From Nevskia sp. (GTDB lineage: Bacteria > Pseudomonadota > Gammaproteobacteria > Nevskiales > Nevskiaceae), in assembly GCA_031291075.1 (NCBI GenBank), contig JARLJS010000126.1, positions 1 through 58,956 of the forward strand: a stretch of DNA of 58,956 nt, read 5' to 3'. Each line of letters begins with the position of its first letter. Position 1 is the stretch's first letter. The position numbers and the translations under genes were made by a program. This document shows, in pieces, positions 1 to 58,956 of the stretch. Under the pieces are notes generated by a model. It saw only the letters and a list, made by a program, of their open reading frames with translations. It ran no database searches and had not been told where the DNA came from.

Positions 1-584
1 GCGCTTGTACTGGCCGGCGTCGTGTTCGCCGCGTCCCAGCTTGTCCCAAAAGCCGCGGTACTCGGCGCTGGCGCGGTAGGCCGGCTCCACGAACATGGCG
101 TGGTGCTTACCCCGGATCTCGTCCAGGCTGTAGCCCATGGTCTTGAGGAAGTTGTCGTTGGCGCTGAGCACCTTGCCATCCAGCGAGAACTCGATCACCG
201 CCATCGCCTTGCCGATGGCCGCGATCTGGCCTTCGAAGTTGGCCTGGGCCTCCCTGCGCCCGGTGATGTCGGTGGCGTACTTGACGATCTTGAAGGGCCG
301 GCCGCCGGCGTCGAGGATCGGGTTGTAGCTGGCCTGCAGCCAGACCTCCCGGCCGTCCTTGGCGACGCGCTTGTACTGGCCGGCGTCGTGTTCGCCGCGT
401 CCCAGCTTGTCCCAAAAGCCGCGGTACTCGGCGCTGGCGCGGTAGGCCGGCTCCACGAACATGGCGTGGTGCTGGCCCCGGATCTCGTCCAGGCTGTAGC
501 CCATGGTCTTGAGGAAGTTGTCGTTGGCGCTGAGCACCTTGCCGTCCAGGGTGAACTCGATCACCGCCATCGCCTTGTCGATCA
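1..584 (-). repeat. Two near-identical PAS-coding repeats, period 366 bp
   Basis: Bases 1-218 recur at 367-584 with only a few mismatches (for example around 108-112 and 181-191). The period is 366 bp, or 122 codons, so frame is kept. The repeat is the PAS core; the linker between copies is unique. Such high nucleotide identity points to recent duplication or ongoing homogenisation. More copies may lie left of the window. Confidence 0.9.
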
Positions 585-669
585 CGGCGACTTGCGCTGT
601 CAGATCAGCCAGGCTACGGGAGGAACGGCGCAGAAAACGGGTAAACGCCGTCAGGCTCGCGGAACCCAT
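1..669 (-). CDS. PAS-domain sensor/transducer protein, N-terminal part (runs off the left edge)
   Basis: The open frame runs from ATG at 669 to the window edge with no stop (223 codons visible). The product opens with about 25 residues (MGSASLTAFTRFLRRS...), then a PAS domain of the kind found in chemotaxis transducers and PAS-kinases (KAMAVIEFTLDGKVLSANDN, then GYSLDEIRGQHHAMF). A linker (DITGRREAQANFEGQ) leads into a second, almost identical PAS copy that continues off the edge. The visible part has no membrane segment, so it is probably a cytoplasmic sensor. The output domain (MCP, kinase or cyclase) is not visible. A GGAG Shine-Dalgarno lies at 681-684, but a run of nine C (minus strand; 670-678) fills the spacer to the ATG. 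PAS identity is confident; ligand and output are unknown. Confidence 0.8.
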   Translation of the reverse strand, partial: MGSASLTAFTRFLRRSSRSLADLTAQVAVIDKAMAVIEFTLDGKVLSANDNFLKTMGYSLDEIRGQHHAMFVEPAYRASAEYRGFWDKLGRGEHDAGQYKRVAKDGREVWLQASYNPILDAGGRPFKIVKYATDITGRREAQANFEGQIAAIGKAMAVIEFSLDGKVLSANDNFLKTMGYSLDEIRGKHHAMFVEPAYRASAEYRGFWDKLGRGEHDAGQYKR

Positions 670-862
670 GGGGGGGGGCACTCCAGGTGGTAGTCGGAAT
701 AATGGTTCGGCTGGCAGGTTCAGCGCGAACACTTGCGGTATTGATGCGCATTGAACTGTCTTCGGCGCCACCGACAGCTCCTTGAATGCCCACAGTCGTG
801 TGGTACATCAAGGCTGACAAGCGGCGCAGCGCAAAAGCCGGCCGGGTAACGATCGCGCCGGA

Positions 863-904
863 TTGACTCAGGTCAACGCAAGCGCCGCGGCGGTTCCGCA
901 TCAT
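863..904 (+). promoter_or_regulatory. ANR/FNR-like box and promoter for the BON-domain gene
   Basis: TTGACTCAGGTCAA (863-876) fits TTGAY-N4-RTCAA, the FNR/ANR-type half-site pair. A weak -10-like CATCAT starts at 899, 36 nt from the first base of the box. This is the same offset as in the promoters at 1625 and 57178. The BON-domain start codon is at 934. The box is seen; oxygen-responsive activation is inferred. Confidence 0.6.
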
Positions 905-933
905 CCCGAGCATCCATCAAGGGAAGGGAAGCC

Positions 934-1590
934 ATGTCCGAGGATCTCCAACTACAGCAGCGCGTGCTCGAAGAGCTGGAATACGACCCCGCGGTCAACG
1001 CCGCCCACATCGGCGTCAGCGTCGATCAGGGCGTCGTCACCCTCAGCGGTCACGTCGAGCACCTGGGCGAAAAGGCGCTGGCCGCCCACTGCGCCCGCCG
1101 CGTCAAGGGCGTCAAAGCCGTGGCGGTCGAAATCCACGTGAAGGTGCCTACGGCGAAGAAAACCTCGGACGACGAAATCGCCGCCCGCGCCGTGCAGATC
1201 CTGCGCTGGGCCCTGCACCTGCCCGAGAACGACTTGCAGATCACCGTCGAAAACGGCTTGATCACCCTGTTCGGCGAGGTGAGCTGGGGCTACCAGCGCC
1301 GACAGGCCGCGGAGTGCATGCACCAGCTCGGCGGCGTGGTCGGCGTGGAGAACCGCATCACCATCAAGCCGCAGGTGGTGCCCTCCGACGTCCGTGACCG
1401 GATCCGGTCCGCACTGGAGCGCTCCGCCGACGTGGAAGTCGCCGGAATCTCCATCGAGCTGGCCGAGGACGGCGTCGTGGTGCTGAACGGCATGGTGCGC
1501 AGCCTGCACGAGCAGATCGTGGCCGAAAACGCAGCCCTGTCGGCGCCCGGCGTGGTCGGGGTGGAAAACCACCTGAGCGTGATGTCCTGA
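934..1590 (+). CDS. Triple BON-domain protein (OsmY-like)
   Basis: A 218-residue protein made of three BON (bacterial OsmY and nodulation) domains at roughly residues 5-70, 80-146 and 148-216. Each has the alpha-beta pattern with a central GxVxLxG element (GVVTLSGHV, GLITLFGEV, GVVVLNGMV). BON domains are thought to bind phospholipid or envelope surfaces and are common in stress proteins. No signal peptide is visible, unlike OsmY, so a cytoplasmic or membrane-associated location is more likely. The start at 934 follows a purine-rich AAGGGAAGGGAAG sequence. An ANR/FNR-type box lies 58 nt upstream, suggesting low-oxygen or stress induction. Family assignment is firm; the molecular role is unknown. 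Confidence 0.88.
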   Translation: MSEDLQLQQRVLEELEYDPAVNAAHIGVSVDQGVVTLSGHVEHLGEKALAAHCARRVKGVKAVAVEIHVKVPTAKKTSDDEIAARAVQILRWALHLPENDLQITVENGLITLFGEVSWGYQRRQAAECMHQLGGVVGVENRITIKPQVVPSDVRDRIRSALERSADVEVAGISIELAEDGVVVLNGMVRSLHEQIVAENAALSAPGVVGVENHLSVMS

Positions 1591-1624
1591 CACGCTGCCT
1601 CTGCCTGGCCACATTCGCCGGAAC

Positions 1625-1666
1625 TTGATCTGCGTCAAGCTTTCTTCACGGGAATTGAGATAAGTT
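1625..1666 (+). promoter_or_regulatory. ANR/FNR-like box with GATAAGTT -10 region
   Basis: TTGATCTGCGTCAA (1625-1638) is followed at 1659 by GATAAGTTGAT. TAAGTT begins exactly 36 nt from the start of the box. The promoter at 57178 has the same arrangement and nearly the same -10 (GATAACTTGAT). It faces the small gene at 1761. A class II FNR-type promoter is inferred from box, spacing and -10. Confidence 0.65.
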
Positions 1667-1760
1667 GATCCGGCCATATGAATACAGGAGCGGCCGGCGC
1701 GAAGGTATCCGCCGGTCAGACCCTGCATCCGCTACACACGAAGGAACGTACTAGAACACC

Positions 1761-2117
1761 ATGCGTTACGCACTCCATCGACATCACGCACGCACCCAGG
1801 GCAAGCGCCCCGAGGCACCTGCCCCAAAACAGGGCACGCCTAAGCCGGCGCAGCCCCGGACCGAGGCGACCCGGGCCAAGCCTGTGCAGGCGGCCCCACC
1901 CCCGGTGGATCAGCGCCGGGAGATCGTCCTCGGCTCGAACGAAGGGATCAGAACGGTCAAGGTTCGCCCATCCACCGTCATCTGGCACAAGTCCAGGAAG
2001 GCCCAGCCCCCCGCCGGGCAGACGGAAATCGCCACCGCCCCGGCCACCTCCCAGCAACACCCTGCCGAACGGCGGCCCGTGCTGAGCTTCAAGAAGCCCA
2101 CCCCGGCGGTCGCCTAG
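1761..2117 (+). CDS. Small Pro/Ala/Lys-rich hypothetical protein
   Basis: 118 residues with no recognised domain. The first half is basic and proline-rich (KRPEAPAPKQ...). The centre has one more ordered segment around residues 52-82 (REIVLGSNEGIRTVKVRPST), then the chain is Pro/Gln-rich again. No signal peptide or membrane segment is seen. AAGGAA lies 15 nt before the ATG, which is long for a Shine-Dalgarno. An overlapping frame (1678-2085) is composition-driven and was not preferred. An ANR/FNR-like promoter lies about 100 nt upstream. Coding status is likely because of the promoter and ordered core, but the function is unknown. Confidence 0.45.
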   Translation: MRYALHRHHARTQGKRPEAPAPKQGTPKPAQPRTEATRAKPVQAAPPPVDQRREIVLGSNEGIRTVKVRPSTVIWHKSRKAQPPAGQTEIATAPATSQQHPAERRPVLSFKKPTPAVA

Positions 2118-2185
2118 CGTCCTCTGCCCCGTCCCGGCGTAAAATCGCAAGAACGCAGGTTCACCCCCGCCGCGGAGATGAGGCC

Positions 2186-2440
2186 ATGAAAGGAAACGCC
2201 GTCCAAGATTCCCTGGGACGTCTGCGCACGGAATTGAAGCAGGCCAGTTTCGGCGAACCTGCCGAGCGCGAGCGGGTGGAAAGCCTCCTGCTGGAAATCG
2301 AAGGGCACCTCGAAAGCACCCACGGCGCCAAGCAGCAGAGCGCGCTGCTGGCGAGAATCTCCGACGCCGTCCGCAGGTTCGAAGTCGAACACCCGACCAT
2401 CACCGCCTGCCTGAACGAGATCGCGGCGGGTCTGGGCTGA
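2186..2440 (+). CDS. DUF4404-like small protein
   Basis: 84 residues, almost entirely helical: a first helix (LGRLRTELKQASF), a second (ERVESLLLEIEGHLES) and a C-terminal segment (RFEVEHPTITACLNEIAAGL). This layout and the terminal HP-LT-xxLN-I pattern are those of the DUF4404 family of small cytosolic proteins of unknown role. The ATG is preceded by GGAGATGAGG. It is the third short plus-strand gene in a row after the BON protein and the Pro-rich protein; a shared transcript is possible, though gaps are 170 and 68 nt. Confidence 0.65.
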   Translation: MKGNAVQDSLGRLRTELKQASFGEPAERERVESLLLEIEGHLESTHGAKQQSALLARISDAVRRFEVEHPTITACLNEIAAGLG

Positions 2441-2458
2441 CCGACCCGGGTTTGCTCC

Positions 2459-2641
2459 TTAGGCCTGCTCCGCCGCCAGCTTCACCCCGAAACCCATCAT
2501 GGTGGCGCCCAGTACCGCGTCGAGCGCCTTCTTCACCCGCGGCCGCGACAACGTGCGCCCGAGCCTGCCGACACCGAAAGCCACCAGGGTGAGCCACACC
2601 AGGCCCTCTGCGTAGTGGATGCCGACCAGCAGGGCCGACTT
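2459..2641 (-). pseudogene. 3' remnant of a LysE/RhtB-family exporter gene
   Basis: A 60-codon minus-strand frame ending in TAA at 2459-2461 reads ...ALLVGIHYAEGLVWLTLVAF and ends GFGVKLAAEQA. This is the last transmembrane region of LysE/RhtB amino-acid exporters (normally about 205 residues). A TGA at 2642-2644 closes the frame upstream and no earlier LysE sequence follows, so only the 3' third survives. Sequence from 2642 to the channel gene at 2696 reads as unrelated material, which marks a deletion or rearrangement junction near 2642. Confidence 0.65.
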
Positions 2642-2695
2642 TCAGCGAATATGCGCAAGTCTCCGCGGTGGGCGCGAAAGACAGAATGCTCCAGC

Positions 2696-3541
2696 TCAAC
2701 TTCGCCGTGCAAGCTTCTCCGCCAGCACCGCCAGCAACAGGCCCAGGGTGACGTAACCCAGTACCACCTCCACGCTGACCACGATCTCGCCGTACAGGTT
2801 GGCGGGCCGCAGGTCGCCGAAGCCGAGCGTGGTATAGGTGACGATAGAGAAGTAGAACGGGGTGAACGGGGTGCTGGTCCTGGCCCGGTAGCCATAGTCC
2901 AGGATGCCGGGAGACAGCGCGTAGATCGTCCCGAACAGCACCACCAGGGCCGCGGCCAGCAGGGCGACCCGCAGCAGGCTGCGGCCGTAGTCCAGTGTGC
3001 CCCAGGCCAGGAACATGGCCCGGCCCCAGAACGAGCCGCGCGAATGCTCCTCCAGCGTGTCCAGGTAGTCCTGGTCGGACGCGGCGCGCTTGAACAGCGC
3101 GTTGCCCCAGCAGGAGTCCAGGCCCCGGATCCCCTGGTAGCGCCCGCGCATCGCGCGGGGATTCCACTTTACGCCGCGCACACAGGCGCCGGCGAGGTCG
3201 GCGCGGCAAAGCGAGGCGCCGCCGAGGTCGGCCTTACTGAGATCGGCCTTGAGCAACTCGGCATTGTTCAGATTGGCGTCCCTCAGGCTCGCGCGGATCA
3301 GGTAAGCGTGGCTGAGATTGGCGGGACTCAACAATGCGCCGTCCAGGTTGGCATCGGCCAGGTAGGCCTTGCTCAGGTTGGCGTAGGTCAGATCCGCTCC
3401 GCACAGGTTGGCCTTGCTGAGCTGGGCCTCGGTGAGGTGCGCCATGCTCAGATCCGGCTGCACGTCCGGATGCCGTTCGCGCCAGGCGTTCCACGCCTCG
3501 GCCCCGCACATGAGGAGAGCGACGTGCTGCTCGTTGGCCAT
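2696..3541 (-). CDS. Pentapeptide-repeat protein fused to a two-TM ion channel
   Basis: 281 residues. Residues about 33-125 form consecutive A(N/D)LXX pentapeptide repeats (ANLCGADLTYANLSKAYLAD), a right-handed beta-helix. They are followed by a linker and a C-terminal Ion_trans_2 pore module: TM1 about 187-210, pore loop with filter TYTTLGFGDL at 235-244, TM2 about 251-276. TLGFGD is the K+-channel-like signature (TVGYGD family). The protein should be an inner-membrane cation channel with a cytoplasmic beta-helical N-terminus. It is read convergently toward the LysE remnant. Domain calls are secure; ion selectivity and the ligand of the repeat domain are unknown. Confidence 0.85.
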   Translation of the reverse strand: MANEQHVALLMCGAEAWNAWRERHPDVQPDLSMAHLTEAQLSKANLCGADLTYANLSKAYLADANLDGALLSPANLSHAYLIRASLRDANLNNAELLKADLSKADLGGASLCRADLAGACVRGVKWNPRAMRGRYQGIRGLDSCWGNALFKRAASDQDYLDTLEEHSRGSFWGRAMFLAWGTLDYGRSLLRVALLAAALVVLFGTIYALSPGILDYGYRARTSTPFTPFYFSIVTYTTLGFGDLRPANLYGEIVVSVEVVLGYVTLGLLLAVLAEKLARRS

Positions 3542-3744
3542 GATCCTTGTCTGCCGACCCTGCGTTCCGATCCGGGCCTCGGCCCGCGCCGGACAGACCC
3601 ACCACTGACAGCCTAGCCTGCCTCAGTGCCGGAACGGGTTGCGCCAGATCAATTCACGCCACGGCCTGGCGGCGGGCGGGAGGCTGCCCCCGGCCGCCAA
3701 GCTTCTATAATGGGCCCCGTTCGCGTGTAGCCGCTTTGTCCAGC

Positions 3745-5673
3745 ATGACCTCCAGCCACGGCGGAACTCCCGGCGTACCGGCCAGGCCGGTGCGCGTGCT
3801 GTCACTCATCCCGCCGATGACGCAGCTCAACACACCCTACCCGTCCACGGCCTACCTGACCGGCTTCCTGCGCTCGCGCGGCGTGCAGGCCGGGCAGGAC
3901 GACCTGGCCCTGGCGCTGGTGCTCGAGCTGTTCAGCCCGGACGGCCTGCGAGCGATCCGCGCCCGCATCGACACGGCGCCGCCGCAAAGCCGCACACACC
4001 GGGTGGAACACTTCGTCGAGCGCTTCGACCGCTACCTCGCCACCGTCGGGCCTACATTGGCGTTCCTGCAGAACCGCGACCCCACCCTGGGGCACCGCAT
4101 CTGCGGCCGCGCCTTCCTGCCGGAGGGGCCGCGCTTCGCCGCGCTGGAGGTCTACACCGACGACGACGGCGGCGATCCGCTGGCCTGGGCCTTCGGCGCG
4201 CTGGGCACGCAGGACCGCGCCCGGCATCTGGCCACCCTGTACCTGAACGACATCGCCGACGTGCTGCGCGACGCCATCGACCCGCGCTTCGAGTTCGTGC
4301 GCTACGCCGAGGCGCTGGCGCAGAGCCAGCCGACCTTCGAGCCGCTGGCCGCGGCGCTGGCCGCGCCGCCCACCCTGATCGACACCCTGCTGCACCGGCT
4401 CACGCTGGAGTCTCTGGCTCGGCACACGCCCGGCGTGGTGCTGCTGTCGGTGCCCTTTCCCGGCGCAGTATACGCGGCGTTCCGCATTGCGCAGGCGGTC
4501 AAGGCGCGGGATCCGTCCATCGTCACCGTGCTGGGCGGCGGTTTCGTCAACACTGAGCTGCGCGAACTGACCGAGCCGCGCGTGTTCGACTATTTCGACT
4601 ACGTCTGCCTGGATGCCGGCGAGCGCCCGCTGCTGGCCCTGCTGGAATACCTGGACGGGAAACGGCCACGCGAGCGCCTGGTGCGCACCTACCTGCGCAG
4701 CGACGACGCCGTCCGCTACGTCGACAGCGGCGAGCCCGACGTGGCGTTCGCCGAGGTGGGCACTCCCACCTGGGACGGCCTGCCGCTGGACCGGTACCTG
4801 TCGGTGCTGGATATGCTCAACCCCATGCACCGGCTGTGGTCCGACGGGCGCTGGAACAAGCTCACCGTGGCTCACGGCTGCTACTGGAAGAAATGCAGCT
4901 TCTGCGACGTGAGCCTGGACTACATCTCGCGCTACGACACCGCCGGCGCGTCCACCCTGGTCGACCGCATCGAGGCGATCGTCGCCGAGACCGGCCAGAC
5001 CGGCTTCCATTTCGTCGACGAGGCGGCGCCGCCCAAGGCGCTCAAAACGCTCGCCGCCGAGTTGCAAAGGCGCCGGCTGGAGATCTCCTGGTGGGGCAAC
5101 ATCCGCTTCGAGAAATCCTTCAACCCGGCGCTGTGCCGGCAACTCGCGGACAGCGGCTGCATCGCCATCTCCGGCGGCCTGGAGGTGGCGTCCGACCGGC
5201 TGCTGGCGCTGATGAAGAAGGGCGTGTCGGTGGAGCAGGTGGCGCGGGTCACGCGCGCCTTCGCCGACGCCGGCATCCTGGTCCACGCCTACCTGATGTA
5301 CGGCTTCCCCACCCAGACCGTGCAGGACACGGTGGACGCGCTGGAATACGTGCGGCAGCTGTTCGAAGCCGGCTGCATCCAGTCGGGTTATTTCCACCGC
5401 TTCGCCTGCACGGTGCACTCGCCGGTGGGCCGGCACCCCGAGCAGTACGGCGTCACGCTCAAGGCGCTGCCGCCAGTATCGTTCGCCAAAAACGACGTCG
5501 GCTTCGACGACCCAACCGGGGTCGACCATGACACGCTCGGCACAGCCTTGAACAAGGCGCTGTACAACTACATGCACGGCATCGGGCTCGACCAGGACGT
5601 GCGCAGCTGGTTCGCCGGCCGCGTGCCGCGCACCCGCGTGCCGCGCCACCGCATCGCCAACGCCTTCGCCTGA
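3745..5673 (+). CDS. B12-binding radical SAM protein
   Basis: 642 residues from ATG 3745; the frame is open upstream to 3547 but that part looks non-coding. The N-terminus has a cobalamin-binding Rossmann start (VRVLSLIPPMTQLNTPYPST), and VLGGGFVNTEL around residues 256-266 belongs to the same B12-binding fold. The radical SAM cluster motif is C379-YWKK-C384-SF-C387, a CX4CX2C spacing seen in some B12-dependent members instead of the usual CX3CX2C. The TIM barrel follows (HFVDEAAPP; ISGGLEVASDRLL; AYLMYGFPTQT). The reaction is probably a radical methylation or rearrangement. No obvious substrate gene is adjacent and no product can be assigned. Confidence 0.85.
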   Translation: MTSSHGGTPGVPARPVRVLSLIPPMTQLNTPYPSTAYLTGFLRSRGVQAGQDDLALALVLELFSPDGLRAIRARIDTAPPQSRTHRVEHFVERFDRYLATVGPTLAFLQNRDPTLGHRICGRAFLPEGPRFAALEVYTDDDGGDPLAWAFGALGTQDRARHLATLYLNDIADVLRDAIDPRFEFVRYAEALAQSQPTFEPLAAALAAPPTLIDTLLHRLTLESLARHTPGVVLLSVPFPGAVYAAFRIAQAVKARDPSIVTVLGGGFVNTELRELTEPRVFDYFDYVCLDAGERPLLALLEYLDGKRPRERLVRTYLRSDDAVRYVDSGEPDVAFAEVGTPTWDGLPLDRYLSVLDMLNPMHRLWSDGRWNKLTVAHGCYWKKCSFCDVSLDYISRYDTAGASTLVDRIEAIVAETGQTGFHFVDEAAPPKALKTLAAELQRRRLEISWWGNIRFEKSFNPALCRQLADSGCIAISGGLEVASDRLLALMKKGVSVEQVARVTRAFADAGILVHAYLMYGFPTQTVQDTVDALEYVRQLFEAGCIQSGYFHRFACTVHSPVGRHPEQYGVTLKALPPVSFAKNDVGFDDPTGVDHDTLGTALNKALYNYMHGIGLDQDVRSWFAGRVPRTRVPRHRIANAFA

Positions 5674-5679
5674 GCCGGG

Positions 5680-6483
5680 CTACTTCCGTCGGAACAGCAG
5701 CAGCGAAAAGACCGCCTCGGTATCCAGGGCTTGCGCCTGCTCCAGCGCGGTACGCCGGTCCGGCCTGGCCTTCCAGGCATAGGGCGTCATCTGCAGCAAC
5801 TGCTGCAGCGCCGTCCGTTCCAGGTGCAGCGGGAAGCGGACGGTATCCCGCTCGCGCAGCTCGAACAGCGGGTCGAACCCCGCCAGGAATTTGTCCGGTT
5901 CGTGTTCGCGCACCTGCTCGAACAAAGCCTCGCGCAGACTGAGCAGATGCGACGGGGCCGGCGTGACCAGCAGCACATGGCCGCCCGGCGCCAGCACCCG
6001 GTGCATCTGCGCCACCTGCGGCTGGCAGAACAGGTTGCAGACCAGATCGAGGGAGGCGTCGGCGAACGGCAGCACCGCGCTGCTGCCGACCAGCCAGGTC
6101 ACGCCGCGGGTTCGCCTGGCGGCAAGCTGGATCGCGGGCCTGGAAATGTCCAGGCCGTAGACCTCGGCGGCCACCGAGGTGAAGGCGTCGGTGTAGTAGC
6201 CCTCGCCGCAGCCGGCATCGAGCAGGCTGCGCGCGCCCAGCGGCGCCAGCCGCGCCACCGCGGCGTCGCGTAGCGGCCGGTAGTGCCCGTCATCCAGGAA
6301 TGCGCGCCGCGATCTGACCATCTCCGGGTTGTCGCCGGGGTCGCGGCTGCTCTTGTGCTGCACCAGCAGCAGGTTGACGTAGCCCTCGCGGGCGACGTCG
6401 AAGCTATGTCCCCGGGGACACTTCCAGGTCCGCGGCGCACGCTCCAGCGCGAGGCCGCATTTCGGGCAGACGACGCAGGACAT
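5680..6483 (-). CDS. rlmA: 23S rRNA (guanine-N1)-methyltransferase, RlmA family
   Basis: 267 residues. The N-terminal zinc-binding site is C6-P-K-C9 ... C22-P-R-G-H26, then the RlmA-specific block REGYVNLLLVQHKSSRDPGD with RRAFLDDGHYRPLRD. The SAM-binding methyltransferase domain follows (LLDAGCGEGYYTD, VYGLDISRPAI, LVCNLFCQP). RlmA methylates N1 of G745 or G748 in helix 35 of 23S rRNA; which one cannot be told from sequence alone. Length matches the family (about 270). The ATG overlaps the TGA of the cytochrome b561 gene by one base (TGATG), so the two are translationally coupled. Confidence 0.9.
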   Translation of the reverse strand: MSCVVCPKCGLALERAPRTWKCPRGHSFDVAREGYVNLLLVQHKSSRDPGDNPEMVRSRRAFLDDGHYRPLRDAAVARLAPLGARSLLDAGCGEGYYTDAFTSVAAEVYGLDISRPAIQLAARRTRGVTWLVGSSAVLPFADASLDLVCNLFCQPQVAQMHRVLAPGGHVLLVTPAPSHLLSLREALFEQVREHEPDKFLAGFDPLFELRERDTVRFPLHLERTALQQLLQMTPYAWKARPDRRTALEQAQALDTEAVFSLLLFRRK

Positions 6484-7043
6484 CACAGGCCGATGCGCTG
6501 CAGCTCCGGCTCGCGGTCCACCAGCTGGTGCTTGAGCGCACCCGCCAGGTGCAGGCCGAACAACAGGTACAGCGCGTAGCCCAGAGCGGTATGCCAGCCG
6601 CCGAACAGATCGTGCAGACGCTCCTTCAGCGCGGGGTCGAGCTGCGTGATCCAGCCGATGCGCGGCCAAGGCACCAGGCCATAGAGCTTCATGGGATGGC
6701 TGGCGGCAGCCTTCCAGGCCGAATCGTGGAGCCAACCCGACAGCGGCAGGGCGAACATCAGCAGATACAGCAGGCCATGCACCAGCAGCGAGGTGCGGCG
6801 CTCCCAGCTCCGGTACCCAGCCGGCAGCGGCGGCGGCGCGTGCGACAGGCGCCACAGCAGGCGCAGCAGAGCCAGGCCCAGCACGGTAATGCCGACGGAC
6901 TTGTGGGTGTCGATCACCGGCCGTACCCAGCCTTCCGGCAACAGGTCGGCGGACAGGGCCAGGATCACGTTCAACACCATCAGGACGGCGACCAACCAAT
7001 GCAGGACAATGGCCGGACGGCCGTAACGCGGGGAGGGGCTCAT
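6483..7043 (-). CDS. Cytochrome b561
   Basis: 186 residues with four hydrophobic segments (about 12-33, 47-66, 88-107, 149-170) and the haem-ligand histidines of bacterial b561/CybB proteins: H15 in VLHWLVAV, H47 in DTHKSVG, H89 in LVHGLLY and H150 in GWHTALGY. It is an inner-membrane di-haem b protein that probably moves electrons from quinol (CybB is a superoxide:quinone oxidoreductase in E. coli). Length matches the family (about 175-185). The start is followed directly by a classic N-terminus (YGRPAIVLHW). Upstream 7044-7202 is a 159-bp gap shared with the divergent glycosyltransferase gene. Confidence 0.9.
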   Translation of the reverse strand: MSPSPRYGRPAIVLHWLVAVLMVLNVILALSADLLPEGWVRPVIDTHKSVGITVLGLALLRLLWRLSHAPPPLPAGYRSWERRTSLLVHGLLYLLMFALPLSGWLHDSAWKAAASHPMKLYGLVPWPRIGWITQLDPALKERLHDLFGGWHTALGYALYLLFGLHLAGALKHQLVDREPELQRIGL

Positions 7044-7202
7044 CGCAGTTCCAGCGCGGACAGGCCACTATTCTGACGGAATCGGAGGCGGACAACCCCC
7101 CGCCGCCGTAGTGGAACCTACGGCAGGTAGTGTGTTCCAACTCCGACACGTCTTCATCTCCACCAGCACTCTCACAACCCTTCGGGATTTTCGCACCTCC
7201 TC

Positions 7203-8648
7203 ATGGATTCCCTGGCACCGGCACTCGCCGCCAGTTCGCCGCGGCTGTCGCCGCCGCCGACGCCTCTGTCCAGCCTGTTGATCCATGGCTGCGTGCTGGC
7301 CCTTTGGCTGCTGCTGTTCGCCGCCTCGTTCCGGCTGGGCGGCGTGCTGGGCTGGGGTGTCGGCATCGCCTACATCATCTACGACACCGTGCTCCTGCTG
7401 TTCGTGGGCTGGCAGGCGCGCGACCTGCTGCGGGCGCCCGCGCCGCAACCGCCGGCTCATCAACGCGCCACGCTGGGCGTGATCGTGGCCGCCTACAACG
7501 AGGCGGCGGTGCTGCCGGCCACCCTGGAGGCCCTGCTGCGCCAGACGGACGCGCCGGATCGCATCCTGATCGCCGACGACGGTTCCGACGACGGCACGGC
7601 CCGGCTGCTGACCCAGGCTTACGGCCTGCAGCCGGCATTTCCCGACCAGGCGACCGCATCCGGCGACCGCTACCCCGCCCTGCGCTGGCTGCGCCTGCCG
7701 CACGGCGGCAAGGCCCGCGCCCTCAATGCCGCCGCGCTACAGCTCGACACCCAAATCGTGCTGACGGTGGACGCCGACACCCTGCTCGAACCCGGCGCCA
7801 TCGCCGCTTTCCGCCGGGCCTTCGCCGCCGAGCCGGAACTGGTGGCCGCCACCGGCGTGCTGACGCCGGTGTGCGGCAATGCCCGGGGGGCGCGCACGCT
7901 GCAGTGGTTCCAGACCTACGAGTACATCCGCAACTTCCTATCACGCTATGCCTGGATGCGCGTGGACAGCCTGCTGCTGATCTCCGGCGCCTTCGCCGGC
8001 TTCCGCCGCGAGGCCTTGCTGGCGGTGGGCGGCTTCGACCCGGAATGCCTGGTGGAGGACTACGAGCTGATCCACCGCCTGCGCCGCCACGCCCAGTCGC
8101 ACGGCCGGCACTGGACCTTCCGGGTGCTGGGCGGCGCACAGGCGCGCACCGACGCTCCGGCCACCATCCCCGCCTTCCTGCGCCAGCGACGGCGCTGGTT
8201 CGGCGGCTTCCTGCAGACCCAGTACTGGTATCGCTCCCTGGTCGGCGACCGCCGCTATGGCCTGCTCGGTACGCTGATGCTGCCGGTCAAGGCGGTGGAT
8301 ACGCTGCAGCCGCTGTACGGGCTCACCGCCTTCGGCCTGCTGCTCACTTACCTCCTGCGCGGGCAACTGAGCGTGCTGGCGCCGGTGTCGGCCCTGATCG
8401 GCGCCAAGATCGCGGTGGACATTGCCTACCACCTGGCCTCGGTACGGCTGTACCGGCGCTGGGTCGGCGACGACCACCGTGCCAGCTTCGGCGCCGCCCT
8501 GCTGGCCGCCCTGGCCGAGCCGTTCACCTTTCAACTGCTGCGCCACAGCGGCGCCGCGCTGGGCTGGTGGGCCTTTCTGGCCGGGCGCGACCACTGGGGC
8601 CGGCAGACCCGCCAGGGCGCGCTGGAAGCGGCGGAGTCGGATGCCTGA
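7203..8648 (+). CDS. Membrane-bound family 2 glycosyltransferase
   Basis: 481 residues with N-terminal membrane segments (about 25-46 and 48-70), a GT2 catalytic domain and C-terminal membrane helices. GT2 landmarks: GVIVAAYNEAAVLPATLEAL, IADDGSDDGTARLL, the D-x-D type VDADTLLEPGA, acceptor-site VEDYEL and the processive-type QRRRW box. This arrangement is that of PgaC/IcaA- and cellulose-synthase-like enzymes that polymerise or attach sugars at the inner membrane. The usual pga partners (PgaA, PgaB, PgaD) are absent, so the polymer is unknown. Start ATG 7203 lies at the beginning of the good-coding region. Confidence 0.88.
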   Translation: MDSLAPALAASSPRLSPPPTPLSSLLIHGCVLALWLLLFAASFRLGGVLGWGVGIAYIIYDTVLLLFVGWQARDLLRAPAPQPPAHQRATLGVIVAAYNEAAVLPATLEALLRQTDAPDRILIADDGSDDGTARLLTQAYGLQPAFPDQATASGDRYPALRWLRLPHGGKARALNAAALQLDTQIVLTVDADTLLEPGAIAAFRRAFAAEPELVAATGVLTPVCGNARGARTLQWFQTYEYIRNFLSRYAWMRVDSLLLISGAFAGFRREALLAVGGFDPECLVEDYELIHRLRRHAQSHGRHWTFRVLGGAQARTDAPATIPAFLRQRRRWFGGFLQTQYWYRSLVGDRRYGLLGTLMLPVKAVDTLQPLYGLTAFGLLLTYLLRGQLSVLAPVSALIGAKIAVDIAYHLASVRLYRRWVGDDHRASFGAALLAALAEPFTFQLLRHSGAALGWWAFLAGRDHWGRQTRQGALEAAESDA

Positions 8649-8657
8649 ACCGCGCCG

Positions 8658-9575
8658 CTATTTGGCGGTGCCGGCCCGCTCCTGCGCCAGCCGCTCCTCC
8701 AGGCCGCGACGGGCGTCGTCGGCGTAGCGGCGGCAGGCACCGGCGTCGAACAGGGGATCCGGCGTTGCGCCCTTGTGGTGCGCGTCCAGCCGCTCCCACA
8801 GCCGGCTGACATCCGGGTGCACCGTGACCAGCACGTCGCAGGGCAGCGCCGCCACGCGATCGATGCTGGCGCGGAACTGCCCCGACACATCCGGATGGTC
8901 CTTGTCGCCCAGGTAGCGGAAGCCGGGGGCGGCGACCGCGGTGAGGCTGTCGGCGTAGACCATGTTCAGGCAGCGTTGCCCTTCGCAGGACTGCCAAGTC
9001 CAGGTGGTGCTGCCGGGCGTGTGCCCGGGCGTGAAATGGGCGGTGATCGACACCTCCCCCAGCACCAGCGTTTCGCCGTCCCGCACCGTGCGCACCTTCG
9101 GCACCGGCGGGAAGGTATCGCCGGTGTAGCCGGCCTGCGGGTCGTCGGCCACGGCATGGCCCTGCCGCAGCGCCTGCGCGCCGGACGGGCTGGCCATGGC
9201 CATGGCGCCGCTGTCGCGCTGCAGCGCGGCGATGCCGCCGGCGTGGTCGAAGTGTGTATGCGAGTTGAGGATCAGCTTCACGTCGCGCAGCTTGAACCCC
9301 AGCGCGCGGATGTTCGATTCGATCAGCGGCGCCGACTGCGGCAGCCCGCCGTCCAACAACACCAGGCCGTCGGAAGTGGCCACCAGCACCGAGCTCAGCC
9401 CGTGCATGCCGACGTAGTAGGTGTTGCCGTAGAGGCGGAACGGCGCGGCCGGCTGGTTCCATTCGGCGCAGAGCTTGCAGGCCACCGGCGGCGGCTGCGT
9501 CAGCGGATCCGGCGCGGCGGCGGCGACGCCGGCGTTGGCGGCAAGGCAGAGACACAGCAGGACGGCCGGTTTCAT
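8658..9575 (-). CDS. Subclass B3 metallo-beta-lactamase-like hydrolase
   Basis: 305 residues with a signal peptide (about 1-20, cleavage after AAA). Zinc ligands of the B3 type are visible: H106-T-H108-F-D110-H111, H185 in TPGHTPGSTTW and H253 in TVHPD. The LLDGGLPQSAPLI and YLGDKDHPDVSGQFRASI segments also match B3 enzymes. These periplasmic Zn2+ enzymes hydrolyse beta-lactams, often carbapenems, though environmental B3 homologues vary widely in activity. The gene is convergent with the glycosyltransferase (9-bp gap). No mobile-element flank is present and base composition is like the neighbours, so it looks resident rather than acquired. Confidence 0.9.
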   Translation of the reverse strand: MKPAVLLCLCLAANAGVAAAAPDPLTQPPPVACKLCAEWNQPAAPFRLYGNTYYVGMHGLSSVLVATSDGLVLLDGGLPQSAPLIESNIRALGFKLRDVKLILNSHTHFDHAGGIAALQRDSGAMAMASPSGAQALRQGHAVADDPQAGYTGDTFPPVPKVRTVRDGETLVLGEVSITAHFTPGHTPGSTTWTWQSCEGQRCLNMVYADSLTAVAAPGFRYLGDKDHPDVSGQFRASIDRVAALPCDVLVTVHPDVSRLWERLDAHHKGATPDPLFDAGACRRYADDARRGLEERLAQERAGTAK

Positions 9576-9773
9576 GGCACTGGACCTGGAAGGGGAAGTC
9601 GGAGCAGGCTAGCAAGCGCGTTTGGCATGGGCGTGCCGGAGCCGTGCAAATGCCGTGCAAATATACCGGTCGGCGGCCATGCCGCAGCCACCAGCACGAA
9701 CTTTGCATCCCATATTGAAAAAATGCGGTGTGGATTGCACCCGCATGACACCCCCGAGGAATCGAGCCCGGCC

Positions 9774-10292
9774 GTGAGCAGCAGCTTTTTCGACGAACTG
9801 TGCGACAGCCGCCCGCCCGGCGCGCCGCCGGTCGAGCGCGACCGGGTGGCTGGCTACCTCGACGCCGAGCTGCCCGCGATCGAGCTGCGCTACGACGTGA
9901 CGATCGCCGGGCAACTGCGCGCCTTCCTGCTGTCGATGGGCCGCTGCGACGGCGGCCTGATCGGCGACGACCCGCTGGTGCTGTACCGTCCGTCGTGGAC
10001 CGGCCAGGACCAGCTCGCCTTCCAACGCGCCTTCCGCGAGCGGCTGCAAAGCGCCGAGCTGGGCGTGTACTGCGAGGAAAAACCCTTCGCCGTGACCAAC
10101 GAGTCGGAGGTGCACTACTACTTCCTGCTCACGGCCTCGACCGAGCCCGACCTGGTCTTCCACTACAACCAGACTGAGGAGTCCGCCCACTCGACCGGGC
10201 TGCCGCTGCTGGAATACCTGAAGGGCGTGCTGCGGCGCTATGCCGGCTACGGCCAACGGGCGCCGTTGCGAGGGGAGCTGCTGTCTGGGTAG
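9774..10292 (+). CDS. Hypothetical protein with a paralogous C-terminal remnant at 14 kb
   Basis: 172 residues from GTG 9774 (MSSSFFDELCDSRPPG...); ATG 9723 is an alternative start adding 17 residues. No domain is recognised. The middle is acidic and aromatic (VLYRPSWTGQDQLAFQRAF) and the C-terminus is LLEYLKGVLRRYAGYGQR...LRGELLSG. The frame is open far upstream because of high GC, antisense to the beta-lactamase gene, so only the region after 9723 is taken as coding. The C-terminal 30 residues recur in a broken copy at 14016-14108, which supports this being a real gene. Function unknown; likely soluble. Confidence 0.6.
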   Translation: MSSSFFDELCDSRPPGAPPVERDRVAGYLDAELPAIELRYDVTIAGQLRAFLLSMGRCDGGLIGDDPLVLYRPSWTGQDQLAFQRAFRERLQSAELGVYCEEKPFAVTNESEVHYYFLLTASTEPDLVFHYNQTEESAHSTGLPLLEYLKGVLRRYAGYGQRAPLRGELLSG

Positions 10293-10684
10293 CGCTGTAC
10301 GAGCAGCCTGATCGCTTGCGGCGAGCGGCGCGTGCCAGCCCTAACCGGCCGGTCGGGGCGAGCCTCTTCGGCGTTAAATTAACGGCCAACGGCAGCTTTC
10401 AGGAAATCGCCTCCATATCCCTGGTGGGCCAACTCCGGTCATTCAGCAGGTGAATCCCCCGGTACAAGTGCGGTCGTTCGACAACGCTGAACAGGCAACT
10501 TTACTGCGGCGAATTCCAAGACCCGTCTGGCGACTCCTGGCACCTCGCCGACCTCGATTCACCCGCACGAATGGCCGGTTTGGAGAAAGTGCCGCGCAGT
10601 CGGCACATTGGTCGCCACCTTTGTTGGGCAGCCTGGCAGCCCGTGGCCGGCTGGGAATGACGGCCTCCGGCGCGCGCTGATGTC
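10293..10684. other. Intergenic stretch without recognised gene
   Basis: I see no supported gene here. A 76-codon plus frame (10450-10680) has no family resemblance and no good ribosome-binding site. The only structure noted is a short AT-rich palindrome, CGTTAAATTAACG, at 10372-10384. The ANR/FNR-like promoter follows immediately. Confidence 0.6.
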
Positions 10685-10726
10685 TTGACCTGAATCAATG
10701 AAAGCCCCCTGCATCTAGTCTACATG
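10685..10726 (+). promoter_or_regulatory. ANR/FNR-like box before the PAS-GGDEF-EAL gene
   Basis: TTGACCTGAATCAA (10685-10698) matches 9 of 10 positions of TTGAT-N4-ATCAA. A -10-like TACATG begins at 10721, 36 nt from the box start, with further AT-rich sequence (TACATATATT) just after it. The gene starts at 10771. An oxygen or redox regulator is inferred. Confidence 0.6.
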
Positions 10727-10770
10727 TACATATATTGGCTGCCGCCCACGCTAGGTATTGAAATGCCGCG

Positions 10771-13700
10771 ATGTTAAACGAGCCAAGCTACAAGCTTCTC
10801 TTCGAGTCCAGTCCACACCCGTATCTGGTGCTTTTGCCGGACGCGGCATTCACAATCGTTGCCGTGGATGACCGCTATCTGACGGTCACGGGCACTCAGC
10901 GAGACAGCATCACCGGCCGCGGCCTCTTCGATGTGTTTCCCGACAGCCCTGCCAACGACACAGCGACCGGCGTCAGCGATCTCAAGATGTCATTGGATCG
11001 CGTCGTGCGGGAGAAGGTTCAGGATGTCATGGGCGTCCAGAAATATGACATCCCCTCTCCCGAAAAGGATGGAACATTCGAGACAAGATACTGGAGTCCG
11101 GTGAACACCCCGGTGATCGATGGCAATGGCTTGGTCGTCATGATCATCCATCATGTTGAGGACATCACTGAGTTTGTGTTGATGCGCGAGCGCGTAAGTC
11201 ACGATGCGTCCGAAGGCCTCGGCATGCCGCAACCCCACGCCTATCGCCTCGAAGCCGAGGTGCTCCGGCGCGCAGCTGAACAGAAGGATGCCAATCGGCA
11301 GCTCAAGGCGATGATGGAGGGCGCCCGACAGACCGAGGCCGCCCTTCAGCAAAGTGAAGAACAGTTCCGGTCGTCCTTTGAAAATGCCGCCATCGGGATG
11401 GCCCTGGTCGCAATCGATGGACGCTGGCTACAGGTCAATCAGGCTTTGACCAACATGCTGGGTTACTCAAGGGAGGAGTTGTCGTCTTTGACGTTACAGG
11501 ACATAACCTATCCGGACGATCTGGCGACGGATTTGGACTTTGTTAGGGAGATGTTGGCGGGACAGCGTAAGAGCTATCAGATGGAGAAGCGCTACCTGCG
11601 TAAGAACGGCGACCTTGTCTGGGCATTACTGGCGGTTTCCTTGCTGCGCGACGATAGCGGTTCACCGGTCCATTTCATTTCGCAAATTCAGGACATCACG
11701 GCCCTCAAGCAGGCCCAGGCGGCGGTGGCCACCAGTGAAAAGGAGTTTCGCCTGCTGGCCGAGGCGATGCCGCAAATCGTGTGGATCACTCGGGCCGATG
11801 GCTGGAACATTTACTTCAATCACCAATGGGTTGAATACACTGGCCTGACGCTGGAAGAAAGCTACGGCGATGGCTGGAACAAGCCTTTTCATCCCGACGA
11901 TCAGCAGCGGGCCTGGGAGGCATGGCAAAACGCCGTACATAATAATGGCGCTTATTCGCTTGAATGCAGGTTGCGTCGGGCCGACGGGGAATATCGCTGG
12001 TGGTTGGTTCGGGGCGCGCCCGTGCTCAATGAAAAGGGGGCGATCGAGAAATGGTTCGGCACTTGTACCGACATTCATGATCTCAAGGAAGCGACCGAAT
12101 CGCTTCGACTCTCCGCTCTCGTCTATGAAGCCAGCAGCGAGTCAATGATCGTCACCGATCCCGATGGCATCATACTGGCGGTAAATCCGGCATTTACCGT
12201 ATGCACCGGCTACACAAGGGAAGAGGCCATCGGCCAACCGATCAGTTTGCTCAAATCAGGGCGCCAGGGCGATGATTTCTACAAGACGATGTGGGCCAAG
12301 ATCAATGCCGATGGTCACTGGGACGGAGAGATCTGGGACCGTCGCAAGAATGGCGAGGCCTATCTCTCCAAGGTGATCATAAATACCGTCTATAGTGACG
12401 ATGGCTCGATTTTTCGCCGGGTCGCATTGGCTTCCGACATCACGGAACAGAAGAAGGCGCTCGATACGATTTGGCAGCAAGCAAATTTCGATCCTTTAAC
12501 CGGCCTGCCGAATCGTCGCATGTTCATAGATCGGTTGGGACAGGAGATCAAAAAGAATCATCGTACGAATACGCGTTTGGCGCTGATGTTCATTGACCTC
12601 GATATGTTCAAAGAGGTGAACGATTCGCTCGGGCACGAAATGGGCGATCTTCTGTTGAAGATCGTAGCAAGCCGTCTGGTCGACTGTGTTCGAGAGGTCG
12701 ATGTCGTCGCACGCCTGGGGGGCGATGAGTTCACCTTGATGATGGGAGAACTGGAAAACACCAACTCCATTGATCGGGTGGCCGCAACTATTATTGAGAA
12801 ACTGGCGGCGCCATATCGACTGAAAGACACGCAGGCCTACATATCGGCCAGTATCGGTATTACGATTTATCCTGACGATGCCACCGGGACGGAGGATTTG
12901 CTGAAGTGTGCTGATCAGGCCATGTATGAATCGAAACGTCTGGGACGCAACCGGTTCAACTATTTTAAGCCCTCGATGCAAGCAGCTTCGCTGAGAAAGA
13001 TGGGCATCGCCGGAGATTTGAGGCGGGCGTTGCTGGAGAACCAATTCCGAGTCTACTACCAGCCGATCGTCGATCTTGGTAATGGGACCATCAACAAGGC
13101 TGAGGCGTTGTTGCGCTGGCAGCACCCCTCCCGCGGCCTGCTAACTCCGGCCGAGTTCATTCCGATCGCTGAGGGAACCGGATTGATCATCTCCATTGGC
13201 GAATGGGTGTTCCGCGAAGCAGCAGCCCAGGCGGCTGCCTGGAAGACACTAAAAACCGGCGCCATACAGATCAGTATCAACAAATCTCCAGTGCAATTCC
13301 GCGAAAAACTCAGCAGTCCCGCCATCTGGCTAAAGTATCTCACCAGTCTCGGCCTCAAAGGCGACAGCGAAGTCGTCGAAATTACCGAAGGCATGCTGTT
13401 GGGGAGCGACGATTTTGCAAAAACCAAGCTGCTAGAGTTTAGGGATGCTGGTATACAAGTAGCTCTCGACGACTTTGGGACCGGTTACTCCTCCCTATCT
13501 TATTTGAAAAAGTTCGACATCGATTACATCAAGATCGACCAGTCTTTCATAAGTGGTCTTGAATCCGACTCGAACGGCTTGGTTTTGTGCGAGGCCATTA
13601 TTGTGATGGCGCATAAGTTGGGGCTGATAACCATCGCTGAGGGCATTGAGACGGAACAACAGCGCGCGCTGCTCACCAAAATGGGCTGCGATTATGGTCA

Positions 13701-13794
13701 GGGCTTTTTGTTTTCACGCCCTGTGCCGGCAAAAGAATTTGAGGATCTTCTGGAAAGATCCACACCGTTCCAAGACCAGATGCCCTGCCGTTAA
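10771..13794 (+). CDS. Multi-PAS diguanylate cyclase/phosphodiesterase (PAS-GGDEF-EAL)
   Basis: 1007 residues. PAS-like domain 1 (about 5-130) ends in IIHHVEDITEF; a helical linker (about 145-195) is followed by PAS 2 (about 196-315), PAS 3 (about 320-440, WITRADGWNIYFNHQWVEYT) and PAS 4 (about 445-565). The GGDEF domain (about 570-735) has an intact G650-G-D-E-F654. The EAL domain (about 745-1000) has E778-A-L and the DDFGTGYSSL and IKIDQSFI catalytic segments. No membrane segment is present, so it is a cytosolic c-di-GMP enzyme with both activities possible. Base composition is clearly lower in GC than its neighbours, a sign of transfer. An ANR/FNR-like box precedes it. Confidence 0.93.
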   Translation: MLNEPSYKLLFESSPHPYLVLLPDAAFTIVAVDDRYLTVTGTQRDSITGRGLFDVFPDSPANDTATGVSDLKMSLDRVVREKVQDVMGVQKYDIPSPEKDGTFETRYWSPVNTPVIDGNGLVVMIIHHVEDITEFVLMRERVSHDASEGLGMPQPHAYRLEAEVLRRAAEQKDANRQLKAMMEGARQTEAALQQSEEQFRSSFENAAIGMALVAIDGRWLQVNQALTNMLGYSREELSSLTLQDITYPDDLATDLDFVREMLAGQRKSYQMEKRYLRKNGDLVWALLAVSLLRDDSGSPVHFISQIQDITALKQAQAAVATSEKEFRLLAEAMPQIVWITRADGWNIYFNHQWVEYTGLTLEESYGDGWNKPFHPDDQQRAWEAWQNAVHNNGAYSLECRLRRADGEYRWWLVRGAPVLNEKGAIEKWFGTCTDIHDLKEATESLRLSALVYEASSESMIVTDPDGIILAVNPAFTVCTGYTREEAIGQPISLLKSGRQGDDFYKTMWAKINADGHWDGEIWDRRKNGEAYLSKVIINTVYSDDGSIFRRVALASDITEQKKALDTIWQQANFDPLTGLPNRRMFIDRLGQEIKKNHRTNTRLALMFIDLDMFKEVNDSLGHEMGDLLLKIVASRLVDCVREVDVVARLGGDEFTLMMGELENTNSIDRVAATIIEKLAAPYRLKDTQAYISASIGITIYPDDATGTEDLLKCADQAMYESKRLGRNRFNYFKPSMQAASLRKMGIAGDLRRALLENQFRVYYQPIVDLGNGTINKAEALLRWQHPSRGLLTPAEFIPIAEGTGLIISIGEWVFREAAAQAAAWKTLKTGAIQISINKSPVQFREKLSSPAIWLKYLTSLGLKGDSEVVEITEGMLLGSDDFAKTKLLEFRDAGIQVALDDFGTGYSSLSYLKKFDIDYIKIDQSFISGLESDSNGLVLCEAIIVMAHKLGLITIAEGIETEQQRALLTKMGCDYGQGFLFSRPVPAKEFEDLLERSTPFQDQMPCR

Positions 13795-13823
13795 TCCACA
13801 GCCGTTTACACTGACTACCAGCA

Positions 13824-14008
13824 AGGTTGGGGTGAGCTTGCGAACCCCAACATGCACTGTCAATCATTACCCACTGCGCAATCGAAGAACCGGCGTTTCT
13901 GGTCGCTCTAGGTCGGTGATATACCGTAGGATCGGACGGCGGCGCGTGGCTCAGATCTATTGAACGGGAAGGGGTGCAATGTTGGGGTTCGCAAGCTCAC
14001 CCCAACCT
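13824..14008. repeat. REP-like inverted pair
   Basis: A 30-bp sequence at 13824-13853 occurs as its exact reverse complement at 13979-14008, with about 125 bp between. Each arm is itself a hairpin: an 8-bp stem, GTTGGGGT/ACCCCAAC, around a 10-nt loop. This is the build of REP/BIME-type or MITE-like extragenic elements. It lies between the PAS-GGDEF-EAL gene and a gene remnant that begins 8 nt after the right arm. No transposase is nearby. Confidence 0.85.
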
Positions 14009-14015
14009 ACGCGAG

Positions 14016-14108
14016 CTGCCGTTGCGGGAATACCTCAAGGGCGTGCTGCGGCGGTATGCGGGCTACGGTAGGCGCCCGGCGCTCCGGGGTGAGTTGTTGC
14101 CCGGGTAA
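14016..14108 (+). pseudogene. C-terminal remnant of a paralogue of the 9774 gene
   Basis: In the frame ending TAA 14106-14108 the sequence reads REYLKGVLRRYAGYGRR...LRGELLPG, matching the last 30 residues of the protein at 9774-10292 with only a handful of substitutions. Everything upstream is replaced by the REP-like element, so this is the tail of a destroyed duplicate. The two copies bracket the lower-GC PAS-GGDEF-EAL gene. Confidence 0.75.
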
Positions 14109-14126
14109 CGGCTGCCGGCGAAAACT

Positions 14127-14163
14127 AAAAGGCGGGGCGGCGCGATGCGCCGCCCCGCCTTTT
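14127..14163 (-). terminator. Intrinsic terminator downstream of sucB
   Basis: A perfect 13-bp GC stem (GGCGGGGCGGCGC and its complement, 14131-14143/14147-14159) with a 3-nt loop is flanked by AAAA and TTTT, so it can act on either strand. It lies 17 bp after the sucB stop codon. Confidence 0.85.
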
Positions 14164-14179
14164 GTACGAGCCCTTGCGG

Positions 14180-15412
14180 TCAGACCTGCAGCAGCAAGCG
14201 CGCCGGATCCTCCAGCAGCTCCTTGACGGTCTTCAGGAACAGCACGGCCTCGCGGCCGTCGATCAGGCGGTGGTCGTAGGTCAGCGCCAGGTACATCATC
14301 GGCCGCACCACCACCTGTCCACCCACCACCACCGGACGGTCGAAGATGCCGTGCATGCCCAGGATGGCGGCCTGCGGCGGGTTGAGGATCGGGGTCGACA
14401 GCATCGAGCCGAACACGCCGCCGTTGGTGATCGAGAAGGTGCCTCCGGTGAGGTCCTCCATGGTCAGCTTGCCGTTGCGGGCCTTGGTGCCCAGCTCGAC
14501 GATCGACTTCTCGATGTCGCCGAAGCCGAGGGCGTCGGCGTCGCGCAGCACCGGCACCACCAGGCCGCGCTCGGTGGAAACGGCCACGCCGATATCGTAG
14601 TAGCCGTGGTAGACGACGTCGTTGCCGTCGATGGAGGCGTTGACGGCCGGGTACTTCTTCAACGCTTCGATCGAGGCGCGCACGAAGAAGCTCATGAAGC
14701 CGAGCTTGATGCCGTGGGCCTTCTCGAAGCTGTCCTTGTAGCGGGCGCGCAGCTCGGACACGGCTTTCAGGTCCACCTCGTTGAAGGTGGTGAGCATCGC
14801 GGCGGTGGACTGCGCTTCCACCAGGCGCTCGGCGATGCGGGCGCGGATGCGGGTCATCGCCACGCGCTGCTCGGGACGCTCGCCCGGCAGGGCCGGCTGC
14901 GGAGCGGGCCTGGCGGCCGGCGCTTCGGCCTTGGCGGGAGCCGGCGCGGCCTTCTGCTTGTCGGCGTAGGCCTGCACATCCTCCTTGGTCAGGCGTCCGC
15001 CCTTGCCGGTGCCGCTGATCTGCGCGGCGGACAGGCCCAGCTCGGTCAGCAGCTTGCGCACGGCCGGGCTCTGGCCCTCGTCGTCGGCGTTCTTCGCCAT
15101 GCCGTCGACCTTCGGCGCGATGGCTTCGGCTTTGGCCGGAGCGGCAGCCTTGGCGGGAACCGCCGCTGCGGCAGCGCCCTCTTCCAGCAGGCCGATGATG
15201 TCGCCGGCCTTGACCGTGGTGCCCGACTGGATGCGGATTTCCTTGAGCACGCCATCGGCGATAGCGGGCACCTCCAGCATCACCTTGTCGGTCTCCAGGT
15301 CCACCAGGTTCTGCTCGCGTTTGACGATGTCGCCCGCCTTGAGGTGCCATGCGGCCACGGTGGCTTCGCTCACCGATTCCGGCAGGTTGGGGACTCTGAT
15401 CTCGATGCTCAT
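14180..15412 (-). CDS. sucB: 2-oxoglutarate dehydrogenase E2 (dihydrolipoyl succinyltransferase)
   Basis: 410 residues. Start ATG 15412 ([13 protein letters not shown]) has GGAG 6 nt upstream. N-terminal lipoyl domain (about 1-75) with lipoyl lysine in LETDKVMLE; Ala/Pro/Lys-rich hinge; E1/E3-binding domain around 110-150 ([26 protein letters not shown]); catalytic acyltransferase domain with H381-RLID385-G. It transfers the succinyl group to CoA in the TCA cycle. It follows sucA by 46 bp and ends at a strong terminator, so the lpd (E3) gene is not in this operon. Length matches the family. Confidence 0.97.
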
Positions 15413-15458
15413 GGATGCTCCAGTCTTTGTTCTATCGTTCCGTGTGCGGGGGTAATGG

Positions 15459-18320
15459 CTAGGCACCGCCCTTGAGAGGCAGGCCGGCGCTCAGTGCGGC
15501 GTTGACCAGTTCTTCCTGTTCCTTGGCGTGGACCTTGAGATAGCCCACCGCCGTGGTGGAATTGCCCTTGCGCGTGGCGTAGTAGAGCTGGTGGTCCTCC
15601 GCCAGGTAGGCGCGCAGGCGGTGCTTGATCTGGTACCAGGCACCCTGGTTCTCGGGTTCCTCCTGGCACCACACCACGTCCTTGGCGTTCGGGTAGGCGG
15701 CGATGACGGCCTCGTACTCCGGGCGCGGGAAGGGATACAACTGCTCGATACGCACCACGGCGACGTCGTCGCGCTTCTGCTTGGCGCGCGCCTCGAACAG
15801 GTCGAAGTAAACCTTGCCGCTGCAGAACACGATGCGCTTGACCTTCTTCGCGTCGAGCGGCTCGGTCTCGTCGATGACGTAGCGGAAGGAGCCCTTGGAC
15901 AGCTCCTCCAGCGACGACACCGACAGCTTGTGGCGCAGCAGCGACTTGGGCGTCATCACGATCAGCGGCATGCGCAGGCTGCGCTTCATCTGGCGGCGGA
16001 TCATGTGGTAGAACTGCGCCGGCGTGGACGGCACGCACACCTGCATGTTGTTGCCCGCGCACAACTGCAGGTAGCGCTCCAGGCGCGCCGAGGAATGCTC
16101 CGGTCCCTGCCCTTCGTAACCGTGCGGCAGGAACAGGGTCAGGCCGCAGTAGCGGCCCCACTTGGCCTGGCCGGCGGCGATGAACTGGTCCATCACCACC
16201 TGGGCACCGTTGGCGAAGTCGCCGAACTGCGCCTCCCAGATCACCAGCGAGTCCGGATCGGTGGAGCTGTAGCCATACTCGAAGCCGAGCACGCCCTCCT
16301 CCGACAACAGGGTATCGTTGACGATGAAGCGGTTCTTGTCGGCATCGAGGTGGCGCAGCGGCGTATAGCGCGCGCCGTTGTGGTAATCGTGCAGCGTGGC
16401 GTGGCGGTGCGAGAAGGTGCCACGGCGCGAATCCTGGCCGCACAGGCGCACCGAGAAGCCCTCGTTGACGAGGGTGGCGTAGGCCATGGTCTCGGCGAAG
16501 CCCCAATCCATCGGCAGCTCGCCGTTGGACATCTTGACCCGGTCCTCGTAGACCTTGGCCACGCGCGGATGCAGGGTGAAGCCGTCCGGCAGCTTGTGCA
16601 GGCGGTCGGCGAGGCCCTTGATGGTGTCGCGGTTCGCCGCGGTGTCGGCCGGGGTGCTCCACTCGCCCTTCTGGTAGTTGGCCCAGTTGACGGTGTACTG
16701 GTTGCCGACCATGCCGAGCGTGGTGCGGGCGATGTTCTCGCCCTTGTCCAGCCCGTCGCGATAGCTGCGGGCCAGGCGCTCGGCCTCGTCGTTCGCCACC
16801 ACCCCTTCCTGCGCCAGCTTCTGCGCGTAGAGCGTGAAGGGGGTCGGCTGCTTGCGGATCGCCTCGTACATCACCGGCTGGGTCATCGCCGGTTCGTCGG
16901 CCTCGTTGTGACCGTGGCGGCGGTAGCAGCACAGGTCGATGATGACATCCTTGCGGAACTGGTTGCGGAACTCGGTGGCCAGCCGGGTGACGAACACCAC
17001 TGCCTCCGGATCGTCGCCGTTGACGTGGAACACCGGCGCCTCGAGCATCTTGGCGATGTCGGTGCAGTAGCGCGAGGTGCGCGCCTCGTGGCCCTCGCGC
17101 GCCTCGATCGGGTTGGGAGTGGTGAAACCGATCTGGTTGTTGACGATGACGTGGATGGTGCCGCCGGTGCTGTAGCCCTTGGAATGCGACAGCTGCAGCG
17201 TCTCCATCACCACGCCCTGGCCGGCGAAGGCCGCGTCGCCGTGGATCAGCACCGGCAGCACGCGCGCACCGGTCTCGTCCCGGCGGCGCGTCTGGCGCGC
17301 CTTGACCGAGCCTTCCACCACCGGGTTGACGATCTCCAGGTGCGAGGGGTTGAAGGCCAGCACCAGGTGCAGCCGCTTGCCGGCCACCTCGACGTCGGTG
17401 GAGAAGCCCAGGTGGTACTTGACGTCGCCGGCCCGCATCAGGTCCTCGGACGAGTACTTGCCCTCGAACTCGGCGAACAGGTCCTTGGGCGACTTGCCGA
17501 GCACGTTGACCAGCACGTTGAGGCGGCCGCGATGTGCCATGCCGATCACCACCTCCTCCACCGCGCGCTGGGCGGAGATGCGCATCACCTCGTCCAGCAG
17601 CGGGATCAGCGAATCGCCGCCCTCCAGCGAGAAACGCTTCTGGCCCACGTACTTGTTGTGCAGGTAACGCTCGATGCCCTCGGCCGCTGCCAGCTGGGTG
17701 AGGACGTCCCGCTTCTCCTGCGGCGTCAGCTTGGGCTTGTACGGCTCGCTTTCCATGCGCTTCTGGATCCAGCGCTTCTGCGCCGTCTCCGTGATGTACA
17801 TGTACTCGGCGCCGATGGTGTCGGTATACACCGACTTCACGATCTTGATGATCTCGCGCAGCGGCAGCTGGTCGGTGGCGGCCAGGGTGCCGGTGTTGAA
17901 CACCGTGTCCATGTCCTCCGGACCCAGGCCGTGGAACGCCGGGTCGAGGTCGGGCACCTTGGGCATGGGCGCCAGGCCGAGCGGGTCGAGCCGCGCCGCT
18001 TGGTGGCCGCGCACCCGGTAGTAGTTGATCAGGCGCAGCACCGCGGCCTGCTTCTCCAGGGCACGGACGTCGGCGGCGGCGGTCGGCGCCGCGCCGCCGG
18101 TGCCGCGCTCGCGCGCCAGCTTCTCGAAACGCGCCCGCACCGCGCTGTGCGGCGTCTCCACCGCGGTGGGGCCCTGCACGCCGCGGAAGTAGGCGCGCCA
18201 CTCGGGATCGACCGAATTGGGGTCGGCGAGGTACTGCTCGTACAGATCCTCGACGTAGGCCGCGTTGCCACCCTGGATCGAACTGGATTCGATCAGGCTC
18301 AGATACTTTGCACCAGTCAT
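15459..18320 (-). CDS. sucA: 2-oxoglutarate dehydrogenase E1
   Basis: 953 residues from ATG 18320, chosen because GGAG sits 6 nt upstream (a second ATG lies 12 nt earlier). The N-terminus has the OdhA start ([19 protein letters not shown]). ThDP-dependent core: [43 protein letters not shown], then [18 protein letters not shown], and C-terminal [19 protein letters not shown]. It decarboxylates 2-oxoglutarate and loads succinyl on SucB. Length agrees with the family (about 930-960). The gap to galU holds an inverted array of heptamers. Confidence 0.97.
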
Positions 18321-18338
18321 CTCACGCTCCATAAAAAC

Positions 18339-18442
18339 GTGAGACGTGAGGCGTGAGAGGTGAGACGCAAGCTCAGCGCGCGCCGCCGGTCCGGCCTTGC
18401 GCCGCTGCTTCTACGTCTCACGTCACACGTCTCACGTCTCAC
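18339..18442. repeat. Inverted arrays of GTGAGNN heptamers between galU and sucA
   Basis: Four GTGAGNN heptamers in tandem (18339-18366) face four GTCTCAC-type heptamers (18415-18442), which are their complement. A 48-nt GC-rich segment separates the arms. The whole fits in the 129-bp gap between the galU stop and the sucA start and could fold into a long imperfect hairpin. There is no clear U tract. Confidence 0.8.
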
Positions 18443-18449
18443 GGCTTTC

Positions 18450-19361
18450 TTACTTCTTGGCGGCCTTGAATACTTTCTCCGGCTGTTTCCACTCGCCGGT
18501 CAACTGTTCCAGGTATTCCCGGAAGCCGTCAGCCAGCTCCGGGTGCTTCAGCGCGTACTCGACGTTGGCCTTCAGGTAGCCCAGCTTGCTGCCGCAGTCG
18601 TAGCGCACGCCTTCGAATTCGTAGGCCAGGACGGTCTGCTCCTGGATCATCATGCTGATCGCGTCGGTGAGCTGGATCTCGCCGCCGGCGCCGCGCTGGG
18701 TGCGCTCCAGCAGCTTGAAGATGCGCGGGGTCAGGATGTAGCGACCGACCACCGCCAGGTTGCTGGGCGCGTCGGCCTGCTTCGGCTTCTCCACGATGCG
18801 GCGGATCTCGCCCAGGCCCGGACCGACCGGCTGGGTGTCGACGATGCCGTAGCTGGACACCTCCTCCTGCGGCACGCGCTGGGTGGCGATGACGCTGGTG
18901 CCATATTCCTGGTACACGCGCTGCATCTGCGCCAGGCACGGGCGCAGGCGGCCATCGATCAGGTCGTCGGCCAGGATCACCGAGAAGTCCTCGTCGCCCA
19001 CCGCCGGCCAGGCGCACAGCACGGCGTGGCCCAGGCCGAGCGCCTCGGCCTGGCGGATGAAGATGCAGGTGATGCCGGGCGGCAGGATCTCCTGCACCGT
19101 CTCCAGCAGCTTGGTCTTGCCGCGGCTGGCGAGCTCGGCTTCCAGCTCGTAGGCCTTGTCGAAGTGGTCCATGATGGAGTTCTTCGAACGGCCGGTGATG
19201 AAGATCAGCTCCTCGGCGCCGGCCGAGATGGCCTCCTGCACGGCGTACTGGATGAGGGGCTTGTCGACGATCGGCAGCATTTCCTTGGCACTGGCCTTGG
19301 TGGCCGGCAGGAAGCGCGTGCCCAGACCGGCGACGGGGAACACTGCTTTTCTGATTCGCAT
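18450..19361 (-). CDS. galU: UTP-glucose-1-phosphate uridylyltransferase
   Basis: 303 residues with the GalU nucleotidyltransferase signatures: PVAGLGTRFLPATKASAKEM near the N-terminus, VDKPLIQYAVQEA, IFITGRSKNSIMDHFD, LGLGHAVLCA and the C-terminal YDCGSKLGYLKAN. It makes UDP-glucose from UTP and glucose-1-phosphate, feeding envelope and exopolysaccharide synthesis. Length is typical (about 290-305). The start is supported by GGAGG followed by AATTCC-type spacing on the minus strand. It precedes sucAB on the same strand. Confidence 0.96.
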   Translation of the reverse strand: MRIRKAVFPVAGLGTRFLPATKASAKEMLPIVDKPLIQYAVQEAISAGAEELIFITGRSKNSIMDHFDKAYELEAELASRGKTKLLETVQEILPPGITCIFIRQAEALGLGHAVLCAWPAVGDEDFSVILADDLIDGRLRPCLAQMQRVYQEYGTSVIATQRVPQEEVSSYGIVDTQPVGPGLGEIRRIVEKPKQADAPSNLAVVGRYILTPRIFKLLERTQRGAGGEIQLTDAISMMIQEQTVLAYEFEGVRYDCGSKLGYLKANVEYALKHPELADGFREYLEQLTGEWKQPEKVFKAAKK

Positions 19362-19433
19362 GGAGGAATTCCGGGACTGCCGTTGGACTGCGTTTTTGAG
19401 AGTCCGTTCAGCTTGGGCCTTGGGCCCGATAGT

Positions 19434-20300
19434 TTAGCGCAGCGAGCCGGTGAGATGGACCTTGTCGCTGTTGGTCGAAAGCAGTGCGAAATCGACCTCC
19501 CCCTGCTCCACCGCGAAGCGCAGCGCCGCCCGCGAGGGCAGCAGCAGCGGCTGCTTGAACTGCACCGAATAGGCCCTGGGAGCCGCCGGCAGCCGCTGTT
19601 GTAGCAGCGCCAGGCAGCGCGCCGCCGACCACAGGCCATGGGCGATGGCGCGGGGGAAGCCGAACAGGCGCGCCGTCAGGGCATGCAGGTGGATCGGGTT
19701 GTAGTCCTGCGAGATGCGGGCATAGCGCCGGCCGGTGTCCTCCGCGGCGGCCAGGGTCACGTACTCGGACAGCCGCCCGTCGACCTGCGGCGGTCCCTTG
19801 GGCCCCTGCGAGGGCTGCTTCGGGCCGCGGTGGATCACGGTCATGGTGGCGGTCCAGACCGGCTCGCTCTCCACCGGGGTGGCCTTCATCACCAGGTCGA
19901 ACTCGAAGCCAGCGCGGACCTCGCGGCCCTGGCCGATGTGGATGCTGAGGTCGAAGGTCTCGTCGGCGCGCAGCGGTCGCTGCTGCGCCACTTCGTTGCG
20001 CACGTGCACCAGGCCGAGCAGCGGCAGCGGGAAGCCCGGGCGGGTCATCAGGTCCAGGAACAGCGGGGTGGCCAGCACCTGCGGGAACAGAATCGGCAAC
20101 TCCGCCGACTCCGGCAGGCCGCACAGGGCACAGTAGGCGTCGAGCCGGACGCGGTCCACCCGCACCGCGCGCACCCGCTCCTCCCAGTCCGGCAGGCTGG
20201 GCGTGCCGCGGGCACGCCGCGTAGCCGAAAGGCCGGCCTTGAAAAATGACGGGAGCGTCGCCGGCAAGGCCGGCAAATCGAACACCTGGGCGTGGTTCAT
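19434..20300 (-). CDS. MaoC-family (R)-specific enoyl-CoA hydratase-like protein
   Basis: 288 residues with two hot-dog halves. The C-terminal half carries the hydratase-2 motif, YARISQDYNPIHLHALTA (Asp/Asn/His arrangement) followed by FGFPRAIAHGLWSAARCL, at about residues 205-240. The N-terminal half (about 60-160) is a degenerate copy. Such proteins hydrate trans-2-enoyl-CoA to (R)-3-hydroxyacyl-CoA or act in acyl-chain modification. It stands alone, downstream of the ccm operon and upstream of galU on the minus strand. Start ATG at 20300. Substrate not inferable. Confidence 0.85.
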   Translation of the reverse strand: MNHAQVFDLPALPATLPSFFKAGLSATRRARGTPSLPDWEERVRAVRVDRVRLDAYCALCGLPESAELPILFPQVLATPLFLDLMTRPGFPLPLLGLVHVRNEVAQQRPLRADETFDLSIHIGQGREVRAGFEFDLVMKATPVESEPVWTATMTVIHRGPKQPSQGPKGPPQVDGRLSEYVTLAAAEDTGRRYARISQDYNPIHLHALTARLFGFPRAIAHGLWSAARCLALLQQRLPAAPRAYSVQFKQPLLLPSRAALRFAVEQGEVDFALLSTNSDKVHLTGSLR

Positions 20301-20436
20301 GCGGTTCTCGGTCTTGCGACGGCCCCCTGAGGCCGGGGAAGCCGGATTTTATAGGGATTTGCCGGCAAAAGCCCCCGCAACAGCGCCAGCCCCGTTATGG
20401 CGCAAGCGCAAACGCCGTAGAACCCTATCCCAAAAA

Positions 20437-21687
20437 CTACGGAATGGCGCGGTCGATCCGCAGCTGCAGTGGCTTGCCGCTCTCGGCGCGGGCGACGTGC
20501 AGGCTGCCCTCCAGGTCACCCGACTGGGCCTGGGCGCCGCCGGCGCCGCTGAGCCTGGCGGTGACCACGTAGCGCTCGAAGGCGGACAGGCGCAGCGCCG
20601 GGGCCATCGCCATGGTGTCGTCCAGCTTGATGTCGGCCGGCAGGGTCTGGCCCGGCAGGCGCTGCACGGCCAGCGGCATGGGCGGGCCGCTCTCGGCCTT
20701 GGCGAACACGAACAGCACCGCGTTGGGCGGGACCTTGGCGGCCAGATCCGGCGCCAGGCTGACGTGCAAGTCGAGAGTGGTGCCGGGACCGCCGGCTTCA
20801 GCGCCCTGGCCTTCCGCGCCGGCCTCGGCCGCCGCCGGCCCGGCAGAAGCCAGCGGACCCGGTGCGCCGCCGGACGCCTGGTCCAGTTCCTTGAGCTGGC
20901 TCGCCAAGGCCTGGCGTACCTGCGCCGGCAGATCGGTCTGCGCCGACAGCCGCGTCCAGCGGCTGCGCGCGGTGGCGAGGTCGCCGCTCTGGGCGGCGGC
21001 CATGCCGCCGTACCACAGCGCCTTGCCGTAGTCGGGCGCGACGGCCAGGGCCTTCTCGAACAACTGGGCCGGCGTACCCTGCAGGTCGCGGTCGCGGGCA
21101 AAGGCCAGCGCCTCGCCCTGGTCGGTCAACCATTCCGGATTGGGTTCCGCGGCATGCTCGTTGGCCGCGGCGTAAGCCTTGGCGGCTTCGTCGAAGCGCT
21201 GCATCACGAAATAGGAACGGCCCAGCATGGACCAGCCCTCGGCGTCGTCCGGCTGCTGCTTGAGCCGCTCCGCCAGGCGCTGCACCATGCCGGCGATCTG
21301 GTCGTTCTGGGTCACGCCGGCGGCGAGCTGCTGCTGCGCCTTCCAGCTCCCGGCAAGGGCGTACCAGCCGCCGGCGAACAGCGCCAGCAGCAGCGTGGCG
21401 ATCAGCGCCGCCGGCCAGCGCCGGCCCACCGCCGCTTGCACCGCCGGCTCCTCAGCCTGCGCCTCGGCCAGCAGGCGCGCATCCAGCTCGCCCTTGAGCG
21501 CCTCGGCGTCGCTCTCCGGCACCAGCCCGGCCTGCCGCTCGGTCTCCAGCTCGGCCAGCCGGATGCGGTAGGCGGCGATGTTGGCGCCGCGGCGGCGCAG
21601 GGTCGGCAGCGTGGCGCCGCGCCACCAGGGGCGGGTGCATACCGCGGCGGCCGCCAGCAGCAGCGCCGTCATCAGGAGCCACGTCAT
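20437..21687 (-). CDS. ccmI: Cytochrome c biogenesis protein CcmI
   Basis: 416 residues. Start ATG 21687 overlaps the ccmH stop (ATGA), which overrides the longer open frame to 21822. N-terminal membrane segment (MTWLLMTALLLAAAA), a helical pair with ETERQAGLVPESDAEALKGEL, a second membrane segment (about 93-112), then TPR motifs (DDAEGWSMLGRSYFVMQRFD; PDYGKALWYGGMAAAQSGD) and a C-terminal beta-rich domain. CcmI holds apocytochrome c and presents it to CcmF/H for haem ligation. Last gene of the ccm operon. Confidence 0.93.
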   Translation of the reverse strand: MTWLLMTALLLAAAAVCTRPWWRGATLPTLRRRGANIAAYRIRLAELETERQAGLVPESDAEALKGELDARLLAEAQAEEPAVQAAVGRRWPAALIATLLLALFAGGWYALAGSWKAQQQLAAGVTQNDQIAGMVQRLAERLKQQPDDAEGWSMLGRSYFVMQRFDEAAKAYAAANEHAAEPNPEWLTDQGEALAFARDRDLQGTPAQLFEKALAVAPDYGKALWYGGMAAAQSGDLATARSRWTRLSAQTDLPAQVRQALASQLKELDQASGGAPGPLASAGPAAAEAGAEGQGAEAGGPGTTLDLHVSLAPDLAAKVPPNAVLFVFAKAESGPPMPLAVQRLPGQTLPADIKLDDTMAMAPALRLSAFERYVVTARLSGAGGAQAQSGDLEGSLHVARAESGKPLQLRIDRAIP

Positions 21688-22148
21688 GAATGGTCGTCCA
21701 GTATCTTGCGCAGGGCGGCTTCGTCCGCGGGTGGTCGCGTAGCCGGGGTGGCACGGGTGCGGCGCGCGTAGGCGAACAGCATCGTCAAGCCGATCAGCAC
21801 GAGCAGGAACGGCGCCGCCCACAACAGTGCGGTGCGCGCCTCCAGCGGCGGCTTGTACAGCACGAAATCACCGTAGCGATCGGTCAGGTATTTCTTGATC
21901 GCCGTTTCGTCCTCGCCTTTCGCCACCAGGCCGCGCACCTCGTAGCGCAGGTCGGCGGCGAGCGAGGCCTGCGACTCGGCCAGCGACTCGTTCTGGCACA
22001 CCAGGCAGCGCAGCTCCGGCAGCAGGCCTCGGTAGAGTGCCTCCTGCTGCGGCGTCAGCGGAATCTCCGGCTTGACGGTCTGCACCTCGGCGCGGGCGCC
22101 GGCGGCGGCCAACGCCAGCAGCAAAACACAGGCGACGCGGCGCTTCAT
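21684..22148 (-). CDS. ccmH: Cytochrome c maturation protein CcmH (CcmL-type, N-terminal module)
   Basis: 154 residues. Signal peptide (1-20, ARA|EV), the redox motif L-R-C-L-V-C-Q-N at about 47-54 and one C-terminal membrane helix (about 109-129). It reduces or resolves the apocytochrome CXXCH disulfide in the periplasm together with CcmG. Length matches the short CcmH of bacteria that carry a separate CcmI. It overlaps both neighbours by 4 nt (ATGA). Confidence 0.95.
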   Translation of the reverse strand: MKRRVACVLLLALAAAGARAEVQTVKPEIPLTPQQEALYRGLLPELRCLVCQNESLAESQASLAADLRYEVRGLVAKGEDETAIKKYLTDRYGDFVLYKPPLEARTALLWAAPFLLVLIGLTMLFAYARRTRATPATRPPADEAALRKILDDHS

Positions 22149-22663
22149 GTGGCGCTCCGTAGCAGCGGCTGGATGTCGTGCTGCCAGATCTCGGGGGTCA
22201 TCGGCCCGATCTGCTTGTAGATGACGGTGCCCTTGGCATCGAGCACGAAGGTCTCCGGCACGCCGTAGACCCCCCAGTCGATGCCCGCCTTGCCTTCCAG
22301 GTCGGTGAGGATGACACCGTAGGGATTGCCGCGCCGCGTCAGCCAGGGCCGCAGGTCGGACTCGGCGTCCTTGTAGTCGATGCCGAGCAGCCTGGCCTGC
22401 CCGTTCTGCGCCAGTTGCATCAAGTAGGCGTGCTCCTCCTGGCAGCCGGCGCACCAGCTCGCGAAGAAATTCACCAGCACCGGCGCGCCGCGCAGGTCGG
22501 CGTCGGTCATGCGCGGCCGCTTGCCGTCCAGCGTGGGCAGGTCGAACGCGGGGGCCGCCTTGCCGATCAGCGGGCTCGGCACCAGGTGCGGATCGCGGCG
22601 CAGGCCGATCATGAACAGGCCGACCAGCAACGCGAGGACGACGAGAGGGATGGCGAAACGCAT
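22145..22663 (-). CDS. ccmG: Thiol:disulfide interchange protein CcmG (DsbE)
   Basis: 172 residues. N-terminal membrane anchor (about 3-20), then a thioredoxin fold with active site WCAGC in VNFFASWCAGCQEEH and the CcmG-specific GIDYKDAESDLRPWL and YGVPETFVLDAKG segments (cis-Pro). It keeps the haem-binding cysteines of apocytochrome c reduced. The dipeptide AG between the cysteines differs from the PTC/PSC types of enterics but is an ordinary variation. 4-nt overlap with ccmH and a 4-nt gap after ccmF. Confidence 0.95.
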   Translation of the reverse strand: MRFAIPLVVLALLVGLFMIGLRRDPHLVPSPLIGKAAPAFDLPTLDGKRPRMTDADLRGAPVLVNFFASWCAGCQEEHAYLMQLAQNGQARLLGIDYKDAESDLRPWLTRRGNPYGVILTDLEGKAGIDWGVYGVPETFVLDAKGTVIYKQIGPMTPEIWQHDIQPLLRSAT

Positions 22664-22667
22664 GGGC

Positions 22668-24644
22668 TCAGGCCGCCGCCCCTTCCAACGCCTCGGCCGC
22701 GCGCCGCTCCGCCGCGCGCGCCAGCCGGTAGCGCCGGTCGCTCACCGCCAGCATGCCGCCGAAGAACATCAGCACGCCGCCGAGCCAGATCATCCGCACC
22801 AGCGGCTTGTAGTACACCCGCAGGCTCCAGCTGCCGTCGTCGAAACTGTCGCCGAGCGAGACGTAGAGATCGCGCAGCAGGCCGATGTCGATCGAGGACT
22901 GGGTCATCACCGTACCCTGCGAGGGATACAGGCGCTTCTGCGGATGCAGCACCGCCACCGGGCGGTCGCCGTGGGTCACCGTCACGGTGCCCTCCTGGGC
23001 GGTGTAGTTCGGGCCCTGGCTTTCGCCGGCGCCGTCGAAACGGAAGGTGTAGCCGCCCAGCTCGGTGGTGGTGCCGCGGGCCAGGCGCACGTCGTGTTCG
23101 TCGCCGAAGCTGACCACGCCGCTCACACCCAGCGCCCACACGCCCAGGCCGACGTGGGCCAGGGTCATGCCCCAGGCGGCGCGCGGCACCGCGGCCAAGC
23201 CGCTCCCCAGGTCCGGCTTGGCGCGCACGCGCCGCCACACGTCCTGCACCGCGGCGAACATCGCCCACAGGCCGAGCAGGGCGCCGGCGGAAGCCAGCGG
23301 CGTGCTGCGGCCGTACAGGGTGAATGGCAGTGCGCCGCCGAACACCAGCGCCGCCAGCGCCGGCCAGCGCAGCCGGCGCACGGTCTCCTTCCAGTCACCC
23401 CGCTTCCACGGCACCGCCGCCGCCAGGCCCACCAGGAAGATCAGCGGCGTGACCAGGGGCAGGAACACCGGGTTGAAGTACGGCGGGCCCACCGAAACCT
23501 TGCCCAGGCCGGTGGCGTCCAGCACCAGCGGATAGAGCGTGCCGAACAGCACCGCCGCCGCCGCCGCCGCGAGGAAGACGTTGTTGAACAGCAGCAAGCC
23601 TTCACGCGAGAACAGGCGCAGCTCGCCGTCGGAGCTCAGCCTGGGGGCGCGCCAGGCGTAGAGCGACAGCGCCCCGCCCACCACCACCACCATGAAGCCG
23701 AGAATGAACATGCCGCGCGAGGGATCGCTGGCGAAGGCATGCACCGACACCAGCACGCCGGAGCGGACCAGGAAGGTGCCGAGCAGGGACAGCGAGAAGG
23801 CGATGATGGCGAGGAGCACGGTCCAGCTCTTGAGCAGGCCGCGCTTCTCCGTCACCGCCAGCGAGTGGATGAGGGCGGTGCCGGCCAGCCAGGGCATGAA
23901 GGAGGCATTCTCCACCGGGTCCCAGAACCACCAGCCGCCCCAGCCCAACTCCTTGTACGCCCACCAGGAGCCAAGCGTGATGCCCATGGTGAGGAACATC
24001 CAGGCGGTGGTGGTCCAGGGCCGCGTCCAGCGCGCCCAGGCGGCGTCGAGCCGGCCGCCGATCAGCGCGGCGATGGCGAAGGAAAAGGCGACCGAGAAGC
24101 CGACGTAGCCCATGTACAGCATGGGCGGGTGCACCGCCAGGCCGGGATCCTGCAGGATCGGGTTGAGGTCGCGCCCTTCCGCCGGCGCCGGCACCAGCCG
24201 CGTGAACGGGTTGGAGGTGAGCAGGATGAACAGATAGAAGCCGGTGCTGATCATGCCCAGCACCGACAGCACCAGCGCGCTCATCTCCAGCGGCAGGCGC
24301 CGGTTGAACACCGACACCGCCAGGCTCCAGGCGGAGAGGATGAGCACCCACAGCAGCAGCGAGCCCTCGTGCGCGCCCCACACCGCGGTGATGCGGTAGA
24401 TCAGCGGCAGCTGCGAGTGGTCGTTCTCGGCGACGTAAGCGACCGAGAAATCCTTGCTGACGAAGGCGTAGGTGAGGCAGGCGTAAGCCGCCGCCACGCA
24501 CAGGAACTGGCCCTGCGCCGCGGACGCCGCAAAGCTCATCAGGCGGGCGTCGTGGCGGCGCCAGCCCAGCAGCGGCACCGCCGCCTGCAGCAGCGCCACG
24601 CCCAGCGCCAGGATTACCGCGAAATGGCCGAGTTCGGGGATCAT
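22668..24644 (-). CDS. ccmF: Haem lyase CcmF
   Basis: 658 residues, polytopic inner-membrane protein. It contains the tryptophan-rich WWD haem-handling motif (GWGGWWFWDPVENASFMPWL) at about 230-250 and conserved histidines in ALIHSLAVTEKRG and nearby periplasmic loops. The C-terminal region includes the large periplasmic domain (about 500-600) and a final membrane helix (MIWLGGVLMFFGGMLAV). CcmF attaches haem from CcmE to apocytochrome c. Starts 1 nt after the ccmE stop. Length is normal (about 650). Confidence 0.97.
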   Translation of the reverse strand: MIPELGHFAVILALGVALLQAAVPLLGWRRHDARLMSFAASAAQGQFLCVAAAYACLTYAFVSKDFSVAYVAENDHSQLPLIYRITAVWGAHEGSLLLWVLILSAWSLAVSVFNRRLPLEMSALVLSVLGMISTGFYLFILLTSNPFTRLVPAPAEGRDLNPILQDPGLAVHPPMLYMGYVGFSVAFSFAIAALIGGRLDAAWARWTRPWTTTAWMFLTMGITLGSWWAYKELGWGGWWFWDPVENASFMPWLAGTALIHSLAVTEKRGLLKSWTVLLAIIAFSLSLLGTFLVRSGVLVSVHAFASDPSRGMFILGFMVVVVGGALSLYAWRAPRLSSDGELRLFSREGLLLFNNVFLAAAAAAVLFGTLYPLVLDATGLGKVSVGPPYFNPVFLPLVTPLIFLVGLAAAVPWKRGDWKETVRRLRWPALAALVFGGALPFTLYGRSTPLASAGALLGLWAMFAAVQDVWRRVRAKPDLGSGLAAVPRAAWGMTLAHVGLGVWALGVSGVVSFGDEHDVRLARGTTTELGGYTFRFDGAGESQGPNYTAQEGTVTVTHGDRPVAVLHPQKRLYPSQGTVMTQSSIDIGLLRDLYVSLGDSFDDGSWSLRVYYKPLVRMIWLGGVLMFFGGMLAVSDRRYRLARAAERRAAEALEGAAA

Positions 24645-24645
24645 G

Positions 24646-25113
24646 TCAGCTGCTCGCGGCGGTGACGGACTTGAACGGCGCGCAGGTGTGCTTGCCGTCC
24701 GCCGTGGTGATCGACTTGGCCACGTTGGGCGGCACGTAGTTCTCGTCGTGCTTGGCCAGGATGCGGCTGGCGACGAACACGTGGTTGGCGTCCATGTGGC
24801 CGGTGGCGACCACGCCCTGCCCTTCGCGGAACAGGTCCGGCAGCACGCCCTCGTAGCGCACCGGCACCTGGTTGCTGCAGTCGGCCATGACGAATTCGAT
24901 CAGCAGGCCCTCGCCGCGCTTGACGCTGCCGCGCTCCACCAGCCCGCCGAGCTGCAGGGCCGCGCCCGCCGGCAAGCTGCCGGACAGCAGGTCGGACGGC
25001 GTGTAGAAATACATCATGTTCTTGCGGAACGCGGTGAAACCCAGCACCGCCGCCAGGCTGACGCCGGCAACCAGGGCCGCGACCGCGAACATGCGCTTCT
25101 GCCGTTTGGTCAT
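24646..25113 (-). CDS. ccmE: Haem chaperone CcmE
   Basis: 155 residues. An N-terminal membrane anchor (about 8-28) is followed by an OB-fold domain with the covalent haem site H in LAKHDENYVPPNV (His at about 127). The ALQLGGLVERGSV segment is typical. It takes haem from CcmC and passes it to CcmF. Start ATG 25113 is in 4-nt overlap with ccmD; the longer open frame upstream was rejected. Confidence 0.96.
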   Translation of the reverse strand: MTKRQKRMFAVAALVAGVSLAAVLGFTAFRKNMMYFYTPSDLLSGSLPAGAALQLGGLVERGSVKRGEGLLIEFVMADCSNQVPVRYEGVLPDLFREGQGVVATGHMDANHVFVASRILAKHDENYVPPNVAKSITTADGKHTCAPFKSVTAASS

Positions 25114-25265
25114 GTCTCCTCCATGGCGACGGTATCCTCCGCCGCCTCGGACAGCGTTCTTTTCAGGGTGTTCCGCCGCAGCAGCGGAGCGATGGCGTTC
25201 CACAGCAGCACGGCGAGGGTCAGCCCGTAGCTGCCCCAGATGAATATGGCGTACTTCGGGTTCAT
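25110..25265 (-). CDS. ccmD: Haem exporter accessory protein CcmD
   Basis: 51 residues: one membrane helix (about 6-28, YAIFIWGSYGLTLAVLLWNA) followed by a charged tail (RRNTLKRTLSEAAEDT). This is the small CcmD that stabilises the CcmABC/holo-CcmE complex. ATG 25265 overlaps the ccmC stop and its own stop overlaps the ccmE start (both ATGA). Confidence 0.92.
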   Translation of the reverse strand: MNPKYAIFIWGSYGLTLAVLLWNAIAPLLRRNTLKRTLSEAAEDTVAMEET

Positions 25266-26014
25266 GCGGCCACCGCCTGCTGCGCCCAGCGGGCGTTGCG
25301 CTCGCGCCACAGCACCTCGTTCTGCATGCGGCGCAGCAGCACCCCGCCGAAGAACAGGTAGAAGCCGGCCAGGCACAACAGCAGCGGCCACAGCATGTCG
25401 CCGCTGATCTTGGGATTGCGCATGCCCTCGGCGCTGAGGATGGTGGAGCCCTGGTGCAGCGAGTTCCACCAGGTCACCGAGTAGTGCACGATCGGCACGT
25501 TGACCACGCCCACCAGCGCCAGCCAGGCGCAGGCGCGGGCGCCGGCGCGCGGATCGGCATAGGACTGGTTGAGCCCGATCACACCGACGTAGAGGAACAG
25601 CAGCACCAGCTCGGAGGTCAGGCGCGCATCCCATACCCAGTAGGCGCCCCACATCGGCTTGCCCCACAGCATGCCGGTGACCAGGGCCAGCGCGGTGAAG
25701 CTCGCCCCCACCGGCGCCGCCGCCACCACCGCCACCTCGGCCAGCTTCATGCGCCAGATCAGCGCGATCGCGCCGGCCACCGCCATGATGGTGTAGACGC
25801 TCAGCGACAGCGCCGCCGCCGGCACGTGCACGTAGATGATGCGGAAGGCGTCGCCCTGCTGGTAGTCCGGCGGGGCCACGTACAGACCGCCGTAGAGGCC
25901 CACGGCGAGCAGCATCACCGAGGTGCCGAACAGCCACGGCGCCAATACCTCGGCGAAGCGGTAGAAAGTGGGCGGCGAGGCCAGTTGATGGAACCAGGTC
26001 CACATAGTCTTCAC
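25262..26014 (-). CDS. ccmC: Haem exporter CcmC
   Basis: 250 residues, six membrane helices, and the WWD-domain segment WGAYWVWDARLTSELVLLFL at about 125-145 flanked by conserved histidines (YVHVPAA; PIVHYSVTWWNSLHQG). CcmC loads haem onto CcmE. Start ATG 26014 with GGTGAAG upstream. A gap of 153 bp separates it from ccmB, and an ANR/FNR-like box lies in that gap, so ccmC-I may have their own promoter. Confidence 0.95.
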   Translation of the reverse strand: MKTMWTWFHQLASPPTFYRFAEVLAPWLFGTSVMLLAVGLYGGLYVAPPDYQQGDAFRIIYVHVPAAALSLSVYTIMAVAGAIALIWRMKLAEVAVVAAAPVGASFTALALVTGMLWGKPMWGAYWVWDARLTSELVLLFLYVGVIGLNQSYADPRAGARACAWLALVGVVNVPIVHYSVTWWNSLHQGSTILSAEGMRNPKISGDMLWPLLLCLAGFYLFFGGVLLRRMQNEVLWRERNARWAQQAVAA

Positions 26015-26068
26015 CAGCTCAGCCGGCGTGCCGGCGGCTGCGTAAGCAGATCGTCATGAGATGCCTTA

Positions 26069-26111
26069 AGCCTATGAAAGATGGAGCCCTGGCGTCATTG
26101 ATCCAGATCAT
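26069..26111 (-). promoter_or_regulatory. Possible ANR/FNR-like box upstream of ccmC
   Basis: On the minus strand ATGATCTGGATCAA (26111-26098) matches 9 of 10 box positions, and a TAGGCT -10-like element lies at 26074-26069. Offset from box to -10 is 37, one more than in the other candidates. It would drive ccmCDEFGHI separately from ccmAB under low oxygen. Weaker than the plus-strand boxes. Confidence 0.4.
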
Positions 26112-26167
26112 CACCGGATTCCGCGGCGCAGCAAACGCCGCCGGTTCAACGAGGTTCGGATTATGGC

Positions 26168-26833
26168 TCATTCGAGTGCGTTCCGGAGGGCCCCGGCGGC
26201 GGCGAACGGGAGCAGGGTCACGCTGAGCGCCAGCAAGGCCGCCAGGAAGTAGAGGGGCGCATCAAAGGGCAGGCCGGCGTTGGCGGCACGCACCGCGCCG
26301 CCGCCGAAGATCACCGCCGGCGTCATCAGCGGCAGCACCAGGATCGGCAGCAGCATGCCGGCGCGCTGCGCTCCCACCGTCAGTGCCGCCGCGAAACCGC
26401 CGGTGAACATCAGCGTGGGGGTGCCGAGCAGCAGGCTCAAGGTCAGCACCTTTACCGCCAGCGGCTCCAGGCCGAGCGCGACGCCGAGCAGGGGCGCCGC
26501 CACCACCAGCGGCACCGCCGTCAGCAGCCAGTGCGCCGCAAGCTTGGCGGCCACCAGCAGCGCCGTCGGCGCCTCCGCCAGCAGCAGTTGCTCCAGCGTG
26601 CCGTCGTCGAGGTCGCCGCGGAACATGCGCTCCACTCCCAGCAGCGCGGCCAGCAGCGCACCGACCCAGATCACCGCCGGAGCGAACACCTTCAGCGCCG
26701 GGTCGTGCGCCTCCACACCGAGCGGGAACAGCACCGCCACGATGGCGTAGAACACCAGCGGCTGGATCCATTCCGCCGGCCGCCGCGCGGCCAGCAGCAG
26801 CTCGCGCCGGAACACTGCCCAGGCGGCGTTCAA
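26168..26833 (-). CDS. ccmB: Haem exporter permease CcmB
   Basis: 221 residues from a TTG start at 26833 (MNAAWAVFRRELLLAARRPA). TTG is chosen because it overlaps the ccmA stop in the TTGA arrangement and gives the usual CcmB N-terminus and length. Six membrane segments follow; conserved blocks include FRGDLDDGTLEQLLL and LMTPAVIFGGGAV. CcmB is the membrane part of the CcmAB ATPase needed to release holo-CcmE. Confidence 0.93.
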   Translation of the reverse strand: MNAAWAVFRRELLLAARRPAEWIQPLVFYAIVAVLFPLGVEAHDPALKVFAPAVIWVGALLAALLGVERMFRGDLDDGTLEQLLLAEAPTALLVAAKLAAHWLLTAVPLVVAAPLLGVALGLEPLAVKVLTLSLLLGTPTLMFTGGFAAALTVGAQRAGMLLPILVLPLMTPAVIFGGGAVRAANAGLPFDAPLYFLAALLALSVTLLPFAAAGALRNALE

Positions 26834-27420
26834 GGATGCAGCTCCAGCGTACGCACCCCGGCCAGGTCCGCCGGCAACGGCTGGTGGCTGGACAGGACGG
26901 CCGCGCCGCCGCCACGGGCGTGCTCGCCAAGCAACCGCGCCAGCAGGTCGATGCCGGCGTGGTCGAGCCCGGCCAGCGGCTCGTCGAGGAACCACCAGGG
27001 CCGCGGCACCGCCAGCAGGCGCGCCAGGGCGGCGCGGCGGCGCTGGCCGGTGGAGAGGTTGCCGCAGGGGCGGTGTCGCAGCGCCTTCAGGCCGACACGT
27101 TCCAGGGCAGCGTCCACGCCAGCCGCGTCGCACTCGTTCAAGGCACACCAGAAGCGCAGGTTTTCGCGCGGGCTGAGCGCCGGGTTGAGTGCGTTCTTGT
27201 GCCCGACCCAATGCCGCAGCGACTCGTCCGGCCGGCCGGCGATGCTGCCCGCGGCCGCCTGGCGCAGGCCGCACAGCACTTCCAGCAGCGAGGTCTTGCC
27301 GGCGCCGTTGCGGCCGCGGATGTGCAGGATTTCGCCGGCCGCCACGGCAAAGCTCAGTCCATCGACGACGTTGCGGTCGCCGCGGGCGACCGCGAGGCTC
27401 TGGACTTGCAGGCTGGGCAT
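26830..27420 (-). CDS. ccmA: Haem exporter ATP-binding protein CcmA
   Basis: 196 residues. Walker A GRNGAGKTSLL at about 37-47, CcmA-specific VGHKNALNPALSPRENL, ABC signature LSTGQRRRAALARL, Walker B WWFLDEPLAGLD and switch His in LSSHQPLP. It energises CcmB. Start ATG 27420 is preferred; an upstream in-frame ATG would overlap the toxin remnant. First gene of the ccm cluster, 29 bp after the damaged toxin gene. Confidence 0.94.
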   Translation of the reverse strand: MPSLQVQSLAVARGDRNVVDGLSFAVAAGEILHIRGRNGAGKTSLLEVLCGLRQAAAGSIAGRPDESLRHWVGHKNALNPALSPRENLRFWCALNECDAAGVDAALERVGLKALRHRPCGNLSTGQRRRAALARLLAVPRPWWFLDEPLAGLDHAGIDLLARLLGEHARGGGAAVLSSHQPLPADLAGVRTLELHP

Positions 27421-27449
27421 GCGTATGAATTCTGGGCGAAGCGCGAATC

Positions 27450-27656
27450 TTAAGGGATTGCGGCGCGCCGTGAATTGTCCGCGAGGGACCGGTTGCTTGT
27501 CAGGCACCAGCGGCGCCGACCTGCCAGGCAAACATATTTGGCCCGCAGGGCTAAACGCTTGATAGTGCGCTTGGCAGCGGCCGGCGAGTCCCGAGCGATA
27601 TAGACTTCGATAGCTTTGAGCTGAGCCTTTGCCTCAGGGGTCCAGTGCAGTCTCAT
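27450..27656 (-). CDS. ParE/RelE-family toxin, probably C-terminally truncated
   Basis: 68 residues. The first 35 (MRLHWTPEAKAQLKAIEVYI, then ARDSPAAAKRTIKRL) match the opening helices of ParE/RelE toxins. The rest (…KYVCLAGRRRWCLTSNRS...) does not resemble the beta-sheet core, and the protein is about 25-30 residues shorter than the usual 90-100. A frameshift or deletion after codon 35 is likely, with the missing end lost against ccmA, which starts 29 bp downstream. It overlaps the antitoxin stop by 4 nt (ATGA). Probably inactive. Confidence 0.6.
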   Translation of the reverse strand: MRLHWTPEAKAQLKAIEVYIARDSPAAAKRTIKRLALRAKYVCLAGRRRWCLTSNRSLADNSRRAAIP

Positions 27657-27844
27657 TCGGCGATGCCGAACTCCTTGAGGACGTCCTCATGCGGAACGCC
27701 CTGCCCAGCTTCGCTTTGTGCCAGGCCGCGCTCGATGGAAGCGCATAACTCCACTTCGTAGCGGACATCATTCCAGGTGGCATTGCTTGGAAGCCGGTCG
27801 GCCAGCTCGTGCACCTTCTGGCGAATGGTTGAAGTGAGGTCCAT
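27653..27844 (-). CDS. Antitoxin of a ParE/RelE-type toxin-antitoxin pair
   Basis: 63 residues: MDLTSTIRQKVHELADRL, a ...NATWNDVRYEVELCASIERG centre and AGQGVPHEDVLKEFGIAE at the end. The L-P-x-x-A-T-W-D-D-V-x-Y-E pattern followed by a helix and S/P-H-E-x-V-x-x-x-F is that of the common addiction-module antitoxins encoded just before ParE/RelE toxins. The ribosome-binding site is GAGGAACG. It overlaps the toxin gene by 4 nt. The antitoxin looks complete although its toxin does not. Confidence 0.75.
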   Translation of the reverse strand: MDLTSTIRQKVHELADRLPSNATWNDVRYEVELCASIERGLAQSEAGQGVPHEDVLKEFGIAE

Positions 27845-27968
27845 GATCGTTCCTCGTAAGGCCTGTCCAGTTTAAACCCTGGACACCGGGAATGGGACCA
27901 CACCTAATCCCCAGACGGCCCGAAAAGGCCGCCGGTCGCCCGGCGGCCAGCTTTCAGGAAAGCGATGC

Positions 27969-30845
27969 TTACAGCGTCTTCAGGTACTCGACCAGCGCCT
28001 TGCGCTCCTGGTCGGTCAGCACCTGGGTGAACTGGTGCCCCTGGTTGGCGTGGCTGTAACCGGTGGCGTCATACACCTCGCGGTCGGCCACGGCATTGGG
28101 ACCGTCCAGGCCCGGCGACTGGAAGTAATCTGCCAGCACCTTGAGCGGCTTGAGCAGCAGGTCGGCGATGGTCGGCACGTCCTGCGGGTTCGCCGCGCAC
28201 AGGATGCGCGCGCTGTCCACCAGGGCGTTGCAGCCCAGCTTGTCGTACTTCCAGCCCAGGTTGGCGAAGTCGTAACCGTTGAGCGTGGTGTCGTAGCCGC
28301 GTTCGCCGCGCGCATTGGCGGTGGCAGCCAGCTGGCGCCGCCACACCATCGGACGATCCGAGGGCTTGAGCACGTCCCATACCGTCGGCACGCTGCCGTT
28401 GTGGAAGTACGGCGCCGCCGCCCATACGCCGTGCAGGGGCTGGGCGGTGTAGCCGAAGCCGCCCATGGCCTCGTAGCTGACGATCGGCGGCTGGCCGGTT
28501 CCCGGGGGCGGGCCAGGGCCCAAATCGTCGTCCAGCACCGCGCTCAGCAGGTTCCGCTTTGGCTGCGATTCCGGGATCACGTACTCGGACGAGGCATCCG
28601 GATATTCCATCCACAAATTGCCGAACGGGTTATACGGTTCGACCGCTTTGGCCACCCCCGCGACAAAAGTGGGAGCGCCGCTCAGGAACGCCCCGTCGGC
28701 GGGGTCGGTGCCGATGATGTTTCCCGGTACGACATATCCGCTCATGCCAATGAGGCTGGGATCGGGCAGGAAGCCCGGCTGGTTGGCGAACTGCGGCGAA
28801 TAGGCACCGTGACAGCCGGCACAGGAACCGTTGCCGCCCTGCGGCTTGGGAATGGCGGCGTTGGTGATGGTTTTGCCGTTGACGACCGTGCTGGCGGTCC
28901 ACAGGTTGAGGCTGTGGAACAGGATCGCGCCCTGCTCGGCCAGCGGCTTGTTGATGCAGGCCGGGTTGTCGTTCGGCCCCGGGCCGCCATCGGCGTTGGA
29001 GCAGTAGCCGTAGGGATAGGCCGGTGCCTCTACCGCGTTGAGCCAGGTGTCGAGGTCTTCGTAGTCGCCTTCGCGGTGCTTGATCCAGTCGCCGTCGTTC
29101 TTGGTAGTGGAGGACGGGAAGAAATCGTTACGTGCAAATCCGGAACTGTTCAAGCCTATCCATAGATAACGGGACTTGTTGTGCGTCCACCACCAGCTCG
29201 GCGTCTGCTGGTCGCCGCCGGTCAGCGGAATCGTGGGCACCAGCTTGCCGAGCACGCTCGGCTCCAGCGCAGGGCTGATCCAGTCCAGGGTCTTGAGGTC
29301 GCGGAACAACAGAACGTTGACGATCTCCTGGTCGGCCGCGTTGACGCCGCGCGAGCGGCTGGCCATGTAGCCGGGGAAATCCAGGATGACTTCGATCGAG
29401 TCTTTACCGTAGACGCCATTGGCCTGGTCCGCGTCGTAATAAAGCAGGCCGACGTCGACGTTGGTGCCGGGGCTGCCGGCGTAGAAGCCGTTGGGATTGG
29501 CACCGGTGATTTCGGGATGGCCGGCGGCCTCATAGTCCGCCGCTCCGGCGGAAGTCACTTCGCCGGAACCGATCTGGCCGAGGTGGCAGGCGAAGCAGGT
29601 GGCGCCGATGTTGCCGGTCCACTTGCCGCTGGCATCCTTGGTCTGCACCAGGCCCAGCGGCAATTGCACGCTGCCGCCGTTGGTGGCATTGGGGTCCTCG
29701 CCCGGCATCGGGAACGGGTTGGGATACGGCGACGGCGGATAGCCGTAGCGTGTGCCCACCACTTGCTGAAGCAGGGCGGTGGCCGCCGCCGGATCGGCCG
29801 GGACGGTGTATCCAAGGTACTTGGCCACGTTGTACAGCCCCGCTCCCGGGATCAAATCACCGGTGATGGGGTTGGAGAAGATGTACTTGCGCCCCGCATC
29901 GACCGAGGCGCGCCACTGGCCGCAGGTGCTGGGCCGCAGCTTGGCGGTGTACACGGGCTGCTTGCCCTGGGACACCAGGATGGCGTTCTGCTTGGCCTGG
30001 TTCTGGATCACCATGTTCCAGTCCGGCTCCTGGAACGGTGCGTTGAAGTACACCGCGTAGCTCGCGTTGTTGATGTTGCTGCCGGAGATCAGCTTGCGCG
30101 GATCGGGAGGAAGCGCCGCACTGTCGGGCTGGTTCTGGCAGAAGGCGGCGGCGTAGTTACGGCCGCCGGTGGCGTTCAGGTCGCCCAACAAGGGATAGCT
30201 GCCGCCGCTGCTGCTGCCACCGGAGCTGCCGCCGCTGGTGGTTCCGCTGCTGCTGCCTGAGCTGCCGGAACCGCTGCTGCTCGAACCGCTGCCGGAACCG
30301 CCGCCGCTGGAACTGCCGCTCGAACCGGTGGCGCCGCCCGAGCTGGAAGAAGAAGAAGAACTGGAGCTGCCGCTATCCGCGGCCCAGCTGTTCAGCACCG
30401 ACTCCATCGCCGAATACGCCGTGCCGCCGACAGTCCACACGCTGCCGCCGGGATGTCCCTGGCCGCCGGCCGGGTACACCAGCAGATCGTTCTGCGTCAC
30501 ATCCGCCGGCTGCGGCAGGTGCTGCCAGGCGGCGAGGAAGTTGGCGTAGTCCTGCGTCGCATCGCTGCTCAGCGTGAGCTGGTTGGCGATGGCGTAGCCG
30601 CTCTGGTTGGCAAGGCCACCGGCCATGTGGCACACACGGCAGTTGCCGCTCTGCACGTTGGGCTCCACGTTGGCATTGAAATAAGCCTGCGCCGCGGCGT
30701 CGCTGACCGCGTCGTGCGGGTTGGTGCCGGCCGCAGCCGGCGACAGCGCCTCGGATGTGCCGCTGCCGCCGCTGTCCTGTCCACTGCCGCAGGCACTCAA
30801 GGCCAGCGCCAGTATTGCAACCCAGCTCGCATAGCTACGCATCAT
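27969..30845 (-). CDS. Three-haem c-type cytochrome lipoprotein, RoxA/MauG-like
   Basis: 958 residues. Lipoprotein signal with lipobox LSAC (Cys19). Three haem c sites: C69-RV-C72-H73 in a small N-terminal domain, C417-FA-C420-H421 and C675-AG-C678-H679. A Ser/Gly linker (about 158-216) joins the small domain to the large one. The large domain carries blocks I associate with rubber-oxygenase RoxA-type and di-haem peroxidase/MauG proteins: QTPSWWWTHNKSRYLWIG, EDLDTWLNAVEAP, AGCHGAYSPQF, VVPGNIIGTDPA and PLHGVWAAAPYFHNGSVPT. A strong GGAGGAGAAC lies before ATG 30845. It is divergent from an AraC-type regulator and 0.5 kb upstream of the ccm operon. Family resemblance is from memory of motifs; substrate is unproven. 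Confidence 0.7.
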   Translation of the reverse strand: MMRSYASWVAILALALSACGSGQDSGGSGTSEALSPAAAGTNPHDAVSDAAAQAYFNANVEPNVQSGNCRVCHMAGGLANQSGYAIANQLTLSSDATQDYANFLAAWQHLPQPADVTQNDLLVYPAGGQGHPGGSVWTVGGTAYSAMESVLNSWAADSGSSSSSSSSSSGGATGSSGSSSGGGSGSGSSSSGSGSSGSSSGTTSGGSSGGSSSGGSYPLLGDLNATGGRNYAAAFCQNQPDSAALPPDPRKLISGSNINNASYAVYFNAPFQEPDWNMVIQNQAKQNAILVSQGKQPVYTAKLRPSTCGQWRASVDAGRKYIFSNPITGDLIPGAGLYNVAKYLGYTVPADPAAATALLQQVVGTRYGYPPSPYPNPFPMPGEDPNATNGGSVQLPLGLVQTKDASGKWTGNIGATCFACHLGQIGSGEVTSAGAADYEAAGHPEITGANPNGFYAGSPGTNVDVGLLYYDADQANGVYGKDSIEVILDFPGYMASRSRGVNAADQEIVNVLLFRDLKTLDWISPALEPSVLGKLVPTIPLTGGDQQTPSWWWTHNKSRYLWIGLNSSGFARNDFFPSSTTKNDGDWIKHREGDYEDLDTWLNAVEAPAYPYGYCSNADGGPGPNDNPACINKPLAEQGAILFHSLNLWTASTVVNGKTITNAAIPKPQGGNGSCAGCHGAYSPQFANQPGFLPDPSLIGMSGYVVPGNIIGTDPADGAFLSGAPTFVAGVAKAVEPYNPFGNLWMEYPDASSEYVIPESQPKRNLLSAVLDDDLGPGPPPGTGQPPIVSYEAMGGFGYTAQPLHGVWAAAPYFHNGSVPTVWDVLKPSDRPMVWRRQLAATANARGERGYDTTLNGYDFANLGWKYDKLGCNALVDSARILCAANPQDVPTIADLLLKPLKVLADYFQSPGLDGPNAVADREVYDATGYSHANQGHQFTQVLTDQERKALVEYLKTL

Positions 30846-31022
30846 GTTCTCCTCCATTCCTTCGCCGGACGCCGCGGCCTTAATGCTTGTTTGTGGCGGC
30901 TGTGCAGTGTCCGGCCGGCGCGCCTGGCGGACAATGATTTGCGCCGACAAGCTTTTATTCATTTCGCGCCAGGCGATGAGAGGAGTGGTCACTTCAGGAC
31001 ACATTCGGTTAGCCTTTAAGCC

Positions 31023-32054
31023 ATGCGAACCGCAGAACTGGCCAAGCCGAGCGTCCCCATCAGCTATGTGCTGCTGACCCTCGAACTGGCGGCGGAACAC
31101 GGCGTCAGCCGCGAAGCCCTGTTCAAGGGCATGGCGATCGCCCCCGAACTGCTGCTGCAGCCGGATGCCCGGATGGGTTTGATGCAGTACGGGCACCTGT
31201 GCGTGCGGGCGCTGCAGCTGAGCCGCGAACCGGCCCTGGGTTACGAGTTCGGCCTGCGCAGCAACCTCACCGCGCACGGCTTCCTGGGCTTCGGCCTGAT
31301 GTGCCAGCCGACGTTGCGCGACGCCGTCGAGTTCGCCGTTCGCTTCTTCACGCCGCTACGCCTGCCCGGCTGGGACATGCGCTTCTTCGTCGAAGGTTCG
31401 CAGGCCGTGGCGCAGGCTTATGAGACCGTGCCTTATGGCCTGCTGCGGCAGTACGCGCTCGATATGATCCTGATCTCGCTGGTGACGACGTTCCGCCCCT
31501 TGCTGCCGCCGCAGCCGGACATCGAGCTGTGGTTCGACTGCCCCGAGCCGCCGTACTACGCGCGCTACCGCAGCCGCCTGCCGGCGATCCGCTTCGGCGC
31601 CGCCGCGAACCAGATGCGCTGTCCCGCCGCCTACCTGCAACGGCCGATCGAGACCGCCAACGCCGTCACGGGACAGCTGGTGACGCGCGAATGCGAGCGC
31701 GAGCTGGCGCTGCTGGGCCGCACCGACGACACGCTGCAACGGGTACGCGCCGCGCTGGTCAACGAGCAGAACAACTACCCGCCGCTGGAAGCGGTGGCGA
31801 AGCGCCTGTGCATGAGCACGCGTACGCTGGTACGTCGCCTGGGCGATCACGGCACCCATTACCGGGACCTGCTCGACGAGGCGCGCCACCGCGACAGCCT
31901 GCGCCTGCTGGAAGACCCGACACTGTCGCTGGAAGTCGTGGCCAGCCGCCTCGGCTACAGCAGTGCCGCGAACTTCTCGCGTGCCTTCCGCGGCTGGACC
32001 GGCACCTCGCCCGGCAGCTTCCGCGACAGCATGGCGGCCGCGATACCGGCATAA
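31023..32054 (+). CDS. AraC-family transcriptional regulator (OruR/ArgR-like N-terminal domain)
   Basis: 343 residues. N-terminal ligand-binding domain of the 'arabinose-binding-like' type (about 15-205; GLMQYGHLCVRALQLSREPA, LTAHGFLGFGLMCQPTLRDA) and C-terminal double HTH (about 245-335) with AVAKRLCMSTRTLVRRLGD and EVVASRLGYSSAANFSRAFR. Relatives control catabolic genes for lipids, alkanes, steroids or amino acids. Divergent from the RoxA-like cytochrome with 177 bp between starts, the classical place for a local activator. The ligand is unknown. Confidence 0.88.
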   Translation: MRTAELAKPSVPISYVLLTLELAAEHGVSREALFKGMAIAPELLLQPDARMGLMQYGHLCVRALQLSREPALGYEFGLRSNLTAHGFLGFGLMCQPTLRDAVEFAVRFFTPLRLPGWDMRFFVEGSQAVAQAYETVPYGLLRQYALDMILISLVTTFRPLLPPQPDIELWFDCPEPPYYARYRSRLPAIRFGAAANQMRCPAAYLQRPIETANAVTGQLVTRECERELALLGRTDDTLQRVRAALVNEQNNYPPLEAVAKRLCMSTRTLVRRLGDHGTHYRDLLDEARHRDSLRLLEDPTLSLEVVASRLGYSSAANFSRAFRGWTGTSPGSFRDSMAAAIPA

Positions 32055-32110
32055 ACGGCCGGCCACGGGGTACAACGCGCTAAAATGCTTTTTTCCACGG
32101 AGCACAGCGC

Positions 32111-32968
32111 TTGACCGCCCAACTGATTGACGGCAAGGCCGTCGCCGCGCAGGTGCAGGCGCGCGTGCGCGATGCGGTGTCCGCGCGCCTCGCCGCCGGC
32201 AAGCGCGCCCCGGCCCTGGCCACGGTGCTGGTGGGCGCCGATGCCGCCTCCGAGATCTATGTGCGCAACAAGCGCCGCAGCTGCGAGGCGGTGGGCATCC
32301 GCTCGACGCCGGTGCACTTCGAAGCCGACGTAACGCAGGAGCGGCTGCTGGCCGAGGTGGACCGGCTCAACGCCGACCCCGACATCGACGGCATCCTGGT
32401 GCAGCTGCCGCTGCCCAAGCACATCGACAGCACCCGCGTGATCGAGCGCATCCGTCCCGACAAGGACGTCGACGGCTTCCATCCCTACAACCTCGGGCGC
32501 CTGGCGCAACGCATGCCGGCGCTGCGTCCCTGCACGCCCTACGGCGTGATCGAGCTGCTCAAGGCCAGCGGCGAAACCTTCCACGGCAAGCGCGCCCTGG
32601 TGGTCGGTGCCAGCAACCACGTCGGCCGGCCGATGGGGCTGGAGCTGCTGCTGGCCGGCTGCACCACCACCATCGCCCATCGCTTCACCCGCGACCTGGA
32701 CCAGGAGGTGGCGCGCGCCGAGCTGCTGGTGGTGGCGGTGGGCAAGCCGGGCTTCGTTCGCGGCGCCTGGGTGCGGCCGGGCGCCACGGTGATCGACATC
32801 GGCATCAACCGCCTGGCCGACGGCAAGCTGGTGGGCGACGTGGAGTTCGAAACGGCGCGCGAGCGCGCGGCCTGGATCACGCCGGTGCCGGGCGGCGTGG
32901 GCCCGATGACCGTGGCCATGCTGATGGAGAACACGCTGGAGGCGGCGCAACTGCGCGAAGCGGCCTGA
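32111..32968 (+). CDS. folD: Methylenetetrahydrofolate dehydrogenase/cyclohydrolase
   Basis: 285 residues with FolD signatures: active-site Y and K in [44 protein letters not shown] and the C-terminal [21 protein letters not shown]. It interconverts 5,10-methylene-, methenyl- and 10-formyl-THF with NADP. The start is TTG 32111 with GGAG 10 nt upstream; no ATG gives the conserved N-terminus ([13 protein letters not shown]). Housekeeping gene with no clear link to its neighbours. Confidence 0.96.
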
Positions 32969-33008
32969 CCCCTGCGGAAATGAAGATTGTTGTGGCGCGA
33001 GTTCCGGC

Positions 33009-33023
33009 GACTCTATTAGAGTC
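33009..33023. promoter_or_regulatory. Palindromic operator candidate upstream of the acyl-CoA dehydrogenase
   Basis: GACTCTATTAGAGTC is a perfect 7+1+7 palindrome, followed by TTGACT (33025-33030, -35-like) and AT-rich sequence to the ATG at 33059. Its place at the promoter suggests a dimeric repressor site (TetR or GntR type), but the regulator is not identified. Confidence 0.45.
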
Positions 33024-33058
33024 TTTGACTAGGCAATAATCGGGATATCTTCATTACC

Positions 33059-34222
33059 ATGAACCAGCGCACCGCGTCCGGCCCGGCCTCGCCGTTCTAC
33101 ACCGAGGACCACGAGAACTTCCGCGCCCAGGTGCGGCGTTTCGTCGACAGGGAGATCGCACACCACATCGAGCAATGGGAAGCGGCGGGCGAGCTGCCGC
33201 GCGAGCTGCACCGCAAGGCCGCTGAAGCCGGCGTCCTCGGGGTAGGCTTTCCGGAGACCTGCGGCGGCATCGAGGTGCCGGACGGCTTCTATGGCATCGT
33301 GGTGACCGAGGAACTGGCCCGCGCGGGCTCGGGCGGACTGCTGGCGAGCCTGATGAGCCACGGCATCGCTTCGCCGCCGATCGTCAACGTCGGCACGCCG
33401 GAACAGAAGGAGCGCTTCGTGGCGCCGGTGCTGGCCGGCGACAAGATCGCCGCGCTGGCCATCACCGAGCCCAGCGGCGGCTCCGACGTGGCCAACATCC
33501 GCACCACCGCCCGCCGCGAGGGCGACCACTACGTCGTCAACGGCTCCAAGACCTTCATCACCTCCGGCATGCGCGCGGACCTGCTGACGGTGGCGGTACG
33601 CACCGGCGATGCAGGCCTCGGTGGCGTGTCGCTGCTGGTGATCGAGGCCGGCACGCCGGGCTTCACCCGCAGCAAGCTCGAGAAGATGGGCTGGTGGTGC
33701 TCCGACACCGCCACGCTGTACTTCGACGAGTGTCGCGTGCCGGTGGTCAACCGCATCGGCGCGGAGAATGCCGGCTTCATGGCGATCATGCTCAACTTCA
33801 ACAACGAGCGCATCATGCTGGCGGCGCAGGCCTGGGCCTTCGCCAAGCTGTGCTACGAGGAAGCGCTGGCCTACGCGCGCGAACGCCAGACCTTCGGCAA
33901 GCCGCTCATCACGCGCCAGGTGATCCGCCACAAGCTGGTGGACATGAAAACGCAGATCGACGCGGTGAAGGCTCAGCTCGACCTGTTGTGCTGGCGCGTG
34001 TCGAAGCGCCAGATGCCGGTGGCGGAAGTGTGCATGCTGAAGAACCTCGCCACGCGCACGCTCGAGGACGTGGCCGGTGAAGCCGTGCAGATCCTCGGCG
34101 GTGCCGGCTACCTGCGCGGCGCCAAGGTCGAGCGCGTGTTCCGCGAGACCAAGGTGTTGTCGATCGGCGGCGGCGCCACGGAAATCATGAAGGACCTGGC
34201 GGCCAGGCAGCTGGGTTACTAG
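33059..34222 (+). CDS. Acyl-CoA dehydrogenase
   Basis: 387 residues with the ACAD fold: substrate/FAD signature ALAITEPSGGSDVANIRTTA at about 137-156, GSKTFITSG, and C-terminal LGGAGYLRGAKVERVFRET with IGGGATEIMKDL. A Glu lies in the helix-G position (FNNERIMLAA), as in isovaleryl- and long-chain-type enzymes, and the C-terminal YEGT-type Glu is absent. It oxidises an acyl-CoA to the 2-enoyl-CoA and passes electrons to ETF. No Shine-Dalgarno is seen before ATG 33059. It lies upstream of the porins and is plus-strand, opposite to the atu-like cluster, whose atuD it resembles. Confidence 0.93.
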   Translation: MNQRTASGPASPFYTEDHENFRAQVRRFVDREIAHHIEQWEAAGELPRELHRKAAEAGVLGVGFPETCGGIEVPDGFYGIVVTEELARAGSGGLLASLMSHGIASPPIVNVGTPEQKERFVAPVLAGDKIAALAITEPSGGSDVANIRTTARREGDHYVVNGSKTFITSGMRADLLTVAVRTGDAGLGGVSLLVIEAGTPGFTRSKLEKMGWWCSDTATLYFDECRVPVVNRIGAENAGFMAIMLNFNNERIMLAAQAWAFAKLCYEEALAYARERQTFGKPLITRQVIRHKLVDMKTQIDAVKAQLDLLCWRVSKRQMPVAEVCMLKNLATRTLEDVAGEAVQILGGAGYLRGAKVERVFRETKVLSIGGGATEIMKDLAARQLGY

Positions 34223-34256
34223 TGTTGTGGGTTAGACATTCGTTGACTAGATTCTT

Positions 34257-34345
34257 CGTCAATCCCGCGCAGGCGGAAATCCAGTTTTCGACTTTGCACG
34301 AAGCTCCAAAGCAGAACTGGGTCCCCGCCTTCGCGGGGACGACAG
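34257..34345. repeat. Dispersed inverted repeat, copy 1
   Basis: Arms GTCAATCCCGCGCAGGCGGA... and ...GTCCCCGCCTTCGCGGGGAC, each running into a CCAG/CTGG inner edge, enclose a short unique centre. This is the widespread proteobacterial extragenic element of the form ATTCCCGC...GCGGGAAT. A related copy lies at 44350-44438. Confidence 0.7.
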
Positions 34346-34634
34346 CCTCGACCTTATCGACGAACTTTCTAACTCGCGCTACTTTGATTCACCGGCTTCT
34401 CATCTCGCCTCTCCCCAAGCGAGAGGGGTACTGCGCGGGAAAAAACATTGCCGGTGCATGAAAATTTTTCCAGGTAATTCTTACCTGTTCCCATTCAGGT
34501 TCCGTACAGCTTCGCGTGCATAAGCTGCCCGCCGCATTATCAGGGAACCAAAGAGGTCATATGGGAGTCTTGGCAGTGACCGATGGTGCCGGGCGGGGAC
34601 GCCCGGTGTGGATACGACAAGCCGCGCAGCGTTT

Positions 34635-34675
34635 TGTGACCGATGTCACAGTTGATCGACGGGGCCTTCTATAGC
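34635..34675 (+). promoter_or_regulatory. CRP/Vfr-type site and promoter upstream of the first porin
   Basis: TGTGACCGATGTCACA (34635-34650) is a perfect TGTGA-N6-TCACA site. TATAGC at 34670-34675 is a good -10, placing the site centre near -40 (class II). The porin gene starts at 34932, leaving a leader of about 250 nt in which I see no other gene. Elsewhere in 34223-34931 I see only the dispersed repeat and a short hairpin (CCTCTC/GAGAGG, 34408-34426). Confidence 0.6.
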
Positions 34676-34931
34676 ATGCGCCCGCGCGAACGCAGCCGCG
34701 GCATCTGGCTATGGAGTGCGTCGTGCTAAGAATAATTTGCGGCACTTGCCTGATCATTACCGGCTCTGGCGAATGTCCGTTCCTATGACCTGACCGCGAA
34801 GCCCGGCGGCCCCGCACGCCGAGCGCTATTTCCCGTTTGTTGAGTTTGTTGCGCGTTGCAAACGCCCGTCAGCCGATGCCCCCACGGCGCGGGATCGTTG
34901 TTTCCACTAACAAGAAATGGAGCAGTACGAC

Positions 34932-36215
34932 ATGAAGCAGTTATCGCGTCACCCCATGCGCTGGGCGGTCTCGGCGGTGTTCCTCGCCGCCACGCCCATC
35001 GTCGCGCAGGCCGGCGAAGGCCCTTACCTCGGCCTGGAAACCGGCGCCAACTTCGAGCGTCCGCAGAGCTACAACTTCAATGGCACCGATCTCGGTTCGC
35101 TGCACTTCGACACCGGTTGGGTCGGCGGGATCGTCGGCGGCTATTCCCTGTCCAGCGGACTGCGTCCGGAGCTGGAGCTGAACTACCGCAGCAACTTCGT
35201 GCGTGACGCCTTTCCGGGCCCGACCGGGGGCGGCCCCAACGCCAACGGCCGCCAGGATGCGCAGGGCATCTTTGCCAACCTGTGGTATGACGTGAGCCTG
35301 CCGGGCGGCGGCTGGCTGCAGAACCTGCATCCGTACTTCGGCTTCGGTGTCGGCGGGCTGCGCTTCGCCGATCGCGGCCTCAACTTCGGCGGCATCCAGC
35401 GCAACAACGACTGGGCGGCCAAGCCGGCTCTGCAGCTTGGCACCGGCGTCGGCTACGACATCACGCCGCAGCTGACGGCCTCGGTGGACTACCGCTACGT
35501 GCAGAGCCAGCGCGGCTACATCAATCCGGGGCTCGGCACCACCGGCAACCCCACGGCGCGTTACGCCGCCAATTCGGCGCTGGTGAGCCTGCGCTATTCC
35601 TTCGGCGAGAAGCCTGCGCCGGCGCCGGAACCCATGGCGCCGCCTCCCCCGCCGCCACCGGCCCTGCCGCCGCCTCCCCCGCCGCCGCCGCCGTGCCATG
35701 CCCCCGCGGGCTTCAAGGTGGATGCGAACTGCCACATCATCCCGCAGGAAGTGGTGGTGCGCGCGGTGGACTTCGAGTTCAACTCGGCCAAGCTCACCGC
35801 ACCGGCGCAGCAGACGCTGGATGAGGTAGCCACCGCGCTGGTGGCGCAGCCCGAGCTGAACGTGGAAGTGCAGGGCCACACCGACTCGGTCGGCAAGGCC
35901 GCGTACAACCTCAGGCTGTCGCAGAAGCGTGCGGACGCGGTCAAGGCCTACCTGGTGGGCAAGGGCGTCAACGGCTCGCATCTGGTCGCCAAGGGTTACG
36001 GCAAGACCAAGCCGATCGCCAGCAACGACACGGTCGAGGGCCGCGCCCAGAACCGCCGCGTCGAGTTCGAAGTGACCAACGCCCCGGCCCACGTCAACGT
36101 GAAGTCGGCAGGTGCCACCGCCGCCTCCACCGCGGCGGCCCAGGAAGGTCAGCCGTCGAAAGCCGTGAAGAAGAAAAAGAAGCACAGGAAGGCCGCCGCG
36201 ACGACCTCGCCGTGA
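34932..36215 (+). CDS. OmpA/OprF-like outer-membrane protein (copy 1)
   Basis: 427 residues. Start ATG 34932 (MKQLSRHPMRWAVS) is chosen because copy 2 begins the same way; an in-frame ATG 15 nt earlier is possible. Signal peptide to AQA (about 26); eight-stranded beta-barrel domain (about 27-220) ending in VSLRYSFGEKP; proline-rich hinge; OmpA C-terminal peptidoglycan-binding domain (about 275-385) with GHTDSVGKAAYNLRLSQKRA and GRAQNRRVEFEV. The tail is unusually basic (KKKKKHRKAAA). It anchors the outer membrane to peptidoglycan and may form a pore. A CRP-type promoter lies upstream and a terminator downstream. Confidence 0.92.
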   Translation: MKQLSRHPMRWAVSAVFLAATPIVAQAGEGPYLGLETGANFERPQSYNFNGTDLGSLHFDTGWVGGIVGGYSLSSGLRPELELNYRSNFVRDAFPGPTGGGPNANGRQDAQGIFANLWYDVSLPGGGWLQNLHPYFGFGVGGLRFADRGLNFGGIQRNNDWAAKPALQLGTGVGYDITPQLTASVDYRYVQSQRGYINPGLGTTGNPTARYAANSALVSLRYSFGEKPAPAPEPMAPPPPPPPALPPPPPPPPPCHAPAGFKVDANCHIIPQEVVVRAVDFEFNSAKLTAPAQQTLDEVATALVAQPELNVEVQGHTDSVGKAAYNLRLSQKRADAVKAYLVGKGVNGSHLVAKGYGKTKPIASNDTVEGRAQNRRVEFEVTNAPAHVNVKSAGATAASTAAAQEGQPSKAVKKKKKHRKAAATTSP

Positions 36216-36264
36216 CCTCGATCCGCCCGGCCATGGTCCCGGCGGAATCCTGTGGAAGCACCAG

Positions 36265-36293
36265 GCGCCGGGGGTAACCCCGGCGCTTTTTTT
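36265..36293 (+). terminator. Intrinsic terminator after porin copy 1
   Basis: Perfect 9-bp stem GCGCCGGGG/CCCCGGCGC with a 4-nt loop followed by seven T. It lies 49 bp after the porin 1 stop, so copy 2 probably needs its own promoter or read-through. Confidence 0.9.
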
Positions 36294-36357
36294 GAAGGCG
36301 CAGTCCGTGAGCCAGCCCCCCGGCGAACGGTTTTTCATAGCCACAAAGGAGTCAGCC

Positions 36358-37602
36358 ATGAAGCAGAACTCGCGTCACCCCCTGCGATGGGCGGCCTCGG
36401 CGGCATTCGTCGCCGCGGTACCGCTCATGGCCCAGGCCGGCGACGGCCCATACCTCGGCGGCGAAGCCGGCATCAACTGGCAGAACGCTCAGAACCTCCT
36501 GCAGAGGGGTGCGGTCGCCGATACGCTGCACTTCGACACCGGCTGGGATGCCGGCCTGGTCGGCGGCTATTCCTTCGCCAACGGCTTCCGGCCGGAGCTG
36601 GAACTGGATTACCGCCGCAACAAGCTCAAGAACGACGCCTTCGGCAACAGCGCCAGTGGCTACGAGAACGCCAGCAGCGCGATGGCCAATCTGTGGTACG
36701 ACTTCAAGCAGCCCAGCGGCTGGCTCAGCGTGGTCCACCCCTACCTGGGCGGCGGTCTCGGCGGCGTACGCTTCTCCAACCGCGGCGCGACGGTCGGCAA
36801 CGTCTCCCTCAGCAACGACTACGCGGCGGAGTTCGCCTACCAGGGCGGCGCCGGCCTTGGCTTCGACCTGACACGGCACCTCACCCTGTCCGCCGACTAC
36901 CGCTACATCGAAAGCAACCGCGGCAATTTCAACCTGGGTCTCGCCTCACCGGCGAGCGCGCGCTATCGCGCCAACACCCTGATGGCCGGCCTGCGCTATT
37001 CCTTCGGCGAAGCCCCGGCCCCGGTGCAGGAAGCGGAGGCACCGCCGCCGCCAGCACCTCCCCCGCCGCCTCCCCCGCCCCCGCCGCCGCCGTGCCATGC
37101 CCCCGCGGGCTTCAAGGTGGATGCGAACTGCCACATCATCCCGCAGGAAGTGGTGGTGCGCGCGGTGGACTTCGAGTTCAACTCGGCCAAGCTCACCGCC
37201 CCGGCGCAGCAGACGCTGAATGACGTGGCATCGGCACTGGCCGCGCAGCCGGAGCTGAGCGTGGAGATCCAGGGCCATACCGACTCGGTCGGCTCGGCGC
37301 CGTACAACCTCAAGCTGTCGCAGAAGCGCGCCGACGCGGTCAAGGCCTACCTGGTGGGCAGGGGCGTCAACGGCTCACACCTGAGCGCACGCGGCTACGG
37401 CAAGACCAAGCCGATCGCCAGCAACGACACCGCCGAAGGCCGTGCCCAGAACCGTCGCGTGGAGTTCGAGGTGACCAACACCCCGGCGCACGTCAAGGTG
37501 GTCAACCAGAGCGCGAGCAGCGCCTCGACCCAGGCCGCGGAAAGCGGCGAGCAGCCGGCGAAGAAGCACCACCACAAGAAGGCGGCCAAGCCGCAGCCGT
37601 AA
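36358..37602 (+). CDS. OmpA/OprF-like outer-membrane protein (copy 2)
   Basis: 414 residues, a tandem paralogue of the gene at 34932. AAGGAG lies just before ATG 36358. Signal peptide MKQNSRHPLRWAAS...AQA; barrel domain (about 27-218, ending AGLRYSFGEAP); Pro-rich hinge; OmpA domain (about 260-370) with GHTDSVGSAPYNLKLSQKRA. The tail is basic and histidine-rich (KKHHHKKAAK). Barrel domains of the two copies have diverged substantially, but a stretch across the hinge and the start of the OmpA domain is identical at nucleotide level, pointing to gene conversion. Confidence 0.92.
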   Translation: MKQNSRHPLRWAASAAFVAAVPLMAQAGDGPYLGGEAGINWQNAQNLLQRGAVADTLHFDTGWDAGLVGGYSFANGFRPELELDYRRNKLKNDAFGNSASGYENASSAMANLWYDFKQPSGWLSVVHPYLGGGLGGVRFSNRGATVGNVSLSNDYAAEFAYQGGAGLGFDLTRHLTLSADYRYIESNRGNFNLGLASPASARYRANTLMAGLRYSFGEAPAPVQEAEAPPPPAPPPPPPPPPPPPCHAPAGFKVDANCHIIPQEVVVRAVDFEFNSAKLTAPAQQTLNDVASALAAQPELSVEIQGHTDSVGSAPYNLKLSQKRADAVKAYLVGRGVNGSHLSARGYGKTKPIASNDTAEGRAQNRRVEFEVTNTPAHVKVVNQSASSASTQAAESGEQPAKKHHHKKAAKPQP

Positions 37603-37647
37603 CGAAGTCCGGCAGCGCCCAGGCTGGCCTGCCGCAACGATGTGAAG

Positions 37648-37679
37648 GGCGCCGGAGTTCCGCTCCGGCGCCGTTTTTT
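37648..37679 (+). terminator. Intrinsic terminator after porin copy 2
   Basis: Perfect 10-bp stem GGCGCCGGAG/CTCCGGCGCC with a 5-nt loop and a run of six T. It touches the stop codon of the convergent atuF-like gene at 37678-37680. Confidence 0.9.
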
Positions 37680-39666
37680 ATTGAACCACCTGCAACTGCA
37701 CCAGCAACTGCCTTCCCTTGACCTGGATGCCGGGCTCCACGCTCACCGCCTCGACCACCGCGGCCATCGGCGCGGCGAGCTGGAATTCCATCTTCATCGC
37801 TTCCAGCACCACCAGGGTCTGGCCCTTTTCCACCGTATCGCCCGGCTTGACGTGGACCGCCACGATCTTGCCGTCGCTGTGCGCAGTAATGCGGCCGTCC
37901 GAGCCGGCCATGGCGGCCTCCGCCGGCGCATAGGTGCGGTCGGCATAGGTTTCGATCAGGCCCTCGGCATCGAGCCACAGCGCTTCGCCTTCGCGCGCAT
38001 AGCGGGCGCAGCCGAGCACGCCGGCCGCGAGATAACGGAATTCCCCGGCCTCGACGGCGGTAACCTCCAGCTCCAGCGTCTCGCCCGCGATCTCCGCACG
38101 GAAACGCCGGCCTTCCTGCACCTGCAGCTCGATCTCGTGCTGGGTGTCGCACCACTTCAGCTTGAAGTCCACCGGGGAGTCGTGCGAGCTGTGCCAACCC
38201 AGCATCTCCACGGCCAGGCCGTGCTCGGCCGACAGCCGGCGTGAATCGTCCAGATACAGCGCCACCGCGGCCAGCAGCAGATGGCGCGCGGCGGGCGCCG
38301 CCGCCGCGATCCGCTCCTGCGGGAAATACCTGCCGACGAAAGCGGTGCTGAAATCGCCCGAGGCGAAGGCCTCCGTTTCGAGCACCGCGCGCAGGTAGTC
38401 GCGGTTCGAGACCACGCCCAGCAGCCCGGTATCGGCCAGTGCCTTGAGCAGGCGCGTGCGCGCGGTCTCACGGTCCTCGCCCCAGGCGATCAGCTTGGCC
38501 TGCATGGAGTCGTAGTGGGGACTGATCGTGATGCCGTCCTCGAGATAACTGTCCACGCGCACACCCTCGCCGCGCGGCGCACGCCAACGCAGCACCCGCC
38601 CGGTCTGCGGCAGGTAGTTGCGGCGCGGATCCTCGGCGCACAGGCGCACCTCGATGGCGTGGCCATGCCGGCGCGACAGCACCTGCTCCTGCGTCAGCGG
38701 CAGCGGCTCGCCCTGGGCGATGCGCAGCTGCCACTCCACCAGGTCCACTCCGTAGACCAGCTCGGTGACCGGATGCTCGACCTGCAGCCGTGTATTCATT
38801 TCCAGGAAGTAGAACTGGCCGTCGCGCCCGAGCAGGAACTCGACGGTGCCGGCGCCGACGTAGTTCACCGCCTTGGCCGCCGCCACGGCCGCCGCCCCCA
38901 TGCGCAGGCGCAAGGCGCCGTCCACCGCCGGGCTCGGCGCCTCCTCCACCACCTTCTGGTTGCGGCGCTGCACCGAGCAGTCGCGCTCGCCGAGGTGGAT
39001 GACGTTGCCCTTACGGTCTCCAAACACCTGGATCTCGACATGGCGCGCGTCCACCACCGCTTTCTCGATCAGCAGCTGGCCGCTGCCGAAGGCGTTGGCC
39101 GCCTCGGAACGCGCCGAGCGGATCTGCTCCGGCAGATCCTTCTCCTCGTGCACCAGCCGCATGCCTCGTCCGCCGCCCCCGGCCGCCGCCTTGACCATCA
39201 CCGGCAGGCCGATCTTCTTCGCCTCCGCCGCAAGCGTGGCGTCGGACTGGTCATCGCCCTGGTAGCCCGGCACGCAAGGCACGCCTGCCGCAATCATGCG
39301 GATCTTGGAGGCGCTCTTGTTGCCCATCGCCTCGATCGACTCCGCATCGGGACCGACGAACACCAGCCCCGCCTGCCGCACCGCCCGGGCGAACTCCGCC
39401 CGCTCGGACAGGAAGCCGTAACCCGGATGGATCGCCTGCGCGCCGGAGGTCCTGGCCGCCTGGATGATCTGATCGATCACCAGGTAGGACTCCTTCGCCG
39501 GCGCCGGCCCGATGCGCACCGCCTGGTCGGCCTCACGCACGTGCAGCGCATTGCGGTCGGCGTCGCTGTATACCGCCACCGTCCGATAACCCTGCGCCTT
39601 GGCGCCGCGGATCACGCGCACCGCGATCTCGCCACGGTTGGCGACCAGCACCTTGTCAAACCGCAT
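37678..39666 (-). CDS. atuF: Acyl-CoA carboxylase biotin-carboxylase/BCCP subunit, geranyl-CoA carboxylase-like
   Basis: 662 residues. Biotin carboxylase domain (1-450) with IAVRVIRGAKAQGYRTVAVY, the ATP-grasp loop KAAAGGGGRGMRLV, and FLEMNTRLQVEHPVTE. Middle BT-type domain; C-terminal biotinyl domain with the biotinylated Lys in VLEAMKMEFQL. It carboxylates biotin using ATP and bicarbonate for transfer to a 3-methyl-branched enoyl-CoA. Length equals AtuF or LiuD. Gene order atuB-C-D-E-F favours geranyl-CoA over methylcrotonyl-CoA; the sequence alone does not settle this. Its start overlaps the end of atuE by 11 nt. Last gene of the run. Confidence 0.85.
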   Translation of the reverse strand: MRFDKVLVANRGEIAVRVIRGAKAQGYRTVAVYSDADRNALHVREADQAVRIGPAPAKESYLVIDQIIQAARTSGAQAIHPGYGFLSERAEFARAVRQAGLVFVGPDAESIEAMGNKSASKIRMIAAGVPCVPGYQGDDQSDATLAAEAKKIGLPVMVKAAAGGGGRGMRLVHEEKDLPEQIRSARSEAANAFGSGQLLIEKAVVDARHVEIQVFGDRKGNVIHLGERDCSVQRRNQKVVEEAPSPAVDGALRLRMGAAAVAAAKAVNYVGAGTVEFLLGRDGQFYFLEMNTRLQVEHPVTELVYGVDLVEWQLRIAQGEPLPLTQEQVLSRRHGHAIEVRLCAEDPRRNYLPQTGRVLRWRAPRGEGVRVDSYLEDGITISPHYDSMQAKLIAWGEDRETARTRLLKALADTGLLGVVSNRDYLRAVLETEAFASGDFSTAFVGRYFPQERIAAAAPAARHLLLAAVALYLDDSRRLSAEHGLAVEMLGWHSSHDSPVDFKLKWCDTQHEIELQVQEGRRFRAEIAGETLELEVTAVEAGEFRYLAAGVLGCARYAREGEALWLDAEGLIETYADRTYAPAEAAMAGSDGRITAHSDGKIVAVHVKPGDTVEKGQTLVVLEAMKMEFQLAAPMAAVVEAVSVEPGIQVKGRQLLVQLQVVQ

Positions 39667-40486
39667 CTTTGCCTCCCTGTGCCCAGCGCGGCTTGCGCTT
39701 CTGCATGAATGCCGTGATCCCTTCCGGAGCCTCGCCGCCGCGCACCGCCTGGGCGAACTTGCGCGCCGCGTCGTCGAGCACCTCGTCCATGTCCAGGCGC
39801 CCGGCGTTGAAGATGATTTCCTTGGTCATGGCGTTGGCGCCGGGCGCGCAGCCCAGGATCTGCTCCAGCAGCGCCGACAGCTTGCTTTGCAGTTCCCCTT
39901 CGTCGCCATAGCAGTCGTGCACCAGCCCCAGCCGCAGCGCCTCCGCACCCTTGAACTGCGCGCCCGTCAGGCACAGCCGCCGCGCCTGGGTCAGGCCGAT
40001 ACGCTCGACGATGAACGGCGCGATCTGCGCCGGCGGCAGGCCGCGGGTGGTCTCCGGCACGCCGAACTTGGCATCGACCTGCGCCAGCGCGATGTCGGAC
40101 ACGCAGGCCAGGCCGAAGCCGCCGGCGAGCACCGCCCCTTCCAGCACCGCCACCACCACCTGCGGCGCCTGCGCGGCTTTGCGCAGCATGGTGCCGAAGG
40201 TGCGCGAGAACACCGCCACCGGATCGGCTTCGCCCGGCTGCGGCGGCTTGAGGCCACCGCCGGCCATCATCTCCTTGAGGTCGCCGCCCGCGCAGAAATG
40301 GCCGCCGGCGCCGCGCATCACCACCGCGCGCACGTCCCGGCTGTCGCGCAGGACGTCGAACACCGCGGTGAGTTCCTCGACCATGGTGCGGTTCATGGCG
40401 TTACGGGACTCGGGGCGGTTGAGGGTGAGGTGGAGCACGCCCTGGTCGAGGGATAGCAGCAGGGTTTTGGTTTCGGGGAGGTTCAT
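39656..40486 (-). CDS. atuE: Enoyl-CoA hydratase/isomerase family protein, AtuE-like
   Basis: 276 residues of the crotonase fold: oxyanion-hole segments RGAGGHFCAGGDLKEMM and VLEGAVLAGGFGLACVSD, then FGVPETTRGLPPAQIAPFIV. In the atu pathway AtuE hydrates isohexenyl-glutaconyl-CoA; in the liu pathway the equivalent hydrates 3-methylglutaconyl-CoA. It lies between dehydrogenase and biotin-carboxylase genes, overlapping the latter by 11 nt. Family is certain; substrate is inferred from gene order. Confidence 0.85.
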   Translation of the reverse strand: MNLPETKTLLLSLDQGVLHLTLNRPESRNAMNRTMVEELTAVFDVLRDSRDVRAVVMRGAGGHFCAGGDLKEMMAGGGLKPPQPGEADPVAVFSRTFGTMLRKAAQAPQVVVAVLEGAVLAGGFGLACVSDIALAQVDAKFGVPETTRGLPPAQIAPFIVERIGLTQARRLCLTGAQFKGAEALRLGLVHDCYGDEGELQSKLSALLEQILGCAPGANAMTKEIIFNAGRLDMDEVLDDAARKFAQAVRGGEAPEGITAFMQKRKPRWAQGGKDAV

Positions 40487-40509
40487 GACTCAGTCTCTTT
40501 CGTCGACCA

Positions 40510-41670
<1,161 letters not shown>

Positions 41671-41683
41671 GGTCCGCACTCCT

Positions 41684-43315
41684 CTACAAACGTGCCACGC
41701 CGAAGCTGTTCGACTGCAGGCGGCGCGCCCGCCCTTCCTGGCAGATCGACAGCGTATAGCCCAGCACCTTGCGCGTGTCGCGCGGGTCGATCAAGCCGTC
41801 GTCGAACAGGCGCGCGCTGGCATCGAAGGCGTCGGATTCACGGTCGAACTGCTTGATGATGTTCTGGCGGATGGCGGCGAGCATCTTCTCGTCGGTCTCG
41901 CCCATCTGTTTGCCCTCCTTCAGCCACTTCTCGCGGGTGATGATCTCCATCACGCCAGCCGCCTGCTCGCCGCCCATCACCGAGGTGCGCGAATTGGGCC
42001 AGGCGAAGATGAAGTCGGGCGAGAAGCCGCGGCCGCACATGCCGTAGTTGCCGGCGCCGAAGGAGCCGCCGATGACCAGGGTGATCTGCGGCACGCTGGC
42101 GTTGGCCACCGCCTGGATCATCTTGCTGCCGTGCTTGACGATGCCGCCCTGCTCCGACTCGGTGCCGACCATGTAGCCGGTGGTGTTCATCAGGTACACG
42201 ATGGGGATGTCGGCCTGGCAGCAAAGCTGGATGAACTGGCCGGCCTTGGTGGCGCCGCGCACGGTGATCGGCCCGTTGTTGCCGATGATGCCGACCTGGT
42301 GGCCATGAATCATGGCGCGGCCGCAGATGGTCTGCTGATCGTACTCGTTCTTGAACTCGAGGAACTCGCTGGCGTCGACGACGCGGGCGATCACCTCGCG
42401 GCAGTCGTAAGGCTTGCGATAGTCCACCGGCACCACGCCGCACAGCTCGTCGACGTCGTACAGCGGCGCGCGTACCTCGCGCAGCTGCAACTGCGGCCGG
42501 TGCTTGTTCCAGTCCAGGTTGCGCACGATCTCGCGCGCGATGCGGATGCCGTCGGCATCGTTCTCGGCGATGAACTCGCTGGTGCCGGCGATCTGGCAGT
42601 GCATCTCGGCGCCGCCCAGGTCCTCGTCGACGGCGATCTCGCCGGTGGCGGCCTTGAGCAGGGGCGGGCCGGCCAGGAACACCTTGGCGTTGCGGCGGAC
42701 CATCACCACGTAGTCGGACAGGCCCGGCATGTAGGCGCCGCCGGCGGTGGAGGAGCCGTGCACCACGCAGACCTGGGGTATGCCCAGCGCCGACAGGCGC
42801 GCCTGGTTGGCGAAGGTCTTGCCGCCGGAGATGAACAGCTCGGACTGGTACATCAGGTTGGCACCGCCGGATTCGATCATGCCGACGCAGGGCAGCTTCT
42901 GCTCCATGGCGATGTCCTGCACGCGCAGACCCTTCTGCACACCCCACGGCGTCATGGTGCCGCCCTTGATGGCGAAGTTGGACGCCGACACCATGCAGCG
43001 CACACCGGCGACGTAGCCGATGCCGATGATGGTGTTGCCGCCGGCCAGCGAGCCGTCCTTGTCGTCGTGCATCTTGTAGCCGCACAGGGTCTGCAGCTCC
43101 AGCCAGGGGCTGCCGCGGTCCAGCATCATGTGCACCCGCTCGCGCGGCAGCATCTGGCCCCGCTTGTGGAAGCGCTCGCGCTTGCTCTCCTCCTCCGCCC
43201 GCCCCTTGGCCTCGATTGCCCGGAACTCGGCGACCCGGGCCAGCATCTCCTCCCGGTTCTGCCTGAACTGGGGGCTGAGGGCATCGACCTTCGATTCGAT
43301 AATTGGCATTTCCAA
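41684..43315 (-). CDS. atuC: Acyl-CoA carboxylase carboxyltransferase subunit, AtuC-like
   Basis: 543 residues with both carboxyltransferase halves: N-half with GGGNTIIGIGYV-like core, VGMIESGGANLMYQ and VVHGSSTAGGAYMPGLSDYV; C-half with IIGNNGPITVRGATKAGQFI, YLMNTTGYMVG and VIGGSFGAGNYGMCGRGFSP. It transfers carboxyl from biotin on AtuF to the gamma-methyl carbon of a 3-methyl-2-enoyl-CoA (geranyl-CoA in AtuC, methylcrotonyl-CoA in LiuB). Length (543) is nearer AtuC (about 538) as I recall it. It is preceded by an AT-rich gap after atuB. Confidence 0.86.
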   Translation of the reverse strand: MEMPIIESKVDALSPQFRQNREEMLARVAEFRAIEAKGRAEEESKRERFHKRGQMLPRERVHMMLDRGSPWLELQTLCGYKMHDDKDGSLAGGNTIIGIGYVAGVRCMVSASNFAIKGGTMTPWGVQKGLRVQDIAMEQKLPCVGMIESGGANLMYQSELFISGGKTFANQARLSALGIPQVCVVHGSSTAGGAYMPGLSDYVVMVRRNAKVFLAGPPLLKAATGEIAVDEDLGGAEMHCQIAGTSEFIAENDADGIRIAREIVRNLDWNKHRPQLQLREVRAPLYDVDELCGVVPVDYRKPYDCREVIARVVDASEFLEFKNEYDQQTICGRAMIHGHQVGIIGNNGPITVRGATKAGQFIQLCCQADIPIVYLMNTTGYMVGTESEQGGIVKHGSKMIQAVANASVPQITLVIGGSFGAGNYGMCGRGFSPDFIFAWPNSRTSVMGGEQAAGVMEIITREKWLKEGKQMGETDEKMLAAIRQNIIKQFDRESDAFDASARLFDDGLIDPRDTRKVLGYTLSICQEGRARRLQSNSFGVARL

Positions 43316-43412
43316 TCTCTCGCGATCCGTTCGCGGAATGCCTATTTTTATCAGTATTTCAGGCTTATTTCACGAACAATATTTATTACCTTTCAATCGC
43401 CGACGGGTCCGC
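43316..43412 (-). promoter_or_regulatory. AT-rich gap with possible promoter before atuC
   Basis: This 97-bp gap is strikingly AT-rich for the window. On the minus strand it holds AATAAATATTGTTCG, two GAAATA repeats 11 nt apart and ATACTGATAAAAATA, which offers a -10-like element. A secondary promoter or operator for atuCDEF is plausible; no known regulator site is recognised. Confidence 0.4.
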
Positions 43413-44282
43413 TCAGGACCTGCCCAGCGCCTTCGGATGCACGGCGCGATGGAAACCGCCGTAAGGCTTGGAGTTGGCGCCGCCCTGCAGCGGGAACAGC
43501 TTGGTGTTGCGCGAGGCGCCGCCGTCGATGGCGATGCAGGCGCCGTTGATGAAGGCGGCGGCCGGCGTCAGCAGGAACACGATCGCCGCCGAGATCTCCG
43601 CCTCCTCCGCCAGCCGCTGCAGCGGCACCGCTCCGCGCAGCCGCGGGATGAATTCCTTCTGGAAGGTCTCGTCGTAGTTGTCGAGCCCGCTGGAAGCGAC
43701 CCAGCCCGGCGCCACCGCATTGACCCGCACGCCGGCGTGCGCCCACTCCACCGCGGCGGTCTCGGTGAAGTTGAGCATGCCCGCGCGCGCCGCGCCGGAG
43801 TGCCCCATGCCGGGCATGCCGCCCCACATGTCGGCCAGCATGTTGACGATCGCGCCGCCGCTCCTGCGCATGGCCTGGTTGAACACCTCGCGCGCCACCA
43901 GGAAGCCGCCGGTGAGGTTGTTGTTGACCACCGCCTCCCAGCCCTTCTTGGAGATCGCCATCAGCGGCGCGGGGAACTGGCCGCCGGCGTTGTTGACCAG
44001 GCCGTGGATGGTGCCGCGCTCGGCGACGATGGCCTTCACCGCCTGCTTCACGGCGTCCTCGTCGCGGATGTCGAAGGCGTGCGTCGAGCACTCGCCGCCG
44101 TCCTCGCGGATCTCGGCGGCCACCGTCTGCAGCTTCTCCGGCTTGCGCCCCACCAGCACCACGTGCGCGCCGAGCGATGCCAGCTCGTGCGCGGTGCAGC
44201 GGCCGATGCCGGAACCGCCGCCGGTGACGATGATGTTCTGGCCGGCGAACAGGCCAGGATGGAATACCGAACGGTAATGCAT
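43413..44282 (-). CDS. atuB: SDR-family oxidoreductase, AtuB-like with DECR-type active site
   Basis: 289 residues from ATG 44282, with GGAGGAAAG upstream. Rossmann motif TGGGSGIG at 20-27, NNAGGQFPAP and VNNNLTGGFLVA. The classical catalytic YxxxK is absent: the matching place reads GHSGAARAGMLNFTETAAVE, as in 2,4-dienoyl-CoA reductases, which also lack that Tyr. The product is therefore likely an enoyl- or dienoyl-CoA reductase rather than an alcohol dehydrogenase. In Pseudomonas atuB precedes atuC, as here. It could reduce dienoyl-CoA intermediates of branched unsaturated chains. Confidence 0.8.
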   Translation of the reverse strand: MHYRSVFHPGLFAGQNIIVTGGGSGIGRCTAHELASLGAHVVLVGRKPEKLQTVAAEIREDGGECSTHAFDIRDEDAVKQAVKAIVAERGTIHGLVNNAGGQFPAPLMAISKKGWEAVVNNNLTGGFLVAREVFNQAMRRSGGAIVNMLADMWGGMPGMGHSGAARAGMLNFTETAAVEWAHAGVRVNAVAPGWVASSGLDNYDETFQKEFIPRLRGAVPLQRLAEEAEISAAIVFLLTPAAAFINGACIAIDGGASRNTKLFPLQGGANSKPYGGFHRAVHPKALGRS

Positions 44283-44349
44283 ATTCTTTCCTCCAAAAAC
44301 GAACAAGGCCGGTTTCCCGGCCTTGTCGCAATTGCTCAACTCTCCAACG

Positions 44350-44438
44350 TCGTCATTCCCGCGCAAGCCGGAATCCAGGGAATTCCGCGCCACCGGTTGG
44401 CAGCGCACTGGATACCGGCTTTCGCCGGTATGACGACG
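44350..44438. repeat. Dispersed inverted repeat, copy 2
   Basis: Left arm CGTCATTCCCGCGCAAGCCG..., right arm ...GGATACCGGCTTTCGCCGG..., with CCAG/CTGG inner edges. Same family as 34257-34345. It lies in the 171-bp gap between etfA and atuB. Confidence 0.75.
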
Positions 44439-44453
44439 ACATCTTCCCTTCGA

Positions 44454-45392
44454 TCACAGCTTCGAAGTCAATTCCGGCACCACCTGGAACAGGTCGCCCA
44501 CCAGGCCGAAGTCGGCGACTTCGAAGATCGGCGCCTCCGCGTCCTTGTTGATGGCGACGATGGTGCGGGCATCCTTGATGCCCGCCAGGTGCTGGATCGC
44601 ACCCGAGATGCCGATGGCGAAGTACAGCTCCGGCGCGATGATCTTGCCGGTCTGGCCCACCTGCATGTCGTTTGGAACGTAGCCCGAGTCCACCGCGGCG
44701 CGCGAGGCGCCGACGCCGGCCTTCAGCTTGTCGGCCAGGGCGTAGATGACCTTGAAGTTCTCGGAGCTGCCCAGCGCGCGGCCGCCGGAGACGACGCGGG
44801 CGGCGGACTGCAGCTCCGGGCGCTCGCTCTTCTGCGCCTCCAGCTTGACGAAGCGGGTATGGGACGGCAGCGCCGCGTCCACCGAGACTTTCTCCACCGG
44901 GGCGGAGCCGCCGGAACCCACTGCCGCGAACGAGGCCAGGCGGATGGTGGCGACCACTGCAGGCGCCGCCGGGGCTTCCACGGTCAGGATGGCGTTGCCG
45001 GCATAGATCGGCCGGTCGAAGCTGGTCGGCCCGTGCACGGCCATGACGTCGGACACCTGCTGTACGCCGAGCTTGGCCGCGACGCGCGGCAGCAGATCCT
45101 TGCCGAACGTCGTGCCGGGGGCGAAGACGTGGCTGTAACCCTTCTTCGCCAGCTCGACCACCTGCGGCGCAACCACGGCGGAGAGCGCGTGGTCGTTCTC
45201 GGCGCGGTCGATCTGCAGCACCTTGGTGACGCCGTCCAGCTTGGCGGCCTCGGCGGCGGCGGCGCTGCCGTCCTTGGCGAAGACGGCGACTTCGATTTCG
45301 CCGCCGATCAGTTTGGCGGCCGCGACCACCTTGGCGATGCTGCTGCTCAGCTTGCCGTCGGCCTGCTGGCCGATGATTAGAATCTTGCTCAT
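44454..45392 (-). CDS. etfA: Electron transfer flavoprotein alpha subunit
   Basis: 312 residues. N-terminal domain begins [16 protein letters not shown]-terminal FAD domain has [38 protein letters not shown] and [18 protein letters not shown] with the final [17 protein letters not shown]. With EtfB it collects electrons from acyl-CoA dehydrogenases such as AtuD and passes them to ETF-QO. Length matches the family. Separated from etfB by a 153-bp structured repeat element. Confidence 0.97.
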
Positions 45393-45418
45393 GTTTCAGT
45401 CCTCTGCGTTAACTCTTT

Positions 45419-45540
45419 GTGAGGGGTGAGGAGTGAGGTCGCCCGCTGCGCGGGCTGTGAGGAGACAAGCCAAAAGCAGCTTAGGCTGTTGCTTGTCTCC
45501 TCACTCCTCACAGGGCCGCAGGCCCGGCCTCACCCCTCAC
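45419..45540. repeat. Nested multi-hairpin element between etfB and etfA
   Basis: A 122-bp symmetric element. Outer arms 45419-45431 and 45528-45540 are complementary (13 bp, made of GTGAGGN heptamers). Inside are a side hairpin GCCCGC-TGC-GCGGGC (45441-45455), a 14-bp inner stem (45457-45470 with 45491-45504) around a 20-nt loop, and a second side hairpin GGGCC-GCA-GGCCC (45513-45525). Single-strand folding would be cloverleaf-like. It fills the etfB-etfA gap. Confidence 0.85.
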
Positions 45541-45545
45541 GCCGT

Positions 45546-46292
45546 TCAGATCAGCCCTTTGCCCTTCAGCGCCGTCACCAGTTCGTCGACGGTCTTCACC
45601 ATCACGCCCTTGCTGCGCTTGGGCGGAGCGGCGGTCTTGGTGGCCTTGAGGCCGGCGGCGGCGGTGACGCCCAGATCGCCCAGGCTCACGACTTCGATCG
45701 GCTTCTTCTTCGCCTTCATGATGTCCGGCAGCTTGAGGTAGCGCGGCTCGTTCAGGCGCAGGTCGGTGGTGACCACGGCGGGCAGATCCACTTCCAGGGT
45801 CTCCAGGCCGGCGTCGACCTCGCGGGTCACCAGGGCCTTGGCGCCGTCGAGCTCGATCTTGGAGGCGAAGGTGGCCTGCGGCAGGTCGAGCAGGGCGGCG
45901 ACCATCTGCCCGGTCTGGTTGGCGTCGTCGTCGATGGCCTGCTTGCCCAGCAGGAACAGCTGCGCGCCTTCCTTCTTGAACACGGCGGCCAGGGCCTGCG
46001 CCGCGGTCAGCGGCTGCACCTCGCCTTCCTCCTTGACGTGCACGGCGCGGTCGGCACCGAAAGCCAGGGCGGTGCGCAGGGTTTCCTCGCACTTGGCGCC
46101 GCCGATGGTGACGGCCACGATCTCGGTGACCTTGCCCTTTTCCCTCAGGCGCACCGCTTCTTCCATGGCGATTTCGTCGAACGGGTTGACGCTGAACTTC
46201 ACACCGTCCGTGACCACGCCGGAGCCGTCCGGCTTCACCTGGATGCGGACGTTGTAGTCCACTACGCGCTTAACGCTCACCAATGCTTTCAT
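45546..46292 (-). CDS. etfB: Electron transfer flavoprotein beta subunit
   Basis: 248 residues from ATG 46292 with AGGAAGAG upstream. Starts [56 protein letters not shown] and [20 protein letters not shown] (the ETF-beta recognition loop for acyl-CoA dehydrogenases) are all present. Upstream lie a 50-bp tandem repeat and a heptamer array. Partner of etfA downstream. Confidence 0.97.
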
Positions 46293-46312
46293 ACTCTCTT
46301 CCTGTGTGAACT

Positions 46313-46452
46313 TCCTGTTCAAGACCGGGGCATCCGTGCCCCGGACTGTTGAAATAAACACATCCTGTTCAAGACCCTGGGCATCCTGCCCCGGACTGTT
46401 GAAATAAGCACATCCCGCCCAAGAACCGGAGCATCCTAACCCCAACTATTCG
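46313..46452. repeat. 50-bp tandem repeat, about 2.8 copies, upstream of etfB
   Basis: Units start near 46313, 46363 and 46413. Each begins TCCTGTTCAAGACC (degenerate in unit 3), contains a GGGGCATCC...TGCCCCGGACTG segment and ends in GTTGAAATAA-CACA. Unit 1 holds a perfect CCGGGGCA/TGCCCCGG hairpin. Unit 3 has decayed. It lies 21-160 nt before the etfB start codon, within the likely leader. Confidence 0.85.
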
Positions 46453-46480
46453 AGGGGAGAGCAGCGAGGAAGAGCTTGTC

Positions 46481-46508
46481 CCCTCACCCCTCACTCTTCA
46501 CCCCTCAC
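46481..46508. repeat. Array of four CCCTCAC-type heptamers
   Basis: Four tandem heptamers (CCCTCAC twice, TCTTCAC, CCCTCAC) just downstream of the carbonic anhydrase stop codon. Same heptamer family (reverse complement GTGAGGG) as at 18339-18442 and 45419-45540, here without a clear facing array. Confidence 0.7.
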
Positions 46509-46517
46509 GTTGTCAGA

Positions 46518-47162
46518 TCAATCCCGGCGGCCGGCCACTTGTTCACGCCTGCGCGCGAACTCTGCCGCACTACCCATGCTGAAGTCCAGATCGCGCGCCA
46601 GACCGTCCTTGAGCCCGTAGACCCAGCTGTGCACCCACAACTCCTGTCCACGCTCCCAGGCGTCGCGCACGATGGTGGTTTCGCAGACGTTGGCCGCCTG
46701 CCTGATGACGTTCAATTCGCACAAGCGGTCGGCGCGGGAGTCGTCGTCGGCGATGCCGGTCAGTTCCGGCAGATGGCTGTCGGCCACGTCGCGCACATGC
46801 TGCAACCAGTTGTCGGCCAGCCCCAGCCGCTGCCGCTCCAGCGCGGCGCGCACGCCGCCGCAGCCGTAATGGCCGCAGACGATGATGTGCTTGACCTTGA
46901 GCGCATCCACCGCGAACTGCAGCACCGACAGGCAGTTCAAGTCAGTGTGCACCACCACGTTGGCGATGTTGCGGTGGACGAACAGCTCGCCCGGTGCCAG
47001 GTCCACGATCTCGTTGGCCGGCACCCGGCTGTCGGCGCAGCCGATCCACAGGTACTCCGGCGTCTGCTGCTTGGCCAGCGAGGCGAAGAAACCCGGACGC
47101 TGCACCTCGGTGCGCATCGCCCAGGAGCGGTTCCTCTTCAGCAGATGGTCGAGAGCGCCCAC
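46518..47162 (-). CDS. can: Beta-class carbonic anhydrase
   Basis: 214 residues from GTG 47162 (GALDHLLKRNRSWA), chosen because it gives the N-terminus of E. coli Can-type enzymes; no strong Shine-Dalgarno is seen and the open frame extends further. Zinc site residues: C and D in WIGCADSRVPANEIV, H and C in CGHYGCGGVRAALE. LFVHRNIANVVVHTDLNCLS is typical. It interconverts CO2 and bicarbonate. It lies between ETF-QO and etfB in a cluster that ends with a bicarbonate-using acyl-CoA carboxylase, so a supply role is plausible. Confidence 0.92.
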   Translation of the reverse strand: MGALDHLLKRNRSWAMRTEVQRPGFFASLAKQQTPEYLWIGCADSRVPANEIVDLAPGELFVHRNIANVVVHTDLNCLSVLQFAVDALKVKHIIVCGHYGCGGVRAALERQRLGLADNWLQHVRDVADSHLPELTGIADDDSRADRLCELNVIRQAANVCETTIVRDAWERGQELWVHSWVYGLKDGLARDLDFSMGSAAEFARRREQVAGRRD

Positions 47163-47199
47163 GGAATGATCGGCTCGGTTGTGAGGGGACCCGGATGGC

Positions 47200-48858
47200 C
47201 TACATGTTCGCGTAGTTGGGCCCGCCGGACCCTTCCGGCGCCACCCAGGTGATGTTCTGCGCCGGGTCCTTGATGTCGCAGGTCTTGCAGTGCACACAGT
47301 TCTGCGCGTTGATCTGGAATTTCTTGGCGCCGCCGGCCTCGATCACCTCGTATACGCCGGCCGGGCAGTAGCGCTGCGCCGGCTCGTCGTACATCGGCAG
47401 GTTCTTCGAGATCGGGATGGTCGGGTCGGTCAACTTGAGGTGGACCGGCTGGTCCTCCTCGTGGTTGGTGCTGGAGAGGAACACCGAGGACAGCTTGTCG
47501 AAGCTGATCACGCCGTCCGGCTTGGGGTATTCGATCTTCTGGCTCTGTGCCGCCGGCTTGAACGTGCTGTAATCCGGTGTGTTGTCGTGCAGGGTGATCG
47601 GGCTCTTGCCGCGGAACCAGTTCTGGTCGATGTAGTTGAATGCCGCCCCGAACAACACGCCGAACTTGTGCATGGCCGCGCCGAAGTTGCGATCGCGGTA
47701 GAGCTCGTCGTAGAGCCAGCTCGCCTTGAAGCTCTCGGGGTAGGCGGCCAGTTCGTCGCCGCCTTCGGAACCCGCGATCAGCGCGGCCGCGGCGGCGTCC
47801 GCCGCCAGCATGCCGGATTTCATGGCGGTGTGGCTGCCCTTGATCTTGGAAAAATTGAGGGTGCCCAGGTCGCAGCCGAGCAGGGCGCCGCCCGGGAACA
47901 CCATTTTCGGCAGCGAATTGAAGCCGCCCTTGCAGATGGCCCGCGCACCGTAGGAGACGCGCTTGCCGCCTTCGAGGTATTTCCTCAGTACCGGGTGGTG
48001 CTTGAGACGCTGGAACTCGTCGAACGGCGACAGGTAGGGGTTGCTGTACGACAGGTCGACAATGAGGCCAACGTAGACCTGGTTGTTCTCCAGGTGGTAC
48101 AGGAAGAAACCGCCGGGATTGGCGCTGTTGAGCGGCCAGCCGGCGCCGTGAATGACCAGGCCCGGCTCGTGCTTGGCCGGGTCGATAGTCCACAGTTCCT
48201 TCAGGCCGATGCCGTAGTGCTGCACGTCGGACTGCTCGTCCAGCTTGTAGTGCTTGAGCAGGCGCTTGCCCAAGTGGCCGCGGCAGCCTTCGGAGAACAG
48301 GGTGTACTTGGCGCGCAGCTCGATGCCCGGCGTGTAGACGCCCTCCTTGGGCTTGCCGTCGTGGCCGATACCCATGTCGCCGACCTGCACGCCGCGTACG
48401 ACGTTCTTCTCGTCGATCAGGACCTCCTGGGCGGCGAAGCCGGGGTAGATCTCCACCCCCAGGCTTTCGGCCTGCTGCGCCAGCCAGCGGCACAGGTTGC
48501 CGAGCGAAATGATGTAGTTGCCCTCGTTGTGCATGGTGTGGGGCACGAACGGGCCGGGCGTCTTGATGCCCTTCTCCGGGCTGGTGAAGAACCACACCTC
48601 GTCGCGCTTGACCGGCGTGCTGAGCGGCGCGCCCAGCTCCTTCCAGTTGGGGAACAGCTCGTTGAGCGAGCGCGGCTCGAATACCGCGCCGGACAGGATG
48701 TGAGCACCGACTTCCGAGCCCTTCTCGACCAGGCAGACGGAGATTTCCTTGCCGGCCTCGGCCGCTTTCTGCTTGATGCGGCAGGCGGCGGACAAGCCGG
48801 CGGGACCGGCGCCTACGACCAGGACGTCGTATTCCATTACATCGCGTTCAACGCTCAT
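47200..48858 (-). CDS. Electron transfer flavoprotein-ubiquinone oxidoreductase
   Basis: 552 residues from ATG 48858. FAD-binding VLVVGAGPAGLSAACRIK near the N-terminus; GAHILSGAVFEPRSLNELFP; a ubiquinone/membrane region around GGFNSLPKMVFPGGALLGCD; C-terminal 4Fe-4S site with RYCPAGVYE and CVHCKTCDIKDPAQNI. It oxidises reduced ETF and reduces ubiquinone at the inner membrane, joining AtuD-type dehydrogenases to respiration. Length matches the family (about 550). Starts on an adjacent ATG pair are possible (MEYDVLVV at 48837). Confidence 0.96.
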   Translation of the reverse strand: MSVERDVMEYDVLVVGAGPAGLSAACRIKQKAAEAGKEISVCLVEKGSEVGAHILSGAVFEPRSLNELFPNWKELGAPLSTPVKRDEVWFFTSPEKGIKTPGPFVPHTMHNEGNYIISLGNLCRWLAQQAESLGVEIYPGFAAQEVLIDEKNVVRGVQVGDMGIGHDGKPKEGVYTPGIELRAKYTLFSEGCRGHLGKRLLKHYKLDEQSDVQHYGIGLKELWTIDPAKHEPGLVIHGAGWPLNSANPGGFFLYHLENNQVYVGLIVDLSYSNPYLSPFDEFQRLKHHPVLRKYLEGGKRVSYGARAICKGGFNSLPKMVFPGGALLGCDLGTLNFSKIKGSHTAMKSGMLAADAAAAALIAGSEGGDELAAYPESFKASWLYDELYRDRNFGAAMHKFGVLFGAAFNYIDQNWFRGKSPITLHDNTPDYSTFKPAAQSQKIEYPKPDGVISFDKLSSVFLSSTNHEEDQPVHLKLTDPTIPISKNLPMYDEPAQRYCPAGVYEVIEAGGAKKFQINAQNCVHCKTCDIKDPAQNITWVAPEGSGGPNYANM

Positions 48859-48974
48859 TTTTCGGTGCTCTCGGAGCCGCACGCCGGGCGCGCGGCCGCT
48901 TGGGACGGGAGTTGGGGCCTGAGGAACTGCTTATTTTACCCGGTCCGCCCAAGGATGCGACTGGCCGGCGGGCA

Positions 48975-50792
48975 TTACCCACCCAAAGAATGGGCCAAGG
49001 CCCTCGGCACCGGCACCGGGTAATCGAGCAGCATCTGCGCGAAGGCCTTGCCCTGCGGGTCGGTGCGCAGCGAGGCGGCGCCCCCCGCGCCGAGGGCATG
49101 GTGGAGCAGGAAATTCAGGCTCAGGCTACCGGGCAGCTCCCAGCGCTCCACCCGCCCCGCCTCGCCGCCGGCCAGGACATGGGCGAAGTACCGGCGCACA
49201 TTTGTGGTGCTGAGGGCGCTCCTGATGTAGGGCAGGTATTCGGCCTTGCGCGCCGCCACGCCGATGTTGGCGTGGTCGCCCTTGTCGCCGGAGCGCGCCA
49301 CCGCCAGCCGGATCAGGGGCACGGTCACCGCCGGATCCAGGTCCAGGCGCGGCAACTCTTCAGCTTCCGGCGCGGACGGGTGGAAGCCGCCCTGCAGCGG
49401 CACCGCCACCGCGAAACGCTCCTCACCCACCATCACCTCGATGGCGACGCGCTCCTTCGGCACCAGCGTGGAGAACAGGCGCGGGATCATGTGCGGCTCC
49501 GGCCGGCCGCTGCCGAAATAACCGGTGAAGCCCGGCGCCATGGCGGTGGCGGCCTGCACGATCTCGCGCGAGAACAGCTTGAGCGCCTTGGGATTGGGAT
49601 GGTGCACGGCGATCTTGACCACCACCTCGCGCGTGGCGGCCGCGCCGGCGCGGGCATGGGGGCCGTAGGTCTCCTCGGCCCCGACGCAGTGAATGTCCAC
49701 GCCGGTGAAATCGCCCAGGCCGGCCTCCAGCAGCTGCCGCCGCACCTTCTCCACCACCGCCGTGGCCGAGGCGCGACCTTTGCGCGCGGCGTCGATGCCG
49801 CCGATCATGAACAGCGCCGCGCAGCGCAGGCCGGCGGGATAGGTCGCGCTGACCTTGTAGGACGCGGTGGGCGGATAGCCGCGGGCGCCGGTGACGCGCA
49901 CCCGCTGCTCCCCCACCTGCTCCAGCCGCACCCCGGTGAAATCGCACACCACGTCCGGCAGCAGGTAGGCGCGCGGGTCGCCGATCTCGTACAGCATCTG
50001 CTCCAGCACCGAGGGCACGCTCACCAGTCCGCCGGTGCCCTCCGGCTTGGTGACGACGAAGCTGCCGTCCGGCTCGACCTCGACGATGGGGAAGCCCATG
50101 TCGGCGAAGCCCGGAGCCACCAGCTCCCAGTCGGTGAAATTGCCGCCGGTGCACTGGGTACCGCATTCGATGATGTGGCCGGCGACCGAGCCGGCCGCGA
50201 GCTTGTCGTATTCGTCCTCCTTCCAGCCGAATTCGTGCATCAGCGGGCCGAGCACCACCGCCGAATCGACACAGCGCCCGGTGATGACGATCTCCGCCCC
50301 GGCGTCGAGGGCGCGCGCGATGGGGATGGCGCCGAGATAGGCGTTCATCGACACCAGGGTGCCTGGCATGGGCTTGCCGCTGTCGATTTCGGTGCAATCC
50401 GCGAATTCCTTGCGGCGCGCCAGCAGGTCGTCGCCCAGCACCACGCCGACCTTGAAGGCCACCCCGGCCTTGGCCGCGGCCGCTTCCAGCGCCTTCTTGC
50501 AGGCCAGCGGATTGACCCCGCCCGCGTTGGCCACCACGCGGATCCCGCGCTGCTTGATCTCGGTCAGCAGCGGCGCCATCACGTGCTCGACGAAATCGGT
50601 GGCGTAGCCGTCGTTCGGGTCCTTCATGCGCTTGGCGGCGAGGATCGACATGGTGATCTCGGCCAGGTAGTCGAAGACCAGGTAATCGACGTTACCTTTT
50701 TGCACCAACTGGGCCGCGGCTGTGTTCGTGTCGCCCCAAAAAGCGGAGGCGCAGCCGATGCGGATGGAATTGTTCGATCTTGCGGTATTCAT
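48975..50792 (-). CDS. atuA: AtuA-like protein (DUF1446 family)
   Basis: 605 residues. N-terminal DUF1446 region begins [17 protein letters not shown] and includes [30 protein letters not shown] and [20 protein letters not shown]. The C-terminal portion (about 470-600) contains [17 protein letters not shown], the usual C-terminal domain. AtuA is required for citronellol/geraniol growth in Pseudomonas but its reaction is unknown. Similar proteins also occur outside atu clusters. Here it is the most upstream gene of the metabolic run, with ETF-QO directly after it. Confidence 0.85.
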
Positions 50793-50885
50793 ACGGTGAT
50801 TGCTCGACTTTTTGGCAGTACGCCGGAGGCCGGCAGGCCGCGTTAGCTTGCCTCAGCCACTCCGAACAAGCCAGAACAATGTCAG

Positions 50886-51410
50886 TTACCTCAACGCCAG
50901 CAATGCGGCTACCAACAGAGCCGCCGCGTAGAGCGCCGCAAGCAGGTCGTCGAGCATGATGCCCAAGCCACCCGGCACCCGCCGGTCGAACCAGGCGATC
51001 GGCCAGGGCTTCCACACGTCGAACAGCCGGAACAGGCCGAAGGCGGCCAGCAACCACCACCACTGGTTCTGGCGGACCCAGCCCAGCGCAGGCAGCAACG
51101 GCAGGCAGGTGACCAACAGCCCCACCACCTCGTCAAACACGATGCCGCCGTAGTCGTGGACCCCGAGGCGGCGCGCGCTCTGCCCGCACAGCCAGCAGCC
51201 CAAAGCGAACAACAGCGCCAGCAGCGGCAGGTATACCAGCAGCGGCAATCCGCGCAGGAGCAGCCACAGCGGCACGGCCGCAAGCGTGCCGGCCGTACCC
51301 GGCGCCACCGGCGACAAGCCCGAACCCAGGCCGAAGGCCAGCAGGTGTACCGGATCGCCCAGCACCAGCCGCGGCGATACCTCGGATGCGTTCTTGTCCG
51401 CCTGTGTCAC
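50886..51410 (-). CDS. pgpA: Phosphatidylglycerophosphatase A
   Basis: 174 residues from GTG 51410; an ATG at 51497 would add 29 low-quality residues. PgpA signatures: DPVHLLAFGLGSGLSPVAPG, GTAGTLAAVPLWLLL, HDYGGIVFDEVVGLL and FRLFDVWKPWPIAWFDRRVPGGLGIMLDD (read as two adjacent blocks). Several membrane helices. It dephosphorylates phosphatidylglycerophosphate in the inner membrane. Length fits the family (about 160-175). It precedes the atuA-like gene by 93 bp on the same strand without functional link. Confidence 0.92.
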   Translation of the reverse strand: MTQADKNASEVSPRLVLGDPVHLLAFGLGSGLSPVAPGTAGTLAAVPLWLLLRGLPLLVYLPLLALLFALGCWLCGQSARRLGVHDYGGIVFDEVVGLLVTCLPLLPALGWVRQNQWWWLLAAFGLFRLFDVWKPWPIAWFDRRVPGGLGIMLDDLLAALYAAALLVAALLALR

Positions 51411-51737
51411 GCCGGTGTCCCTGGGTGAAGCAGCCACGGATGCGGCCGCGGGCCCATGATACCCCAATGCTCCGCACAAAATTTTCCACTTAATCAATAC
51501 GTTAATAAATCTTTACGAGGTGATCGGCGATTCTTTGCCGGAATCGAGGCTACGCTCCTGCCAAGACTGTCCGGAGATGACAGTCGACAACGGCTGCTCA
51601 AGCGGCATGAGAATCCGGCACAGCACTCAATACGTAGCGCCGGAAGGGATGAACAGGTCCCGCTGCAAAGCCATCCAGGGATGAAGGTTTGGCCGTACCG
51701 GCAACTGGTCCTTTATCACTGAGGGGAGTGGCACCTT

Positions 51738-53996
51738 ATGAAAGAACAAGCGAAAGCGCACATGCGCAGCTGGAAGCTCGGCACGCAAGGCCAGCTGAGA
51801 CTGGCGGCGGCGGGCCTGATCTCGGGCATGACCTGCACCGGTGCGGCGCTGGCGCAGCCGGTTTTCGGCGACACGGTAGTGCGCACCGCCACGGAACAGG
51901 AGCAGGTCCGCTTCGTGCTGACCCTGCCCCTGCGCGACCAGGCCGGACTCAACGACCTGATGCGCCACCTCTATACCCCGGGCGATCCCGCCTACCGCCG
52001 GTTCCTCAGCTCCGACGAGTTCGACGCACGCTTCGCGCCGACGCGGGAACAGTACGAGGCGCTCAAGTCCCTGGCGACACAATACGGCCTGAACGTCGTT
52101 GGCGAGCACTCCGGCCGCACCATCCTGGACGTGCAGGCCCCCGCATCGACTGTGCGCAACGTGTTCGGCGCGCAGATGAACCTGATGCAACAGGCCGACG
52201 GCCGGCGCTACTTCGCTCCCGACCGCGAACCCGAGGCGCCGTTTGTCCTTTCGGCCCTGGGTGCCGAGGTGGCCGGCATCAACGACAAGCCGCGCCGGGC
52301 GCACCTGGTCGTCCGTGGCGCCGCTTCGCTCGCCGAAGTGGCGGCGGCGGCACAGCCGCATGCCGGCACCGGCCCCTCCGGCTCGTACGGACCGGCGGAC
52401 ATCAGGACCGCTTACAACCTCAACGGCATCCAGAACGGCGGCGAGCCGGTGGGTCTGTTTGAGCTGTCGATCGCCAACTACGCGGACGCTGGGACTTATG
52501 CCAGCCACTTCGGCCTGACCAACCCGACGCTGACGCTGATGACGGTCGACGGCGGCACCACGGATAAAAGCGGTTCGACCGAGGTGATGCTCGACATCGA
52601 GATGGTGATGGCGGTCTCCAACCCGACCGGCATCGTGGTCTACACCGGCCCCAACACCAACTCCGGCGTGCTCGACACCTACACCCAGATCGCCGAGGAC
52701 AACATCGTCAAGCAGGTCAGCACCTCCTGGGGCGAGTGCGAAGCCAACGAAGGACTGACCAACGCCCAGGCCGAGAACACGGCCTTCACCAAGATGGCGA
52801 TGGAGGGCATCGCGGTGTTCGCCGCGTCCGGCGACTCCGGTGCCTACGATTGCGGCGGACAGACGCTGGGTGTGGACGACCCGGCCTCGCAGCCCTACGT
52901 CACCGGCGTGGGAGGCACCACCCTCACCACCACCTCGACCCAGGGCTACACCTCCGAGGTGGTGTGGGACACCAGCAGCACGGAAGGCGGTGGCGGCGGC
53001 ATCAGCAGATTCTGGAGCATCCCCTCGTACCAGCAGGGGGTGGTGTCCAACGCACCGACCGGACAGTACTCCACCACCATGCGCAACGTCCCCGACGTGG
53101 CGCTGGACGCCGATCCCAACACCGGCTTCTACGTCTACGACAGCCATGCCAGGGGCTGGCTGATCGTCGGTGGCACCAGCGACGCGGCGCCGCAGTACGC
53201 GGCGTTCTGGAGCCTGATCGGCAAGGGCTTGGGCAACGCCGGACACACCCCGGCGGCGGGTTTCGCCAATCCCACGCTGTACAGCCTGGCCGGGAACCCG
53301 ACGTCCTACGCCAGCGATTTCCACGACGTCACCAGCGGCACCAACAACCACTACAGCGCGGTGACGGGCTATGACGACGCCACCGGCTGGGGTTCCTACA
53401 ACGGCGGCAACCTGTACCAGGCCGTGCTCTCCACGGTCGGCGGCGGCAGCTCGAGTTCCAGCAGCAGCGGCGGCTCTTCGTCGTCGGGAAGCTCGGGCGG
53501 CGGCTCTTCGTCCTCCTCCAGCGGTGGCAGCAGTTCCGGCTCCAGCGGCGGCAGCAGTTCCGGCTCCAGCGGTGGCAGCAGCTCCGGCTCCAGCGGCGGC
53601 AGCAGCTCCGGCTCCAGCGGTGGCAGCAGTTCCGGCTCCAGCGGCGGCAGCAGTTCCGGCTCCAGCGGTGGCAGCAGCTCCGGCTCCAGCGGCGGCAGCA
53701 GCGGCGGCGGTACGCCACCGGCGCCCACGGGGCTCACCGCCAGCGGCACCTCCTACCGCGGCCAGGGCGCGGAGGTACTGAGTTGGCATGCCTCCAGCGG
53801 GGCGACCCGCTACTATGTCTACATGGGCACCAGCCCCGGCGGCGAAAGCTCGACCGCGCTCGGCTACGTCACCGGCACCAGTGCCGAAGTGATCGGCTTG
53901 AATCCCTTCACCCGCTACTACTTCAAGGTGAAAGCCTACGACGCGTCCGGGTTGAGCCCGTACTCCAACGAGGCATCCGCCGTGAGCGGCTGGTAA
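51738..53996 (+). CDS. Secreted S53 (sedolisin/kumamolisin) peptidase with fibronectin III-like tail
   Basis: 752 residues. Signal peptide to about 40 (GAALAQ|P). Pro-kumamolisin activation domain about 45-195; catalytic domain about 215-570 with E282 and D286 in STEVMLDIEM, oxyanion D366 in ASGDSG, nucleophile S481 in GGTSDAAPQYAAF and a Ca2+-site near DFHDVTSG...DDATGWGS. A Ser/Gly linker (about 573-658) joins a C-terminal fibronectin-type domain (about 660-750, TGLTASGTSY...RYYFKVKAYDASGLSPYSNE). An acid-active extracellular endopeptidase is expected from the family. A terminator follows at 54020. Confidence 0.95.
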   Translation: MKEQAKAHMRSWKLGTQGQLRLAAAGLISGMTCTGAALAQPVFGDTVVRTATEQEQVRFVLTLPLRDQAGLNDLMRHLYTPGDPAYRRFLSSDEFDARFAPTREQYEALKSLATQYGLNVVGEHSGRTILDVQAPASTVRNVFGAQMNLMQQADGRRYFAPDREPEAPFVLSALGAEVAGINDKPRRAHLVVRGAASLAEVAAAAQPHAGTGPSGSYGPADIRTAYNLNGIQNGGEPVGLFELSIANYADAGTYASHFGLTNPTLTLMTVDGGTTDKSGSTEVMLDIEMVMAVSNPTGIVVYTGPNTNSGVLDTYTQIAEDNIVKQVSTSWGECEANEGLTNAQAENTAFTKMAMEGIAVFAASGDSGAYDCGGQTLGVDDPASQPYVTGVGGTTLTTTSTQGYTSEVVWDTSSTEGGGGGISRFWSIPSYQQGVVSNAPTGQYSTTMRNVPDVALDADPNTGFYVYDSHARGWLIVGGTSDAAPQYAAFWSLIGKGLGNAGHTPAAGFANPTLYSLAGNPTSYASDFHDVTSGTNNHYSAVTGYDDATGWGSYNGGNLYQAVLSTVGGGSSSSSSSGGSSSSGSSGGGSSSSSSGGSSSGSSGGSSSGSSGGSSSGSSGGSSSGSSGGSSSGSSGGSSSGSSGGSSSGSSGGSSGGGTPPAPTGLTASGTSYRGQGAEVLSWHASSGATRYYVYMGTSPGGESSTALGYVTGTSAEVIGLNPFTRYYFKVKAYDASGLSPYSNEASAVSGW
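53523..53714 (+). repeat. 24-bp coding repeats with a 96-bp higher-order period
   Basis: Seven complete and one partial 24-bp units encode the GGSSSGSS linker. Two third-position choices (GGT/GGC at codon 1 and AGT/AGC at codon 4) cycle in the order TT, CT, TC, CC and then repeat, so 53523-53618 is duplicated as 53619-53714. This shows a block duplication of four units rather than unit-by-unit slippage. Confidence 0.9.
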
Positions 53997-54019
53997 AGCG
54001 ACAAGCAGTAGCACGCACG

Positions 54020-54049
54020 CCCCGGACGGCTTTCGTCCGGGGCTTTTTT
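54020..54049 (+). terminator. Intrinsic terminator after the S53 peptidase gene
   Basis: Perfect 9-bp stem CCCCGGACG/CGTCCGGGG with a 5-nt loop, then C and six T. It lies 23 bp after the stop codon. Confidence 0.92.
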
Positions 54050-54083
54050 ATGCGGATCGCCGGGGCGGCGTAAGATCGCGGGC

Positions 54084-55784
54084 ATGACTTTGGAGAAGTC
54101 CCCGGCGACCGCTGTCGATGCCGCCATCGCCCAGGCCGTAGCGGCGGTCGAACACGGCGACCACGACACCGCCCTGCGCTGCTTCGAGGCCGCCCTCGCG
54201 GCCCAACCCGGACATCCCGCTGCGCTCGAGGGCAAAGGCACGGTGCTGGCCGGGCTGGGCCGCCTGGAAGAGGCGGCTACCTGCTTCGCACGGGCACTCG
54301 CCGCCGCGCCCGACGATGGCTACGCCCTGTTCCATCGCGGCGTGGCCCTGGCCGGGCTGCAGCGTTTTGCCGAGGCGGTGCCCTGCTTCGCCCGCGTGCT
54401 CCAGCTCGAACCGGATCATTTCGATGCTCTGCTCTGCCTGGGCATCGCCTTGCGGAACCTGCATCGTTACCAGGAGGCCGAAACCTGCCTGGCGCGGGCC
54501 GCCGAACTCGACGGCAGGCACATCGCGGCGTTGCTGAACCGGGGCCTGGCCCTCGGATGCCTTCAGCGACACCGCGAAGCGCTGGACTGCTTCGAGCGGA
54601 TACTGGCGATCGAGCCCGGGCACGCCAAGGCCATGCTCAACCGCAGCGTGGCGCTGGGTAAGCTCGACCGGCACCCTGAAGCGTTGGCCAGCGCCGCCGC
54701 CGCCATCGCGCTCGATCCCCGCGACGCCGGCGCTCACGCCCACCGCGGCTTCGAACTGGCCAGCCTCAACCGCCACCAGGCAGCCCTGGCCAGCCTGGAT
54801 CGCGCACTGGCCATCGACCCGCGCAACGCCGACGCGCTGGAGCATCGCGGCTTCGTCTGCCTCGGGCTCGGCCTGTTGCAGGAGGGGTTCCGCGCCCGCG
54901 AATCGCGCTGGGATGTGCCGCCTCTGAAAGGAACCCGGCTGCAAACCGCCGCGCCGCTTTGGCTCGGCCAGGAACCGCTGAGCGGGCGCCGCATCCTGTT
55001 GCAGCACGAGCAGGGTTTTGGCGACACCATCCAGTTCGTCCGTTATGCCCCGCTGGTGGCTCGAATGGGCGGCCAGGTCATCCTGCGGGTGCCGGCAGCA
55101 TTGCAGGGGCTCCTGGCCCGGATTCCCGGCGTGGACCGGATCGTAGCCGAACCGGCGCCACCCCCGGAGCACGATTTCTACTGCCCGCTGATGAGCCTGC
55201 CCCTGGCCTTCGGCACCACGCTCGAGACGATCCCGGACCCGGTCCCCTACCTGACCGCGGAAGCCGACCCAAGCGAGCGCTGGCGAGCCCTGCTCGGCCC
55301 GGCCCGGGGCCGCCCGCGGATCGGCATCGCCTGGGCCGGGCGCCAGTATGGCAACGTCAACAGCGTGCGCGACATGCCGCTGCAGGAGTTGCTGCCGCTG
55401 CTCGAACTGGACGCGGATTTCATCGCCCTGCAGAAAGAGATCCCCGCGCAGGATCAGCCGCTGCTCGACACCCTGCCGCAGATCCGGCGATTGGGCGAAA
55501 CCCTGACCGACTTCGCCGATACCGCCGCACTGATCGCCAACCTGGACCTGGTGATCGCCGTGGACACCGCCGTGGTTCACCTGGCCGGCGCGATGGGCCG
55601 GCCGGTATGGATGATGAACCGTTACGCCTCGTGCTGGCGCTGGCTGCTCGAGCGCGGCGACTCACCCTGGTATCCCACGCTGCGGATATTCCGCCAGCGG
55701 TCGTTCGGCGACTGGGCGGGCGTGGTCCGGGATGTACGGTTGGCGGCGTTACACGGGCTCATCAAGGCGGCGCCAGGAGCTTGA
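54084..55784 (+). CDS. TPR protein with C-terminal glycosyltransferase-like domain
   Basis: 566 residues. About eight tetratricopeptide repeats (about 10-280), each with the A-L-x-C-F-E/A-R-x-L-A-x-x-P pattern (ALRCFEAALAAQPGHPAALE; EAVPCFARVLQLEPDHFDAL). The C-terminal region (about 290-560) resembles the GT-B-like domain common in such TPR proteins: RRILLQHEQGFGDTIQFVRY, PRIGIAWAGRQYGNVN, LVIAVDTAVVHLAGAMGRPV. No signal peptide or membrane segment. Relatives may glycosylate proteins or act in surface-polysaccharide assembly. Acceptor unknown. A sulfotransferase remnant, another TPR-associated family, lies 0.7 kb downstream. Confidence 0.85.
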   Translation: MTLEKSPATAVDAAIAQAVAAVEHGDHDTALRCFEAALAAQPGHPAALEGKGTVLAGLGRLEEAATCFARALAAAPDDGYALFHRGVALAGLQRFAEAVPCFARVLQLEPDHFDALLCLGIALRNLHRYQEAETCLARAAELDGRHIAALLNRGLALGCLQRHREALDCFERILAIEPGHAKAMLNRSVALGKLDRHPEALASAAAAIALDPRDAGAHAHRGFELASLNRHQAALASLDRALAIDPRNADALEHRGFVCLGLGLLQEGFRARESRWDVPPLKGTRLQTAAPLWLGQEPLSGRRILLQHEQGFGDTIQFVRYAPLVARMGGQVILRVPAALQGLLARIPGVDRIVAEPAPPPEHDFYCPLMSLPLAFGTTLETIPDPVPYLTAEADPSERWRALLGPARGRPRIGIAWAGRQYGNVNSVRDMPLQELLPLLELDADFIALQKEIPAQDQPLLDTLPQIRRLGETLTDFADTAALIANLDLVIAVDTAVVHLAGAMGRPVWMMNRYASCWRWLLERGDSPWYPTLRIFRQRSFGDWAGVVRDVRLAALHGLIKAAPGA

Positions 55785-55934
55785 CGCGCCTCAACCGTTT
55801 TCCGGCGGCGCCAATCTCCGCTGGCCGCAGCAAGCCGCCGCGCCGCTGGTCCAGGACTTGCACCCACCGCCGGTACAGCGACTGATTGCGCCGACGCCCT
55901 GAGCGGCTGGCGCTTGGATTTAATGGAGTTTTCC

Positions 55935-56447
55935 ATGTCTATTTCCGGCATTTCCTCGAACGCCAGCATCTACCAGCAGAGCGCCCAGGCTTCCGCTTCC
56001 GGGCTCGGCGGTTATATGCAGCAGCTCGCTTCCGCGCTCCAGACCGGCAATCTGTCCTCGGCCCAGCAGGCCTTCAGCGCCATCGCGCCCGCCGTGCAGG
56101 GCATCCAGGGCACCAGCGGCAGCGCCGGATCGAGCAGTTCGGGCGGCTCGGGCAATTCGCTGGCGAGCCTCCTGAAACAAGGCCTTGGCCAGGTCGGCAC
56201 CGACCTGCAGTCCGGCAACATCAGCGCGGCGCAGAGCGACTTCACCAAGCTGCAGCAGCAGATCCGGAACGCCTTATCGCAGGGACAGCAGCAACAACCC
56301 GCTTTGTCCGGCCACCATCACCATCATCACGGCGGCATGGGTGCGACCGCGTCCACGAGCGCTTCCACCGCGGCGGGCGTTTCGTCGGCCACGGACACAT
56401 CGACCACCTCCTCCACCGGGTCGTCCTCCATCAACGTCACTGCGTAA
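55935..56447 (+). CDS. Hypothetical low-complexity protein with natural hexahistidine
   Basis: 170 residues; ATG 55935 has GGAG 6 nt upstream (an earlier ATG at 55914 lacks one). The protein has two related helical repeats: MQQLASALQTGNLSSAQQAF (about 28-47) and QVGTDLQSGNISAAQSDFTK (about 86-105). A Ser/Gly linker separates them. Near residue 127 comes GHHHHHHGG, a native His6, followed by a Thr/Ser/Ala-rich tail. No signal peptide or membrane segment. Proteins with such LQSGNLSAAQ repeats are common hypotheticals in Gram-negative bacteria. The histidines could bind metal. Function unknown. Confidence 0.75.
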   Translation: MSISGISSNASIYQQSAQASASGLGGYMQQLASALQTGNLSSAQQAFSAIAPAVQGIQGTSGSAGSSSSGGSGNSLASLLKQGLGQVGTDLQSGNISAAQSDFTKLQQQIRNALSQGQQQQPALSGHHHHHHGGMGATASTSASTAAGVSSATDTSTTSSTGSSSINVTA

Positions 56448-56504
56448 TAGCGTTCACCGCCGCAGCGTTCGCCGCCCGATCCGGTTAACCGGAGCCTGTC
56501 CTCC

Positions 56505-56657
56505 ATCAAGCGTTTCTCGCCCGGGGATCCGGCGCAGCGACCCGTGCACACCCCCGGTATGGCGCAGGTGCGGCAACCGACCTACACCACCTCGGTGCAG
56601 AAATCGCGCGCCTATGGGAAGCTGTTACAACCGCTCCTGGACGCCCTCGCCGGCTGA
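56505..56657 (+). pseudogene. C-terminal remnant of a sulfotransferase-like gene
   Basis: In the frame ending TGA 56655-56657 the sequence reads RPVHTPGMAQVRQPTYTTSV, then QKSRAYGKLLQPLLDALAG. This closely follows the C-terminus of TPR-type sulfotransferases (…V-x-T-A-S-x-x-Q-V-R-x-P-x-Y-x-x-S-V...LxPLLxxL). There is no intact upstream reading frame; the 5' part is gone and replaced by the His6-protein gene region. The rest of 56448-56720 shows nothing else. Confidence 0.55.
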
Positions 56658-56720
56658 AGCCGCGCCGCAAAACACCGCGGGCCGCCAGGGCCGGATCCCG
56701 GCAAGGAGAAGAATGGAGCA

Positions 56721-57155
56721 ATGAGCGACACACCACGCGCGGCAGCGGCGGGTTCACCCGTACCCGCCATCGCCGTCCGCCGCAGCAAAGTCAACGGCCG
56801 CGGACTGTTCGCCACCGCCGATCTGCACGGACGGCGCAAGCTCGGCGAGCTGTCGGGGGAGCTGGTCAAGCTGCTGCCCGGAACCTGGGAGCGGTTCGGC
56901 CGCTCACCCAAGATCTATCTGGTGCAGGTGAGCCATCGCTATGCCCTGGAGTGCTCGCGCGGCAATGCCTTCAAGTACCTCAACCACAGCTGCGAACCGA
57001 ACTGCTACCTGCGCGTGTACCGGCGGAGGGTGGAGGTCTACAGCCGGCGCGACATCGCACGCGGCACCGAGCTGACGGTGGACTACGGCCAGACGCCCCA
57101 TCGCCAGGGCATGCGCTGCCGCTGCGGCTCCGCCCGTTGCCGGGGCGTGATTTGA
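56721..57155 (+). CDS. SET-domain protein
   Basis: 144 residues forming a minimal SET domain: KVNGRGLFATADL at the start, NAFKYLNHSCEPNCYLRVYR (the knot-forming NHSCxPN motif), VYSRRDIARGTELTVDYGQT (the catalytic Tyr segment) and a post-SET zinc motif CRCGSARCRGVI. SET proteins transfer methyl from SAM to protein lysines; in eukaryotes these are histone tails. Bacterial targets are mostly unknown. AAGGAG precedes the ATG. Length is typical of small bacterial SET proteins. Domain is firm; target unknown. Confidence 0.9.
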   Translation: MSDTPRAAAAGSPVPAIAVRRSKVNGRGLFATADLHGRRKLGELSGELVKLLPGTWERFGRSPKIYLVQVSHRYALECSRGNAFKYLNHSCEPNCYLRVYRRRVEVYSRRDIARGTELTVDYGQTPHRQGMRCRCGSARCRGVI

Positions 57156-57177
57156 TCCGCCCGGCCGCCGGGCGCAC

Positions 57178-57219
57178 TTGACGCAGATCAAAGCATGCGG
57201 CGGCCGCGGCCGATAACTT
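57178..57219 (+). promoter_or_regulatory. ANR/FNR-like box with GATAACTT -10 before the PPK2 gene
   Basis: TTGACGCAGATCAA (57178-57191) and GATAACTTGAT (57212-57222), with TAACTT starting 36 nt from the box. Box, spacing and -10 are almost the same as at 1625-1666. The PPK2 start is at 57275. This is the best-formed of the set. Confidence 0.7.
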
Positions 57220-57274
57220 GATGTGCGGGGGTCCGGCCCCATGCTGGAGACTGCGCCAAGGAGGGGCCAGGCCC

Positions 57275-58795
57275 ATGTTCGAAACCGCCGAGGTTGGGCA
57301 CACGATCGACCGCGAGGAATTCGCCCAGGAGGAACTGAACCTGCGCGCGCGCCTGCTCGACGCCCAGCGCGCCCTGCGCCACGCCGGCTTTCCGCTCATC
57401 GTCATCGTTTCCGGCATCGAGGCGGCCGGCAAGAGCGAGGTGGTGAACCGGCTGACCGGCTGGCTCGACACCCGCGGGGTGCAGACGGTGGCGTTCTGGG
57501 ACGAGACCAGCGAGGAGCGTGACCGCCCCAACTACTGGCACTTCCTGCGGCGCCTGCCGCCGCGCGGCACTGTCGGCATCCTGTTCGATGCCTGGTATGC
57601 GCGGCCGATCATGCGCCGCGCCTTCAAGGAATCCAGCCACGAGCAGTTCGCCGCCGAGCTGGGGCAGATCGCGCAAACCGAGCGGATGCTCACCGACGAC
57701 GGCGCGCTGGTGGTGAAGCTGTGGTTCCACCTGTCCAAGAAGTGCCAGAAGAAGCGCCTCAAGGAAAAGATGCAGTCGCGCGAGCTCACGCCCTACGAGA
57801 AGCTCGCCGTCAAGCTCTACGAGCCTTTCGTCAAGGCAGCGGAGATCGCACTGCAGACCACCGACGGTGCCGCGGCGCCCTGGCACGTGATCGAAGCCAC
57901 CCACCCGCGTTACCGTGACCTGATGGCCGGCCGCGTCCTGCTGCAGGCGCTGGAGCGCCACCTGCACCGGCGCACCGCCCCGCCGCCCAAGGCGGCGCGC
58001 GAACCTGAGGTCGGCGAGCGCCGCCGCGTGCTCGACACCGTCGACCTGGGCGCCACCCTGAGCCAGGCCAGTTACGAGAAGCGCTTGGCGCACGAACAGT
58101 CGCGCCTCAATGCGCTGGGCTGGAAGGCCCATCACGACCGCCATTCGGTGGTGGTGCTGTTCGAAGGCTGGGACGCCGCCGGCAAGGGCGGCGCGATCCG
58201 CCGCGTCACCGCGTCGCTCGACGCACGGCTGTTCCGCGTCGTGCCGGTGGCGGCCCCGACCGACGAGGAGCTGGCGCAGCACTACCTGTGGCGCTTCTGG
58301 CGGCACCTGCCGAGCCCCGGCTACTTCACCATCTACGACCGCTCCTGGTATGGCCGCGTACTGGTCGAGCGCGTCGAAGGCTTCGCCACGCCGGACCAGT
58401 GGGGCCGTGCCTACAGCGAGATCAACGCCTTCGAGCAGCAGCTGCTGGACTATGGCATCTGCGTGGTGAAGTTCTGGCTCCACATCAGCCGCGAGGAGCA
58501 GCTGCGGCGCTTCAACGAACGCAAGAAGATCGCCTACAAGCAGCACAAGATCACCGAGGAGGACTGGCGCAACCGCAAGCGCTGGAACGCCTACGACCGC
58601 GCCGTGGACGAGATGGTGGCGCGCACCAGCACCTCCGGCGCGCCCTGGCACCTGATCGCCGCCAACTGCAAGCGCAACGCGCGCGTGGAGATCATCAAGA
58701 CGATCGGCGACAGCCTGGAGCAGGCCCTGGCGGCCGGACCCCGCGAACGGCGCCACGGCTACGACCGGCGTAGCGGCGACCGGAGAGCCGGCTGA
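57275..58795 (+). CDS. pap: Two-domain polyphosphate kinase 2 (polyphosphate:AMP phosphotransferase type)
   Basis: 506 residues from ATG 57275, which has AAGGAGG 10 nt upstream; the frame is open further but without a start signal. Two PPK2 domains: N-terminal (about 10-235) with SGIEAAGKSEVVNRL (47-60) and C-terminal (about 265-495) with FEGWDAAGKGGAIRRV (G298-K304) and FTIYDRSWYGRVLVERVEGF. In known two-domain PPK2 (polyphosphate:AMP phosphotransferases) the C-terminal domain is the catalytic one; here the N-terminal loop has Glu instead of the GxD Asp, in line with that. It would use polyphosphate to phosphorylate AMP to ADP. An ANR/FNR-like promoter precedes it. Confidence 0.92.
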   Translation: MFETAEVGHTIDREEFAQEELNLRARLLDAQRALRHAGFPLIVIVSGIEAAGKSEVVNRLTGWLDTRGVQTVAFWDETSEERDRPNYWHFLRRLPPRGTVGILFDAWYARPIMRRAFKESSHEQFAAELGQIAQTERMLTDDGALVVKLWFHLSKKCQKKRLKEKMQSRELTPYEKLAVKLYEPFVKAAEIALQTTDGAAAPWHVIEATHPRYRDLMAGRVLLQALERHLHRRTAPPPKAAREPEVGERRRVLDTVDLGATLSQASYEKRLAHEQSRLNALGWKAHHDRHSVVVLFEGWDAAGKGGAIRRVTASLDARLFRVVPVAAPTDEELAQHYLWRFWRHLPSPGYFTIYDRSWYGRVLVERVEGFATPDQWGRAYSEINAFEQQLLDYGICVVKFWLHISREEQLRRFNERKKIAYKQHKITEEDWRNRKRWNAYDRAVDEMVARTSTSGAPWHLIAANCKRNARVEIIKTIGDSLEQALAAGPRERRHGYDRRSGDRRAG

Positions 58796-58818
58796 GTGAT
58801 GAGGGTCTGTTAAGGCCC

Positions 58819-58956
58819 TAGTGTCCTGTCTCAAAAGTAACTTCAAGTAAGTGTAGCCGCGGCACGAGCGACTTTAGCGAGGATCGTATCGGCACTCTTG
58901 TGCCAGACGAAGGGCTTGGGATCGGCGTTGTGCCTATCGATGTAAGTGCGGATGGA
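58819..58956 (-). mobile_element. IS630-family insertion sequence, 3' end (runs off the right edge)
   Basis: On the minus strand the last 37 codons of a transposase are visible, stop TGA at 58843-58845: RHNADPKPFVWHKSADTILA with final KVARAAATLT. The NxxPKPFVWxKSAD-IL-KV pattern is that of IS630-type DDE transposases. The element end probably starts next to the TA at 58819-58820 (IS630 elements duplicate TA), with GTGTCCTGTCTCAAAAGT as the terminal repeat. It sits 23 bp after the PPK2 stop and does not interrupt it. Confidence 0.85.

What the first reader, a model, noticed from the sequence alone, without database searches (positions are those of the whole stretch)
27969..50792. Possible polyisoprenoid/terpenoid oxidation locus: RoxA-like cytochrome, ccm genes and an atu cluster
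The sequence shows, within 23 kb, a large three-haem exported cytochrome with RoxA/MauG-like blocks, a divergent AraC-type regulator, two acyl-CoA dehydrogenases, porins, and an atuA...atuBCDEF run with ETF and ETF-QO; the ccm haem-attachment genes lie next to the cytochrome. Known: RoxA-type c-type cytochromes cleave polyisoprene outside the cell to oligo-isoprenoids; Atu enzymes degrade acyclic terpenoid acids with 3-methyl branches. Inference: the cytochrome starts and the Atu enzymes finish the oxidation of isoprenoid chains. I know of no described locus joining the two.
Basis: partly seen in the sequence, partly recalled or inferred. Interest (0 to 1): 0.72.

Follow-up and report, generated by a model that had tools for sequence, protein, structure and literature searches.

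The report
Rox-like haem lipoprotein beside core genes
A bacterial gene for a three-haem surface protein related to rubber-cutting enzymes sits near terpene-breakdown genes, but comparison with related genomes suggests the two are neighbours by position rather than one pathway; the haem protein itself belongs to a small, untested branch of the family.

Summary
The protein at 27969-30842 (957 aa) is a Rox-family cytochrome: closest solved structure RoxA 4b2n, three CXXCH motifs, a lipobox, acidic pI, RoxA's haem ligands. The run 37678-50792 is an atu set whose AtuC meets the published geranyl-CoA carboxylase criteria. The proposed joint pathway is not supported. In 10 of 13 relatives examined, ccmA and folD lie 93-831 bp apart with no rox gene between; the order ccm-folD-ACAD-ompA-atu was seen without rox in three congeners. 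Rox-AtuA pairs within 25 kb: 1.01 expected by random placement, 2 seen, one being this window. No AtuA or AtuC was found in 85 other rox stretches, though these reach only about 10 kb. What recurs is an adjacent AraC-type regulator. The protein is below the curated RoxA, RoxB and RoxC cut-offs and sits in its own seven-member clade, which keeps RoxA's Trp302, lost in the two tested RoxCs. Most likely it is an envelope-anchored haem oxygenase for an unknown unsaturated hydrophobic substrate. In passing: Rox-like genes recur beside the flavinylated DUF3570/DUF4266/redoxin/ApbE module.

The parts
27969..30842 (-). Rox-like tri-haem lipoprotein, 957 aa (CRVCH 68-72, CFACH 416-420, CAGCH 674-678; MauG-type motif PYFHNGSVP from 811; RYLW from 558)
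31023..32054 (+). AraC-type regulator (PF12625 + HTH_18), divergent from the rox gene; the recurrent partner of this rox subgroup
27450..27844 (-). truncated ParE-like ORF (27450-27656) and a 63-aa ORF upstream of it with no Pfam match, between ccmA and the rox gene
20437..27420 (-). cytochrome c maturation (ccm) genes, part of the conserved backbone
32111..32968 (+). folD, which adjoins ccmA in 10 of 13 relatives examined
33059..34222 (+). acyl-CoA dehydrogenase of the backbone
34917..36215 (+). OmpA-type outer-membrane protein 1
36427..37602 (+). OmpA-type outer-membrane protein 2
37678..39666 (-). atuF, biotin carboxylase subunit
39656..40486 (-). atuE, enoyl-CoA hydratase family
40510..41679 (-). 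atuD, acyl-CoA dehydrogenase
41684..43315 (-). atuC, geranyl-CoA carboxylase-type beta subunit
43413..44408 (-). atuB, short-chain dehydrogenase
44454..45392 (-). etfA
45546..46262 (-). etfB
46518..47297 (-). carbonic anhydrase inside the atu run
47200..48882 (-). ETF-ubiquinone oxidoreductase
48975..50792 (-). atuA

Best explanation
The 23-kb region is two things side by side. (1) A conserved chromosomal backbone, ccm-folD-acyl-CoA dehydrogenase-ompA-atuFEDCB-etfAB-ETF-QO-atuA, whose parts keep this order in congeners. (2) A two-gene unit, rox-like plus divergent araC, which stands between ccmA and folD here and in none of the 10 relatives examined in which ccmA and folD adjoin. The Rox-like protein is a lipoprotein with an N-terminal c-haem domain (probably bis-His, from conserved H72 and H130), a Ser/Gly-rich linker and a RoxA-fold di-haem catalytic domain. 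Most likely it is held at the outer membrane, receives electrons through the N-terminal haem, and oxygenates an unsaturated hydrophobic chain at the CFACH haem, under control of the AraC-type protein. Shown: family, haem motifs and ligands, lipobox, clade, backbone synteny. Inferred: location, electron route, substrate class, regulation. No link to the Atu enzymes is needed.
For: Family and fold: RoxA 4b2n E 3.6e-90; AlphaFold model pLDDT 76.6, pTM 0.84, with 4b2n the only PDB match at E <= 0.001 (2.6e-36, TMt 0.79). RoxA's axial ligands H195, H394 and H641 (numbers from PMC10837239; placed by counting along the alignment) correspond to H420, H678 and H936; these and the MauG-motif H814 are invariant in 43 Rox-like sequences. 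Own clade: 7 rows, SH-aLRT 100, in a tree of 65 rows out of 119 aligned domains. Trp302 kept in 7 of 7 of that clade. Backbone: folD and ccmA 93-831 bp apart in 10 of the 13 relatives I chose out of 58 others with a folD match, against 4,690 bp here; order on to atu seen in G003, G004 and G017. AraC within 4 genes in 5 of 6 full-length places of this subgroup and in 22 of 86 rox places overall, directly adjacent in 16 of 86. Rox-AtuA pairs within 25 kb: 1.01 expected, 2 seen, one of them the window that was picked for it.
Against: In G018 a rox-araC pair of the same subgroup (another branch) lies about 5 kb from folD and about 15 kb from a second-type atuC, so rox near folD may be older than one insertion and often lost; gain or loss was not tested. 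Phe317, essential in RoxA, is not clearly kept: the ungapped position is Pro with Phe just before it, and the F301 position is Leu. There is no substrate evidence; two RoxCs tested elsewhere showed no rubber activity (unpublished results told in PMC10837239). The 85-place test sees only about 10 kb either side (both sides at least 6.8 kb in 53 of 85), while AtuC and AtuA lie 11-20 kb from rox in the window. A shared operator in the rox-araC gaps was weak.
Confidence: 0.7

Rival explanations
1. One reading: the Rox-like protein cleaves isoprenoid chains outside the cell and the neighbouring Atu enzymes degrade the resulting 3-methyl-branched acids.
For: Both parts are real. G018 also has a rox of this subgroup within 20 kb of an atu-type cluster. 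21 of 22 rox-positive genomes carry AtuA.
Against: The atu backbone exists without rox in congeners. AtuA is in 30 of 39 rox-negative genomes too, p = 0.079. Pairs within 25 kb are at chance level. In 85 other rox stretches no AtuA or AtuC, and AtuF-like proteins in 2, neither with an AtuD- or AtuE-like protein (reach about 10 kb). In the window folD, an acyl-CoA dehydrogenase and two omp genes on the other strand lie between rox and atu, so they are not one transcript.
Confidence: 0.12
2. A fatty-acid or membrane-lipid dioxygenase, in the manner of Pseudomonas 10S-DOX (PA2077), a RoxA relative that keeps the Trp between the haems.
For: PMC4496055 (passages): PA2077 acts on monounsaturated fatty acids, groups with RoxA and has W251 where RoxA has W302; the window protein keeps this Trp. 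PMC10837239 suggests unsaturated fatty acids for RoxCs. In G037 a fatty acid desaturase gene neighbours the second rox of this subgroup; MMPL, DUF1329 and DUF1302 genes neighbour the paralogue on contig 75, an MMPL gene that of G018.
Against: No sequence comparison with PA2077 was made here. The neighbour genes differ from place to place.
Confidence: 0.3
3. A cytochrome without oxygenase activity (electron carrier, peroxidase or sensor) that kept the Rox fold.
For: The two RoxCs tested so far showed no rubber oxygenase activity and ferric haems as isolated. The F317 position is uncertain and F301 is Leu; in RoxA F301L kept 14% activity and F317 variants little or none (PMC6797691, passages).
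Against: Trp302 and the haem ligands are conserved; the catalytic domain matches RoxA's fold.
Confidence: 0.2

Closest known systems
RoxC group of Rox-related proteins (NCBIfam NF051462; PMC10837239)
   Same: Lipoprotein signal, N-terminal third haem CRxCH, acidic pI (4.73 here; 5.04 and 4.63 for the two in its Table 1), best NCBIfam score of the three (606.6 bits)
   Different: Below the 900-bit cut-off; keeps Trp302 where the two tested RoxCs have Phe; its clade is separate from the one that holds Fontimonas RoxC
RoxA (PDB 4b2n), rubber oxygenase
   Same: Fold, haem ligands, MauG-type motif PYFHNGSVP, Trp302
   Different: 399.4 bits against a cut-off of 1000; CFACH instead of CSXCH at haem 1; extra N-terminal haem domain and lipobox; F301 is Leu, F317 uncertain
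Acyclic terpene utilisation (atu) cluster of Pseudomonas, with geranyl-CoA carboxylase (PDB 5ikl, PMC4673880)
   Same: atuA-F content and order; AtuC 773 bits to the GCC beta chain against 533 to the MCC beta chain of Pseudomonas; Gly at the Gly162 position and no three-residue insertion
   Different: etfA, etfB, ETF-QO and carbonic anhydrase lie within the run; no atuG or atuH seen next to it (Pseudomonas gene order recalled, from no call)
10S-DOX / FadCcp of Pseudomonas aeruginosa (PMC4496055)
   Same: RoxA-related di-haem oxygenase with Trp between the haems
   Different: Not compared by sequence here; the term lipoprotein has no hit in that paper's main text

Membership tests
RoxC | NCBIfam NF051462 score over 900 bits | tested here: not met
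   606.6 bits
RoxC | Lipoprotein signal with Cys after the cleavage site (most RoxCs) | tested here: met
   ...ALSAC, Cys18, by reading the sequence; no signal predictor run
RoxC | Third, N-terminal haem motif (many but not all RoxCs) | tested here: met
   CRVCH 68-72 with H72 and H130 in 90% or more of 11 sequences
RoxC | Phe317 and Trp302 of RoxA replaced | tested here: not met
   Trp302 kept; F317 position Pro with Phe just before it
RoxC | Branches with characterised RoxC (Fontimonas) | tested here: not met
   Separate clade, SH-aLRT 100, quick tree
RoxA | NCBIfam NF050033 score over 1000 bits | tested here: not met
   399.4 bits
RoxA | Haem-1 motif CSXCH | tested here: not met
   CFACH
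RoxA | Phe317 at the haem-bound O2 | tested here: inconclusive
   HMMER pairs a Phe with F317 through a one-residue gap; the MAFFT column gives Pro
RoxA | Cleaves polyisoprene to ODTD | not testable with these tools
   needs an enzyme assay
RoxB | NCBIfam NF050034 score over 900 bits | tested here: not met
   370.3 bits
Rox superfamily | RoxA-like cytochrome c domain PF21419 and RoxA fold | tested here: met
   75.2 bits against cut-off 26.7; Foldseek 4b2n on a predicted model
atu cluster / geranyl-CoA carboxylase | Gly in place of MCC Phe191 and no three-residue insertion in the beta subunit | tested here: met
   alignments read by eye against the criteria
atu cluster / geranyl-CoA carboxylase | AtuA family PF07287 | tested here: met
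   495.3 bits against 22.8
atu cluster / geranyl-CoA carboxylase | AtuE at the curated gamma-carboxygeranoyl-CoA hydratase score (NF004227) | tested here: not met
   152 bits against 426

The most novel reading that the evidence does not exclude
A fourth, so far unnamed Rox subgroup: AraC-controlled, outer-membrane-anchored tri-haem oxygenases that kept RoxA's inter-haem Trp302, attack unsaturated isoprenoid or lipid chains, and are supplied with electrons from the periplasm, in Stagnimonas by an adjacent flavinylated DUF3570/DUF4266 module.
Probability: 0.2. Interest if true: 0.6.

Novelty: new variant of a known kind. Interest (0 to 1): 0.36.

Why it matters
It removes an attractive but positional link between rubber-type oxygenases and terpenoid catabolism, and points instead to a Rox subgroup that differs from both tested RoxCs at a catalytic position. 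RoxC function is described as unknown (PMC10837239). A subgroup that keeps Trp302, with a recurrent regulator and, elsewhere, a flavinylated partner module, is a better starting point for finding what these proteins do.

Tried and rejected
Joint rox-atu pathway: tested by synteny, by places and by random placement and not supported. One search also put general family relatives near rox: ACAD1-like in 22, AtuB-like in 21, AtuE-like in 10, AtuD-like in 9, AtuF-like in 2 of 85 places; these are big enzyme families, and no place has an AtuF-like with an AtuD- or AtuE-like protein. That ccm next to the cytochrome is meaningful: ccm adjoins folD in relatives without rox there, so rejected. That the atu cluster is a leucine (MCC) cluster: rejected by the GCC criteria. 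A shared operator in seven rox-araC gaps: best 14-mer in 5 of 7 with up to 3 mismatches against at most 3 in 8 shuffles, but two gaps are close orthologues and the window's own match has 3 mismatches; not used. Foreign composition of rox and araC: GC 66.1% and 68.5% against 66.5-73.4% for nine neighbours; not informative. First gene calling with a model trained on the window missed genes in G037, so it was repeated with self-training; the caller is home-made and starts are approximate. Neighbour clusters are connected components named from one to three Pfam-checked members each. In one search I left out two of the 22 rox-positive genomes, G006 (one weak match) and G032 (no AtuA), and merged rox matches by eye. 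The tree used 65 of 119 domains, up to six or seven per residue class and all seven of the window's class.
Full report
Setting. The window is contig 1 of a 5.65-Mb draft genome in 302 contigs. Its genus is probably Nevskia: three contigs of the congener G007 have the lengths of records titled Nevskia sp. RYN_593 (8,482, 5,435 and 12,039 bp). This is inference.

The observation. The cytochrome gene is best read from 30842, giving 957 aa with a lipobox at Cys18, haem motifs CRVCH (68), CFACH (416) and CAGCH (674), a Ser/Gly-rich linker at about 160-215, and a computed pI of 4.73 for the mature protein. It matches Pfam RoxA-like_Cyt-c at 75.2 bits and RoxA 4b2n at E 3.6e-90. An AlphaFold model from a 43-sequence alignment has mean pLDDT 76.6 and pTM 0.84; Foldseek returns 4b2n as the only PDB match at E <= 0.001.

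Which Rox. NCBIfam gives RoxC 606.6 bits (cut-off 900), RoxA 399.4 (1000) and RoxB 370.3 (900); none is met. From the loci in hand I collected 132 Rox-like ORFs, of which 119 had a near-complete catalytic domain. At the columns of RoxA Trp302 and Phe317, defined on the Sphingomonas kyeonggiensis protein, the window protein has Trp and Pro; the residue before the Pro is Phe. Trp is kept in 30 of 119: 18 of RoxA type, 7 with the local motif YLW, 5 others. Of the seven YLW proteins five have Trp and Phe, two (the window and G037) Trp and Pro. The two tested RoxCs have Phe and Ala there (PMC10837239 Table 1, section 7 read), as do 35 of 119 here, Fontimonas among them. The seven form one clade with SH-aLRT 100 in a 65-row quick tree, apart from RoxA (one clade, 100) and from Fontimonas RoxC; the deeper order is less firm (86-88). 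In RoxA F301L kept 14% activity and F317 variants little or none (PMC6797691, passages); the window protein has Leu at the F301 position. The genome has many paralogues: 11 PF21419 places, among them three RoxB-like genes on contig 20 at 892, 854 and 834 bits, just under the cut-off of 900. No place passes the RoxA or RoxB cut-off; one passes RoxC only when its neighbours in the frame are summed.

The atu cluster. AtuA matches PF07287 at 495 bits. AtuC scores 773 bits to geranyl-CoA carboxylase 5ikl and 533 to methylcrotonyl-CoA carboxylase 3u9r, lacks the three-residue insertion and has Gly where the paper places Gly162 (PMC4673880, passages). The gap placement around this Gly is my reading of the alignment. 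AtuF's best PDB match is an MCC alpha chain, with no GCC alpha chain among the 60 shown, and AtuE is below its curated score, so the exact substrate is not settled.

Are they one locus? Three tests. First, backbone synteny. I looked at folD in 13 relatives (L033, L053-L057, L059-L065) out of 58 others with a folD match. In 10, folD and ccmA are 93-831 bp apart, and of the 13 stretches only L033 has a rox match; in three (G018, G022, G024) ccmA is not next to folD in the stretch fetched. In the window the gap is 4,690 bp and holds rox, araC and a truncated ParE-like ORF. In G003, G004 and G017 the order ccm-folD-ACAD-ompA-atuFED is seen without rox, with one to four other genes between folD and ACAD. 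Parts of the atu core were seen in further congeners. Second, places. In 85 other rox places (about 1.59 Mb) no AtuA or AtuC relative was found at E <= 1e-10 over half the query; two AtuF-like proteins (48% and 43%) were, neither with an AtuD- or AtuE-like one; members of the large ACAD, hydratase and SDR families were common. The stretches reach about 10 kb at most: both sides at least 6.8 kb, the window's distance from rox to atuF, in 53 of 85, neither side in 8. AtuC and AtuA at the window's distances would mostly be out of view. Third, random placement, which has no such limit but suffers from short contigs: with rox and AtuA places read off, 20 genomes give 1.01 expected pairs within 25 kb; two are seen, the window and G018 (P of two or more 0.27). 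AtuA occurs in 51 of 61 genomes, rox by protein match in 22 of 61.

Against this stands G018, a near-complete genome: araC and a rox of the same subgroup lie about 5 kb from folD and about 15 kb from a second-type atu cluster whose AtuC and AtuA are 45-50% identical to the window's. That cluster was fetched as a separate stretch and is not among the 85 places. Its rox belongs to another branch of the subgroup. This could mean an old rox site near folD with frequent loss. It does not restore a link to the same atu cluster.

What does go with this rox. An AraC-type regulator (cluster with PF12625) is within four genes in 22 of 86 rox places and directly adjacent in 16; in the window's subgroup 5 of 6 full-length places, plus a truncated paralogue on contig 48 (Fisher p = 0.004, relatedness not corrected). 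A TetR-type cluster is the commonest partner overall, 25 places.

Mechanism. The conserved ligands (H420; H678 with H936) and MauG-type motif (H814), and the fold, argue for RoxA-type chemistry at the CFACH haem, with Trp as the electron bridge and the N-terminal domain (H72, H130) as an entry for electrons. Location at the outer membrane, electron donor and substrate are inference. Unsaturated lipids are as open as isoprenoids: PA2077, a fatty-acid dioxygenase, also keeps the Trp (PMC4496055, passages).

Novelty. One paper in the held library has both 'rubber oxygenase' and 'RoxC' (PMC10837239). In the 20 shown of 27 papers no rubber paper has the word atu, and in the 15 shown of 28 no title or abstract start describes a rox-atu locus; I saw listings only. 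Sharma et al. 2020, cited in PMC10837239, was not looked up, so the subgroup may be visible in its trees. I rate the finding as an ordinary neighbourhood that holds a new variant of a known family.

Noticed in passing
L066:9582-13833, L095:9875-14204, L045:1-4753 and other rox places: Rox-like genes recur beside the DUF3570/DUF4266/redoxin/ApbE module: clusters with DUF3570 in 23, DUF4266 in 17, redoxin in 16 and ApbE in 11 rox places (of 86) within four genes. In two Stagnimonas places a rox of the window's subgroup is followed directly by DUF4266 and DUF3570. In 61 genomes 11 of 22 DUF3570 rows of 158-225 bits lie within 6 kb of a PF21419 match, 0 of 15 rows over 300 bits (my reading; weaker rows and fragments not classed). 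The flavinylation paper PMC8238504 has no hit for RoxA or rubber in its main text; none of the 10 shown of 29 papers holds 'rubber oxygenase'.
   Followed up: partly
L037 (G000 contig 20), 1-10597: Three RoxB-like genes, an acyl-CoA dehydrogenase and an MFE-2-type protein (SDR, hydratase, MaoC, SCP2) on one strand; an 85% identical MFE-2-type protein and an acyl-CoA dehydrogenase lie near a rox gene in congener G007 (L083). A likelier rox plus acyl-CoA oxidation unit than the one in the window.
   Followed up: partly
L046:10198-11442: A 414-aa protein with three haem motifs; the same stretch shows three successive matches to the N-terminal haem part of the RoxC model. Pfam finds nothing.
   Followed up: no
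RoxA-type loci, mainly of Myxococcus and relatives, e.g. L103, L121: RoxA-type genes lie near acyl-CoA dehydrogenase (10 of 15 places), thiolase and 3-hydroxyacyl-CoA dehydrogenase genes (8 of 15 each); most records are close relatives.
   Followed up: no
window 46518-47297: A carbonic anhydrase gene lies within the atu/ETF run and is near atuA and ETF-QO in five congeners looked at (L047, L048, L050-L052); it could supply bicarbonate to the carboxylase.
   Followed up: partly
L034, L049: A second type of AtuA/AtuC/AtuF cluster, about 42-54% identical to the window's proteins, in G018 and G004.
   Followed up: no
window 27450-27656: Truncated ParE-like toxin ORF (26 bits, 33 profile positions of 89) between ccmA and the rox gene.
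   Followed up: no
window 38346-38426: ARAGORN calls a tRNA-Ser (cga) on the + strand inside atuF, which is coded on the - strand; possibly spurious.
   Followed up: no
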